Of a stretch of 64,000 nt of DNA, positions 1 through 64,000 are shown piece by piece. The position numbers were made by a program, and so were the translations under genes. The notes under the pieces are model-generated. The model was given only the letters and a program-made list of their open reading frames with translations, made no database searches and was not told where the DNA came from. The DNA is from Antedon mediterranea. Taxonomy: Eukaryota; Echinodermata; Crinoidea; Comatulida; Antedonidae. Within the stretch, counting starts at the first letter, position 1; every line of letters begins with the position of its first letter. Location of the stretch: assembly GCF_964355755.1 (NCBI RefSeq), contig NC_092677.1, positions 23,592,101-23,656,100 on the forward strand. The letters run 5' to 3'.

Positions 1-6
1 TGTGAA

Positions 7-79
7 GCCCGGTTAGCTCAGTTGGTAGAGCATCAGACTTTTAATCTGAGGGTCAAGGGTTCAAGTCCCTTATTGGGCG
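7..79 (+). tRNA. trnK(uuu): tRNA-Lys (anticodon UUU)
   Basis: This is a complete 73-nt cloverleaf. The acceptor GCCCGGT pairs with ATTGGGC, with two G-U pairs, and the discriminator is G. The D-stem is GCTC/GAGC, the anticodon stem TCAGA/TCTGA, the loop CTTTTAA (anticodon TTT) and the T-arm AAGGG-TTCAAGT-CCCTT. Internal A and B boxes are present and a T6 stop follows within 10 nt. It closely resembles the known metazoan tRNA-Lys-UUU. It heads the first copy of the duplicated unit that also carries the orphan acidic gene at 1.4-2.1 kb. Confidence 0.93.
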
Positions 80-1408
80 TAATGTTTTTTACATTTTATT
101 ATCTTTTTTAGTACTTAAAAACAACTTATGAATCACAGAACTTTCTGTTATGTCTCTCAGTTAGAGGATCAAACCTTTGTCTTCTATTAATCTAAATAAG
201 TACATCGATTTAAATATTTTTTGAAACATTATAATTATGTCTTTAGGTTAAAATATTTGGAAAATCATACAATGTTACACGCAGCCCGTTTGTTTAAGTT
301 GATATAACCTGTTTACTATCCTATAATATTAGAAATACTCTGAAATATAATCTTTTAAGTACATTCATGATTACTTGTACATTCATTTAAAACTTTATAT
401 ATGTTTGTTTTTTTTTAATTTTACCCATTGTATTTTTTAACTACATGTGTTTCTTTCCACTTTTATTTCCTTTCTTGCAGTATAAAAATATGTTAATTAT
501 TGGTTGTATGTTCGTTGCTACTCTGTATTTCTCTATAACTTGTAGAAATAACTGTTTAATATTTGTTTTTTAATTTGGTTACCCTACTAAATAAAATGTG
601 TTACCAGGAAAGAGTGTTCACTCATCCCTGGTGTTACTATGTCAGTACCAATAAATGAAATCAATTCGTTTCTTTCTTGCCGTGGTACTTTGAAAAGTAT
701 ACTGTATTTTTCTATTGCTGTATTTAGAATTAAAAACCAATGGGCAATTTAAAACGAATGGCTTATGTAGTCAACGGGAACCACGGCCGGTTACACACCC
801 ACAGTATTATTGTGTTCACATCACAATATCAATACAATTCAATCGGAAACGCCTTTCTTTTATGAAATATACAACTGGAATATCTATGCTATTACTGTTA
901 TTTTGGGCCTTATAAGTAACAAATGATTGGTAGAAGTTATTGCTGTACATTATAAATTAAGCAATTTAAAAAAAAATGTAGGCCTATTTGGTACAAATGT
1001 TTCTTTTTCAAAATGCAGTTAATTTAACATTATAATTGTTCTAGAAATCATTAGAAAGATTGTGATTGAAAATTTTATTCCAATCCGTGCAGAGTGTATT
1101 AAAGAATAAATATGGTAATTGTACTCACATTTAATGAGAGTCAAAATAATATGCGAAAATACATGACACGAACGAATCTACAATTTATTCTCCCTAAGAG
1201 TTATCTAAGTACAATTATACCTTTAAAACGCAGAGTAAAAAAGAAACAAAACAAACGAATTATGATAGGTAATAACATAAATTTATTAAATAAAAATCAC
1301 TGGTTAAAACTATAATTTATATACTGTACTATTATTTACATGACGTCATTCAGGTCGTACAATGTTTACGTTAGCCTATGAACTATTAAAAACGTTCTCA
1401 AAGTTTAA
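80..1408. other. Intergenic part of duplicated unit 1
   Basis: No gene is supported here. The stretch is collinear with 3318-4602 and partly with 19293-19841. It holds a short hairpin block near 600-640 (CCAGG and CCTGG arms, repeated at 3823-3865). It also holds the conserved block near 800-890 (a TATTGTG/CACAATA hairpin followed by a segment with CGGAAACGCC) that recurs six times in the window. TTTATT at 1282-1287 reads AATAAA on the minus strand, about 120 nt past the stop of the next gene, and is a likely poly(A) signal. Confidence 0.6.
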
Positions 1409-2120
1409 TCAGCAAGTTCTATGAGTATGTAAAAATAAGTTGTTATTATAAGACACGTGATTAGATGCTGGCTGGAGTTTGGTAGTCAGTTGATAGCTGG
1501 TGACGACGTCTGTCCAGTAGTCTGGTGAGATGCTTGAGAAGTTGTAGTTGAAGACCTCACTCCATTCCATTTCTTGATCATTGTTCTTTGTACCTTCTTC
1601 GTTTTGTGTGATGGATTCAGATTCGTCTAACATGGCTGTAAAAGATAATCAAATTATTTAATATAAATATATAAAAATGTAACGACAACGTGATTAAAAG
1701 AATTTTATGAAAGACATTATTACATTATAATAATGTTCGTCCTTCTATTAGTATTTTAAACTTTAGAGAAACTTTTAGTATGATAAACACACAACAGTAC
1801 TTACATGGACATCCCATTTGAAGCTCACGTAATAAATCGGCATCACTGTCGTCACTGGTCTCACGGTCGCTATCACTGGTATAGTCGTCATCGCTGACCT
1901 CACATTCGGGAGACTCACACACTGGCGTTGTAGAATCACTTGGTAGATGTGGAAAGTAGATTCTGAGATTTGAATCCATTTCAGTTTGTAGAAGATCTTC
2001 TCTTGACAAATACGGTAGTGGACTGTCATCTTCTTCGATGTCATCATGGAAGGTTGTAGAATACATTTCATACCACGGGAGTCTGTTATAGTCACCAATT
2101 GAAGATGTTTCAGGATTCAT
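1409..2120 (-). CDS. Orphan acidic protein, family copy A (two exons)
   Basis: Exon 1 is 2120-1805 (ATG at 2120) and exon 2 is 1635-1409. The donor is GTAAGT and the acceptor TTTTACAG; the intron is phase 1 and about 169 nt. The spliced product has 180 residues. It is not a family I recognise: no signal peptide, no membrane segment, and an acidic middle rich in Asp and Ser (DDDYTSDSD, SDDSDADLL) after a conserved block with PYLSREDLLQTEMDS. The C-terminus ends in HRTC. Relative to the other copies it lacks 21 nt (7 residues containing the CxxC of TCDEC) and has small insertions in exon 2, all multiples of three. It lies downstream of a tRNA-Lys gene in opposite orientation. Nuclear or regulatory function would only be a guess from composition. 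Confidence 0.75.
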
Positions 2121-2257
2121 TGTGGTATTACGGATTAATTGCAGAATACGTAAAACTTGACGTAATTAAGCAGATCGTTGGTTCAGATATTTACGTTATA
2201 GCAGTTGAATGTCTATTGAGAAATTGATGACAATTCTACAAATCACTTGTTTTTATC

Positions 2258-2306
2258 ACGTGGGTTTACTTTCCCTATTGTTTTAATTATTATTTGTTAG
2301 CCAATC
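2258..2306 (-). promoter_or_regulatory. Conserved upstream block of orphan gene A (E-box, CCAAT box)
   Basis: About 140-185 bp before the ATG lie CACGTG (2258-2263) and, on the minus strand, ATTGGCTAAC (a CCAAT box in reverse, around 2299-2306). The CCAAT block recurs upstream of the other copies (near 5464, 6731, 20724, 33221 and, with one change, 36927). The E-box is kept in B and D but mutated in C and E. No TATA box is clear. The promoter role is inferred from position and conservation. Confidence 0.5.
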
Positions 2307-2352
2307 AAAATGTGTGAAAATTCGCGTTTCCGTCGTAAATCGGTGGCGGCAT

Positions 2353-2658
2353 CAATCAATCAATCAATCGTTCGATTTATATAGCGCCATTCCAACATTC
2401 ATTGCTCATGGCACTGTAGACAAAATCAGAAAAGGTGAGTTTTGAGTAGTGACTTAAAGTGACTCAATAACGATGTGTGTTTAATGTTCAAAGATAGGTG
2501 GTTCCAGAGCCTAGGTCCAGCAACACTGAAAGTCCGATCTCCCCAACTATGTTTGCTCCTTGGAATGTCCAGTAGCACCTGATGACTAGATCTTAGTTCT
2601 CGCTTTTCCTTCTTGACTGTCAACAATTCTGAGAGATATTTTGGAGCGCAACTATTTA
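2353..2658 (-). mobile_element. 3' end of a non-LTR retrotransposon (CR1/L2-like)
   Basis: Read on the minus strand it encodes the C-terminal tail of a non-LTR reverse-transcriptase ORF (SAPKYL-type start, then GDRTFSVAGPRLWN, ending KTHLF). A short 3' UTR with a GCGCTATATAAAT-like stretch and an ATTG-repeat tail follow. The paralogous units lack it. Comparison with copy B puts the insertion between GGCAT at 2348-2352 and GGCAT at 2659-2663, a 5-bp target-site duplication. It is 5'-truncated and inactive. Confidence 0.8.
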
Positions 2659-2663
2659 GGCAT

Positions 2664-3244
2664 GACGTTTGATGATTGATAACGCCGCTTTAACAATAGA
2701 GACATTATTTAAAACTATAAATACGAGCTAAATATTATATCAAAAAATTAAGATTAAAATAATTAGAAACGTCATAATATTTTAATCCTATACAATATGA
2801 TGGAATAAGTAAAAACTGTTGAATATATTTAGGCCTATTTGTAAAATAAAATTTGATAAAATAATTTTTGTTCTTCCATTACTTGAAATCAGTTTAAATG
2901 AAATATTTTGAATACATTAACTTTATATCTTCGATTAAATCTTAAAAATTTGCGAAATTATAGGCCTACAATGTTATTATTATGAAGCTATATCTGATGC
3001 AGCCCATATCAGTTATAAGTTAAATTATCTTTTAAAAAATGCAATTAATTTAAAACTTTTATATTTTCTAAAAAAATAATAGTGAAGATTGAACTAGTTT
3101 AGTGTTTATTCACCCTAAGTTCTTATAGAACTAAAATAAATGTACAAGCTCTTAATTTGAGTACCTTTAAGTAGCAAGAATATACAGTATAATAGGTTCA
3201 CAGTAACCTAACTTTTGGAAATGAAACAATTGTAAGCACATGAA
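2664..3244. other. AT-rich spacer between units 1 and 2
   Basis: No gene is seen. The sequence is collinear with 5515-6010 and with the leader of other units, and ends in the segment that precedes each tRNA-Lys gene. Confidence 0.5.
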
Positions 3245-3317
3245 GCCCGGTTAGCTCAGTTGGTAGAGCATCAGACTTATAATCTGAGGGTCATGGGTTC
3301 GAATCCCTTATTGGGCG
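3245..3317 (+). tRNA. tRNA-Lys-type gene with anticodon UAU
   Basis: The 73-nt cloverleaf has the same acceptor, D-arm and anticodon stem as its tRNA-Lys neighbours, but the loop is CTTATAA. The anticodon is therefore TAT, which would read Ile AUA. The T-arm is ATGGG-TTCGAAT-CCCTT with one mismatch (T50-T64) and the more usual T-loop TTCGAAT. Discriminator G. The body is Lys-like, so this is either a decaying Lys gene or an anticodon-switched tRNA. Charging identity cannot be told from sequence. Confidence 0.7.
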
Positions 3318-4602
3318 TAATAATTTTTTCCATTTTATTATCTTTTTTAGTACTTAAAAACAACTTATGAATAAGAGAACATTCTGTTATGCTGCTCAGT
3401 TAGAGGATGAAACCTTTGTCTTCTATTAATCTAAATAAGTACATCGATTTAAATATTTTTAGAAACATTATAATTATGTCTTTAGGTTAAAATATTTGGA
3501 AAATCATACAATGTTTGTTTAAGTTGATATAACCTGTTTACTATTCTATAATATTAGAAATCTAAAATATAATCTTTTAAGTACATTCATGATTACTTGT
3601 ACATTCATTTAAAACTTTATATATGTTTGTTTTTTAATTTTACCCATTTTTAACTACATGTGTTTCTTTCCACTTTTATTTCCTTTCTTGCAGTATAAAA
3701 ATATGTTAATTATTGGTTGTATGTTTGTTGATACTCTGTATTTCTTTATAATTTTCTAGAAATAGGCCTAAATGTTTAATATTTGTTTTTTAATTTGGTT
3801 ATCACACTAAATATAGTGTGTTACCAGGAAAGAGTGTTCACTCATCCCTGGTGTTACTATGTCAGTACCAATAAATGAAATCAATTCGTTTCTTTCTTGC
3901 CGTGCTACTTTGAAAAGTATACTGTATTTTACTATTGCTGTATTTAGAATTAAAAACCAATTAAAACGAATGGCTTATGTAGTCAACGGGAACCACGGCC
4001 GGTTACACACCCACAGTATTATTGTGTTCACATCACAATATCAAAACAATTCAATCGGAAACGCCTTGCTTTTATAAAATATACAACTGGAATATCTATG
4101 CTATTACTGTTATTTTGGGCGTTTTAGTATCAAATGATTGATAGAAGTTATTGCTGTACATTATAAATTACGCAATTTAAAAAAAAAGTAGGCCTTTTTG
4201 GTACAAATGTTTCTTTTTCAAAATGCAGTTAATTTAACATTATAATTTTTCTAGAAATCAATAAAAGGATTGTGATTGAACATTTTATTCCTATCCGTGC
4301 AGAGTGTATTTAAGAATAAACATGGTGATTGTGCCCACATTTAATGGGAGTCAAGATAATATGCGACAATACAGGACACGAACAAATCTACAATTTAATG
4401 TCCCTAAGAGTTATTTAAGTACAATTATACATTTAAAACGCAGAGTAAAAAAGAAACAAAACAAACGAATTATGATAGGTAATAAAATAAATTTATTAAA
4501 TAAAAATCACTGGTCTTATATACTTTATAATTTTACTATTATTTACATGACTTCATTCAGGTACTTCAATGTTACGTTAGCTATGAACAAATAAAAGTTT
4601 AA
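3318..4602. other. Intergenic part of duplicated unit 2
   Basis: Collinear with 80-1408, with the same hairpin (3823-3865), CGGAAACGCC block (around 4010-4100) and minus-strand poly(A) signal (TTTATT near 4493). I see no supported gene. Confidence 0.55.
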
Positions 4603-5288
4603 TCAGCAAGTTCTATGAATATGTAAATATAAATTGTTATTATAAGACACGTGATTAGATGCTGACTGGAATTTGGTAGTCGTTTGATAACTGGTGACGT
4701 CTGTCCAGTAGTCTGGTGAGATGCTTAAGAACTTGAAGACCTCATTGCATTCCATTTCTTGATCAATAGCACCTTCTTCGTTTTGTGTAATGAGAATTTG
4801 AGAATCATCTAACATGGCTGAAAAAGAAAAACAAATACTGTATTATAAATAAAAACAAAGTATCTTTCAGTAATTTCTGATTAAAAATGAATACATTCTA
4901 ACATTTTAAGATAAATTTCAAAAAATATCTAAACACTAGAAAAGTACTTACAAGGACATCCCATTTGAAGCTCGCGTAATAAATCGGCATCACTGTCGTC
5001 ACTGGTCTCACGGTCGCTATCACTGGTATAGTCGTCATCGCTGACCTCACATTCGTCACATGTCATTAACACATCGGGAGACTCACACACTGACGTTATT
5101 GAATCACTTGGTAGATGTGGAAAGTAGATTCTAAGATCTGAATCCATCTCAGTTTGTAGAAGATCTTCTCTTGACAAATACGGTAGTGGACTGTCATCTT
5201 CTTCGATGTCATCTTGGAAGGTTGTAGAATACATTTCATACCACTGGAGTCTTTCATGGCAACCAATTGAAGATGTTCCTGTATTCAT
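4603..5288 (-). CDS. Orphan acidic protein, family copy B (two exons)
   Basis: Exon 1 is 5288-4952 and exon 2 is 4817-4603. The donor is GTAAGT, the acceptor ends in CAG, and the intron is phase 1. The product has 183 residues, collinear with copy A but with the extra DVLMTCD segment that gives a CDEC motif. Exon 2 encodes SMLDDSQ, then an acidic stretch, SISPDYWTD and the C-terminal HRTC. It sits between the UAU tRNA at 3.2 kb and the tRNA pair at 6.0 kb. Family and function are unknown. The intact frame and splice sites argue that it is coding. Confidence 0.75.
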
Positions 5289-6010
5289 TGTAGTATTTAC
5301 TGGTTAATTGCACAATACGTAAAACCTATCGTAATTATGCAGATCGTTGAGATTTTTACGTTATAGCAGTTGAAGGTCTAATGACAAATTGATAAAAGCT
5401 CCACATAACACTTGTTTTTATCACGTGGAGGTCCTTTACGCTTGTGTTTTATCCTAATGTGTTAGCCAATCAAAATGTGTGAAAATGCGCGGTTTCCTAA
5501 ATCGGCCGCGGCATGACGTTTGATGATTGATAACGCCGCTTTAACAATAGAGATATTATTTTACTATAAATACGAGATAATTATTATATCAAAGAATGAA
5601 AAGTTTAAAATAAATAATAATAATAATATTTTAATCCTATACAATGATGGAATAAGTAAAAACTTTTGAATATATAGGCCTATTTTTAAAATATAATAAA
5701 ATAAATGTTTTTCTTTCATTACTTGAAATAAGCGCATCAATTTAAATGAAACATTTTGACTACATGTCTTGACGTTAAATCTTGAAATTTAAAAAAATAA
5801 TAGTGAAGATTGAACTAGTTTAGTGTTTATTCATTTTAAGTTCTTATAGAACTAAAATAAATGTACAAGCTCTTAATTTGAGTGCATTTAAGTAGCAAGA
5901 ATATACAATAATATAATAGGTTCACAGTAACTAAAGTAATTGTTTGAACCATTTAAGCCTATTAAAATTTAAAAAAACTTTGGGCAATGAAAACATTGGT
6001 AGTTCATGAA
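5289..6010. other. Upstream region of copy B and tRNA leader
   Basis: It contains the E-box (5422-5427) and the reversed CCAAT box (about 5464-5472) of gene B, then AT-rich sequence collinear with unit 1. The last 60 bp resemble the leader found before every array tRNA. Confidence 0.5.
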
Positions 6011-6083
6011 GCCCGGTTAGCTCAGTTGGTAGAGCATCAGACTTTTAATCTGAGGGTCAAGGGTTCAAGTCCCTTATTGGGCG
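6011..6083 (+). tRNA. trnK(uuu): tRNA-Lys (UUU), first of a tandem pair
   Basis: The cloverleaf is identical in all stems to the gene at 7-79, with T-loop TTCAAGT and discriminator G, followed by a T6 stop. The spacer to the next tRNA (6084-6185) is the same spacer that separates units of the large array at 43-64 kb, including the TTTAGGCCAATTGAAAT segment. Confidence 0.92.
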
Positions 6084-6185
6084 TATTCGTTTTTTGCTTC
6101 CAGTATCTTTCATGTCAATTTTATACTTTAGGCCAATTGAAATAAAAAACAACTTCTAAGAATGAGAACAAGGTATTTTTATGAA

Positions 6186-6258
6186 GCCCGGTTAGCTCAG
6201 TTGGTAGAGCATCAGACTTTTAATCTGAGGGTCAAGGGTTCAATTCCCTTATTGGGCG
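6186..6258 (+). tRNA. trnK(uuu): tRNA-Lys (UUU), second of a tandem pair
   Basis: Intact cloverleaf with T-loop TTCAATT and G discriminator. It starts 175 bp after the first gene, which is the period of the big array. A T6 run follows. Confidence 0.9.
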
Positions 6259-6453
6259 TAATGTTTTTTACATTTTATTATCTCTTTTTTAGTACTTAAA
6301 AAAAACTTATGCGTCACAGAACTTTCTGTTATGTCGCTCAGTTTGTAGAGGATCAAACCCTTTTCTTCTATTAATCTAAATACGTACGGATTTAAATATT
6401 TTTTAATACATTATATATATATATATATATTTAATATATTATATATTATTATT

Positions 6454-6552
6454 GTCATCTTCTTCGATATCATCTTGGAACGTTGTAGAAGAATACATTT
6501 CATACCACTGGAGTCTTTCATGGTAACCAATTGAAGATGTTCCAGGATTCAT
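6454..6552 (-). pseudogene. 5' fragment of the orphan acidic gene
   Basis: The first 33 or so codons of exon 1 are present (ATG at 6552), with one in-frame codon duplicated. The exon then stops at an AT-dinucleotide run (6415-6450). The upstream promoter block, including the CCAAT box near 6731, is retained. There is no exon 2 next to it; a separate scrap of the gene's 3' flank lies at 8080-8320. Confidence 0.75.
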
Positions 6553-7539
6553 TGTAGTATGACGGATTAATTGCAGAATACGTAAAACTTGACGTAATTA
6601 AGCAGATCGTTGGTTCAGATATTTACGTTATAGCAGTTGAATGTATATTGACAAATTGATGACAACTCCACAAATAATTTGTTTTTATCACGTGGGTTTA
6701 CTTTTCCTATTGTTTTAATCATTATTTGTTAGCCAATCAAAATGTGTGAAAATTCGCGGTTCCAAAATCGGTCGCGGTATGACATTTGATGATTGATAAC
6801 GCCGCTTTAACAATAGAAATATAAAACAATAGGCCTTTGTTGTATTGCGTGAAAAACACATTATGCAATAAAAATTAAAATATTATAGGCCTATATAATT
6901 ATAAAAAGGTATTTAAGGTAAGTCTATTAGGTTTTTGTTATTTTAAAAATAGAATACTTAATATAAAAATACCATTGTTGATAAATATAAAGTAATCCTT
7001 ATTACGTCCACATGTAAGTCAGTAAATAATAGTAAGTAATTAAATGAATACATTTGCTACTAACAAATACCTACTATTTGAAGTTACTATACAGATACTT
7101 ATGGAAACTTATCTTCTAATTTTAGATATAAGTCTAATAAGTATTAATCTAAAAAAATCGCATCAGTTTAAATGAAACATTTTGAATACATTATATTTAT
7201 GTCTTGATGTTAAATCTTGAAACTTATCATAGGCAATCAATGTTATTATGAAAGATATCTGTGATGCAGCCTATATCGGTTATCAGTTAAATTATTATTA
7301 TTATTTTAAAAAAGGCAATTAATTTAACATTATTGTTTTTTTCTAAAAACGATTCAACTAGTAGTTCATGTTTTTTTCACTTTAAGAACTAAAAATATAT
7401 GTAGGCCTACTTAGCTCTTATTTTGAGTGCATTTAAGTAGCAAGAATAATATATACAGTATCATATAGGTTAAAGTAATTGTTTGTACCATTTAGGCTAA
7501 TTAAGATAAAAAAAGCTTTAGGAAATGAGAACATTAATT
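6553..7539. other. Upstream block of the broken copy and AT-rich spacer
   Basis: The first 280 bp match the promoter region of the orphan genes. The rest matches 20800-21130 and 33300-33620. The stretch ends with the usual pre-tRNA leader (to about 7537), but no tRNA follows: the unit is cut by another repeat. Confidence 0.5.
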
Positions 7540-8050
7540 TCAATTCAACTTTAGCTGCAAAATGCCACATTCAACAAACCTAACTCCTGCCCTGGACAGT
7601 TCAAATGTAGTAACTTTTCCTAGTACAATTCCAATCATGTTATACTTCATTACGCCAGTATTTCCGCCCCTCTTCCTCCCTCCCAACACATCCCAGATAC
7701 TGGGTGATGTGGTTAAGACGTTTCTAGTACAAATTATGTTAGCCATCACTCCCAACCCATAATTCCTCAGTAGCAGTTTTCAAATGTAGTTTAAAACATT
7801 CCCAGTACAGTTTCGGCCATGGTGATAGGCCTACATCCCCATCCCCATCCACAAACTCTCAAATACTTTAACAATTTCCTACCACATAATTCTGGTCAAT
7901 TTGATACTACCCCTAACCTCTAAGCAAAATCCCCACTATCCCCTCAACCCCAACTCCCCCACCCTATCTCCCCACCCGCTCTTCTACCAAATTTGGATCC
8001 AAGATGGCGGATGATGTTGAAATACAGTTTAGAACTTCCAGGTAAAATCA
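7540..8050. repeat. C-rich, strand-asymmetric dispersed repeat
   Basis: Long stretches contain mainly C, A and T with clusters of CCCC. Phrases such as CAGTTTTCAAATGT and TTTAAAACATT recur at 24060-24310, and related text occurs at 24540-24700. It is a dispersed repeat of unknown class. The small open frames on both strands have no recognisable domain. Confidence 0.45.
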
Positions 8051-8079
8051 AACAACAGTCAATAATATGCTGCAATACA

Positions 8080-8320
8080 TGATACAACAAATCTACAATT
8101 TAATCTCCTAAGAGTTATTTAAGTACAATTATACCTTTAAAACACAGAGTAAAAATTAAACAAAACAAACGAATTATTATAGTTAATAACATAAATTTAT
8201 TAAATAAAAATCACTGGTCTTATATACTTTATAATTATACTATCAATACATGACGTCATTCAGGTACTTCAATGTTTACGGCTATGAACAATTTAAAACG
8301 TTCTCAAAGTTTAATCAGCA
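8080..8320 (-). pseudogene. 3' flank fragment of the orphan gene unit
   Basis: Matches the region downstream of exon 2 (compare 4385-4610), up to the TTTAATCAGCA that carries the stop codon, and then diverges. No coding exon remains. Confidence 0.6.
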
Positions 8321-8329
8321 AAACCTAAA

Positions 8330-9863
8330 AGACATAGAGCTAACTTATTGATCTGTTATTTGATAACTAGGCCTAGTACTGTATAATCGTGAATGATGAT
8401 ATACGCGCCCGACGTTTCACTGGTTGAATTATCCATTTCTTTCTTTTTTGGGTAAAGGGCACGAGAACAGATAGCGACCGTTAGAACAGCTGTAAATAAA
8501 ATGTTTTTTTAACACATTTTAGTTTGTATTTGCCCCAAGTCTCGCATCACAAGCAGTAATCAAGATACATCCTATAAATATCATATTAACTGCTGCACTA
8601 CAGATCAATATGTCGGTCGGTTCGTCGGTCGGTAAAAGTCGGAAAATCAAACGATGACTATTACAGCACAATAGATGTCGCCTATATAGTGAAACGGTAG
8701 AACCTGAGTGTGTGACGTCACATGATAATCATAGCAGAAGGTATGTCGAGCTAAATGTTGAAGTTATGGGTGATCAAACATTTGAACGTCGTATTAATAA
8801 TGGATAATCAAAATACTCATAACATACCTATTAATTGTCTTCTTTATACCGGTCATAAGCGTAGCCGGATGAAAGGGTAAGGGGTGATGAGGGAGTAAAT
8901 TTGTAAAATCAAGGTACATGCATGGTAAACTTTAAAAAGGTGCCAAGACAACTGTTACAGACTCGTATCAGATGACTGTCAATAGTCTGTTATGATCTAC
9001 AATGAGACACCTCCATAATCTTGTGGAAAGTTGATAATTATATAAAAATAGATTATTTTTAATGTTTGTTTCCAAGAATCTCGATATCCTTTCTCCTCCT
9101 GTAAAAGTAGATTGTAGGAGAAATGTGTAGCTGAGTTAATTCAGAATAGACAACTTTTGATTATTAAAAAGCAGCTACATACATTTTTTTTAGCTTACTT
9201 CATGTATGTAGATTTAACGAAAGATTAAGAATAATGAAATAAAAGATTCGCCAGAAACTTTGCCTATAATGTGTTTTAAAGTTCTTTTGTCTTTTTATAA
9301 ATACTTGCTTTAACAAATTTATCGGTAGGCTTCTCTACTATTCTATTTTTTAATAGACCTATACGGGTATTTTGTAAATATAAAAAACTTTATCATTTTG
9401 TCTTAGGCCTTATGTGTTTTGAAGTTATTTTTACTATTTATAAATATTAATAAAATATAATACCAATAAATATTTGCTTTACCCTAGATACTACCTTTTT
9501 AAAGTACAGTAGCCTTATACGGATATTTTGTTAACATAAAAAATCTGTATCATTTTGTCCGTATTAGGACTTTATCAAAACGAAAAAGAAAACAAAACTA
9601 ATAATACTAATACAATGAAAAAGAGAAAGTTTCAAGCGAAAATTGACCTATTACGTATTGGCATTTCTGATGGAAACCATCATTAATCATCAAGTGACGT
9701 AATCTTTTCAAATACCGTATTCTAATAAACAAGGCCATATACATGGCTGCAGTCGCGTGCTCAATTTAGTGTTTACCGACCGACCAACCGACCGACATAG
9801 TGAGCTGTAGAGTCGGGTGACAAAAAACGAAAAACGTTTTTGAGGAGGCCTACAGAATAAACA
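8330..9863. other. No gene seen; TCGG-repeat element scraps
   Basis: A TCGG-rich stretch at about 8610-8635, and a segment at 9733-9830 with CAGTCGCGTG and ACCG repeats, belong to the TIR family described at 37654-38345. A copy of GATGACTGTCAATAGTC near 8970 matches the foldback at 11358. The remainder is unrecognised. Confidence 0.45.
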
Positions 9864-12800
9864 ATGGCAGGTAGACTGGACAGTCTTTGGACACATTACA
9901 CGTCTTTCGAACGTCTACCAGACGATGAAGATAACGAAATACCTACAGCTAATAAATGGTAAGTAACTGCAGTATTATACATACAGTTAATACAACAATG
10001 TCTGTTTGAAGTTTTTTAAAGTTTTAAGTTTAAAAAAGGTAACCATTTTAAAAGATTGACAAATGCAAAACATGGCAAGTAAATGGTATGAGAAAGCACA
10101 CTATTGTATTTGCAATTAATCAATCGTATTATGAATGTTAATAGGGAACACCTAAACCCATTTTTAAATTATACTTTTTTAAATAATAAGTTTCTAAGAC
10201 TTGTTAATTTATAACATATTATGAATACCACCTCACAATTTCTTCCAAAAAGGTTACCAAGGGACCGTATTTTACTAATGTGTTTACAAAAATATAACTT
10301 GATTGTTATTATGTATTTCCTTTTAGGTTTGAAATTAATTCATTCTTATGTGTTACTTATGGCTTGGCTGAATTCTTTCTTACGTTGACTGTAGTGTCAT
10401 CGATAATGAAGGATGTTTTTGATAAATCGGATGAATGTGGAAGTATGTCAATATTCGTTGGTTATAACTACGTTTCTGTCCTCTTTGTTTTGAGTTGTGC
10501 ATTGATGATTGTAACTTTTGTATTGGATATATACTGCCGCCGAAATGGACAGGTTCAGCCCGTAACGAGTCAGTTGGAAATCAATGCTTATGTTAAATGT
10601 AATTATCAAAATCAAGTTATTATTAATTAATATTATTTTAAACATTTAAACTCTTATAATATATTTAAGCTGGTCTTAAAGAATAAGAATAGCATTATAT
10701 AATATTATCCAAATATTTGTATTATGTTTATAATTTCAGAAACACTTTTTTTTAGAGAATTACATCAATTGATTGTTTGTCTCTTTACCATAATATTATT
10801 ACAAATGTACCAATTTGATCAGCTTTAACTATAGGGACCTAAAGTTATTTCATAAAGTTAGCCAAAGCGCCTGAGTGAAAGAAAGAATACAAATGGGTGT
10901 GTAATATTTTATACCTCCATGGTAATATTATGAAACTCCAATGTTATTAAACTTTTCTAACACAAAAAACAGTACTATTAATTTCTTCAGCAGATAAGTT
11001 ACTTTATTACTTGTGTTATACTTTATCTACTCGTAATGAATCGTGGGCAATGACATTCTTTTGTTGAAGGACACACACCCTTAGATTTACCACAAAGCTA
11101 CAGTTCCACTAACAGGCTTGCCTTTTTATTTTCAGTTGGTTTATATATTTTTGCAGCGGTGGCCGTTGCTGTAAATCTATTGGTACTAAGTGAACATCCG
11201 GTGACGGTGAATTACCAGATCAATGCTACCTTGTTTATAATCTTGCAGTCCATCTATCTGAAACGTTTCTCCAAAACCTGTTTTCAACGGTTTACTATTA
11301 TCAACAGGTAATGGCTATTTAAAAAAAATTAAAATAAACAACCTGATTCTGTAGCTGTCACTAGATAACATCTAACTGACTATTGACAGTCATTTAAACT
11401 ACATCTGGACTGGCTATCAATAGTCAGTTAGATATTATCTAGTGATCCCAGCTGCAGAACCGAGTGCAATAAATAATAATTATGACACGAGCAAATATGT
11501 CACCTATGCTTATTATGCATATTCATAAATTGTATCTCTTTTATTTTCTTTTTTTTCTCATGAATTCTTTAAGCCAGCGCGAAAAATCTAAATGTCCAAA
11601 AATGTTCCATTAGCCCAAAAAAGCACAATTCATGTCTTCTTCATAATTATATTGTAAACATATAAATATTTGTTTTGTTTTATTTAGATTTGCAATCACA
11701 CAGATTCTAGTGACAAACCTATCTCATTGGGTGCTTCTGATTTCATATGAAACATATGTTGACTACAAAGGAAACATTAGTAAGTTTTGATAAAGTGATG
11801 ACAGTTATGGTTTCCTTTTTCTAATAATGTTTTAGAACATAAATTCCGATTCTGCTGATAACACCACTCTTGTAGTTTCCAATTCATGGATATCTATATA
11901 GACATTACAATTTATACATTTCACGAACCTAGTGACAAGGCTCGTACGTAGATGACTGTCAATAGTCAGTTAATATCTACCAGCAAAATCAGGTGAACTA
12001 TAGGCTACTATAGAAAAATATTGCTGTTTAAAATTAACTATAGCCTAAGTGTTAATGAGGCAATCACAAATGATGATGAATATTTAATAAGTTCTCAGAA
12101 AAAAAAGCATGCATACAACAAAATTCTTCTAGTTTCTATCAATATGTTTGTTAATACAAGCACTGGTTGTCTTTCTATTTTAGCTGGCGGTGGCGAGAAT
12201 TACGAGCAAGCCTTGCCGTACTTGATGGATTGTACCATTGAGTACTGCTTAATTGCTGCTGTTCTGCTTGCTAATATGTGGCGGAATGTTGGACTAGTTC
12301 CCAAAGAAGAAATTGCACTTTCCAGACCATGGAAATACAGTATCATGTCATCAATATACGGTATAGCCGCCGGTGTAGTGGTCGCTATAGCCGTTTCCGT
12401 GATTGGATCATTTCTTGTACAGATTCCATTAGGTGATGATGCGCACAGAGATGGCAACGCGATTGAGACTTCGGTTTATCTCCGTATCATTCTCGCGACG
12501 GCTGCTGCTATGTGTTCAACGTTTTGCGCGTTCTGTTTGCAATTCTCTTCAGTTGAAGAAAGCAAATCCAATGGTATAACTCAAGACACAATTCTTCTCT
12601 TCTGCTGCTGTGGGTTTCATGCATTGCTTAATATGTACAGCTTACTGGCCTCTTTGGTCTTTAACCACAAAAAATATAGAATCTCCTTGTGGGATTCTAT
12701 CATGTGCCTCATCGGTACACTTTCACAATCGACATTCGTCATATTCGGTCTTATAAGTAAATCGGTTAAACATAATCGAAAAAGAATCGTTCAAAATATA

Positions 12801-13016
12801 CTGATATTTTTGTCGATAACCAATTTGTCCCAATGGATGTTGAGCCATTACGAGTTAAGAATTGACGCATTGTTTTATCCGCTCGAACGGACAGTTTACG
12901 GTAAAATGTCCTGGTACCTTCTTCATCACGTGACAGGCCCAATTGTTTCGTTTTACTATTTTCATTCAGCAACTTGTCTTTTTGAAATTTGGATAGCAGT
13001 ATCCTTAATTATTTGA
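9864..13016 (+). CDS. Otopetrin-like proton channel (five exons)
   Basis: Otopetrins are plasma-membrane proton-selective channels with 12 helices. Exons: 9864-9958, 10327 to about 10568 (or 10598), 11136-11307, 11688-11779 and 12184-13016. Phases join cleanly at all junctions; only the exon 2 donor is unsure (GA/GTCAGT or AT/GTAATT, both phase 1). The product is about 477-487 residues, a little short for the family. I count 12 hydrophobic segments: two from exon 2, two from exon 3, one from exon 4 and seven from exon 5. Family hallmarks are TNLSHW in helix 5, PYLMDCTIEYCLIAA in helix 6, and the last helix with HHVTGPIVSFYYFHS followed by CLFEIW just before the stop. The start ATG begins MAGRLDSLW, a soluble N-terminus. 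A decayed second copy follows downstream. Confidence 0.85.
11358..11445. repeat. Foldback repeat in otopetrin intron 3
   Basis: The 32-nt arms at 11358-11389 and 11414-11445 are reverse complements with two mismatches. They start TCACTAGATAAC and carry CAATAGTCAGTTAGAT. Single arms of the same core occur near 8970-8995 and 11950-11980, so it is a small dispersed family. Confidence 0.7.
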
Positions 13017-14290
13017 TTGAAAGATTGATTGTGTAAACAAATCGTCCTCTCATTATCATATCTAGGCACATTACACTTTGTTGTTACACTAGTTTGATAG
13101 TGTAGAAAAGCTTTACAGTTTCATTGAATCATATTTAAATTAATCATCTTTAAACATATACATTGAATTAGCCTAATTATTATTATATCAACATCTAAGT
13201 TCTGAGATTATACCAAGTGCTTTAGTCAAAATACGTCATATTATACTAAAATCAATGGTACTGTAAACAAGTACATTAAGTGACTTAATCTTATTGAAAA
13301 CGAAAGTTTATAAAGCTATCTACAGTAAATTATGAGTTTCAGAAGATATAAAATTACTTTTTTATCTGTTGGTTTCTGTTTTAGTTTCCCGATGATTAGG
13401 GTTAATTACTTAAAATAGCTTTAACAAAAAGTTGATTGATACACATTGATAATTCTCTGGAAATCGTTAAATATTAAACGTTAAACAAATAATGGATATG
13501 TATTTCATAAACGCCATAGTTTCAAACACAACATGCATTGCGCATGTCTAAAATGGTGTCGAAAAGAAATTAATTTGAACGTCGTGGAAATGATTTCCTC
13601 ATTTCTAAGCAGACACCAGCGTTTAGGTACCGTAAGTAGTCTAAAACCTATAGTATAAAACAGTACAATTTTAAAATACAGTAGTTTAAATGTAATCATT
13701 TTCTACATGCATAGGCTTCTCCTACTGTATAAAATGAAACATTGTACAACCAATGTATATACATGTATACACTAATACAAAGATGTTTACCTCTAGGGCT
13801 GTAATGAGCTGTACTGTAATTACAATTATAGTTTATTAATAAGATGGCAAATGTGTATAATGTATGCAAGAATTAAGTGTTAGAAAACATTTATTAAATA
13901 AATAAACCTTGTGTAGCATCCGCTAATGTGTTCGATAATATTAGGAACTCGCATTTTGAATAAAATACCTTATATAAGAAAAACAAAAGGGTGGAGGAAT
14001 TGTATGATTGCGTCAAGAAATTATAGTATTCCATTATGTTGGTGGTGCCTGTATAAATACCGTATTAAGTATATCGTATATCTTATATCATAATCTATAT
14101 ACTCTTTCAGCTCTACTAATACAAATTTAGATGTTTCTCACTTGGAACAGCCCATTTTAAAGTATAAATAAAATACAAAAATCTTAGAATAAAAACTTGA
14201 AAAACTATATTTTTTTTATATTTTACTAATGTACGTGTGTCGTACGTGCAATATACGAGAGAAAAAATGGAATTGACTTCAATGGTCAGC
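13017..14290. other. Intergenic, nothing recognised
   Basis: AT-rich sequence with no supported gene. It follows the otopetrin stop and probably contains its 3' UTR. Confidence 0.4.
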
Positions 14291-14626
14291 AACATAGAGC
14301 AGAACATAGAGAGGAACATAGAGAGGAACATAGAGAGGAACATAGAGAGGAACATAGAGAGGAACATAGAGAGGAACATAGAGAGGAACATAGAGAGGAA
14401 CATAGAGAAGAACATAGAGAGGAACATAGAGAGGAACATAGAGAGGAACATAGAGAGGAACATATAGAGGAACATAGAGAGGAACATAGAGAGGAACATA
14501 GAGAGGAACATAGAGAGGAACATAGAGAGGAACATAGAGAGGAACATAGAGAGGAGCATAGAGAGGAACATAGAGAGGAACATAGAGAGGAACATATAGA
14601 GGAACATAGAGAGGAACATAGAGCAG
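14291..14626. repeat. 12-bp minisatellite, 28 units
   Basis: Exactly 336 bp of the unit AACATAGAGAGG, with a few variants (AGAGCAG at both ends, AGAGAA, ATATAGAG and GAGCAT inside). Because 12 is a multiple of 3, repetitive open frames appear on both strands. These are artefacts of the repeat. Confidence 0.93.
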
Positions 14627-15374
14627 ACTGAATCCACTCCGTTGGTGCTTACAAGAAGACCAGAGAGGTATGATATTCACGTTTTTAACAAATATTTAAC
14701 AATATTAGAGATATTTCAATTTTCGACCACCGACGGTATATATGAGTTGTCTAGTTGGGCGAAATTTAAAAATGTTTAATAGTCTACCGATGACCTATAA
14801 CTACGCCCGGAGCTATCTCAAGACGACTCGTTGATTGTGTGTAGGCCTAAGCGAGTAAGTTCGGACGTCCTTCGGTGACTTCTATTATATAGGCCCAGGT
14901 GAAGACACATCCATCACGTTATAAGTTGAAAGTTCCATGAATAGATATGTTATAGACGGCATCCATATTCAGCAATCATTCACCTTATCTAAAATCAGTA
15001 TTGCTAGTATCTTTTCATGCGTAAATCAATTCATAGGTTTAAGCAACATATGTTGAGTCATGGTGGCAAAGTATCGTTTTAATTTGTATTCTCCTAGACT
15101 CCAAAATGTATTTTGCAGCGGTAGGTTTAGGTCTAATATGTTGGATTAATTATTTGTGTGATATGATGTAGTTTATTTTTTAATCTCCACTAAAGCTATG
15201 TCTATCAAACTAGTTTGAAACAAAAAAGTTGTTCCCAAATATGGTAGTGATAAGCCCAAATATAGTAGTGATATTGATAGTGTAGAGAGGGCTTAATACA
15301 ATACGCTTGATTTAAGTTTAGAAACTTCTTAAAGTGCTGGTTTGAAGAAAGTGTATAATGATTTTTCACTTTAG
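14627..15374. other. Intergenic, nothing recognised
   Basis: I searched this stretch for first exons of the second otopetrin copy and found none. Confidence 0.35.
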
Positions 15375-16214
15375 ATTTCACGCGTGTTCACTGCTGAGTG
15401 TTATGTATGGTATGGTATGGTGATCTATCTCTTAGCAATTGTCATAATGACGGCATTTCTGTCTAGCTTAAGGGAGAATACTAATCCCGTGACTGTTGAT
15501 GCATTTAACAACTATACCATCGCACTCTACGTTGTCGCTATTTCTTTTGTTATCGGGGATATTGTGTACCTTAGAGATAATGCACTGGCACCCACTGATA
15601 CAGAGATGAGCATGGCAAGTAGTCTTCATGTTAAAGGTCGGTCAGCTGTACGATAATATTTGAATAAAATCGAAAAGAACAGTGAGGCAAAGAGTCGATC
15701 CAATCGGAATCGGACCGGTAGGATGTCAGCATTCAGCATTCATTCATCAGTGGAGAATTATTTCCATTTATTGTCATTTGTATATAAAATATGCATAAAA
15801 ATTATCTTTGCATACATACATACATGTTGTATAGAAAACAGATAAATAAAACAAACTATTAAAAGTGTCACATCACTCTCGTACGTTATAAGTGACAAGC
15901 ATTCACTGCCGACTTTAAAACCGCGTAAACTTTCCAATTCTTGTGAGTTATTGCGAGGGTGAGTTTCTCTCTTATGTATGGTTGCGGTACAATCGTCGTA
16001 TTTCACAGGGACTAAAAACACCAGAATATTGTAACGTGTGACTCCATTCAATTTTGAAGGCAATTCGGACAATGATTCCAGTTATAGACCACTTTTTATT
16101 ATTTTATTACCGTAAGCTAAGCAGATCTTGATTACGATCCTTTATCCTTTTTCTCTTGTTACTTCCGGCGGAGGTTGCAACTCTGACTTGCTCTTGTTTC
16201 TTTATATCTTCTTT

Positions 16215-16271
16215 GGTTAAGGCATAGAGATATTATAGTGAACTATATATATAATATCTCTATGGTTAAGG
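16215..16271. mobile_element. 41-bp palindromic insertion with 8-bp target duplication
   Basis: GGTTAAGG at 16215-16222 and at 16264-16271 flank a near-palindrome whose ends are CATAGAGATATTA and TAATATCTCTAT. An 8-bp duplication is typical of hAT-type transposition. The size suggests a minimal MITE. The class is inferred. Confidence 0.5.
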
Positions 16272-16545
16272 TAACACGTCGCTGGCAGTAAGATGGAAGT
16301 CAATTGAGCCTTATCTAGATGCATGTAGAATACAGTACTACTTTATAGCTACTGCCATGCTGGCCATTATGTGGCATAGTATTGGAAAAGAACAGTTACT
16401 TCGACAAGTTAAGAAAAAGGACAACAATGTTAATTATTCGACTTGGAATACGAGCATTGCTGTTGTTCTGGGGTTTTGTGTCATAATATTAGCAATTGCT
16501 TCTATCTTTATATCGTCGGGAACTGATATCCAGAATTATTATTAC

Positions 16546-16582
16546 TAGATGGCACGCTCGCTTCGCTCGCGTACCATCTAGG
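16546..16582. repeat. CG-rich palindrome
   Basis: CTAGATGG at the left and CCATCTAG at the right enclose GCTCGCTTCGCTCGC, itself an inverted repeat. It sits at the point where the second otopetrin frame breaks and may mark an insertion. Confidence 0.5.
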
Positions 16583-17124
16583 TCGTGCCCACAGATGGTT
16601 CTCGAATACACAGTATTTCCAGCGAGAAAAAAATGGAGATATCAAATGTACGTACCGCAGGACTATAATACATTGTCGTTTACAGAAACGAATAAATATA
16701 CACAATGATTTATGTAGTCAACCAAAATTAGCACCCTGGGAATTACTTCCGAGAGAGAAACAAAATGAGTCAAATTTTTTTATTTGGACTCATTTAAACA
16801 AACCCAATTTGTGTTTTGTATGTAACATTAAGGGTTGAGGGATGGGGGAAGAATATAGGTACAAAGAGGAAACATTTTAAAATATATTCTTAACCACTCA
16901 GTAACGAAATATTGTTTTTAATGTTTTATAGGCCTATAAATAATATACCACTAAATACAGTAAAACATTTACGATTTAATACGGTACTTTGTTAAAACTC
17001 TCACTGTCATAGTCGATTGAAATAGTAAAATACATGTAACGATACACCACTACGACGTTTATATATTTTTAAATTATTAATTAATACAAACGTTGAGAAG
17101 CAACTGTCAGTAATAACGTTTATT

Positions 17125-17775
17125 TATTTGTATATTATATGTTTATAATCTAACAGCAGGGCCTACCCACACTCACAGTAATAAAGATTATTTGTATATA
17201 TTTTTATATTACATCTAACAGTACCAACACTCACAGTAAGAAATTTGCGATTCAAATTGCGATCAAAAGTGGTTAATACCTTAACAGTATTGTACAGCAT
17301 TGCAATACTATTTATGTTTATTCTCCAAGGGGGCCCATAAATCTAAATCTATACCTCTATGGTTAAACCAAATAATTTGGAATGTTTATTTGTATATTAT
17401 ATGTTTATAATCTAACAGTAGGGCCTACCCACACTCACAGTAATAAAGTTTATTTGTATATATTTTTATATTACATCTAACAGTACCAACACTCACAGTA
17501 AGAAATTTGCGATTCAAATTGCGATCAAAAGTGGTTAATACCTTAACAGTATTGTACAGCATTGCAATACTATTTATTTTTGTGGATTTTTACTTTTATG
17601 TTAAACCAAGACAACGAAAAGGAATAAAATTACCTTCGTGACGTTTCGCCGACAATCTGTCAGCTGCTTCAGACTAATGCCTGGGTTGGAATACTATTTA
17701 TGTTTATTCTCCAAGGGGGCCCATAAATCTAAATCTATACCTGTATGGTTAAACCAAATAATTTGGAATGTTCCA
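17125..17775. repeat. 262-bp tandem duplication, second copy interrupted
   Basis: Copy 1 starts about 17125 and copy 2 about 17387, each with TAATCTAACAG, ACACTCACAGTAA and, at the end, CCAAGGGGGCCCATAAATC. Copy 2 is split at 17577 by a 112-bp insertion and resumes at 17690. No coding content is seen. Confidence 0.85.
17578..17689 (-). mobile_element. 112-bp retroposon fragment with 12-bp target duplication
   Basis: AATACTATTTAT flanks the insertion on both sides (17566-17577 and 17690-17701). Copy 1 of the tandem repeat has this word once, which gives the empty site. On the minus strand it holds CTGAAGCAGCTGACAG and CGAAACGTCACGAAGG, a phrase type commonly seen in animal retroelement fragments, possibly Penelope-like. 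The class is an inference. Confidence 0.65.
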
Positions 17776-19219
17776 TTCATCACAAATCAATACATTTGTA
17801 AAAACGTATATTAAATGTATCAAAATAGTATTTTTTTAAAGAAAATCGGCCTGTCTTCAACATTATGATGCTGTACTCGAACTGTTCAACCGGTTTTCAG
17901 CCATTAAAAACAATTATCGTAGGAGGAGATAGGAAAATGCGAAGCCTCCTCGCATTTTTGTGGCGGGTATTTTTCAAGATGGACATCCATTAGACAGTGT
18001 ATACCACGATCGGAAAACACCCCTATTTGGGGCAAATCGTTGAACCTAAATTCGTCAATAACTAATTATCTAACTTATTTTAATTAGTAAACAGGGTTAC
18101 ATCAGGTGGTTAAAATCAGTACCGAAAGTACGAACCAACTTTATATACCATCGAGTAAAAATTCTAGAAGTAAGGCGCGATTTACCGAATTTTGCCCTTA
18201 CGTAAATTTATATATAGATTATTATTGGATATATTGGATTATATTGAATATCATAACACTGTTTTCAGTCACCGTGCTGTTCGTCGTCTCTAGACGTCGC
18301 TATGGAGTTTTTCAACAGTATACTTTCCCATGTCACCTGGATGAACTTATAATCGGGCTTTGCCTTGTGTTTTGGATTTTGCAAGAGATGTACTCAGTTC
18401 TCAGTGTGATTGTAGAGCTATGGTGCTCCAATATGCAGTATATAGCATTGGCAGCCAAAGTGGTTATACAAAGCTTACTAATAATTCAGAGCTTACGATT
18501 TAAAGTAACTGTTCCAACTGCCCACTGGTACAAATCCATGTTGCTTTTCCTGTCGATGTCCAACCTAGCCTGGTGGATCATCACAATGACGGAACTGAAG
18601 AACGACCCGGAACACATCTACATACAGGATACAGAAACAGTTTTATGGCAAAAATACGTATGACCTGATTCATGGTATCACAGGCCCATTCGTTGTGTTC
18701 TATTACTACCAATCGAGTGTTTGCTTCTTTGAAATGTGGATGACACATAACCGTCGGATAATTACTGTAAAAGTATCAACCGATTAAAATAATTACTTTG
18801 AAACTCATTACACACATTTACACGCGCGGTAGGCTACACAATTCAATACATTAGTCTAGTCAGGATAATAGCAAACTTTACCAAAGCTTTTTTTTCGCAA
18901 ACTCCGAGTTTGAACAAAACAAAAATGTTCTTAAAACTAGTCTCTGTTACTGGGGGTGTTTGCTCACCAGAAAAACATTACAAAGACTTTGATATGATTC
19001 ACAATCTCAAATTGAGAAAATTCATTTTCTTCTAAAAAAATAATAGGGAAGATTGGATTATTATGTTTATTTACATAAAGTTGTTATAGAATTAAAATAA
19101 TAAGTTTACTTTTAAGTAAAACCTCTTATTTTGAGTGCATTTTGTTTGTAGGCCTATACCATAGGCCAATTAAAATTTAAAAAAACTTTAGGCAATGAGA
19201 ACAATCTGTACTTTATGAA

Positions 19220-19292
19220 ACCCGGTTAGCTCAGTTGGTAGAGCATCAGACTTTTAATCTGAGGGTCAAGGGTTCAAGTCCCTTATTGGGCG
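19220..19292 (+). tRNA. trnK(uuu): tRNA-Lys (UUU), first base changed
   Basis: All stems, the CTTTTAA loop and the TTCAAGT T-loop are intact. Position 1 is A instead of G, which gives an A1-C72 mismatch; this could weaken processing. The T-run after the gene is broken up (ACATTTTCC, T4). It heads the unit that carries orphan copy C. Confidence 0.75.
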
Positions 19293-19841
19293 TAATACAT
19301 TTTCCATTTTATTATCTTTTTAGTACTTAAAAACAATTGGAATATCTATGCTATTACTGTTATTTTGGGCGTTTTAGTAACAAATGATTGATAGAAGTTA
19401 TTGCTGTACAATTTGTATTTGTACACAAATTTGAACAAAAAATGTATTCGGTATAAATGTTTCTTTTCCAAAATGCAATTAACTTAACATAATAATTGTT
19501 CTAGAAATATTGTAAACTGAACATTTTATTCTAACCCGTGCAGAGAGTATTAAGGAATAAAAATGGTAATTGTACTCACATTTAATGGGAGTCAAAGTAA
19601 TATGCAAAAATACATGACACAATGAATCTACAATTTAAGCTCGAAGTATAATTTATATCTTTAAAACGCAGAGTAAAAAAGAAACAAAACAAACGAATTA
19701 TGATAGGTAATAACATAAATTTATTAAATAAAAATCACTGGTTAAAACTATAATTTATATACTATTATTTACATGACGTCATTCAGGTCGTACAATGTTT
19801 ACGTTAGCCTATGAACTATTAAAAACGTTCTCAAAGTTTAA

Positions 19842-20541
19842 TCAGCAAGTTCTATGAGTATGTAAAAATAAGTTGTTATTATAAGACACGTGATTAGATG
19901 CTGGCTGGAGTTTGGTAGTCAGTTGATAGCTGGTGACGACGTCTGTCCAGTAGTCTGGTGAGATGCTTAAGAAGTTAAAGACCTCACTGCATTCCATTTC
20001 TTGATCAATAGCACCTTCTTCGTTTTGTGTGATGGATTCAGATTCTTCTAACATGGCTGTAAAAGATAATCAAAATATTTAATTTCAATATATAAAAATG
20101 TAACGCGACGTGATAAAAAGATTACATTATAATAATGTTAGTCCTCTATCAATATTCAAACTTTAGAGAATCTTTTAGTATGATAAACACACAACAGTAC
20201 TTACAAGGACATCCCATTTGAAGCTCACGTAATAAATCGGCATCACTGTTGTCTCTGGTCTCATAGTCGCTATCACTGGTATAGTCGTCATCGCTGACCT
20301 CACATTCGTCACATGTCATTAACACATCGGGAGACTCACACACTGACGTTATTGAATCACTTGGTAGATGTGGAAAGTAGATTCTAAGATCTGAATCCAT
20401 CTCAGTTTGTAGAAGATCTTCTCTTGACAAATACGGTAGTGGACTTTCATCTTCTTCGATGTCATCTTGGAACGTTGTAGAATACATTTCATACCACTGG
20501 GGTCTTTCATGGCAATGGATTGAAGATTTTCCTGTATTCAT
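19842..20541 (-). CDS. Orphan acidic protein, family copy C (two exons)
   Basis: Exon 1 is 20541-20205 and exon 2 is 20056-19842, with GTAAGT donor, TTTTACAG acceptor and a phase 1 intron. The 183-residue product differs from copy B mainly by substitutions (for example SDYETRDNSD in the acidic region and KSSIHCHERP at the N-terminus). The intron resembles that of copy A but carries indels that are not multiples of three. The upstream CCAAT block is near 20724, and the E-box is lost (CACGTC). Function unknown. Confidence 0.75.
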
Positions 20542-21580
20542 TGTACTGTAGTGGTATTTACTGGTTAATCACCCAATACGTAAAACTTATCGTAATTATG
20601 CAGATCGTTGAGATTTTTATGTTATAACAGTTGAAAGTCTAATGAAAAATTGATAAAAACTCCACAGAACACTTGGTTTTATCACGTCTGGGTCCTTTAC
20701 TCTATTGTTTTATCATAATGTGTTAGCCAATCAAAATGTGTGAAAATGCGCGGTTTCCTAAATCGGTCGCGGCATGACGTTTGATGATAACTTTAACAAT
20801 AGATATATAAAACAATAGGCCTAGATATGAACTTGTCGTTATATTGCGTGAAAAACAGATTATGCAATAAAAATTAAAACATAATTAGCCTAATTATAAA
20901 AAGGTATAGTTAAGTCTATAAAGGGTTTTTTTTAATGGCAAACTGAATACAAAAATACTATTGTTGATAAATATAAAGCAATTCTTATTACGTCTACATT
21001 GAAATCAGTAAATAATAGTAAGTAATTAAATGAATACCTTTCCTATTACTAAAAACACCTAATATTTGAAATCACTATATAGATACTTATGGAGATTTCA
21101 ATTATAATTTTAGATATAAGTCTAGTTTAAAAAACGTACCGTTATACTGGAAAAATATCATGTATTGTGGTACTGATCTAATAAAAATGGTTGTATCTCA
21201 TATCCTTCTTATTAAAATAAATTTTAAAATAAAATATCATCGATCAATTTTTTTTGCACGGATAGTTTATTTTATTTGTTGGGATGTCTACATTTATTCT
21301 GCGGCATTATGTTTCTATTTCATTTAAATTTAATAATAATTTGAATTCATATCACATATTTTTATTCTAATGACCTCCTCTCCTCATATCAGCTCCTTTT
21401 TTATATTTTTCTATTGTGTTTATATTTATTTGTTTTGCTTTATATATTGTATTCTCTGAAAAAATAAATAATAACAAATAATAATAATTGTTGAATAAAT
21501 GTTATTAAGTCATATTTCGTTCATTTAGATATCAAAACATGTTGTTGACAACAACTTCTAAAAATATTCTTTATGTTAAG
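20542..21580. other. Upstream region of copy C, AT-rich
   Basis: Promoter-like block to about 20830, then sequence shared with 6800-7140 and 33300-33620. From about 21140 it is unique and AT-rich, with nothing recognised. Confidence 0.45.
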
Positions 21581-21637
21581 TAAAGCTCAGTCGTTAGAGC
21601 AGAAGACTTTAATTCTCAGCTTTAAGTCCCATATTCG
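21581..21637 (+). pseudogene. Badly decayed tRNA-Lys remnant
   Basis: AAGCTCAGTCGTTAGAGC and AGAAGACTTTAATTCT recall the D-arm and anticodon arm, but the acceptor and T-arm are gone. Confidence 0.4.
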
Positions 21638-21761
21638 TTTTGCATTTAATATGAAGTACATTTTTGTACAATAAGTAAAATAAAAATTACTTATCTTTAA
21701 GCTGTATAAATAAAAATCAAAGCAAAAATAAGGAATTACGAGAATATGGCTTGTAAAAGAA

Positions 21762-21834
21762 GCCCAGTTACCTCAGTCGGTAGAGTATCAGGCTTTTAAT
21801 CTGAGGGTCAAGGGTTCAAGTCCATTTTTGGTGT
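21762..21834 (+). pseudogene. tRNA-Lys (UUU) pseudogene
   Basis: The anticodon loop CTTTTAA is intact. D-stem G10 is C, A31 of the anticodon stem is G, the T-stem 3' strand is CCATT, and the acceptor 3' strand TTTGGTG no longer pairs with GCCCAGT at several positions. No G discriminator. Unlikely to be functional. Confidence 0.75.
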
Positions 21835-22450
21835 ATTTGTTTTAAATTCCATTATCTTTAAAGTCATTTTTGACAACATGCAATTCCTTTTATAAATATA
21901 AGATACAGGTTTTAAAAGTATTAATATTACATAAATAATTCTAAATACAATTGTTATATTAAATAAATACAACGATTATATTTAGATTTATTTGTATATT
22001 TATTTTAGTAAAATCATATTCCACAGTATTGTGTTCACATGGCAATACTTGTATTGTTCTATTATTAATTGGCAAAACACATGTAATTCAATCGGAAACG
22101 CCTTGCTTTTATGAAATATTCAACTGGAATATCTATGATATAATTGTTATGTTGGGCTTAAAATAGTGACGAGAGTAATAATTGACAATTGTCTGATTGA
22201 CAAATGTTATTATTGTACCTTATAAATCATGGCCTTAAATTAAGTATGTATTTAATATAAGATAATAATCATAACGATTATGTATTACTAAAAAATGCAG
22301 CAGCGTAACTTAAACCAAAGAACTTATAACAAAAGAATCTCCTGTTCTTCAATTTGCATTCAAAACACAGTATCGGAAGTACAGGGTTAAAAGGTCAAAC
22401 TGGGCGACGCCATTTCACAGCATGGAGTAGCGCCCCCTCCAAACTAGGAA

Positions 22451-22790
22451 GTCAATTACTCTACCCACCTAGAGTATTAGCAGATCCCCTCTATGATTTT
22501 GACTTTCTAATTTGATGCGGGCGCCCTACTCCTCAGTCAATTACTCTACCCACCTAGAGTATTAGCAGATCCCCTCTATGATTTTGACTTTCTAATTTGA
22601 TGCGGGCGCCCTACTCCTCAGTCAATTACTCTATCCTCCCTAGAGCATTAGCAGATCCCCTCTATGATTTTGACTTTCTAATTTGATGCGGGAGCCCTAC
22701 TCCTCAGTCAATTACTCTACCCCCTCTAGAGCATTAGCAGATCCCCTCTATGATTTTGACTTTCTAATTTGAAGCGGGCGCCCTACTCCA
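22451..22790. repeat. 85-bp tandem repeat, four copies
   Basis: Units start at 22451, 22536, 22621 and 22706, each beginning GTCAATTACTCTA and containing GCAGATCCCCTCTATG and GCGGGCGCCCTACTCC. The copies are nearly identical apart from small changes (CCACC/TCCTCC, ATGCGGG/AAGCGGG), so the amplification is recent. GC content is higher than the flanks. Confidence 0.92.
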
Positions 22791-23254
22791 TGGCTCACAA
22801 GCTCTATTCTATCCCACAATGCCTTTCGAAATTGTTACGCGCTTCGGACGAACAGGAGATTCTTGTGTTATAAGTTCTTTGCTTAAACTACAAAAAAATA
22901 GAGAAGATTACACTGACTTTAATGTACAATCCGATTGTGCATTAACTTTATGGTATTGGTAATTTACGTTTAATATGTCGTATGTTTATTTAATTAATAT
23001 TTATATTGAATTGAAATTAATTAATTTAATTGGAAAAAATGCTTAGGGAAAAAAAGTTATACATATCTATAATGAATGTCGATAAGTTTCTGAAATTGAA
23101 TGTCATGAATAGAATGTCTATTATGTTAACTAACTATTCCAAGTGAAGGAGCAGTTTTAATTGGAGATTGGAAGCTATATATTTATATTTTATAACTTTA
23201 TTATTTATTCAATAAAACACCCAATATATGTGGCTGAACTATTAATCAATATTG

Positions 23255-23345
23255 CGGTAAATCAAATCAGTTATCAACCGACTACCGAACTCCAGCCAGC
23301 ATCTAATCACGTGTTTATAAGAACGTATTTTTACATGCTCATAGC
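23255..23345 (+). pseudogene. Inverted fragment of orphan gene exon 2
   Basis: In the + direction it reads the end of exon 2 (SYQPTTELQPASNHV), then shifts out of frame. The flanks to about 23650 match the reverse complement of 32100-32250 (GAGCTCTCATTA, TCATGTCAGACTT). So a unit fragment sits here in the opposite orientation. Confidence 0.7.
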
Positions 23346-25106
23346 ATTTCCCCTGTTGTTAAACTTTTTGATCGTTTTTAATTCTTATTTTTTACATTTG
23401 AATGATATGAATGATAATATATAAAGTAATAATAGTATAAGCCTATAAAGTATATATTTGATAACAATTCGTTTTAAATAAATTTATTTTATGAGCTCTC
23501 ATTATTCATTCGTTTTGTCTATAATGTATTGCGATTATCCATATGTATTGTGACTATGGTGTATTGAACCATATAGATATTATTTATAATTTTATTCAGG
23601 TCCTTTTGGAAATTCTTGTCAGGGGTTTCATGTCAGACTTCATTCGCTCAAACGAAATTTAAGTAAATATACCAAAATATAAAATAACAAATATACAGAA
23701 TAAACCTATAAAATAATTATTATATAATAAATATTGTACAAATACAAACAACTTAACAAACTTATAAACCCTTGATCTTATCTTTGCCCTCTGACAAACT
23801 ATATACCTTTCGCAATAGAAACGCAATTGAAGACGAATTTCCATTTCCAAATGCCCATTTTATTCAGATTTACGTTATGACTTGTACAGCAATGTTAAAG
23901 AGGGAGCTATTTATTTTTATTATTTAAATGACAATGACAAATTCATTTTTCTTACTGGCGGACATGATTTTAATATTATTTTGCCTGTTATAAAAAAAAC
24001 TCGGCCTTTTTTAGAAGACAAAATTAATTGTTTTTAAAGGTTCTGATGCTGTTTATTTGTAATATATTTTAAAACATTCTCAGTACAACAAATATACACC
24101 CGAACCCCACCAACCGGCAAGGCAACCCCTCAGTGGCAGTTTTCAAATGTTATAGTTTAAAACATTTCCGGTTTATTTAGATACTCCATTACTCCTCTGA
24201 TATGAACCCGAACATTTCCTGTAATTCAAATATTTTAACCCCCACCCACAGTACACATGAGGTCATTCCCCACTACTCCAGCCCCAGCAACCCACACCCC
24301 TATCCCCCGCACCATGTGAATTAACAGCACCATGTGAATCTCAAGTTTTCCGACTTTCAATGGAAATGACCATAGATAAGTTCAAATCGCCAGGGCCCAC
24401 GTAACTGAGATTGTCGACTTATGACTATATTATGATATGATAATACAGTATTAGTATAGTTGTCGTGTTTCGTAATACGTCAGTCAGATGTAAATAAAAA
24501 TAGAAAATGTAAGTTAAATCCTTTCCATGACAATTCTGTTAATGTCATTACCTCTCCACCCGTCCCCTATCCACAGATCTTTAACCCTCCTTGGGACGGT
24601 TCAAATGTATTAAATGTATAAAATTCCAATCATTTTGATACACCATTTTAGGCCTACTCTTATCTCAACCCCTTCCCTCATTATCCAAACGGCAGCATGA
24701 CTTGTCCTTAATATACGCAATTACCCTCTAACGACCCTAATTTTGCAATAACAACCATTTTTTATAAAACGAACAAACGTACAAACTTGCTCTCTTATAA
24801 TTAATAATATGTATTTTATTCTGTATTTTTAACGTTTAACGACTGAAACTGAAATAATGTAGATAGGCAAACCTTAAATGACGTCCGCCATTGCCTTTTT
24901 GACTATTTTATATTTGACTATTCAGGCATTTTAAAACATTTACTGTTATTGTGTTGCTTCACATCTCATTGGCTGAAATCGGGTCTAAAGAATCTTGTAT
25001 TGAGTGTATTCCTTCCGTATAACGGATTTAGAATCATACGATACTGAAAACCGTTGATATCAGACTACAATAATTATACTGTGCTTACGCTACGCAATCA
25101 GATAAA

Positions 25107-25143
25107 CAGGGAAGAGTGAGGCTCATTTCCTCACTCTTCCCTG
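25107..25143. repeat. Perfect 15-bp hairpin
   Basis: CAGGGAAGAGTGAGG at 25107-25121 pairs with 25129-25143 around a 7-nt loop. Confidence 0.75.
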
Positions 25144-25393
25144 ATCATTTATTAGAAAAATATACTTATCTTGAAGGTTAGTATCCTATAGATTTTACCA
25201 AATGGATAATTTTGGAATACTTTTTGTAAATGATTAGTAGTAAGAGCAATAGCTCAGTAAACAAATATGTTTACCAGTTTAACGGAAGTATTGCACCAGA
25301 ATGAAAAACAGAAGTCGTAATAATTGAACGCTTTTCCGTTATTCACTAGGCCAATATCCTTGACGAAATAAGGTAATGCACGCATAGCTTAAA

Positions 25394-25538
25394 GCCGATT
25401 ACTAGGCGAATTTGTTCGCGTGAATTGTAAGCGTCAGCTTATACGTATGCGTATTCATGCTTCCATCTTCCTAGTCCCTCTACGCATGCGTATAAGCTGA
25501 CGCTTACGATTCGCAAATTCGCCTAGTGAAAAATCGGC
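25394..25538. repeat. Foldback (MITE-like) element of 145 bp
   Basis: Ends GCCGATT and AATCGGC. Long inner arms include CTAGGCGAATTTG and GTAAGCGTCAGCTTATACG on the left, with their reverse complements on the right, and a short centre around 25460-25475. No target duplication is obvious. Confidence 0.75.
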
Positions 25539-26245
25539 CTAATATATTTTGCACACGACGAAATATAACCTTGAAAGAACTAAATAATCCCCATTGTATA
25601 CCCATGGAGGTAAAAAAATCATGGTATAACTACGTCATTTATTACGTAAGCCACACCCCACTACTACTAAAATGTTTAATTATTGACACATAGCAGAGAA
25701 GATTCACTCTTCCCTGCTCATAGTATACAAAAAGAATAATGCAACGAACACCCTATTATTATAAGTAGGCCTACATTGCATGAGAAATTCGATCTGCATG
25801 ACTAAGATTATACATTGTTAACAGTTATTGCAGAAGTAAATTATTTTCAATACTATCACTTTATGGCCTTAGTTTTGTAAAAAAAATATTGTATACAGTA
25901 TTATATTATTTGATATCTGCTGTGCGTGTAGGGGAACTGCGATCAAAAAGCTACTAAAACCTAGATTCGACTCGGAATCTTCTGCTTGACATGTAGACAT
26001 CCTATCATAAAGTTAAAAAACGGTATTAAGCCTAATGGTATGGTTGTTAACAACACCATTGTCGTGAGGTGTAACATGAAGTTATCAATTGTACGCACGC
26101 GCAACAAAAATCTAATTTATACGCCCTCATCTTCATCGCTTTTCTAGTACAATTGTCATTTTGGAATTGTTTTCACATGTCAACTTATAGGTTTAATTAA
26201 ATCCATTTAAACATATTTTTCATTTTTTCAGACTAATACATAAAG

Positions 26246-29200
26246 ATGTCAGACATTGAAAGTAAATTTCAGGTGTTGAAATTAGAACTCAGTAAGCATT
26301 ACGATGGTAAAAACTACAAGTTATTGAAATATTGCTTATTTCATCATTTACCGCTAGCAGACCTTACTGACGGTAATTTTACAGCACTTCATTTATTTAA
26401 TAAACTTGATAATAAAGGCGGCACTGGTATTATCACACCTAATGATGTCAAACTTTTGCTCGAGATTTCTACACTAACAGGTCCAAAGGATGCTGAACAT
26501 CTTGTAACTAAATATATACAAGAGAACAACATTAAAAATACAAATGAAAAGACGTTGTCGTCTTATCGAAAACAACTGTTTAGTGCTTTAAAAGAAACGG
26601 AATCTGATGCATTAGGGAGGGTTAATGCATTTTATCGACTAGAACAATTTGAATATATCAGCCTCTGGGACGCCGTATTTAAATTGGAGATGGACAAACT
26701 TTTACCCGACAAGTTAGAAGAGTTTTCACGTCTTCTCGGAAAACATGCACAGCAAGAACTAGACCTATTAAGTAAGCCTACAGGTTATATTTTTGCTTGA
26801 TATGTGTATATGTCTTGAAACACGAATTAATCGTAACAATGAATTCAAATACAGTACAGTATTAATTTGTATGGTATTAATTTGTAATTACCGTATTTAT
26901 CCGAGGTGAAGGTAGGGGGTGCTTTAATCAAAATGATGTTCATGGGGCGTTTATTCAAGGGAGGCGTTTATTCGAATAAATACGGTATGTTTAATTCAGG
27001 CAGAAACAGCTCATAGTACATAAAGTATATATTATGTAAAAAATAAACAATACTTATATGTTAAGCTCAGATATAATATTTATATTTTATAAAATACTGT
27101 AAAACGACCAAACGCAATTACCTTTAACAAGGATGTCCCTTGGCACTCTCTGTTTGATTATAATATTATACAAATAATGAATGTTTGAGTGTAATGGTGC
27201 AAATAATTGCATGAGGCGCTGTTGTATTTTATGTTCAGAATCACAGTAGGCCTGGTATTAGTAATTGTTTGTTTTGGTCCGCGAAATGTTTTTCCTTACG
27301 TTCAATAGTGCGTACTATTGCACGTCATGTGACCCACAATAGTTCAGTCAAATGAATTTATTTAGGTGTTATATAACAATTAATATTTATTAAAATATCA
27401 ATATTGCTTTATTTTTATTTTTACAGATATTCCAGTTAATCCAACGATACCATATTACAATGAAGGTATGTGTACTATGGCGGTACCATAAACCCGCTAC
27501 TATTAGGAGGCTTACAATACAATAACAATTTATGTATTTCAAAATTATACACCAAGATAATTATAATATGGGACTGCAGAAATGATAACAAATCTTAACA
27601 TAAATATTCTTTCTTTGCATTTAGAAAAGATAGAAAAATACCTTCTTAAAAATCAAAAGGATTTGTGCAGCAACGACAGCACATTTACACCAGCAACAAT
27701 GCGTGCTAGATACAAAGTCGACATTTCAAAGATGTTTACGGATATGGAACTTCTCAAGGAAGCTGAAAACAATAAAGAAAGCAGTGAACCAACGAATTTA
27801 GAAAAAATGGTAGAAGTTATAAAATTCACACCTGGATGTAGAGCTCTTATAGATGGTGAAGGAGGTATTGGTAAAACTACTATATTAAGGTATTTATCAT
27901 ACAACTGGGCAACTGGCCAATCAATGAAAGTATTTGACAATAAAATTGTATTTTTTTTAAGTTTAAGAGATTTAAATGAAAATGACGACATATTAGATCT
28001 CATTGTAAAGCAATTTGATATGAAATACTTTGGTTTATGCACAGATCTTCCAGAAGATCCAAGGTTGATTGAACAATTCATAATAACACATGATGATAAA
28101 ATTGTTATGTTGTTAGATGGATTAGATGAAGTACGATTTAATAATCAAAGCTTACTTAGTCTTTTCAGAAAAAACAAGTTAAAGAAAGGCACCGTGATAC
28201 TTACATCACGATTAGAAAACATAGATGAATTTATTAAAGCATGTGATGTACATGTAAGAGTTAAAGGATTTAACGAAAAAAACATAGGAAAGTATATTGA
28301 AAAACACTTTGTGTATTTTGGAAAACCACAATTGGGAAGATCTCTTAGAAATAAATTAAATATTGGCAGATGGTGGGTTAGGCGACAAAAACATCCTGAA
28401 ATGTTTTCAATGTGCAAAAATCCTATGTTACTTCTTTCAATTTGTATTTTATGGGAAGAAAATCAATGTTTTCCTGAAAACAAGGCTGACCTTTTTAAAG
28501 AAATATTTCGGAGTATTTTGAATCAGTATAACAAACAAGAAAAATTCAATAAGATTTCTAATTTAGAAGATACTCCAGTAAAGTTAGTAAATGCTATGAT
28601 TTTGTTGGGGAAATGTATGTATTATAGATTAAAAGAAAATCAACTATCAATAAACAAAACAAATCTAACTGAACATTCAAACAAGGAAATAGCTGACATG
28701 GCCCTAAATATTGGATTTGTTTACGAAGAAACACCAATTTCAAAATCTAACTTTGAAATCATTCTTATGCCTCCTCACAAGTTGATAGTAGAGTCATTAG
28801 TAGGATTTTACTTGTGCAAATTATGTGAAAGTGAAGGTATGGTGAATAAACACACAGAAGATGTCAGGCGATTATTGACACCGTTGGATGAAAACGAATG
28901 GAAATCAATAAGAAAAAATGAATACTTAATGGTAGCGAGAGAATTTGCCATTGGTTTTCTTGGTGCTAACGCCAGTGAATTTTTAAAGCATTATATAACA
29001 AATGATTTGTCATCATATCGCCAGCTTCCTAGTGAATTAAACTATGCTAAAAAACAACATGAGACTGTAAATGCATTAATTGATTACATGAACACCACAG
29101 ATTTAGAAATAAAAAAACATATAGGAGATATATCTACCTCCATTAGATTGTTTATTCTTCACAATAGTCCGGAGGCGGATTGTGATGAGAATTTCATACC

Positions 29201-30320
29201 CCTGGTTTTGCAACTTAATTGTATGAAATATGTTAATAAAAGTTCCATTTGTAGTGAGATGGCATGGAATGGCAATGGAAGAGGTATTGCGCACATTTTA
29301 GGCATTGATGCCAAATGTACCAATGTTCATGTTAAGCATCTATCGGGTGATTTAATGAATGAAATGATTACAGAGTGTTCAAATATAGGTGCTGAATTAA
29401 TGTTAAATGAGCTACAAATCTGCAATAATAATCTCGGCAACATTGATGGTACTTTATTGTCTTCTTTATTGAATTTGTCACCTAAGCTGACGGTGATTTC
29501 TATGAAGAATTGCAATATATCAGGTGATGTAATAAATAACATGATTGGAGGGTGTTTAAATACAGGAGTTCGATTAGCATTAATTTCTTTCAATGTCAAT
29601 GATAATAATTTCAGCAATATTGATGGTGGTTTACTGTGTTCTTTCTTAATGTTATCTCCTGAGCTGAGGGAGCTTGATATGGGTAATTGCAAACTATCAG
29701 GTAGTGTCATTAATCACATGATCAGAGAGTGTTCAAATAGAAGCGTTCTATTAGGATTAGAATGTCTCAATATCCATGATAATAATCTCAGCAACATTGA
29801 TGGTACTTTACTGTGCTCTTTATTGATTATGTCTCCTTGTCTGAGGCGGTTTGACATGAGTAATTGCAATTTGTCAGGTGAGATAGTGAATCAAATGCTT
29901 ATGGAGTGTTTACATAGACGAGTTAAACTAAAAACGTTACAAGACCTCTGTTTGAACAAAAATGATCTCAGCAATGTAAATGGTATTTTACTGGGACTAT
30001 TTATTGAAATGTGTATTAAAACAAGTTATTTCCCTAGAATCCATAATTGCAATATTCCATGTAACGTAATAGATAACATTGTTGGATGTTTGCATAGAGA
30101 AAAGAGAGATAACTTTATAATGGAATATTTTTATGATAATCATGATATACGTGTTATTTTACTACGAAATGCATGGGCAGCACTTATTCTTCGTGGATGC
30201 TGGATATCTGCAGGATGGCCGTCGGTGGTCTCATATTTCATAATTGATGACCAGTTTTTTTTATTCAAGATAATAAGATACATTTCGAAACATCTGAAAT
30301 ATAAGCTACGCGAAAAATGA
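26246..30320 (+). CDS. NLR receptor: DED-NACHT-LRR (three exons)
   Basis: Coding exons are 26246-26771, 27427-27465 and 27625-30320; all junctions are phase 1 with GT-AG borders. The product has 1086 residues. An acceptor at 26230-26231 implies a 5' non-coding exon upstream. Residues 1-100 look like a death effector domain (six-helix pattern, LKYCLFHHLPLADL, LHLFNKLDNKG), followed by a helical linker. The NACHT ATPase has Walker A GEGGIGKTT at 266-274, Walker B MLLDGLDEV at 350-358 and sensor TSR at 382-384. From about residue 760, four copies of a 59-residue (177-nt) double LRR unit appear, with C-N-SG-V-N and NNL-NIDGTLL phrases and a worn fifth. The C-terminal 70 residues are hydrophobic-aromatic. 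Such proteins are cytosolic sensors of microbes or damage and are expanded in echinoderms; the ligand is unknown. Confidence 0.85.
26889..26987. mobile_element. 99-bp TIR element in NLR intron 1
   Basis: The ends TACCGTATTTAT and ATAAATACGGTA are exact inverted repeats. The inside holds GGGGCGTTTATT and GAGGCGTTTATTCGAA, a phrase seen in widespread animal MITEs. Non-autonomous. Confidence 0.7.
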
Positions 30321-30434
30321 AAAAGTTATTATTAAGAATAATCTATGGCGAGCCTAAACATGTATAAACTTGATTATAATGGACTATAAATGGACTAGTA
30401 AGATCCAATAATCCGTGTTCTTTCTCTACAATAT

Positions 30435-30615
30435 GCATTGGCAGTACTTATTTTTGGTGGGTGCTGGATGGCCGTCTCAAACTTCTTATTTGATAACCAG
30501 TTGTTTTTATCCAAGTTGATAAGAAACTCTTTGAAGCGAATGAAATAGGCATGCCTAAAATGGTAAAAAGTTATTATTAAGATTAATTTATTTATTGCGA
30601 GCCTAAAACTGTTTA
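30435..30615 (+). pseudogene. Duplicated 3' end of the NLR gene
   Basis: Collinear with about 30170-30355: GCATTGGCAGTACTTATT, GGATGGCCGTC, GATAACCAG and AAAAGTTATTATTAAGA recur in order, but the frame is broken and internal bases are deleted. It covers the last 50 or so codons and the 3' flank, so it comes from a short tandem duplication. Confidence 0.8.
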
Positions 30616-30723
30616 ATTAAATTTGTTCACTACCATATCAATAATTGAATACATATGACAGGTACAGAATCAATTCTAAACCACCAAGTAATATACTGAA
30701 AAATTAATTTGAAACAACGATGA

Positions 30724-30802
30724 GGAAATCTGTAAAATGAGAAAAGTCGCCACAACCCAGATTCTAACCCGGATGTCCTAAGCATTAGACCACTTCGGGT
30801 AT
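30724..30802 (-). mobile_element. tRNA-derived SINE fragment (possible)
   Basis: On the minus strand it starts ACCCGAAGTGGTCTAATGC, like an A box, and carries GGGTTAGAATCTGGGTTG, like a worn B box, then GCGACTTTTCTCATTTTAC. It does not fold into a good tRNA. Could also be a lone tRNA pseudogene. Confidence 0.4.
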
Positions 30803-32345
30803 TGATAACATGCTTTTGAAATATAATTTTGTTACTATTGAATAAATATAGAATTATATTTAGAATTATTTGCAGGACTAAATTCAAATCTTTGTTTTTG
30901 TTAATTTTACCTATTTTTAACTAATGAAATTTGGTTGTAGCACTAAAGATATTGTTTTCATTGTATGAATATCAATAAATGAAATAAATTCGTTTTTATT
31001 GGTCTTGCTTTACTTTTTAAAGGTACTATAGGTAAATATATATTTACGTAGCATTTTCAATCAATGGTATTTAAAGTTGGTACGGTATGATGTTTAATAC
31101 CTAATGAAAACCAGTACACTACAATTAAGTTTAGTTAGATAATTAATGGCTGTGTTAAAAGCGGCGTTTGAAAGCGAGGCCCTGGCTAGGAAGGTAGGCC
31201 TATGCTATCACCAGAGCCAAGCGATTCAGAAGGGCCTCGCGTCACGAGACAGGGGAGGGATCGGAGAGAGATACTGCTGGTCGTCGTCTTCGCGCAGGGT
31301 GCGTAACTAATAAAACTGCTATGTTGACTGGATATGACTTTACGCTCTAGCGATCACAGGGTATTCGTCGTCCTCCCTTAACCGTCGTGTTTCGTAAAGT
31401 CCCTATGGTGTTCACGTGACAATACTTGTATAATTGCTCTATTATTTCTCAAAACACATGTAATTCAATCGGAAACGCCTTGTTTTTATGAAATATACAA
31501 CTTGAATATCTATGATATAATTGTTATTTTAGGCGTAAAATAGTGACGAGAGTAATAAGTGACAATTGTCTGATTGACAGATGTTATCAACTTTATGGTA
31601 TTGGTAATTTAAATATGTTGCATTTTCATTTCATATTCAGATATACTGAACTAAAAAGAAAGTATGCTTCGGAAAAAATATATGTTTAAATTAAATTGTA
31701 TTTCGTGAATAGATTGTATTACACATTACTTACTATTCCATGGAACAGGTTTAAATGGCAATACACTGATTAACACGGTGCGTCTGTACTTTTCTTAAAT
31801 GAAATGGTCTAAAGATTGTTCTGTATACTGTGGTAACTTACTATTTAATTGGAACCATTCATATACCGTAATTTTTTTTCAGAGTAGCAACTTCAGTATA
31901 CAAATTTACACGGCTCGCCAGTTTGTTTCTTAAATAGAATGGTATAATATATATAAATAATATGTCTGATAATGCGAAAGCATGTATGAGACTTTGACTG
32001 GCCACGTTCAAGTAGAGATATTATTATAGTGACTATAATCTTATAGGTTTATCCTGTATATTTGTTATGTTATACTTTTATTTTTTTAAAATATTTATTT
32101 GATCGATGAAAGTCTGACATGAATTTCCGAAAGGACTCAAATAAATATAAATTTAATACGAATACATTATAGTAACTTATGACATAAAGCTTATAAGCAC
32201 ACATCGAAAGAAACAAAACGAATAAGTAATGAGAGCTCAGAAAATAAATTTATTTAAAAAAACCTGTTATCTAAAATAAATTGTATATACTATTATTTAC
32301 ATGACTATGTAAGAAGTAACAATTAAAAACGTTCTCAAAGTTTAA
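30803..32345. other. Intergenic; unit sequence and one GC-rich island
   Basis: 31160-31330 is clearly more GC-rich than its surroundings (GAGGCCCTGG, GGGCCTCGCG, GGGGAGGGATCGG). I cannot match it to any RNA or gene. From about 31400 the sequence is orphan-unit text, including the CGGAAACGCC block (31455-31510), collinear with 34980-36044. Confidence 0.45.
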
Positions 32346-33034
32346 TCAGCAAGTTCTATGACTATGTAACAATAAGTTGTTATTACAAGACACGTGATTA
32401 GATGCTGGCTGGAGTTTAGCAGTAAGTTGATAACTGGTGACGTCTGTCCAGTAGTCTGGTGATATACTTAAGAAGTTGTAGTTGAAGACTTCACTGCATT
32501 TCATTTCTTGATTAATAGCACCTTCTTCGTTTTGTATGATGAGAGATTGAGAATCGTCTAACATGGCTGGAAAAAACCCCAAATATTATAAGATAAAAGC
32601 AAAATTGAATATCTTTCAGTAATTTCGGATCCTTAAAGTAAAAATGAATACATTTTAAGGAAGATAAATTCCAAAAAATATATAAACAAGTACTTACAAG
32701 GAAATCCCATTTGAAGCTCACGTAATAAATCGGCATCACTGCCGTCACTGGTCTCACAGTCGCTATCACTGGTATAGTCGTCATCGCTGACCTCACATTC
32801 GTCACATGTCATTAACACATCGGGAGACTCATACACTGATGTTATTGAATCACTTTGTAGATGTGGAAAGTAGATTCTAAGATCTGAATCCATTTCAGTT
32901 TGTAGAAGATCTTCTCTTGACAAATACGGTAGTGGACTGTCATCTTCTTCGATGTCATCTTGGAAGGTTGTAGAATACATTTCATACCACTGGAGTCTTT
33001 CATGGCAACTAATTGAAGATGTTCCTGTATTCAT
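32346..33034 (-). CDS. Orphan acidic protein, family copy D (two exons)
   Basis: Exon 1 is 33034-32698 and exon 2 is 32566-32346, with GTAAGT donor, TTTTTTCCAG acceptor and a phase 1 intron. The product has 185 residues. GCP before the junction is GFP here, and the distal region reads SDGSDADLL. Exon 2 carries the NYNF form (EVFNYNFLSISPDYW) shared with copies A and E. E-box near 33179 and CCAAT block near 33221 upstream. No tRNA is found directly on its exon-2 side, unlike A, B, C and E. Confidence 0.75.
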
Positions 33035-33904
33035 TGTAGTACTATTTACTCGTTAATTTCAGGATACGACGTTATTTAAACTGATCTTAATTATGAAGAT
33101 CATTGAGATTTTTACGATATAACAGTTGTAGGTCTAATGACAAATTGATAAAAAAACTCCACAGAACACTCGTTTTTATCACGTGGTGGTCCTTTACGCT
33201 GTTGTTTTATCATAATGTGTTAGCCAATCAAAATGTGTGAAAATGCGCGGTTTCCTAAATCGGTCGCCGCATGACGTTTGATGATAACTTTAACAATAGA
33301 AATATAAAACAATAGGCCTAGATATGAACTCTTTGTTATATTGAAAAACAGATTAGCAATAAAAATTAAAACATATTTAATTATAAAAAGGTATTTAAGT
33401 TCAGTCTAGTTTTTTTTATATGGAATACTTAATATAAAAATACTATTGTTGATAAATATAAAGAAATCCGTATTACGTCCACATTTAAGTCAGTAAATAA
33501 TAGTAAGTAATTAAATGAATACATTTGCTACTAAAAATACCTAATATTTAAAATTACTATACAGATACTTATAGAAACTTATCTTCTAATTTTAGATATA
33601 AATCTAGTATATAGTTCAAAAAACGTACCGTTAAATTTGTTGTGCGCCATTGCATGAATAATTTATTTTATTTTGGCCTACTATTTTGCTCCGTCATTAT
33701 CTTTCAATTTGATTTTAATTTAATAATAATTTTAATTTATATCACATATTTTTATTCTAATTAACTTTCGTTCTAATGATTTATTACCAAGTCATATATA
33801 TTTTAAAATCGTATTACGTTGTATTAAGTTCCTTATTCGTTTTGCTTCCAATATGTAAGTTGATTTTTGTACAATAAATAAGTAAAATAAAAAATTCCTT
33901 GTCT
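33035..33904. other. Upstream region of copy D
   Basis: Promoter-like block to about 33300, then AT-rich unit sequence shared with 6800-7140 and 20800-21130. No gene is seen. Confidence 0.45.
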
Positions 33905-34250
33905 TTTAAATTGATTGATTGATTGATTGAATTGATTGAAATATATATTTATACTGGGTAACCTCTTCAGTCAATGACTGGTCTCCCAGAGGGCCCAGTT
34001 GGTGATCAGTGGCTGTGATGTACTAATACACCGGGGTAACCCCCTACTCGTCTCGAAAGATGTACTAGGTTCTTTAAAGTGCACACGAGCCAGATGTGTA
34101 CACTGGACCTACGGTTTATAGTCCTTATCCGAGAAGACTCGTTCTACCACCAGAACCATGGAGTGAGTGAGCCTCGAACCCCTGCCGTTGTTATGGCTAG
34201 GTAATTACGGTTCCACTGTCTTAACCGCTCGGCCACTCACTCATTAAGAA
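33905..34250 (-). mobile_element. tRNA-derived SINE, about 345 bp
   Basis: Read on the minus strand it begins with a tRNA-like head: GAGTGGCCGAGCGGTTAAG (A box, Leu/Ser-like) and GGGGTTCGAGGCTCACTC (B box). A body of about 230 bp and a tail of ATTG/TCAA repeats follow. The layout is that of a Pol III SINE mobilised by a LINE. The ATTG tail resembles that of the LINE fragment at 2353-2658, a possible partner. Confidence 0.75.
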
Positions 34251-34267
34251 CAACGTTTATCAATGTA

Positions 34268-34340
34268 GCCCAGTTAGCTCAGTTGGTAGAGCATCAGACT
34301 TTTAATCTGAGGGTCAAGGGTTCAAGTCCCTTATTGGGCG
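34268..34340 (+). tRNA. trnK(uuu): tRNA-Lys (UUU)
   Basis: Complete cloverleaf. Acceptor base 5 is A, which turns a G-U pair into A-U. Loop CTTTTAA, T-loop TTCAAGT, discriminator G, T8 stop directly after. It heads the unit of orphan copy E. Confidence 0.92.
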
Positions 34341-36044
34341 TATTTTTTTTAAATATGACAACATGAAATTCCTTTTTAAAAGGGAAAGGTTTATATGTCT
34401 TAATGTATAAATATTAAATAAATAATTCTAAATATAATTGTTATATTAAATAAATATAACAATTATATTTATAATTATTTGTGTATTCATTTAAGTAAAT
34501 CTATATTCCGGGCATATTGGTTAATTTTACCAATTGTTAACTACTTTACATGATATAGTTTTATTTTGGTTATACCACTAAATATATTAATTTTCATTGT
34601 GTAACTAATTGATACCAATAAATGAAGATTTATAAGATCATTTTTGACAACATGTAATTCCTTTTTAAAATATAAGATCGAGGATTTAAATGTCTTAATG
34701 TATAAATATTAAATAAATAATTCTAAATATAATTGTTATATTAAATAAATATAACAATAATAGTTATAATTATTTGTATATTAATTTTGGTAAATCTATA
34801 TTCCAGGCATATTGGTTAATTTTACCAATTGTTAACAACTTTACATGGTATAGTTTTATTTTGGTTGTACCACTAAATATATTATTTTTAGTGTGAGATT
34901 AATACCAATAAATAAAGATTTAAAACTATCGTGCCAAAATAGAATGTCGCTGTATTATTATTTTTCTTAGCCCAGTCCCACCCACAGTATTGTGTTCACA
35001 TGACAATACTTGTATTGTTCTAATATTAATTGGCAAAACACATGCACTTCAATCGGAAACGCCTTGCTTTTATGAAATATACAACTGGAATATCTATGAT
35101 ATAATTGTTTTTTTGGGCGTAAAATAGTGACGAGAGTAATAATTGACAATTGTCTGATTGACAGATGTTATTATTGTACCTTATAAATCATGGCCTTACA
35201 TTAGTTAAAGGTATTTAATATAAAATAATAATTATAACGATTATTTATTACTACAAAATGCAGCAGCGTAACTTAAACTACAAAAAATATTTTAATGTAC
35301 AATCCGATTGGGCAATAACTTTATGGTATTGGTAATTTACGTTTAAATATGTTCCATTTTTATTTCATTTTATATTCAGATATACTGAACTAAAAAGAAA
35401 GATGCTTCGGAAAAATATATGTTTAAATTAAATTGTATTTTGTGAATAGATTGTATTACACATTACTTACTATTGCATGGAACAGGTTTATATGGCAAGT
35501 GGCAACTGATTAATAGATTGTTCTATATACAGTACTATGGTAACTTATACTATTTAATTGGTACAATTTATATACCGTAATTTTTTTTCAGAGTAGCAAC
35601 TTCAGTATATTACTCGGTGGCTCGCCAGTTCGTTTCTTAAATAGAATGGTATAATATATAAATAATATGTCTGATAATGCGAAAGCATGTATGGGACTTT
35701 ACCTGGCCACGTTCAAGTAGAGATATTATTACAGTGACTATAATCTTATAGGTTTATCCTGTATATTTGTTATGTTTTCATAATTTCATTAAAAAAAAAA
35801 TATTTATTTGAGCGATAAAAGTCTGACATGAATTTCCGAAAAGACTCAAATAAATCTGAATACATTATAGTAACTTATGACATAATGCTTATAAGCACAC
35901 ATCGAAAGAAACAAAACGAATAAGTAATGAGAGCTCAGAAAATAAATTTATTTAAAAAAACCTGTTATCTAAAATATACTTTATATAACTATTATTTACA
36001 TGACTATGTAAGAAGTAACAATTAAAAACGTTCTCAAAGTTTAA
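34341..36044. other. Intergenic part of the copy E unit
   Basis: A direct duplication of about 300 bp is visible (34355-34620 and 34640-34920, both with AATTCTAAATATAATTG). The CGGAAACGCC block is at 35046-35100. From there to 36044 it is collinear with 31400-32345. No gene is seen. Confidence 0.5.
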
Positions 36045-36756
36045 TCAGCAAGTTCTATGACTATGTAAACATAAATTGTTATTATAAGACACGTGATTAG
36101 ATGCTGGCTGGAATTTAGTAAGTTGATAACTGGTGACGCCTGTCCAGTAGTCTGGTGATATGCTTAAGAAGTTGTAGTTGAAGACTTCACTCCATTCCAT
36201 TTCTTGATCAATAGCACCTTCTTCGTTTTGTGTGATGAGAGATTGAGAATCGTCTAACATGGCTGGAAAAGAAAAAAAATATTATAAAATAAAAAAAAAT
36301 ATATAAAAAATTGAATATCTTTCAGATAATTTCTGATCTTTAAAGTAAAAATGAGTACATTTTAACATTTTAAGAAATATAAATTTCGAAAATATCTTAA
36401 AAGAGAAAAAAAAAGTACTTACAAGGACATCCCAATTGAAGCTCACGTAATAAATCGGCATTGTCGTCACTGGTCTCACAGTCGCTATCACTGGTATAGT
36501 CGTCATCGCTGACCTCACATTCGTCACATGTCATTAACACATCGGGAGACTCACACACTGACGTTATTGAATCACTTTGTAGATGTGGAAAGTAGATTCT
36601 AAGATCTGAATCCATTTCAGTTTGTAGAAGATCTTCTCTTGACAAATACGGTAGTGGACTGTCATCTTCTTCGATGTCATCTTGGAAGGTTGTAGAATAC
36701 ATTTCATACCACTGGAGTCTTTCATGGCAACTAATTGAAGATGTTCCTGTATTCAT
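36045..36756 (-). CDS. Orphan acidic protein, family copy E (two exons)
   Basis: Exon 1 is 36756-36423 and exon 2 is 36262-36045, with GTAAGT donor, an acceptor ending in CCAG, and a phase 1 intron. The ATG at 36756 was chosen because it aligns with all other copies; an in-frame codon upstream at 36777 has no match. The product has 183 residues. One codon is missing in the acidic stretch (SDDNADLL), LG replaces MG before the junction, and EVFNYNF is present in exon 2. The CCAAT block has one change (TATCCAATC) and the E-box is lost. Confidence 0.75.
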
Positions 36757-37653
36757 TGTAGTATTTACTTTGCACAATACGTAAAACTTATCGTAATTAT
36801 GCAGATCGTTGAGATTTTTACGTTATAGCAGTTGAAAGTCTAATGACAAATTGGTAAAAACTGCACAGATCACTTGTTTTTATCACGGGGATGTCTCTTA
36901 CGCTATTGTTTTATCATAATTTGTTATCCAATCAAAATGTGTGAAAATGCGCGGTTTCCTTAATCGGTCGCGGCATGACGTTTAATGATAGAGCCACTTT
37001 AACAATAGAAATATAAAACAATAGATATTACCTAGTTATTATAATTGCGTTCAAACAGATAAAATTAAGAAAAACTAAGCAATACTTAATTTTTAAAACT
37101 TATACTTGAAATGGAATACTTAAAATAAAAAAGATTTAAAATGGAATTTTTGATAGAAGTATGTGATATGTATTTATATGCATTTTAATGTTTATACACA
37201 TTTTATTCTAAATGTTTGCAATAGGAGACCTACTAGATAGTGATTATGTTCGCGGCTTTTAAGGAATTCTGTTTCTGCATGGTTTTGTGTGATGTTTTCT
37301 TGTTGTTTGTCCACATTTTTTGATATTATATTTTTATGGAGACATGAAATGAAATGTAACTTTCTGTACCATAGAAACTTCAAACCTCTTTTCTCTTTTT
37401 TCGGATCGTTTGTTTCATTTTAACTAAAAATCATACATTATAATAATACTACAAATTGTCTATGTGCTGTTTTAGCCTTTTTTTATTTGTTTTTTTGTCC
37501 TTATTTTTGTTTTAGTTATTTTCTCTTATCTATTATATTACACAAATATCACATATTTTTATATTTATAATACCACAATATATCACGTTATGTCCTTTAC
37601 ATTTTACTTCTGATTCTTAGTTCTAAATTTAACAAGGCCATATAGATGGCTGC
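36757..37653. other. Upstream region of copy E, then AT-rich DNA
   Basis: Promoter-like block to about 37030; beyond that nothing is recognised. Confidence 0.4.
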
Positions 37654-38345
37654 AGTCGCGTGCTTAGTGTTTACCGACCGACCGACCAACCTACCAACTG
37701 ACCGAAATTACTGAACATGTTTAAAAATGTTGAAATGTAAAATGAAAATGTTGTTGAAATTTACACGTGCGTAGCCTGTCACTTTTGACGTGCTCGTATA
37801 ACGTAATTTCGAGTTGAAAAGTAAGTCAAGAAAACAGAAATCGGGCAAAAAGAGTGCGCAATAACATTTAACGCGCAGTGCGCGCGCAAAAATCTGCGCA
37901 CTCATGGCAATTTTTTAAACGCTTAAAATTGCCTGAAACGTACTCTTATTTCATCGAAAATAAATTTTGAAAATTTTAAGCGCGCGTACGCATGCGTTAC
38001 ATGCGCTACGCACGTAATTGTATTGCCATATGATGATTTATGCCCTGAAATTTATGAGTACCAAATTTTATTTAATTGTGATTCATGGTTGTGAAGATAT
38101 GATTACAAACGTGATTTCGTTAAATCGTGCGTAGACCGCGTAATTTTTTATTGCGCACCGTGAAAACATAACCACATCGATTCCTGGCCATAAGGAATAA
38201 CCTGTGAAAAATTGACTTAGCTAGATTAAACTGATATCAAGATAAGGTCAGAAAGCGATAAAACGCATAGTGATACCGGACCGACAGACAGACCGACAGA
38301 CCGACCGACCGACATAGTGAACTATAGTGTCGCTTCCACGCGACT
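37654..38345. mobile_element. TIR element with ACCG repeats, about 690 bp
   Basis: AGTCGCGTG at 37654-37662 and CACGCGACT at 38337-38345 are inverted ends. ACCG tetranucleotide runs lie inside both ends (37675-37700 and 38278-38312). Other landmarks are GTGCGCGCGC and ATTGCGCACCG. No transposase frame is seen, so it is non-autonomous. Shorter relatives lie at 9750-9830 and 41037-41121. Confidence 0.6.
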
Positions 38346-39239
38346 AATAAATTGTGAATATTACTGTTTCTTATTTTCCTTTTATTTTCTTCTAATCTCA
38401 TGATTTGTAAATTGTAAAACAAGCTATAGAAATTATTTCATTGACTGCATGATTTTTAACACAAAAATAATATCAACGTTTGACATTTTACTAATGTTTA
38501 CCTTTTCAAATCTATGGTTGCATCTCATAAGCATTGTATATTCGATTCGGTCGATTTATCAAATTTTACTACAAATTCCGGTCATCAAATCACCTATTTT
38601 ACGCAGTAAATCCCGGTTTTCAACTGGGATGAGAGAGCATTAGGCTGTTTTTATTCAGAACATGACATCTATTAGTAAATCCATATTTTGTTTGTTTGCC
38701 TTTATTGGTAATTTTACCAATTTTTTTCTAAATTGATTCCTTTATCTGTTTTTATTTTTGTTGCACCACTAAAGACTATGTGATAATAAATGAAAAAAAA
38801 AGTTTTTTAACCGGGTGTGTTGATCTTTAACCTAAAAAAGCGAATGTAATTGTTTGTAGTTCTGTTTGTCCACATTATACAAGAGGCATTGTGTTCACAT
38901 CACAATAACTTTTATTGTGTTATTATTTTGTAAAGACACATTCAATTAAATCGGAAACGCCTTGCTTTTGTCATGGATGAATAATACAACTGAAATATTT
39001 AAGCTATGACTTTTATTTGCGTATATTAACAATTATTTGATTGACATATGTTATATCTTTACAGTTATAATTATTCTTTAAATTTAACTTTTATTTAATA
39101 AATAGAAATTAATTTAAAGATATCTAGAAATAAAATACTGTAGTAGAGAATCACTGCGAATTCCATTCGTACAATATCTTTAATATTAACTTTAGGCTTC
39201 ATAAAGGTAACGTATACATTGAATTGTATGGCGTTCGCT
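38346..39239. other. AT-rich DNA with one conserved unit block
   Basis: 38885-39005 is another copy of the TTGTGTTCACATCACAATA hairpin and CGGAAACGCC block, without a nearby tRNA or orphan gene. Nothing else is recognised. Confidence 0.45.
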
Positions 39240-39575
39240 TAAAGGTTCCGCTCCAAGTTACCTGAGAGATATTCTTACTGTGCGGAATGTTTCTCGCAGT
39301 ACTCGTTCAAGCACCAGCAATTATAACCTGACAATCCCATGAACTAAACGAAAGACATTTGCTGACCGTTCGTTCGCCGTAGCAGGACCCAAAATTTGGA
39401 ACAGATTACCAAGTCACATTAAACACTTAGACGACTATAATCAGTTTAAAAAACATTTAAAAGCACTATATTTCAAACAATGTTACGATACTAATTGATG
39501 TGAAGCGCCGCTGATTATAATTAAATGTTGTATAAATGTGCGCTATACAAGTAATAATAATAATAATAATAATCG
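39240..39575 (+). mobile_element. 3' end of a second non-LTR retrotransposon
   Basis: Encodes the tail of a CR1/L2-like reverse transcriptase (KGSAPSYLRDIL, then FADRSFAVAGPKIWNRLPSH, ending FKQCYDTN-stop near 39499). One in-frame TGA at about 39342 replaces the usual Arg codon. A short 3' UTR with GTGCGCTATACAAG and an AAT-repeat tail follow. Different from the 2353-2658 element in tail type. Confidence 0.8.
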
Positions 39576-40731
39576 GAGCAGCTGCTTACAATAATAATTC
39601 ATAATCATGGATATAGCACTGCACTATATTATTTACTTTCTTCTCTTTAGTTTGTTTATGTTTTGCCTATGTTTTGATAAAAGCACTGCCTTAAAAACGA
39701 CACAATTAATAACACATAACATAGAGAAACAAATAACTATCACAAACCATTGATATTATTTTTTATTTATTCCAATAAATGTAACAGCACGTATATATAT
39801 TTTCCCTTTATCGAAAAAAACCTCTTTCATAGTCATGTATACTACACTATTTACTTCCTATATAGGAGCACTTCCATTCTGTATTTGAAGTTTATGTTTA
39901 CAAACTTATATTGTATAATAAATAAAACAAATATATATAACTATACGCAAAATAACTAAAAATACACAAATAATTTCACGTTGGCATGCTCCAATCAACA
40001 TTATGTACAGCACCAATACAGTTGCGTTATTATGTTTTAAATACTTTATTATTCTGAATTCAGTGTAGACATTTTAGACAAATTATTGAAAATAAAAAAC
40101 ATATATTAAATTATCTAATTAAAGTACATGAATCTAAGTACAATATAGTAAACGGTTAAGTTTGGTATTTAACTTTTTGTTCTACAATGGTATTTTTGTA
40201 TTTGCATTTTAACAAAATGTTATAATTATTTGTACAAATACTTATTACTCACTATATACAATACACATTAGTAACATTTGTTAGAATTGTCTATAAACAT
40301 CACACAAACGGGAGTTTCCCCTACTATTCAGGAATACAACATTTGTACAATTATTGTACAATGGATTATAATTGTGTTTTTAATACCGTTTTATGAGTGT
40401 AGACATTTCAGAGAATTAAAAAAAATAAAAAAATAACTTTTTATACAGTATATACAGTAGATAACATAAAACAAGTATAAATACAATATATTTGAAACGA
40501 TGAACAATACAGGATGTGTTTCGATCGGAGCAGTGCCTATAATAATTATTACTGTGGTACATACGTGTATTAAATCACTATATAAAAAGTACATCGAGTT
40601 TTAATGTCGAGTAGCCATCATGTCATTGTTCCTATGCAAAGAGATATGATATGGATGAGTAGCAAATACTGGTGACGGCGAGTCAGATTTACCGCCACTT
40701 TCGATTACTTGTTGATGGAATGAATATGCAT
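39576..40731. other. AT-rich, nothing recognised
   Basis: Probably includes the 3' UTR of the forkhead-like gene on the minus strand. No supported gene or known repeat. Confidence 0.4.
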
Positions 40732-42307
40732 TCAAAGTGGCCTGATTAGATTGAGCGAAGTATCTTGTGATGTAGAATCTGTAACAGTTGATGGAGCACT
40801 TGTCTGTTTTCTGGAAGTTTGCTAGAGAAAACAACAGAGTAAAGGGTTAAAACACATTTAAAGGTCAAATTATAGGAAACATGCCAACATTATTCTACTG
40901 AAGTTACTGTATAGTAATGACGTTTATTTTACAATACGTAATTTTAGTTTTCTTTCAATCATAGACGTGCAGATATAGTGATATCTCTATATTATTTCCC
41001 TGGTATAAGGAAGTCACTGCAGTGTGTATGGTTTTTAGTCGCGTGGACGCGACTCTATAGTTCACTATGTCGGTCGGTCTGTCTGTCGGTCCGGTATCAC
41101 TATGCGTTTTAGCACGCGACTTATGGCTGTTGGCCTTGTTTAATGAATGCTTGCTTAATAATTGCATACTGTAAAGATATGCAAAAAGGTAGAAGGCCTA
41201 CTGCAGTGGAATAATATTGACAAACGAATTGAATTAATCACCCGGTTACATTATTAACATAGACCTACATAGAAGGCATACAATAAATTACATTTTAAAA
41301 CGTCACGATACTGTTGCATACAAGTCAAAAAAAAAATCTCACATTATATTATTTATTAAACAAAACACCAATATATGACTGGAAATGTTGTTTATAATCA
41401 ACACGTTAACCATGAAATATGAAAATAAAAACAAAGAACGAGAAAACATATGAAACCATTTACTTAAAAATATATATAGATTTGAATCAGTATTTCAATC
41501 AATGTACTGTATAATATTATTTTAAAGAGAAATGTCTCAATCTAGAAGAAAATGTATAACCATGGATTATAGGTCCACGGTATAACTTACCGGGTTTTGA
41601 CATGATACACTTGCAGTTAGGTCGCCATCGAAGACATTGAAATACTTCGACTGATCAATATCTAATTCTGGAACAAACAAGTCGTTGATAAACTGAAGAT
41701 CATAGGATAACCCACCAAGTCTGCGGCGTAGTGCTCGCTGGCGAGTGAAGTTGGCGCCCACACAGCTACCAGGGTGAGATAATCTGTATGCAGGGGAACG
41801 ACTTGATGTCAATGTCACAGCTGGAAAAGTACCGTCCGCTCTACGGATATGATGGCGAGTATTGCTAGTATAAATCAATGTGTTCTCGTATCGGATTGGT
41901 ACTGGATGCGAATGAGAAGACTTATTAGAGGTATGGGTTGATTTTTCCAAGCGTTGCTTCTTACCGACGAGTTTTAAGTTGTTATTAACTACTGCGGTGA
42001 CATGCTTTGAAGAAGTCGTTGTTAGGTCCATAGGTTTCATCTCTTGTTCGTGGCAGTGTTTACAGTCATGATTCATGGCCCAGGAGCTCAACTTTTCGTC
42101 AGGCTTAAAGAAACACGTACAATTATTTAAGGCATAACGTACAGAAGTTTTCCAACCTTTGTGCTCTCCAAGACGGAAACAATCGTAGGTCTTAGCCAAA
42201 TACTCGTTGATCTCCCTTGTTGTCATTGTCAAGCGTGGAAAGTGTTTAAATGCACATTTAATCATGTCCACATACGTCTCTCTCCTCGCTTGAGATATCT
42301 TAAACAT
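40732..42307 (-). CDS. Divergent forkhead-like (winged-helix) protein (two exons)
   Basis: Exon 1 is 42307-41591 and exon 2 is 40821-40732, with GTAAGT donor, TTCTCTAG acceptor and a phase 0 junction. The product has 268 residues. The ATG at 42307 (A at -3) is the first true ATG; the frame extends upstream only from a GTG. Residues 9-82 match the forkhead fold: YVDMIKCAFKHFP for helix 1, LTMTTREINEYL for helix 2, GWKTSVRYALNNCTCF for the recognition helix (family consensus GWxNSxRHNLSxNxCF), and SSWAMN for the wing. The recognition helix lacks the usual Asn and His (T54, Y58), so DNA binding may be altered. A Cys/His cluster CKHCH follows. The region around residues 195-230 is acidic-hydrophobic and could be an activation patch. 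A reversed CCAAT box lies about 130 bp upstream. Closest Fox subgroup uncertain (FoxN/R-like by eye). Confidence 0.7.
41037..41121. mobile_element. Short TIR element in the forkhead-like intron
   Basis: AGTCGCGTG and CACGCGACT ends, 85 bp, with TCGG repeats and GGTATCACTATGCGTTTT inside. It is an internally deleted relative of 37654-38345 in the reverse direction. Confidence 0.65.
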
Positions 42308-42866
42308 TATAAATAGTTGCTTGTACAGCTTGCTGATGAAAACCGTTAGCACAGGTGTAATTCAGAGCTTAAGAAAATGGTAATTAAAATGACTGTTTTG
42401 GTTTATTTATTCACAGTGATCCCAGTCACCGAACTAACCAATCAGAACAATTATAATTTCAGAATAATGCAGAGCGCGGTGTTTAAGAAGTTGTTGCGTA
42501 TTAAGGTACATCATCAAATCTAAAACTTCCACGCCTATTTTCAGTGATTTAACAACCCGTTCAATTTGAATAACAATTAGAATCAACAGCATTTTACGAT
42601 TATTTCGATAAACCATGAGGTATATGAAAATAAATGGATCTGATGAAGTTTGTAGCCGGGAAATAACAATACAGAAACCATTAAATAAAAAATTACTAAC
42701 AAAGTATAAAAATAATGGATGAGTTGTTGGAACATAATATTACAGGAGGGTCATAGACTGTGTATAACAGCGTCAACCATGATATGTATGTTTCAATTCC
42801 CATTTTATTTTCAACCTGCCTATGGAACAAAAACTAACATGAAAAATAATAGAAGAAAATAATGTA
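42308..42866. other. Upstream of the forkhead-like gene, before the array
   Basis: CCAATCAG near 42439 is the only promoter-like word seen. No further gene or repeat before the array starts. Confidence 0.4.
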
Positions 42867-43081
42867 GCCCGCTTAGCTAAGTTGGTAGGGCATCATTAAC
42901 CTGAGAATCACGGGTTCAAGCTTCCAATATCTTTCAAGTGCATTTTATACCATAGGACAATTGAAATAAAAAAAAATTATGATAATGAAAAAATGGTATT
43001 TAAACAAAGCCCGGTAAGCTCAATCGGTAGAGCATCAGACTTTTAATGTGAGCGTCAAGGGTTGAAGTCCATTATTGGGCG
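42867..43081 (+). pseudogene. Two decayed units at the left array edge
   Basis: The unit at 42867 has lost part of the anticodon arm (CATCATTAACCTGAG). The unit at 43009-43081 keeps CTTTTAA but has G30-G40 opposed, T-loop TTGAAGT and T-stem CCATT. The period is also irregular here. Confidence 0.75.
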
Positions 43082-43184
43082 TATATGTTTTTTGCTTCCA
43101 TTATCTTTCAAGTCAATTTTATACTTTAGGCCAATAGAAATTTAAAAAAAACATCTAAGAATGAGAACAAGGTATTTATATGAA

Positions 43185-43257
43185 GCCCGGTTAGCTCAGT
43201 AGGTAGAGCATCAGACTTTTAATCTGAGGGTCAAGGGTTCAAATCCCTTATTGGGCG
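43185..43257 (+). tRNA. trnK(uuu): tRNA-Lys (UUU), array unit
   Basis: First sound unit of the array. D-loop AGTAGGTA, T-loop TTCAAAT, T5 stop. Confidence 0.85.
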
Positions 43258-43534
43258 TATTTGTTTTTGCTTCCATTATCTTTCAAGTCTATTTTATACT
43301 TTAGGCCAATTGAAATAAAACAAACGTCTAAGAATAAGAACATGGCTTTTATGTGAAGCCCGGTTAGCTCACTTGGTAGAGCATCAGAGTTTTAATCTGA
43401 GGGTCAAGGGTTCAAGTCCCTTATTGGACGTGTTTGTTTTTTGCTTCCATTATCTTTGAAGTTAATTTTATACTTTAGGCCAATAGAAATTTTTAAGAAA
43501 AAGTCTAAGAATGAGAACAAGTTGTTTATATGAA

Positions 43535-43607
43535 GCCCGGTTAGCTCAGTTGGTAGAGCATCAGACTTTGAATGTGATGGTCAAGGGTTCAAGTCCCTTA
43601 TTGGGCG
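43535..43607 (+). pseudogene. Array unit with anticodon UUG
   Basis: Loop CTTTGAA would read Gln CAA, but the anticodon stem has G30-G40 opposed and the variable arm is changed (TGGTC). Probably a decayed Lys gene. Confidence 0.65.
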
Positions 43608-43685
43608 TATATGTTTTTTGCTTCCACTATCTTTGAAGTCAATTTTATACTTCAGGCCAGAATGAGAACAAGGTATTTTTATGAA

Positions 43686-43777
43686 CCCCGGTTAGCTCAG
43701 TAGGTAGAGCATCAGACTTTTAATCTGACGGTCAAGGGTTAAAGCCCGGTCAAGGGTTAAAGCCCGTTATTGGGCGT
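43686..43777 (+). pseudogene. Array unit with duplicated T-arm segment
   Basis: G1 is C, and an 18-nt segment GGTCAAGGGTTAAAGCCC is present twice in a row, which destroys the T-arm. Confidence 0.8.
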
Positions 43778-44768
43778 ACTCCTTTTTTGCTTCCATTATC
43801 GTTCAAGTCAATTTTATTCTTTAGGCCAATAGAAATAAAAAAAAAAAAAACGTTTAAGAATGAGAACAAGGTATTTATATGAAGCCCGCTTAGCTCAGTT
43901 GGTAGAGCTTCAGACTTTTAATCTGAGGGTCAAGAGTTCAAGTCCCTTATTGGGCGTATTTGTTTTTTGCTTCCATTATCTTTCAAGTCAATTTTATACT
44001 TTAGGCCAATTGAAATTAAAAAAAAACGTCTAAGAATGAGAACAAGGTAGTTATATGAAGCCCGGTTAGCTCAGTTGGTAGAGCATCAGACTTTTAATCT
44101 GAGGGTCAAGGGTTCAAATCCCTTATTGAGCGTATATGTTTTTTGCTTCCATTATTCTTTGAAGTCAATTTTATACTTTAGGCCAATTGAAATTTTAAAA
44201 AAAAACGTCTAAGAATGAGAACAAGGTATTTATATGAAGCCCGGTTAGCTCAGTTGGTAGAGCATAAGACTTTTAATCTGAAGGTCAAGGGTTCAAATCC
44301 CTTATTGGGCTTTTTTCGAGTTTTGCTTCCATTATCGTACAAGTCAATTTTATACTCCAGGCCAATTGAAATAAAACAAACTTCTAAGAATGAGAATAAT
44401 GTATTTATATGAAGCTCGGTTAGCTCAGTTGGTAGCGCAAAAGACTTTTAATCTGAGGTCAAGGATTAAAGCCCGTTATTTGGCGTATTCCTTTTTTGCT
44501 CCCATTATCGTTCAAGTCAATTTTATACTTTAGGCCAATAGAAATAAAAAAAAACCGTCTAAGAATGAGAACAAGGTATTTATATGAAGCCCGGTTAGCT
44601 CAGTTGGTAGAGATCAGACTTTTAATCTGAGGGTCAAGGGTTCAAGTCCCTTATTGGGCGTACAGTATTTGTTTTTTGCCTCCATTATCTTTCAAGTCAA
44701 TTTTATACTTTAGGCCAATTGAAATTTCAAATAAACGTCTAAGAATGAGAACAAGGTAGTTATATGAA

Positions 44769-44841
44769 GCCCGGTTAGCTCAGTTGGTAGAGCATCAGAC
44801 TTTTAATCTGAGGGTCAAGGGTTCAAGTCCCTTATTGGGCG
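44769..44841 (+). tRNA. trnK(uuu): tRNA-Lys (UUU), array unit
   Basis: Consensus cloverleaf, but the usual T6 stop is broken to TTCTTT; the next T4 is about 40 nt further on. Confidence 0.83.
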
Positions 44842-45117
44842 TATATGTTCTTTGCTTCCATTATCTTTGAAGTCAATTTTATACTTCAGGCCAATAAAAA
44901 TATAAAAAAAACGTCTAAGAATGAGAACAATGTAATTATATGAAGCCCGGTTAGCTCAGTAGGTAGAGCCTCAAACTTTTAATCTGATTGTCAAGGGTTC
45001 AAATCCCTTATTGGGCGTATTCGTTTTTGCTTCCATTATCTTTCAAGTCTATTTTATACTTTAGGCCAATTGAAATAAAACAAATGTCTAAGAATAAGAA
45101 CATGGCTTTTATATAAA

Positions 45118-45190
45118 GCCCGGTTAGCTCAGTTGGTAGAGCATCAGACTTTTAATCTGAGGGTGAGGGGTTCAAGTCCCTTATTGGGCG
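45118..45190 (+). tRNA. trnK(uuu): tRNA-Lys (UUU), array unit
   Basis: T-stem AGGGG against CCCTT with one G-U pair. T5 stop. Confidence 0.83.
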
Positions 45191-46168
45191 TATTTGTTTT
45201 TGCTTCCATTATCTTTGAAGTCAATTTTATACTTTAGGCCAATAGAAATTTAAAAAAAACGTCTAAGAATGAGAACAAGGTGTTTATATGAAGCCCGGTT
45301 AGCTCAGTTGGTAGAGCATCAGACTTTTAATCTGAGGGTCAAGGGTTTAAATCCCTTATTGGGCGTGTATGTTTTTTGCTTCCATTATCTTTGAAGTCAA
45401 TTTTATACTTTAGGCGAATAGAAATTTAAAAAAAACGTCTAAGAATGAGAACAAGGTATTTATTTGAAGCCCGGTTACCTCAGTTGGTAGAGCATCAGAC
45501 TTTTAATCTGAGGGTAAAGGGTTCAAATCCCTTATTGGGCTTTTTTTCGAGTTTTGCTTCCATTATCGTACAAGTCAATTTTATACTCCAGGCCAATTGA
45601 AATAAAACAAACTTCTAAGAATGAGAATAATGTATTTATATGAAGCTCGGTTAGCTCAGTTGGTAGCGCAAAAGACTTTTAATCTGAGGTCAAGGATTAA
45701 AGCCCGTTATTTGGCATATTCCTTTTTTGCTCCCATTATCGTTCAAGTCAATTTTTTATACTTTAGGCCAATTGAAATAACAAACTTCTAAGAATGAGAA
45801 CAAGGTATTTATATGAGGCTCGGTTAGCTCAGTTGGTAGCGCAAAAGACTTTTAATCTGAGGTCAAGGGTTAAAGCCCGTTATTCGGCGTATTCCTTTTT
45901 GGCTTCCATTATTGTTCAAGTCAATTTTATACTTTAGGCCAATAGAAATAAAAAAAAACCGTCTAAGAATGAGAACAAGGTATTTATATGAAGCCCGGTT
46001 AGCTCAGTTGGTAGAGCATCAGACGTTTAATCTGGGGGTCAAGGGTTCAAATCCCTTAATGGGCGTATTTGTTTTTGCTTCCATTATCTTTGAAGTCAAT
46101 TTTATACTTTAGTCCAATAGAAATTTAAAAAAAAACGTCTAAGAATGAGAACAAGGTATTCATATGAA

Positions 46169-46241
46169 GCCCGGTTAGCTCAGTTGGTAGAGCATCAGAC
46201 TTTTAATCTGAGGGTCAAGGGTTCAAGTCCCTTATTGGGCG
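46169..46241 (+). tRNA. trnK(uuu): tRNA-Lys (UUU), array unit
   Basis: Matches the gene at 7-79 in every stem and loop. T6 stop. Confidence 0.87.
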
Positions 46242-46345
46242 TATTTGTTTTTTGCTTCCATTATCTTTCAAGGTAATTTTATACTTTAGGCCAATTGAAA
46301 TTAAAAAAAAAACGTCTAAGAATGAGAACAAGGTGATAATATGAA

Positions 46346-46418
46346 GCCCGGTTAGCTCATTTGGTAGAGCATCAGACTTTTAATCTGAGGGTCAAGGGTT
46401 CAAATCCCTTATTGGGCG
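46346..46418 (+). tRNA. trnK(uuu): tRNA-Lys (UUU), array unit
   Basis: D-loop ATTTGGTA, otherwise consensus; preceded by GTGATAATATGAA instead of the usual leader end. Confidence 0.84.
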
Positions 46419-46872
46419 TATATGTTTTTTGCTTCCATTATCTTTGAAGTCAATTTTATACTTTAAGCGAATAGAAATTTAAAAAAAACGTCTAAGAATG
46501 AGAACAAGGTATTTATATGAAGCCCGGTTACCTCAGTTGGTAGAGCATCAGACTTTTAATCTGAGGGTAAAGGGTTCAAATCCCTTATTGGGCTTATTGG
46601 AGTTTTGCTTCCATTATCGTTCAAGTCAATTTTATACTTTAGGCCAATTGAAATAAAACAAACTTCTAAGAATGAGAACAAGGTATTTATATGAGGCTCG
46701 GTTAGCTCAGTTGGTAGCGCAAAAGACTTTTAATCTGAGGTCAAGGGTTAAAGCCCATTATTCGGCGTATTCCTTTTTGGCTTCCATTATCGTCCAAGTC
46801 AATTTTATACCTTAGGCCAATAGAAGTAAAAAAAAAAAACGTCTAAGAATGAGAACAAGGTATTTATATGAA

Positions 46873-46945
46873 GCCCGGTTAGCTCAGTTGGTAGAGCATC
46901 AGACTTTTAATCTGAGGGTCAAGGGTTCAAGTCCCTTATTGGGCG
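46873..46945 (+). tRNA. trnK(uuu): tRNA-Lys (UUU), array unit
   Basis: Consensus, T-loop TTCAAGT, T6 stop. Confidence 0.87.
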
Positions 46946-47047
46946 TATTTGTTTTTTGCTTCCATTATCTTTCAAGTCAATTTTATACTTTAGGCCAATT
47001 GAAATTTAAAAAAACGTCTAAGAATGAGAACAAGGTGTTTAAATGAA

Positions 47048-47120
47048 GCCCGGTTAGCTCAGTTGGTGGAGCATCAGACTTTTAATCTGAGGGTCAAGGG
47101 TTCAAATCCCTTATTGGGCG
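47048..47120 (+). tRNA. trnK(uuu): tRNA-Lys (UUU), array unit
   Basis: D-loop ends GGTG rather than GGTA (A21 changed). T-loop TTCAAAT. Confidence 0.8.
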
Positions 47121-47926
47121 TGTATGTTTTTTGCTTCCATTATCTTTCAAGGTAATTTTATACTTTAGGCCAATTGAAATTTAAAAAAAACGTCTAAGAA
47201 TGAGAACAAGGTGATAATATGAAGACCGGTTAGCTCATTTGGTAGAGCATCAGACTTTTAATCTGAGGGTCAAGGGTTCAAATCCCTTATTGGGCGTATA
47301 TGTTTTTTGCTTCCATTATCTTTGAAGTCAATTTTATACTTTAGGCGAATAGAAATTTAAAAAAAACGTCTAAGAATGAGAACAATGTATTTATATGAAG
47401 CCCGGTTACCTCAGTTGGTAGAGCATCAGACTTTTAATCTGAGGGTAAAGGGTTCAAATCCCTTATTGGGCTTATTGGAGTTTTGCTTCCATTATCGTTC
47501 AAGTCAATTTTATACTTTAGGCCAATTGAAATAAAACAAACTTCTAAGAATGAGAACAAGGTATTTATATGAGGCTCGGTTAGCTCAGTTGGTAGCGCAA
47601 AAGACTTTTAATCTGAGGTCAAGGGTTAAAGCCCATTATTCGGCGTATTCCTTTTTGGCTTCCATTATCGTCCAAGTCAATTTTATACCTTAGGCCAATA
47701 GAAGTAAAAAAAAAAAACGTCTAAGAATGAGAACAAGGTATTTATATGAAGCCCGGTTAGCTCAGTTGGTAGAGCATCAGACTTTTAATCTGAGGGTCAA
47801 GGGTTCAAGTCCCTTATTGGGGGTATTTGTTTTTTGCTTCCATTATCTTTCAAGTCAATTTTATACTTTAGGCCAATTGAAATTTAAAAAAAACGTCTAA
47901 GAATGAGAACAAGGTGTTTATATGAA

Positions 47927-47999
47927 GCCCGGTTAGCTCAGTTGGTAGAGCATCAGACTTTTAATCTGAGGGTCAAGGGTTCAAATCTCTTATTGGGCG
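47927..47999 (+). tRNA. trnK(uuu): tRNA-Lys (UUU), array unit
   Basis: T-stem 3' strand CTCTT gives one G-U pair. Followed by GTGTATG and T6. Confidence 0.82.
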
Positions 48000-48452
48000 T
48001 GTATGTTTTTTGCTTCCATTATCTTTGAAGTCAATTTTATACTTTAGGCGAATAGAAATTTAAAAAAAACGTCTAAAAATGAGAACAAGGTATTTATATG
48101 AAGCCCGGTTACGTCAGTTGGTAGAGCATCAGACTTTTAATCTGAGGGTCAAGGGTTCAAATCCCTTATTGGGCTTTTTTCGAGTTTTGCTTCCATTATC
48201 GTACAAGTCAATTTTATACTCCAGGCCAATTGAAATAAAACAAACTTCTAAGAATGAGAATAACGTATTTATATGAAGCTCGGTTAGCTCAGTTGGTAGC
48301 GCAAAAGACTTTTAATCTGAGGTCAAGGATTAAAGCCCGTTATTTGGCGTATTCCTTTTTTGCTCCCATTATCGTTCAAGTCAATTTTATACTTTAGGCC
48401 AATAGAAATAAAAAAAAACCGTCTAAGAATGAGAACAAGGTATTTATATGAA

Positions 48453-48525
48453 GCCCGGTTAGCTCAGTTGGTAGAGCATCAGACTTTTAATCTGAGGGTC
48501 AAGGGTTCAAGTCCCTTATTGGGCG
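48453..48525 (+). tRNA. trnK(uuu): tRNA-Lys (UUU), array unit
   Basis: Consensus, follows a subfamily C unit in the block repeated at 51080 and 54413. Confidence 0.87.
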
Positions 48526-48628
48526 TATTTGTTTTTTGCCTCCATTATCTTTAAAGTCAATTTTATACTTTAGGCCAATTGAAATTTCAAATAAACGTCT
48601 AAGAATGAGAACAAGGTAGTTATATGAA

Positions 48629-48701
48629 GCCCGGTTAGCTCAGTTGGTAGAGCATCAGACTTTTAATCTGAGGGTCAAGGGTTCAAGTCTCTTATTGGGC
48701 G
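48629..48701 (+). tRNA. trnK(uuu): tRNA-Lys (UUU), array unit
   Basis: T-stem with one G-U pair (CTCTT). T6 stop. Confidence 0.83.
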
Positions 48702-48976
48702 TATATGTTTTTTGCTTCCATTATCTTTGAAGTCAATTTTATACTTCAGGCCAATAAAAATATAAAAAAAACGTCTAAGAATGAGAACAATGTAATTATA
48801 TGAAGCCCGGTTAGCTCAGTGGGTAGAGCCTCAAACTTTTAATCTGAGGGTCAAGGGTTCAAATCCCTTATTGGGCGTATTCGTTTTTGCTTCCATTATC
48901 TTTCAAGTCTATTTTATACTTTAGGCCAATTGAAATAAAACAAACGTCTAAGAATAAGAACATGGCTTTATATAAA

Positions 48977-49049
48977 GCCCGGTTAGCTCAGTTGGTAGAG
49001 CATCAGACTTTTAATCTGAGGGTCAAGGGTTCAAGTCCCTTATTGGGCG
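48977..49049 (+). tRNA. trnK(uuu): tRNA-Lys (UUU), array unit
   Basis: Leader variant GAACATGGCTTTATATAAA; T5 stop. Confidence 0.86.
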
Positions 49050-49152
49050 TATTTGTTTTTGCTTCCATTATCTTTGAAGTCAATTTTATACTTTAGGCCA
49101 ATAGAAATTTAAAAAAAAACGTCTAAGAATGAGAACAAGGTATTCATATGAA

Positions 49153-49225
49153 GCCCGGTTAGCTCAGTTGGTAGAGCATCAGACTTTTAATCTGAGGGTC
49201 AAGGGTTCAAGTCCCTTATTGGGCG
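49153..49225 (+). tRNA. trnK(uuu): tRNA-Lys (UUU), array unit
   Basis: Consensus; leader ends TATTCATATGAA. Confidence 0.87.
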
Positions 49226-49328
49226 TATTTGTTTTTTGCTTCCATTATCTTTCAAGGTAATTTTATACTTTAGGCCAATTGAAATTTTAAAAAAACGTCT
49301 AAGAATGAGAACAAGGTGATAATATGAA

Positions 49329-49401
49329 GCCCGGTTAGCTCATTTGGTAGAGCATCAGACTTTTAATCTGAGGGTCAAGGGTTCAAATCCCTTATTGGGC
49401 T
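49329..49401 (+). tRNA. trnK(uuu): tRNA-Lys (UUU), array unit, U discriminator
   Basis: All stems pair, D-loop ATTTGGTA, but base 73 is T and only T4 follows. Confidence 0.7.
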
Positions 49402-49677
49402 TATTGGAGTTTTGCTTCCATTATCGTTCAAGTCAATTTTATACTTTAGGCCAATTGAAATAAAACAAACTTCTAAGAATGAGAACAAGGTATTTATATG
49501 AGGCTCGGTTAGCTCAGTTGGTAGCGCAAAAGACTTTTAATCTGAGGTCAAGGGTTAAAGCCCGTTATTCGGCGTATTCCTTTTTGGCTTCCATTATCGT
49601 CCAAGTCAATTTTATACATTAGGCCAATAGAAGTAAAAAAAAAACGTCTAAGAATGAGAACAAGGTATTTATATGAA

Positions 49678-49750
49678 GCCCGGTTAGCTCAGTTGGTAGA
49701 GCATCAGACTTTTAATCTGAGGGTCAAGGGTTCAAGTCCCTTATTGGGCG
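49678..49750 (+). tRNA. trnK(uuu): tRNA-Lys (UUU), array unit
   Basis: Consensus, T6 stop. Confidence 0.87.
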
Positions 49751-49853
49751 TATTTGTTTTTTGCTTCCATTATCTTTCAAGTCAATTTTATACTTTAGGC
49801 CAATTGAAATTTAAAAAAAACGTCTAAGAATGAGAACAAGGTGTTTATATGAA

Positions 49854-49926
49854 GCCCGGTTAGCTCAGTTGGTAGAGCATCAGACTTTTAATCTGAGGGT
49901 CAAGGGTTCAAATCCCTTATTGGGCG
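49854..49926 (+). tRNA. trnK(uuu): tRNA-Lys (UUU), array unit
   Basis: T-loop TTCAAAT, then GTGTATG and T6. It opens the block repeated at 53187. Confidence 0.86.
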
Positions 49927-50729
49927 TGTATGTTTTTTGCTTCCATTATCTTTGAAGTCAATTTTATACTTTAGGCGAATAGAAATTTAAAAAAAACGTC
50001 TAAGAATGAGAACAAGGTATTTATATGAAGCCCGGTTACCTCAGTTGGTAGAGCATCAGACTTTTAATCTGAGGGTAAAAGGTTCAAATCCCTTATTGGG
50101 CTTTTTTTCGAGTTTTGCTTCCATTATCGTACAAGTCAATTTTATACTCCAGGCCAATTGAAATAAAACAAACTTCTAAGAATGAGAATAATGTATTTAT
50201 ATGAAGCTCGGTTAGCTCAGTTGGTAGCGCAAAAGACTTTTAATCTGAGGTCAAGGATTAAAGCCTGTGATTTGGCATATTCCTTTTTTGCTCCCATTAT
50301 CGTTCAAGTCAATTTTTTATACTTTAGGCCAATTGAAATAACAAACTTCTAAGAATGAGAACAAGGTATTTATATGAGGCTCGGTTAGCTCAGTTGGTAG
50401 CGCAAAAGACTTTTAATCTGAGGTCAAGGGTTAAAGCCCGTTATTCGGCGTATTCCTTTTTGGCTTCCATTATTGTTCAAGTAAATTTTATACTTTAGGC
50501 CAATAGAAATAAAAAAAAACCGTCTAAGAATGAGAACAAGGTATTTATATGAAGCCCGGTTAGCTCAGTTGGTAGAGCATCAGACGTTTAATCTGGGGGT
50601 CAAGGGTTCAAGTCCCTTAATGGGCGTATTTGTTTTTTGCCTCCATTATCTTTCAAGTTAATTTTATACTTTAGGCCAATTGAAATTTCAAATAAACGTC
50701 TAAGAATGAGAACAAGGTAGTTATATGAA

Positions 50730-50802
50730 GCCCGGTTAGCTCAGTTGGTAGAGCATCAGACTTTTAATCTGAGGGTCAAGGGTTCAAATCCCTTATTGGG
50801 CT
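50730..50802 (+). tRNA. trnK(uuu): tRNA-Lys (UUU), array unit, U discriminator
   Basis: Stems intact. The T6 stop begins immediately at base 73, so 3' trailer length differs from other units. Confidence 0.7.
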
Positions 50803-51079
50803 TTTTTCGAGTTTTGCTTCCATTATCGTATAAGTCAATTTTATACTCCAGGCCAATTGAAATAAAACAAACTTCTAAGAATGAGAATAATGTATTTATA
50901 TGAAGCTCGGTTAGCTCAGTTGGTAGCGCAAAAGACTTTTAATCTGAGGTCAAGGATTAAAGCCCGTTATTTGGCGTATTCCTTTTTTGCTCCCATTATC
51001 GTTCAAGTCAATTTTATACTTTAGGCCAATACAAATAAAAAAAAACCGTCTAAGAATGAGAACAAGGTATTTATATGAA

Positions 51080-51152
51080 GCCCGGTTAGCTCAGTTGGTA
51101 GAGCATCAGACTTTTAATCTGAGGGTCAAGGGTTCAAGTCCCTTATTGGGCG
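51080..51152 (+). tRNA. trnK(uuu): tRNA-Lys (UUU), array unit
   Basis: Consensus, T6 stop. Confidence 0.87.
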
Positions 51153-52136
51153 TATTTGTTTTTTGCCTCCATTATCTTTAAAGTCAATTTTATACTTTAG
51201 GCCAATTGAAATTTCAAATAAACGTCTAAGAATGAGAACAAGGTAGTTATATGAAGCCCGGTTAGCTCAGTTGGTAGAGCATCAGACTTTTAATCTGAGG
51301 GTCAAGGGTTTAAGTCCCTTATTGGGCTTATATGTTTTTTGCTTCCATTATCTTTGAAGTCAATTTTATACTTCAGGCCAATAAAAATATAAAAAAAACG
51401 TCTAAGAATGAGAACAATGTAATTATATGAAGCCCGGTTAGCTCAGTAGGTAGAGCCTCAAACTTTTTATCTGAGGGTCAAGGGTTCAAATCCCTTATTG
51501 GGCGTATTCGTTTTTGCTTCCATTATCTTTCAAGTCTATTTTATACTTTAGGCCAATTGAAATAAAAAAAACGTCTAAGAATGAGAACAAGGTATTTATA
51601 TGAAGCCCGGTTAGCTCAGTTGGTAGAGCATCAGACGTTTAATCTGGGGGTCAAGGGTTCAAGTCCCTTAATGGGCGTATTTGTTTTTTGCCTCCATTAT
51701 CTTTCAAGTTAATTTTATACTTTAGGCCAATTGAAATTTCAAATAAACGTCTAAGAATGAGAACAAGGTAGTTATATGAAGCCCGGTTAGCTCAGTTGGT
51801 ATAGTAGAGCATCAGACTTTTAATCTGAGGGTCAAGGGTTCAAATCCCTTATTGGGCTTTTTTCGAGTTTTGCTTCCATTATCGTATAAGTCAATTTTAT
51901 ACTCCAGGCCAATTGAAATAAAACAAACTTCTAAGATTGAGAATAATGTATTTATATGAAGCTCGGTTAGCTCAGTTGGTAGCGCAAAAGACTTTTAATC
52001 TGAGGTCAAGGATTAAAGCCCGTTATTTGGCGTATTCCTTTTTTGCTCCCATTATCGTTCAAGTCAATTTTATACTTTAGGCCAATACAAATTAAAAAAA
52101 AACCGTCTAAGAATGAGAACAAGGTATTTATATGAA

Positions 52137-52209
52137 GCCCGGTTAGCTCAGTTGGTAGAGCATCAGACTTTTAATCTGAGGGTCAAGGGTTCAAGTCCCT
52201 TATTGGGCG
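52137..52209 (+). tRNA. trnK(uuu): tRNA-Lys (UUU), array unit
   Basis: Consensus, T6 stop; near-identical flanks to 51080. Confidence 0.87.
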
Positions 52210-52661
52210 TATTTGTTTTTTGCCTCCATTATCTTTAAAGTCAATTTTATACTTTAGGCCAATTGAAATTTCAAATAAACGTCTAAGAATGAGAACAAGG
52301 TAATTATATGAAGCCCGGTTAGCTCAGTTGGTAGAGCATCAGACTTTTAATCTGAGGGTCAAGGGTTTAAGTCCCTTATTGGGCTTATATGTTTTTTGCT
52401 TCCATTATCTTTGAAGTCAATTTTATACTTCAGGCCAATAAAAATATAAAAAAAACGTCTAAGAATGAAAACAATGTAATTATATGAAGCCCGGTTAGCT
52501 CAGTAGGTAGAGTCTCAAACTTTTTATCTGAGGGTCAAGGGTTCAAATCCCTTATTGGGCGTATTCGTTTTTGCTCCCATTATCTTTCAAGTCTATTTTA
52601 TACTTTAGGCCAATTGAAATAAAAAAAACGTCTAAGAATAAGAACATGGCTTTTATATAAA

Positions 52662-52734
52662 GCCCGGTTAGCTCAGTTGGTAGAGCATCAGACTTTTAAT
52701 CTGAGGGTAAAGGGTTCAAATCCCTTATTGGGCT
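52662..52734 (+). tRNA. trnK(uuu): tRNA-Lys (UUU), array unit, U discriminator
   Basis: 5' half like the consensus, 3' half like subfamily B (GGGTA, T73): a recombinant unit. Stems pair. Confidence 0.65.
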
Positions 52735-53010
52735 TATTGGAGTTTTGCTTCCATTATCGTTCAAGTCAATTTTATACTTTAGGCCAATTGAAATAAAACA
52801 AACTTCTAAGAATGAGAACAAGGTATTTATATGAGGCTCGGTTAGCTCAGTTGGTAGCGCAAAAGACTTTTAATCTGAGGTCAAGGGTTAAAGCCCGTTA
52901 TTCGGCGTATTCCTTTTTGGCTTCCATTATCGTCCAAGTCAATTTTATACATTAGGCCAATAGAAGTAAAAAAAAAACGTCTAAGAATGAGAACAAGGTA
53001 TTTATATGAA

Positions 53011-53083
53011 GCCCGGTTAGCTCAGTTGGTAGAGCATCAGACTTTTAATCTGAGGGTCAAGGGTTCAAGTCCCTTATTGGGCG
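53011..53083 (+). tRNA. trnK(uuu): tRNA-Lys (UUU), array unit
   Basis: Consensus, T6 stop. Confidence 0.87.
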
Positions 53084-53186
53084 TATTTGTTTTTTGCTTC
53101 CATTATCTTTCAAGTCAATTTTATACTTTAGGCCAATTGAAATTTAAAAAAAACGTCTAAGAATGAGAACAAGGTGTTTATATGAA

Positions 53187-53259
53187 GCCCGGTTAGCTCA
53201 GTTGGTAGAGCATCAGACTTTTAATCTGAGGGTCAAGGGTTCAAATCCCTTATTGGGCG
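53187..53259 (+). tRNA. trnK(uuu): tRNA-Lys (UUU), array unit
   Basis: Twin of 49854, including the GTGTATG trailer. Confidence 0.86.
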
Positions 53260-54412
53260 TGTATGTTTTTTGCTTCCATTATCTTTGAAGTCAATTTTAT
53301 ACTTTAGGCGAATAGAAATTTAAAAAAAACGTCTAAGAATGAGAACAAGGTATTTATATGAAGCCCGGTTACCTCAGTTGGTAGAGCATCAGACTTTTAA
53401 TCTGAGGGTAAAAGGTTCAAATCCCTTATTGGGCTTTTTTTCGAGTTTTGCTTCCATTATCGTACAAGTCAATTTTATACTCCAGGCCAATTGAAATAAA
53501 ACAAACTTCTAAGAATGAGAATAATGTATTTATATGAAGCTCGGTTAGCTCAGTCGGTAGCGCAAAAGACTTTTAATCTGAGGTCAAGGATTAAAGCCCG
53601 TGATTTGGCATATTCCTTTTTTGCTCCCATTATCGTTCAAGTCAATTTTTTATACTTTAGGCCAATTGAAATAACAAACTTCTAAGAATGAGAACAAGGT
53701 ATTTATATGAGGCTCGGTTAGCTCAGTTGGTAGCGCAAAAGACTTTTAATCTGAGGTCAAGGGTTAAAGCCCGTTATTCGGCGTATTCCTTTTTGGCTTC
53801 CATTATTGTTCAAGTAAATTTTATACTTTAGGCCAATAGAAATAAAAAAAAACCGTCTAAGAATGAGAACAAGGTATTTATATGAAGCCCGGTTAGCTCA
53901 GTTGGTAGAGCATCAGACGTTTAATCTGGGGGTCAAGGGTTCAAGTCCCTTAATGGGCGTATTTGTTTTTTGCCTCCATTATCTTTCAAGTTAATTTTAT
54001 ACTTTAGGCCAATTGAAATTTCAAATAAACGTCTAAGAATGAGAACAAGGTAGTTATATGAAGCCCGGTAAGCTCAGTTGGTAGAGCATCAGACTTTTAA
54101 TCTGAGGGTCAAGGGTTTAAGTCCCTTATTGGGCTTTTTCCAGGTTTGGCTTCCATTATCGTATAAGTCAATTTTATACTCCAGGCCAATTGAAATAAAA
54201 CAAACTTCTAAGAATGAGAATAATGTATTTATATGAAGCTCGGTTAGCTCAGTTGGTAGCGCAAAAGACTTTTAATCTGAGGTCAAGGATTAAAGCCCGT
54301 TATTTGGCGTATTCCTTTTTTGCTCCCATTATCGTTCAAGTCAATTTTATACTTTAGGCCAATACAAATAAAAAAAAACCATCTAAGAATGAGAACAAGG
54401 TATTTATATGAA

Positions 54413-54485
54413 GCCCGGTTAGCTCAGTTGGTAGAGCATCAGACTTTTAATCTGAGGGTCAAGGGTTCAAGTCCCTTATTGGGCT
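54413..54485 (+). tRNA. trnK(uuu): tRNA-Lys (UUU), array unit, U discriminator
   Basis: Stems consensus, T-loop TTCAAGT, base 73 T, then a T6 stop. Confidence 0.7.
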
Positions 54486-54937
54486 TATATGTTTTTTGCT
54501 TCCATTATCTTTGAAGTCAATTTTATACTTCAGGCCAATTGAAATTTCAAATAAACGTCTAAGAATGAGAACAAGGTAGTTATATGAAGCCCGGTTAGCT
54601 CAGTTGGTAGAGCATCAGACTTTTAATCTGAGGGTCAAGGGTTTAAGTCCCTTATTGGGCTTATATGTTTTTGTCTTCCATTATCTTTGAAGTCAATTTT
54701 ATACTTCAGGCCAATAAAAATATAAAAAAAACGTCTAAGAATGAGAACAATGTAATTATATGAAGCCCGGTTAGCTCAGTAGGTAGAGCCTCAAACTTTT
54801 TATCTGAGGGTCAAGGGTTCAAATCCCTTATTGGGCGTATTCGTTTTTGCTTCCATTATCTTTCAAGTCTATTTTATACTTTAGGCCAATTGAAATAAAA
54901 AAAACGTCTAAGAATAAGAACATGGCTTTTATATAAA

Positions 54938-55010
54938 GCCCGGTTAGCTCAGTTGGTAGAGCATCAGACTTTTAATCTGAGGGTAAAGGGTTCAAATCCC
55001 TTATTGGGCT
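54938..55010 (+). tRNA. trnK(uuu): tRNA-Lys (UUU), array unit, U discriminator
   Basis: Twin of the recombinant unit at 52662. Confidence 0.65.
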
Positions 55011-55286
55011 TATTGGAGTTTTGCTTCCATTATCGTTCAAGTCAATTTTATACTTTAGGCCAATTGAAATAAAACAAACTTCTAAGAATGAGAACAAGGT
55101 ATTTATATGAGGCTCGGTTAGCTCAGTTGGTAGCGCAAAAGACTTTTAATCTGAGGTCAAGGGTTAAAGCCCGTTATTCGGCGTATTCCTTTTTGGCTTC
55201 CATTATCGTCCAAGTCAATTTTATACCTTAGGCCAATAGAAGTAAAAAAAAAACATCTAAGAATGAGAACAAGGTATTTATATGAA

Positions 55287-55359
55287 GCCCGGTTAGCTCA
55301 GTTGGTAGAGCATCAGACTTTTAATCTGAGGGTCAAGGGTTCAAGTCCCTTATTGGGCG
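55287..55359 (+). tRNA. trnK(uuu): tRNA-Lys (UUU), array unit
   Basis: Consensus, T6 stop. Confidence 0.87.
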
Positions 55360-56164
55360 TATTTGTTTTTTGCTTCCATTATCTTTTAAGTCAATTTTAT
55401 ACTTTAGGCCAATTGAAATTAAAAAAAAACGTCTAAGAATGAGAACAAGGTGTTTATATGAAGCCCGGTTAGCTCAGTTGGTAGAGCATCAGACTTTTAA
55501 CATGAGGGTCAAGGGTTCAAATCCCTTAATGGGCGTATATGTTTTTTGCTTCCATTATCTTTGAAGTCAATTTTATACTTTAGGCGAATAGAAATTAAAA
55601 AAAAACGTCTAAGAATGAGAACAAGGTATTTATATGAAGCCCGGTTACCTCAGTTGGTAGAGCATCAGACTTTTAATCTGGAGGTAAAGGGTTCAAATCC
55701 CTTATTGGGCTTATTCGAGTTTTGCTTCCATTATCGTTCAAGTCAATTTTATACTTTAGGCCAATTGAAATAAAACAAACTTCTAAGAATGAGAACAAGG
55801 TATTTATATGAGGCTCGGTTAGCTCAGTTGGTAGCGCAAAAGACTTTTAATCTGAGGTCAAGGGTTAAAGCCTGTTATTCGGCGTATTCCTTTTTGGCTT
55901 CCATTATCGTCCAAGTCAATTTTATACCTTAGGCCAATTGAAGTAGAAAAAAAAACGTCTAAGAATGAGAACAAGGTATTTATATGAAGCCCGGTTAGCT
56001 CAGTTGGTAGAGCTTCAGACTTTTAATCTGAGGTCAAGGGTTAAAGCCCGGTATTGGGCGTATTCCTTTTTTGCTTCCATTATCGTTCAAGTCAATTTTA
56101 TTCTTTACGCCAATAGAAATAAAAAAAAAAACGTCTAAGAATGAGAACAAGATATTTATATGAA

Positions 56165-56237
56165 GCCCGGTTAGCTCAGTTGGTAGAGCATCAGACTCTT
56201 AATCTGAGGGTCAAGGGTTCAAGTCCCTTAATGGGCG
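56165..56237 (+). tRNA. Array unit with anticodon CUU (Lys AAG)
   Basis: Loop CTCTTAA gives anticodon CTT, still a lysine anticodon. The acceptor ends AATGGGC, so pair 6-67 is G-A. T6 stop follows. Function possible but weakened. Confidence 0.6.
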
Positions 56238-56341
56238 TATTTGTTTTTTGCTTCCATTATCTTTGAAGTCAATTTTATACTTTAGGCCAATAGAAATTTA
56301 AAAAAAAACGTGTAAGAATGAGAACAGGGTATTTATATGAA

Positions 56342-56414
56342 GCCCGGTTAGCTCAGTTGGTAGAGCATCAGACTTTTAATCTGAGGGTCAAGGGTTCAAG
56401 TCCCTTATTGGGCG
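56342..56414 (+). tRNA. trnK(uuu): tRNA-Lys (UUU), array unit
   Basis: Consensus; T5 stop followed by AGC. Confidence 0.86.
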
Positions 56415-56866
56415 TATTTGTTTTTAGCTTCCATTATCTTTCAAGTCAATTTTATACTTTAGGCCAATTGAAATTTAAAAAAAACGTCTAAGAATGAGAA
56501 CAAGGTAGTTATTTGAAGCCCGGTTAGCTCAGTTGGTAGAGCATCAGACTTTTAAGCTGAGGGTCAAGATTTCAAGTCCCTTATTGGGCGTATTTGTTTT
56601 TTGCTTCCATTATCTTTCAAGTCAATTTTATACTTTAGGCCAATTGAAATTTAAAAAAAACGTCTAAGAATGAGAACAAGGTATTTATATGAAGCCCGGT
56701 TAGCTCAGTTGGTAGAGCATCAGACTTTTAAGCTGAGTGTCAAGGGTTCAAATCTCTTAATGGGCGTATTCGTTTTTGCTTCCATTATCTTTCAAGTCTA
56801 TTTTTTACTTTAGGCCAATTGAAATAAAACAAACGTCTAAGAATAAGAACATGGCTTTTATATGAA

Positions 56867-56939
56867 GCCCGGTTAGCTCAGTTGGTAGAGCATCAGACTT
56901 TTAATCTGAGGGTCAAGGGTTCAAGTTCCTTATTGGGCG
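56867..56939 (+). tRNA. trnK(uuu): tRNA-Lys (UUU), array unit
   Basis: T-stem 3' strand TCCTT gives a G53-U61 pair. Confidence 0.8.
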
Positions 56940-57392
56940 TATTTGTTTTTTGCTTCCATTATCTTTGAAGTTAATTTTATACTTTAGGCCAATAAAATTA
57001 TTAAGAAAAAGTCTAAGAATGAGAACAAGTTGTTTATATGAAGCCCGGTAAGCTCAGTTGGTAGAGCATCAGATTTTTAATCTGAGGGTCAAGGGTTCAA
57101 ATACCTTATTGGGCGTATTCATTTTTGCTTCCATTATCTTTCAAGTCTATTTTATACTTTAGGCCAATTGAAATAAAACAAACGTCTACGAATAAGAACA
57201 TGGCTTTTATATGAAGCCCGGTTAGCTCAGTTGGTAGAGCATCAGACTTTTAAACTGAGGGTCAAGGGTTCAAGTCCCTTAATGGGCGTATTTGTTTTTT
57301 GCTTCCATTATCTTTGAAGTCAATTTTATACTTTAGGCCAATTGAAATTTAAAAAAAAACGTCTAAGACTGAGAACAAGGTATTTATATGAA

Positions 57393-57465
57393 GCCCGGTT
57401 AGCTCAGTTGGTAGAGCATCAGACTTTTAATCTGAGGGTCAAGGGTTCAAATCCCTTATTGGGCG
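57393..57465 (+). tRNA. trnK(uuu): tRNA-Lys (UUU), array unit
   Basis: Consensus with T-loop TTCAAAT, T6 stop. Confidence 0.87.
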
Positions 57466-57917
57466 TATATGTTTTTTGCTTCCATTATCTTTGAAGTCAA
57501 TTTTATACTTTAGGCCAATAGAAATTTAAAAAAAACGTCTAAGAATGAGAACAAGGTATTTATATGAAGCCCGGTTACCTCAGTTGGTAGAGCATCAGAC
57601 TTTTAATCTGAGGGTAAAGGGTTCAAATCCTTTATTGGGCTTATTCGAGTTTTGCTTACATTATCGTTCAAGTCAATTTTATACTTTAGGCCAATTGAAA
57701 TAAAACAAACTTCTGAGAATGAGAACAAGGTATTTATATGAGGCTCGGTTAGCTCAGTTGGTAGCGCAAAAGACTTTTAATCTGAGGTCAAGGGTTAAAA
57801 GCCGTTATTCGGCGTATTCCTTTTTGGCTTCCATTATCGTTGAGGTCAATTTTATACCTTAGGCCTATAGAAGTTAAAAAAAAACGTCTAAGAATGAGAA
57901 CAAGGTATTTATATGAA

Positions 57918-57990
57918 GCCCGGTTAGCTCAGTTGGTAGAGCATCAGACTTTTAATCTGAGGGTCAAGGGTTCAAATTCCTTATTGGGCG
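57918..57990 (+). tRNA. trnK(uuu): tRNA-Lys (UUU), array unit
   Basis: T-stem 3' strand TCCTT; T5 stop. Confidence 0.8.
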
Positions 57991-58441
57991 TATTCGTTTT
58001 TGCTTCCATTATCTTTCAAGTCTATTTTATACTTTAGGCCAATTGAAATAAATTAACGTCTAAGAATGAGAACAAGATATTTGAATGAAGCCCGGTTAGC
58101 TCAGTTGGTAGAGCATCAGACTTTTAATCTGAGGGTCAAGGATTAAAGCCCGTTATTTGGCGTATTCCTTTTTTGCTCCCATTATCTTTCAAGTCAATTT
58201 TATACTTTAGGCCAATTGAAATTTAAAAAAAATGTCTAAGAATGAGAACAAGGTAGTTATATGAAGCCCGGTTAGCTCAGTTGGTAGAGCATCAGACTTT
58301 TAAACCGAGGGTCAAGGGTTCAAGTCCCTTAATGGGCGTATTTGTTTTTTGCTTCCATTATCTTTGAAGTCAATTTTATACTTTAGGCCAATAGAAATTT
58401 AAAAAAAACGTCTACGAATGAGAACAAGGTATTTATATGAA

Positions 58442-58514
58442 GCCCGGTTAGCTCAGTTGGTAGAGCATCAGACTTTTAATCTGAGGGTCAAGGGTTCAAG
58501 TCCCTTATTGGGCG
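58442..58514 (+). tRNA. trnK(uuu): tRNA-Lys (UUU), array unit
   Basis: Consensus, T6 stop. Confidence 0.87.
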
Positions 58515-59316
58515 TATTTGTTTTTTGCTTCCATTATCTTTCAAGTCAATTTTATACTTTAGGCCAATTGAAATTTAAAAAAAACTTCTAAGAATGAGAA
58601 CAAGGTAGTTATATGAAGCCCGGTTAGCTCAGTTGGTAGAGCATCAGACTTTTAAGCTGAGGGTCAAGATTTCAAGTCCCTTATTGGGCGTATTTGTTTT
58701 TTGCTTCCATTATCTTTCAAGTCAATTTTATACTTTAGGCCAATTGAAATTTTAAAAAAACGTCTAAGAATGAGAACAAGGTATTTATATGAAGCCCGGT
58801 TAGCTCAGTTGGTAGAGCATCAGACTTTTAAGCTTAGGGTCAAGGGTTCAAATCTCTTAATGGGCGTATTCGTTTTTGCTTCCATTATCTTTCAAGTCTA
58901 TTTTTTACTTTAGGCCAATTGAAATAAAACAAACTTCTAAGAATGAGAACAATGTATTTATATGAAGCTCGGTTAGCTCAGTTGGTAGCGCAAAAGACTT
59001 TTAATCTGAGGTCAAGGATTAAAGCCCGTTATTTGGCGTATTCCTTTTTTGCTCCCATTATCGTTCAAGTCAATTTTATACTTAAAGCCAATAGAAATAA
59101 AAAAAAAAACCGTCTAAGAATGAGAACAAGGTATTTATATGAAGCCCGGTTAGCTCAGTAGGTAGAGCATCAGACTTTTAATCTGAGGGTCAAGGGTTCA
59201 AATCCCTAATTGGGCGTATTCGTTTTTGCTTCCATTATCTTTCAAGTCTATTTTATACTTTAGGCCAATTGAAATAAAACAAACGTCTAGGAATAAGAAC
59301 ATGGCTTTTATATGAA

Positions 59317-59389
59317 GCCCGGTTAGCTCAGTTGGTAGAGCATCAGACTTTTAATCTGAGGGTCAAGGGTTCAAGTCCTTTATTGGGCG
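59317..59389 (+). tRNA. trnK(uuu): tRNA-Lys (UUU), array unit
   Basis: T-stem 3' strand CCTTT with one G-U pair. Confidence 0.82.
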
Positions 59390-59492
59390 TATTTGTTTTT
59401 TGCTTCCATTATCTTTGAAGTTAATTTTATACTTTTGGCCAATAAAATTATTAAGAAAAAGTCTAAGAATGAGAACAAGTTGTTTATATGAA

Positions 59493-59565
59493 GCCCGGTT
59501 AGCTCAGTTGGTAGAGCATCAGACTTTTAATCTGAGGGTCAAGGGTTCAAATCCCTTATTGGGCG
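59493..59565 (+). tRNA. trnK(uuu): tRNA-Lys (UUU), array unit
   Basis: Consensus, T-loop TTCAAAT, T5 stop. Confidence 0.87.
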
Positions 59566-59842
59566 TATTCGTTTTTGCTTCCATTATCTTTCAAGTCTAT
59601 TTTATACTTTAGGCCAATTGAAATAAAACAAACGTCTAAGAATAAGAACATGGCTTTTATATGAAGCCCGGTTAGCTCAGTTGGTAGAGCATCAGACTTT
59701 TAAACTGAGGGTCAAGGGTTCAAGTCCCTTAATGGGCGTATTTGTTTTTTGCTTCCATTATCTTTGAAGTCAATTTCATACTTTAGGCCAATTGAAATTT
59801 AAAAAAAAACGTCTAAGAATGAGAACAAGGTATTTATATGAA

Positions 59843-59915
59843 GCCCGGTTAGCTCAGTTGGTAGAGCATCAGACTTTTAATCTGAGGGTCAAGGGTTCAA
59901 ATCCCTTATTGGGCG
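59843..59915 (+). tRNA. trnK(uuu): tRNA-Lys (UUU), array unit
   Basis: Twin of 57393 in the block shifted by 2450 bp. Confidence 0.87.
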
Positions 59916-60287
59916 TATATGTTTTTTGCTTCCATTATCTTTGAAGTCAATTTTATACTTTAGGCCAATAGAAATTTTAAAAAAACGTCTAAGAATGAGA
60001 ACAAGGTATTTATATGAAGCCCGGTTACCTCAGTTGGTAGAGCATCAGACTTTTAATCTGAGGGTAAAGGGTTCAAATCCTTTATTGGGCTTATTCGAGT
60101 TTTGCTTACATTATCGTTCAAGTCAATTTTATACTTTAGGCCAATTGAAATAAAACAAACTTCTGAGAATGAGAACAAGGTATTTATATGAGGCTCGGTT
60201 AGCTCAGTTGGTAGCACAAAAGACTTTTAATCTGAGGTCAAAGGTTAAAGCCCGTTATTCGGCGTATTCCTTTTTGGCTTCCATTAT

Positions 60288-60440
60288 TATTATTATTATT
60301 ATTTATTGCCAAAAACCAGTTACAAACAAACAAAACACAGAAACTAAGAGAGTAGGCAGGAACCTAAAAGTGAACCTAATCACTATAACAAGAGTTCAGG
60401 TTCCGTACTCCCAAAGTAACAACAATGATATAAAATAAAC
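60288..60440 (-). mobile_element. 153-bp retroposon insertion in an array spacer
   Basis: Splits the spacer after the unit at 60193. TTAT at 60284-60287 and 60441-60444 may be the target duplication. On the minus strand it ends TTGGCAATA followed by an AAT-repeat tail, typical of a LINE or SINE 3' end. It is the only foreign insertion I see in the array. Confidence 0.7.
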
Positions 60441-60524
60441 TTATCGTTCAAGTCAATTTTATACCTTAGGCCAATAGAAGTTAAAAAAAAACGTCTAAGA
60501 ATGAGAACAAGGTATTTATATGAA

Positions 60525-60597
60525 GCCCGGTTAGCTCAGTTGGTAGAGCATCAGACTTTTAATCTGAGGGTCAAGGGTTCAAATCCCTTATTGGGCG
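60525..60597 (+). tRNA. trnK(uuu): tRNA-Lys (UUU), array unit
   Basis: Consensus, T5 stop; first unit after the retroposon insertion. Confidence 0.87.
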
Positions 60598-61575
60598 TAT
60601 TCGTTTTTGCTTCCATTATCTTTCAAGTCTATTTTATACTTTAGGCCAATTGAAATAAAAAAACGTCTAAGAATGAGAACAAGATATTTATATGAAGCCC
60701 GGTTAGCTCAGTTGGTAGAGCATCATACTTTTAATCTGAGGGTCAAGGATTAAAGCCCGTTATTTGGCGTATTCATTTTTTGCTCCCATTATCTTTCAAG
60801 TCAATTTTATACTTTAGGCCAATTGAAATTTAAAAAAAATGTCTAAGAATGAGAACAAGGTAGTTATATGAAGCCCGGTTAGCTCAGTTGGTAGAGCATC
60901 AGACTTTTAAACCGAGGGTCAAGGGTTAAAGTCCTTTAATGGGCGTATTTGTTTTTTGCTTCCATTATCTTTGAAGTCAATTTTATACTTTAGGCCAATA
61001 GAAATTTAAAAAAAACGTCTACGAATGAGAACAAGGTATTTATATGAAGCCCGGTTAGCTCAGTTGGTAGAGCATCAGACTTTTAATCAGAGGGTCAAGG
61101 GTTCAAGTCCCTTATTGGGCGTATTTGTTTTTTGCTTCCATTATCTTTCAAGTCAATTTGATACTTTAGGCCAATTGAAATTTAAAAAAAACATCTAAGA
61201 ATGAGAACAAGGTATTTATATGAAGCCCGGTTAGCTCAGTTGGTAGAGCATCAGACTTTTAAGCTGAGGGTCAAGGTTTCAAGTCCCTTATTGGGCGTAT
61301 TGTTTTTTTGCTTCCATTATCTTTCAAGTCAATTTTATTCTTTAGGCCAATTGAAATTTAAAAAAAACGTCTAAGAATGAGAACAATGTATTTATATGAA
61401 GCTCGGTTAGCTCAGTTGGTAGCGCAAAAGACTTTTAATCTGAGGTCAAGGATTAAAGCCCGTTATTTGGCGTATTCCTTTTTTGCTCCCATTATCGTTC
61501 AAGTCAATTTTATACTTTAGGCCAATAGAAATAAAAAAAAACCGTCTAAGAATGAGAACAAGGTATTTATATGAA

Positions 61576-61648
61576 GCCCGGTTAGCTCAGTAGGTAGAGC
61601 ATCAGACTTTTAATCTGAGGGTCAAGGGTTCAAATCCCTTATTGGGCG
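61576..61648 (+). tRNA. trnK(uuu): tRNA-Lys (UUU), array unit
   Basis: D-loop AGTAGGTA, T5 stop. Confidence 0.85.
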
Positions 61649-61748
61649 TATTCGTTTTTGCTTCTATTATCTTTCAAGTCTATTTTATACTTTAGGCCAA
61701 TTGAAATAAAACAAACCTCTAAGAATAAGAACATGGCTTTTATATGAA

Positions 61749-61821
61749 GCCCGGTTAGCTCAGTTGGTAGAGCATCAGACTTTTAATCTGAGGGTCAAGG
61801 GTTCAAGCCCCTTATTGGGCG
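61749..61821 (+). tRNA. trnK(uuu): tRNA-Lys (UUU), array unit
   Basis: T-loop TTCAAGC (base 60 changed), stems intact, T6 stop. Confidence 0.82.
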
Positions 61822-62273
61822 TATTTCTTTTTTGCTTCCATTATCTTTGAAGTCAATTTTATACTTTAGGCCAATAGAAATTTAAAAAAAACGTCTAAGA
61901 ATGAGAACAAGGTATTTATATGAAGCCCGGTTACCTCAGTTGGTAGAGCATCAGACTTTTAATCTGAGGGTAAAGGGTTCAAATCCTTTATTGGGCTTAT
62001 TCGAGTTTTGCTTCAATTATCGTTCAAGTCAATTTTATACTTTAGGCCAATTGAAATAAAACAAACTTCTGAGAATGAGAACAAGGTATTTATATGAGGC
62101 TCGGTTAGCTCAGTTGGTAGCGCAAAAGACTTTTAATCTGAGGTCAAGGGTTAAAGCCCGTTATTCGGCGTATTCCTTTTTGGCTTCCATTATCGTTCAA
62201 GTCAATTTTATACCTTAGGCCAATAGAAGTTAAAAAAAAACGTGTAAGAATGAGAACAAGGTATTTATATGAA

Positions 62274-62346
62274 GCCCGGTTAGCTCAGTTGGTAGAGCAT
62301 CAGACTTTTAATCTGAGGGTCAAGGGTTCAAATCCCTTATTGGGCG
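62274..62346 (+). tRNA. trnK(uuu): tRNA-Lys (UUU), array unit
   Basis: Consensus, T5 stop. Confidence 0.87.
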
Positions 62347-62445
62347 TATTCGTTTTTGCTTCCATTATCTTTCAAGTCTATTTTATTCTTTAGGCCAATT
62401 GAAATAAAAAAACGTCTAAGAATGAGAACAAGATATTTATATGAA

Positions 62446-62518
62446 GCCCGGTTAGCTCAGTTGGTAGAGCATCAGACTTTTAATCTGAGTGTCAAGGGTT
62501 CAAGTCCCTTATTGGGCG
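62446..62518 (+). tRNA. trnK(uuu): tRNA-Lys (UUU), array unit
   Basis: Variable region GTGTC instead of GGGTC, stems intact. Confidence 0.82.
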
Positions 62519-63321
62519 TATTTGTTTTTTGCTTCCATTATCTTTCAAGTCAATTTTATACTTTAGGCCAATTGAAATTTTAAAAAAAAGTCTAAGAATG
62601 AGAACAAGGTATTTATATGAAGCCCGGTTAGCCCAGTTGGTGGAGCATCAGACTTTTAATCTGAGGGTCAAGGGTTCAAGTCCCTTAATGGGCGTATTTG
62701 TTTTTTGCTTCCATTATCTTTCAAGTCAATTTTATACTTTAGGCCAATAGAAATTTAAAAAAACGTCTAAGAATGAGAACAATGTATTTATATGAAGCCC
62801 GGTTACCTCAGTTGGTAGAGCATCAGTCTTTTAATCTGAGGGTAAAGGGTTCAAATCCCTTATTGGGCTTATTCGAGTTTTGCTTCCATTATCGTTCAAG
62901 TCAATTTTATACTTTAGGCCAATTGAAATAAAACAAACTTCTAAGAATGAGAACAAGGTATTTATATGAGGCTCGGTTAGCTCAGTTGGTAGCGCAAAAG
63001 ACTTTTAATCTGAGGTCAAGGGTTAAAGCCCGTTATTCGGCGTATTCCTTTTTGGCTTCCATTATCGTTCAAGTCAATTTTATACCTTAGGCCAATAGAA
63101 GTAAAAAAAAAAACGTCTAAGACTGAGAACAAGGTATTTATATGAAGCCCGGTTAGTTCAGTTGGTAGAGCATCAGACTTTTAATCTGAGGTCAAGGGTT
63201 AAAGCCCGTTATTGGGCGTATTCCTTTTTTGCTTCCATTATCGTTCAAGTCAATTTTATTCTTTAGGCCAATAGAAATAAAAAAAAAACGTCTAAGAATG
63301 AGAACAAGATATTTATATGAA

Positions 63322-63394
63322 GCCCGGTTAGCTCAGTTGGTAGAGCATCAGACTTTTAATCTGAGGGTCAAGGGTTCAAGTCCCTTATTGGGCG
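63322..63394 (+). tRNA. trnK(uuu): tRNA-Lys (UUU), array unit
   Basis: Consensus, T6 stop; last sound unit in the window. Confidence 0.87.
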
Positions 63395-64000
63395 TATTTG
63401 TTTTTTGCTTCCATTATTTTTCAAGTCAATTTTATACTTTAGGCCAATTGAAATTTAAAAAAAATGTCTAAGAATGAGAACAAGGTAGTTATATGAAGCC
63501 CGGTTAGCGCAGTTGGTAGAGCATCAGACGTTTAAACTGAGGGTCAAGGGTTCAAGTCCCTTAATGGGCGTATTTGTTTTTGCTTCCATTATCTTTCAAG
63601 TCTATTTTATACTTTAGGCCAATTGAAATAAAAAAACGTCTAAGAATGAGAACAAGATATTTATATGAAGCCCGGTTAGCTCAGTTGGTAGAGCATCAGA
63701 CTTTTAATCTGAGGGTCAAGGGTTCAAGTCCCTTAATGGGCATATTTGTTTTTTGCTTCCATTATCTTTCAAGTCAATTTTATACTTTAGGCCAATTGAA
63801 ATTTAAAAAAAAACGTCTAAGAATGAGAACAAGGTAGTTATATGAAGCCCGGTTACCTCAGTTGGTAGAGCATCAGACTTTTAATCTGAGGGTAAAGGGT
63901 TCAAATCCTTTATTAGGCTTATTCGAGTTTTGCTTCAATTATCGTTCAAGTCAATTTTATACTTTAGGCCAATTGAAATAAAACAAACTTCTGAGAATGA

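Follow-up and report, generated by a model that had tools for sequence, protein, structure and literature searches.

Large clusters of tRNA genes, with fifty and more members, have been described in teleosts and in Nematostella (PMC2888827). In Arabidopsis, 27 tRNA-Pro and 27 Tyr-Tyr-Ser repeats are reported, and plant clusters are given as ranging from two to 110 tRNAs (PMC12652284). In zebrafish, the isodecoders found in eggs are reported to derive from highly repetitive parts of the genome, and those of later stages from genes that lie scattered (PMC11417395). The array of tRNA-Lys(UUU) genes described here, which belongs to a crinoid close to Antedon, resembles the teleost and Nematostella clusters in that its many tRNA genes lie within 1 kb of one another; the zebrafish and Nematostella clusters, however, are described as mostly heterogeneous pairs (PMC2888827), whereas the crinoid array holds a single isoacceptor in 229 units. 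No crinoid tRNA array was found among open PubMed Central titles and abstract openings, and the term 'tRNA-derived satellite' had no match in the open PubMed Central literature.

Results

The array extends from 42867 to approximately 83066, in the numbering of the analyzed 64,000-nucleotide stretch (the window), and its 40.2 kb are bordered by other sequence on both sides. An anchor scan divided it into 229 units with a period of about 176 bp, arranged head to tail on a single strand. The 120 units that begin in the window (42867..64000, plus strand) were detected with ARAGORN, Rfam, TRF and the anchor scan, and their number and 176-bp period agree with the roughly 120 same-strand units proposed in the initial annotation. 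That annotation also had the array continue past the window edge, which it does, but it is not endless and stops about 19 kb further on. TRF reported a period of 176, with 99.1 copies at 87% match in 42920-60287 and a further 20.4 copies in 60441-64000. In the window ARAGORN identified 99 tRNAs, of which 93 fall inside the array, and it called 46 and 43 in the two stretches to the right of the window (L031 and L032). The covariance-model check suggested for the window and its right flank was also positive: at gathering score, Rfam RF00005 gave 103 matches in the window (96 within the array) and 90 in the two right-hand stretches, so that about 186 of the 229 units are recognizable by this model. 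The tRNA models and TRF together rule out a chance pattern or misread sequence.

The first unit, at the left edge, is short (142 bp) and degenerate by direct reading (42867..43008, plus strand). Only one unit exceeds 200 bp; it lies at 60193..60524 (plus strand, 332 bp) and carries a spacer insertion of about 156 bp beside an ATT run. This insertion accounts for the 332-bp step that begins at 60193, and a lost unit at 60.2-60.5 kb was rejected. The array lies in the neighborhood of otopetrin, NACHT and forkhead frames. Mitochondrial COX1 had no match in the genome searched.

Unit composition was assessed in an alignment of 226 units, from which three of odd length were left out. The anticodon is TTT in 223 of these, which makes the array one of a single isoacceptor; two units carry CTT, also a lysine anticodon, and one carries TCT. 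ARAGORN assigned the anticodon TTG to the unit at 43535, one of those of odd length. Strictly intact tRNA-Lys(UUU) genes were present in 75 of the aligned units, for example at 43185..43257 (plus strand; 73.5 bits with Rfam, also called by ARAGORN), and 71 units were clearly broken. A run of at least four T within 30 nt downstream was found in 220 units, and 112 combined such a run with both an A box and a B box, as scored with strict consensus patterns. The first inspection was right about the terminators, the conserved leader and the presence of both sound and damaged copies. The T-loop TTAAAGC defines a dead class of 50 aligned units, and a one-base gap was present in 49. One dead-class unit, at 45645..45716 (plus strand), combines a one-base deletion with this T-loop, which disrupts the B box, and received no call from ARAGORN or Rfam. 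The dead class has been amplified along with the good units.

Comparison of longer segments showed that the right half of the array is built from 24-unit blocks in the order X1-Y1-X2-X3-Y2 (X-Y-X-X-Y), a higher-order arrangement in which multi-monomer blocks recur at high identity. X1 occupies 61049-65244 on the plus strand (61049..64000 in the window), and the other four blocks follow up to 82040. X1 differs from X3 in a single column and from Y1 in 376, and X2 has five columns of its own relative to X1 and X3. Exact repeats of 6564, 2124 and 845 bp recur at distances of 12594, 4197 and 3333 bp, respectively, the last corresponding to 19 units; the left half contains shorter exact repeats only. 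The duplication of 24-unit blocks and exact repeats of this length indicate unequal exchange and concerted evolution, and the birth-and-death evolution first proposed is therefore half right.

The density of unique variants was similar inside and outside the tRNA (0.52 per site in the leader, 0.52 in the tRNA and 0.43 downstream), and thus gave no sign of strong selection on single copies. With the dead class excluded, 38 fell on 73 tRNA sites and 44 on 103 outside sites (P = 0.90 for a deficit in the tRNA). Strong purifying selection on each copy is accordingly unsupported. At 13 critical tRNA sites there were 10 variants, under the spacer density (Poisson P = 0.10; P = 0.16 for unique variants), and 8 variants with 2 unique when the dead class was excluded (P = 0.08 and 0.09); at P of about 0.08-0.16 this deficit is suggestive only. 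Mean diversity, again with the dead class excluded, was 0.058 in the tRNA, compared with higher values of 0.084 in the leader and 0.095 downstream. The 155 non-broken units showed 3 critical variants against 11.9 expected, 26 pair-breaking variants against 38.7 and 59 variants in all against 82.5, a result biased towards apparent constraint, since the subset was picked for intact tRNAs and the expectation includes a pseudocount.

To the left of the array, segmental duplications of 3.3 kb hold one or two copies of the array tRNA gene, and in some of them the pair forms a 176-bp dimer that has the leader of the array units. Such dimers lie at -6717/-6540, -3413/-3235 and 6011/6186, and are likely the seed of the array. 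In the last (6011..6258, plus strand), two tRNA-Lys(UUU) genes lie at a distance of 175 bp, and the second of them has the array leader. Among the same duplications, ARAGORN and sequence comparison placed an array-type tRNA-Lys(UUU) with U68 at 7..79 (plus strand). By the same means, a lysine tRNA body of the array type was located at 3245..3317, where the anticodon is TAT, called Ile by ARAGORN, and three further changes are present, and an isolated array-type tRNA-Lys(UUU) gene with one change from the array consensus at 19220..19292 (both plus strand). Four of the 12 left-flank copies are identical to that consensus. The highest Rfam score in the window (74.8) belongs to an isolated tRNA-Lys(UUU) at 34268..34340 (plus strand), in which A5-U68 replaces G5-U68.

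All 226 aligned units carry U68. Of five dispersed tRNA-Lys(UUU) genes examined, four (loci L041 and L043) carry C68, and the fifth (L042) has U68 plus several other changes. Array transcripts would therefore be distinguishable from those of the four C68 genes, and the difference between array and dispersed isodecoders in four of five cases is what a maternal/somatic two-tier system like that of zebrafish would show. No split of this kind was seen for tRNA-Lys(CUU), whose commonest array sequence was also present in four of six other loci examined, and a general split was rejected. The unit search for dispersed copies scored 31 candidates and skipped very common words, and thus gives a lower bound. 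The pattern is not that of a tRNA-derived SINE: among the matches listed, those near full length fell in the array's domain alone, and those elsewhere extended hardly past the tRNA itself (query 20-119 at most).

The initial annotation had considered an array of this length for one anticodon unusual. It is the largest found, with a genome-wide Rfam census that scored 63 of 35763 first-look candidates, but it is not unique, since the same genome contains a tRNA-Cys array (118 anchors) and tRNA-Lys(CUU) arrays on C3 and C7. Unique variants per site upstream, in the tRNA and downstream were 1.07, 0.46 and 0.32 in the Cys array, 0.11, 0.18 and 0.11 in the Lys(CUU) array on C3, and 0.48, 0.26 and 0.18 in that on C7, a mixed pattern.

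Discussion

We consider it likely that unequal crossing-over turned a tRNA-Lys(UUU) gene into the repeat unit of a local satellite. About one third of the copies appear usable and many of the others are decaying, so that the array behaves as a gene-born repeat and may still make its own tRNA; a minority of the copies is probably still transcribed. Growth from a dimer would have involved unequal crossing-over or slippage. Recurrent exchange would homogenize the units, and any selection would then bear chiefly on how many copies work. Some 75 strictly intact genes would be Pol III-competent and, if chromatin permits, the bulk U68 product would form an array-specific isodecoder, with the few dispersed C68 genes as the conserved set. 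Of the three readings first offered, a high-output locus, a structural or boundary region and a mostly neutral satellite born from a tRNA, the last is the best supported, given the unique-variant density and the amplified dead class, although weak constraint is possible.

A high-output locus kept by selection, which would supply bulk tRNA-Lys(UUU) to oocytes and early embryos while dispersed C68 genes serve somatic cells, is a tentative alternative. It is compatible with a satellite origin. The strictly intact genes, the nearly universal T-run terminators, the U68/C68 difference and the suggestive variant deficit at critical sites would all fit it, as would the repetitive origin described for zebrafish egg isodecoders (PMC11417395); against it, unique variants are not depleted in the tRNA as a whole, dead units were multiplied beside good ones, and no array/dispersed split was seen for Lys(CUU). 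Somewhat less probable is an inert satellite in which most or all units would be silent and contribute no tRNA. The equal density of unique variants inside and outside the tRNA, the 71 broken units and the presence of dispersed genes of the C68 type are consistent with such silence, but the persistence of 75 strictly intact genes and of left-flank copies matching the consensus exactly speaks against it.

The array could also act as an insulator or replication-pause region bound by Pol III factors, by analogy with a human CTCF-binding tRNA tandem repeat proposed as a boundary (PMC4041453), yet no sequence evidence in its favor was found, and we regard such a role as improbable. Equally hard to credit is a false expansion in the assembly. 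The exact 6564-bp repeat, with copies 12.6 kb apart, points in that direction, but the 229 units include 142 distinct sequences, the block copies differ from one another (X2 by its five private columns), and the left half has shorter exact repeats only; a single block might nevertheless have been falsely copied.

The probable origin of the array as a satellite leaves room for a more specific and rather speculative proposal, namely that this higher-order satellite may be the germline or maternal source of a G5-U68 lysine isodecoder, selected on total output and not per copy, beside a small somatic C68 set. The tRNA-Cys and Lys(CUU) arrays would then be further examples of a tendency shared throughout the lineage. 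A contribution to the tRNA pool is beyond computation alone where a genome has very many tRNA genes, and the U68/C68 difference provides a simple handle by which tRNA sequencing can show whether the array feeds that pool. With 229 units of a single isoacceptor, both ends visible, a probable adjoining seed, and perfect as well as dead copies, the locus brings together stages on the way from a gene to a satellite.

Alpha satellite is organized in higher-order repeats of a monomer of about nucleosome length and expands by block duplication. The crinoid array is similar in its monomer length and block duplication, and differs in that its monomer is a tRNA gene and that otopetrin, NACHT and forkhead frames lie nearby. 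With the Entamoeba arrays it shares long tandem runs of short tRNA-bearing units; in contrast to the crinoid array, those arrays are reported to hold almost all tRNA genes and to make up more than 10% of the genome, with, in E. histolytica, 1 to 5 tRNA genes per unit and short tandem repeats that separate the genes (PMC2652664). Plant clusters likewise arise by tandem duplication and often contain one isoacceptor, but they are smaller, and higher-order blocks are unmentioned in the parts of that report consulted (PMC12652284). The human tRNA VNTR at 1q23.3 is also a tandem repeat around tRNA genes, described as 9-43 copies of a GC-rich unit of 7.3 kb that carries CTCF sites and several tRNA genes (PMC4041453), whereas the crinoid unit is 176 bp in length and contains one tRNA.

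Extent and condition of the tRNA-Lys(UUU) array

The genome searched comprised 18 contigs (354.4 Mb), with the window on contig C8. When the window and its flanks were joined and scanned for unit anchors, 229 tRNA-Lys(UUU) units were identified, the first at position 42867 and the last at 82917 in window coordinates continued to the right, giving an array of approximately 40,200 bp with 120 units inside the window. ARAGORN predicted 99 tRNAs in the window, 93 in the array and 6 outside it, and 46 and 43 in two successive 10-kb loci to the right; 96 array units passed Rfam in the window and 90 more to the right. Unit length was 172-177 bp in 222 of the 229 units. The sole unit longer than 200 bp (60193-60524) carries an insertion of approximately 156 bp beside an ATT run, which is possibly a transposon fragment. 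This unit and two others of odd length (42867 and 43535) were omitted from the unit alignment, and counts on aligned units are therefore of 226.

The array is a mixture of sound and broken copies. Stem mismatches were absent in 82 aligned units, and 75 were strictly intact, having no mismatch, no gap, anticodon TTT, a T-loop starting TTCAA and a downstream T run of at least 4. Clearly broken units, defined by a gap, at least 3 stem mismatches or loss of C56, numbered 71. The T-loop TTAAAGC marked 50 units (the dead class) and a one-base gap 49, and the most frequent 73-base tRNA sequence in the array was a broken one (22 copies; intact consensus, 19). The A and B boxes both fitted their strict patterns, with a T run as well, in 112 units.

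Block structure and left flank

The longest exact repeat was 6564 bp, spaced 12,594 bp, and the left half of the array held shorter exact repeats (e.g., 845 bp at 3333 bp). Unit labelling resolved 24-unit blocks of two types, ordered X1-Y1-X2-X3-Y2, from 61049 to 82040. X blocks differed from one another at 1 (X1/X3), 6 (X1/X2) and 5 (X2/X3) aligned columns, and Y1 and Y2 at 13, every one of them in the final two units, compared with 376 between X1 and Y1.

To the left, a segmental-duplication family with members of approximately 3.3 kb spans about -11.8 kb to +6.8 kb relative to the window start. Within it, a small acidic frame on the minus strand recurs six times, and there are nine tRNA genes of lysine type, including three pairs spaced 175-178 bp. 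The conserved array leader precedes both members in two pairs and only the second member in the third. These pairs likely represent the seed of the array, a direction of change that we infer. ARAGORN also found a lysine tRNA body with anticodon TAT (3245-3317), possibly an anticodon-shift copy.

In all, the acidic frame has nine minus-strand copies, lying from -11.1 kb to +5.3 kb and, further on, near 20, 33 and 36 kb. Its sole match in the protein search was an Anneissia japonica protein (79% identity over 42% of the query), and it had no Pfam match above cut-off. An otopetrin frame matched an Antedon mediterranea protein (89% identity over 88%). Both matches put the sequence with the crinoids, probably close to A. 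mediterranea. A 12-bp minisatellite of 27.8 copies lies at 14291-14623. A long NACHT-domain frame occupies 27567-30320, and the 187-aa frame just upstream of it had no Pfam match. PMC11075544 places both NLR genes and tRNA genes on zebrafish chromosome 4; a likeness to that co-location would concern a single gene here and proves nothing.

Lysine tRNA genes and other arrays in the genome

Both bases of the G5-U68 pair were present in all 226 aligned units, and U68 was common to the left-flank copies that align without shift. An isolated array-type gene at 34268-34340, with A5-U68 replacing the wobble pair, had the top Rfam score in the window. C68, together with C16 or C17, was present in three genes at C8:25.73 Mb and in one on another contig (C6:17.38 Mb), and a fifth dispersed locus (C8:11.45 Mb) carried U68 with six changes versus the array consensus. 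A 25-base core allowing up to 3 mismatches, a setting that also takes in Lys(CUU) genes, matched 228 places on the forward strand and 33 on the reverse strand across the genome (reversed control, 0). Among the 59 exact core matches listed, which leave out part of the array and all reverse places, at least 4 lay outside the 23.58-23.68 Mb domain.

A large single-isoacceptor array is not unique to this locus within the genome. A tRNA-Cys(GCA) array at C2:14174777-14191557 had 118 anchors at a 137-bp period. Arrays of tRNA-Lys(CUU) were found on C3 at 8.10 Mb (34 anchors; 25 ARAGORN genes, of which one stands alone about 2 kb past the array and three are called as Stop) and on C7 at 21.53 Mb (31 anchors; 25 ARAGORN genes in the stretch examined), both at a 145-146 bp period and each with its own spacers. 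Of the 6 other Lys(CUU) loci examined, 4 also contained the most frequent Lys(CUU) array sequence, a finding that argues against a general two-tier tRNA system.

Constraint on the tRNA part

Among 136 distinct aligned units, once-only variants had a density of 0.52 per site in both the 27-base leader and the tRNA, and of 0.43 downstream. Mean diversity in the leader, tRNA and downstream part was 0.085, 0.084 and 0.109, respectively. The dead class alone was then removed, to avoid picking units by tRNA quality. No deficit of unique variants in the tRNA was found without it (38 at 73 tRNA sites versus 44 at 103 outside; P = 0.90), and mean tRNA diversity was 0.058, lower than in the leader (0.084) and downstream (0.095). 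At 13 tRNA sites that we take to be critical from general tRNA knowledge, variants fell below spacer density, numbering 10 with the dead class included (P = 0.10) and 8 once it was set aside (P = 0.08). The deficit was larger in 155 non-broken units, with 3 critical variants observed versus 11.9 expected and 59 tRNA variants versus 82.5, in a test where units were selected for intact tRNAs and the expectation includes a pseudocount.

These patterns of variation suggest that selection on individual array copies would be no more than weak. Good copies may be short of damaging variants, a possibility that is unproven. Weighing the constraint tests together slightly lowered confidence in the best explanation, in which a tRNA-Lys(UUU) gene probably became the monomer of a local satellite.

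Comparison with known tRNA clusters

Clusters of fifty and more tRNAs are recorded in Nematostella and teleosts (PMC2888827), plant clusters range from two to 110 tRNAs (PMC12652284), and nearly all tRNA genes of Entamoeba are arrayed (PMC2652664). In zebrafish, egg isodecoders are traced to repetitive regions, and those that appear later to scattered genes (PMC11417395); a second paper advances the hypothesis that chromosome-4 tRNA genes are maternal (PMC11075544). The tRNA-Lys(UUU) array is a new case of this already recorded type, unusually large among the cases compared, and its most distinctive trait is its higher-order block structure.
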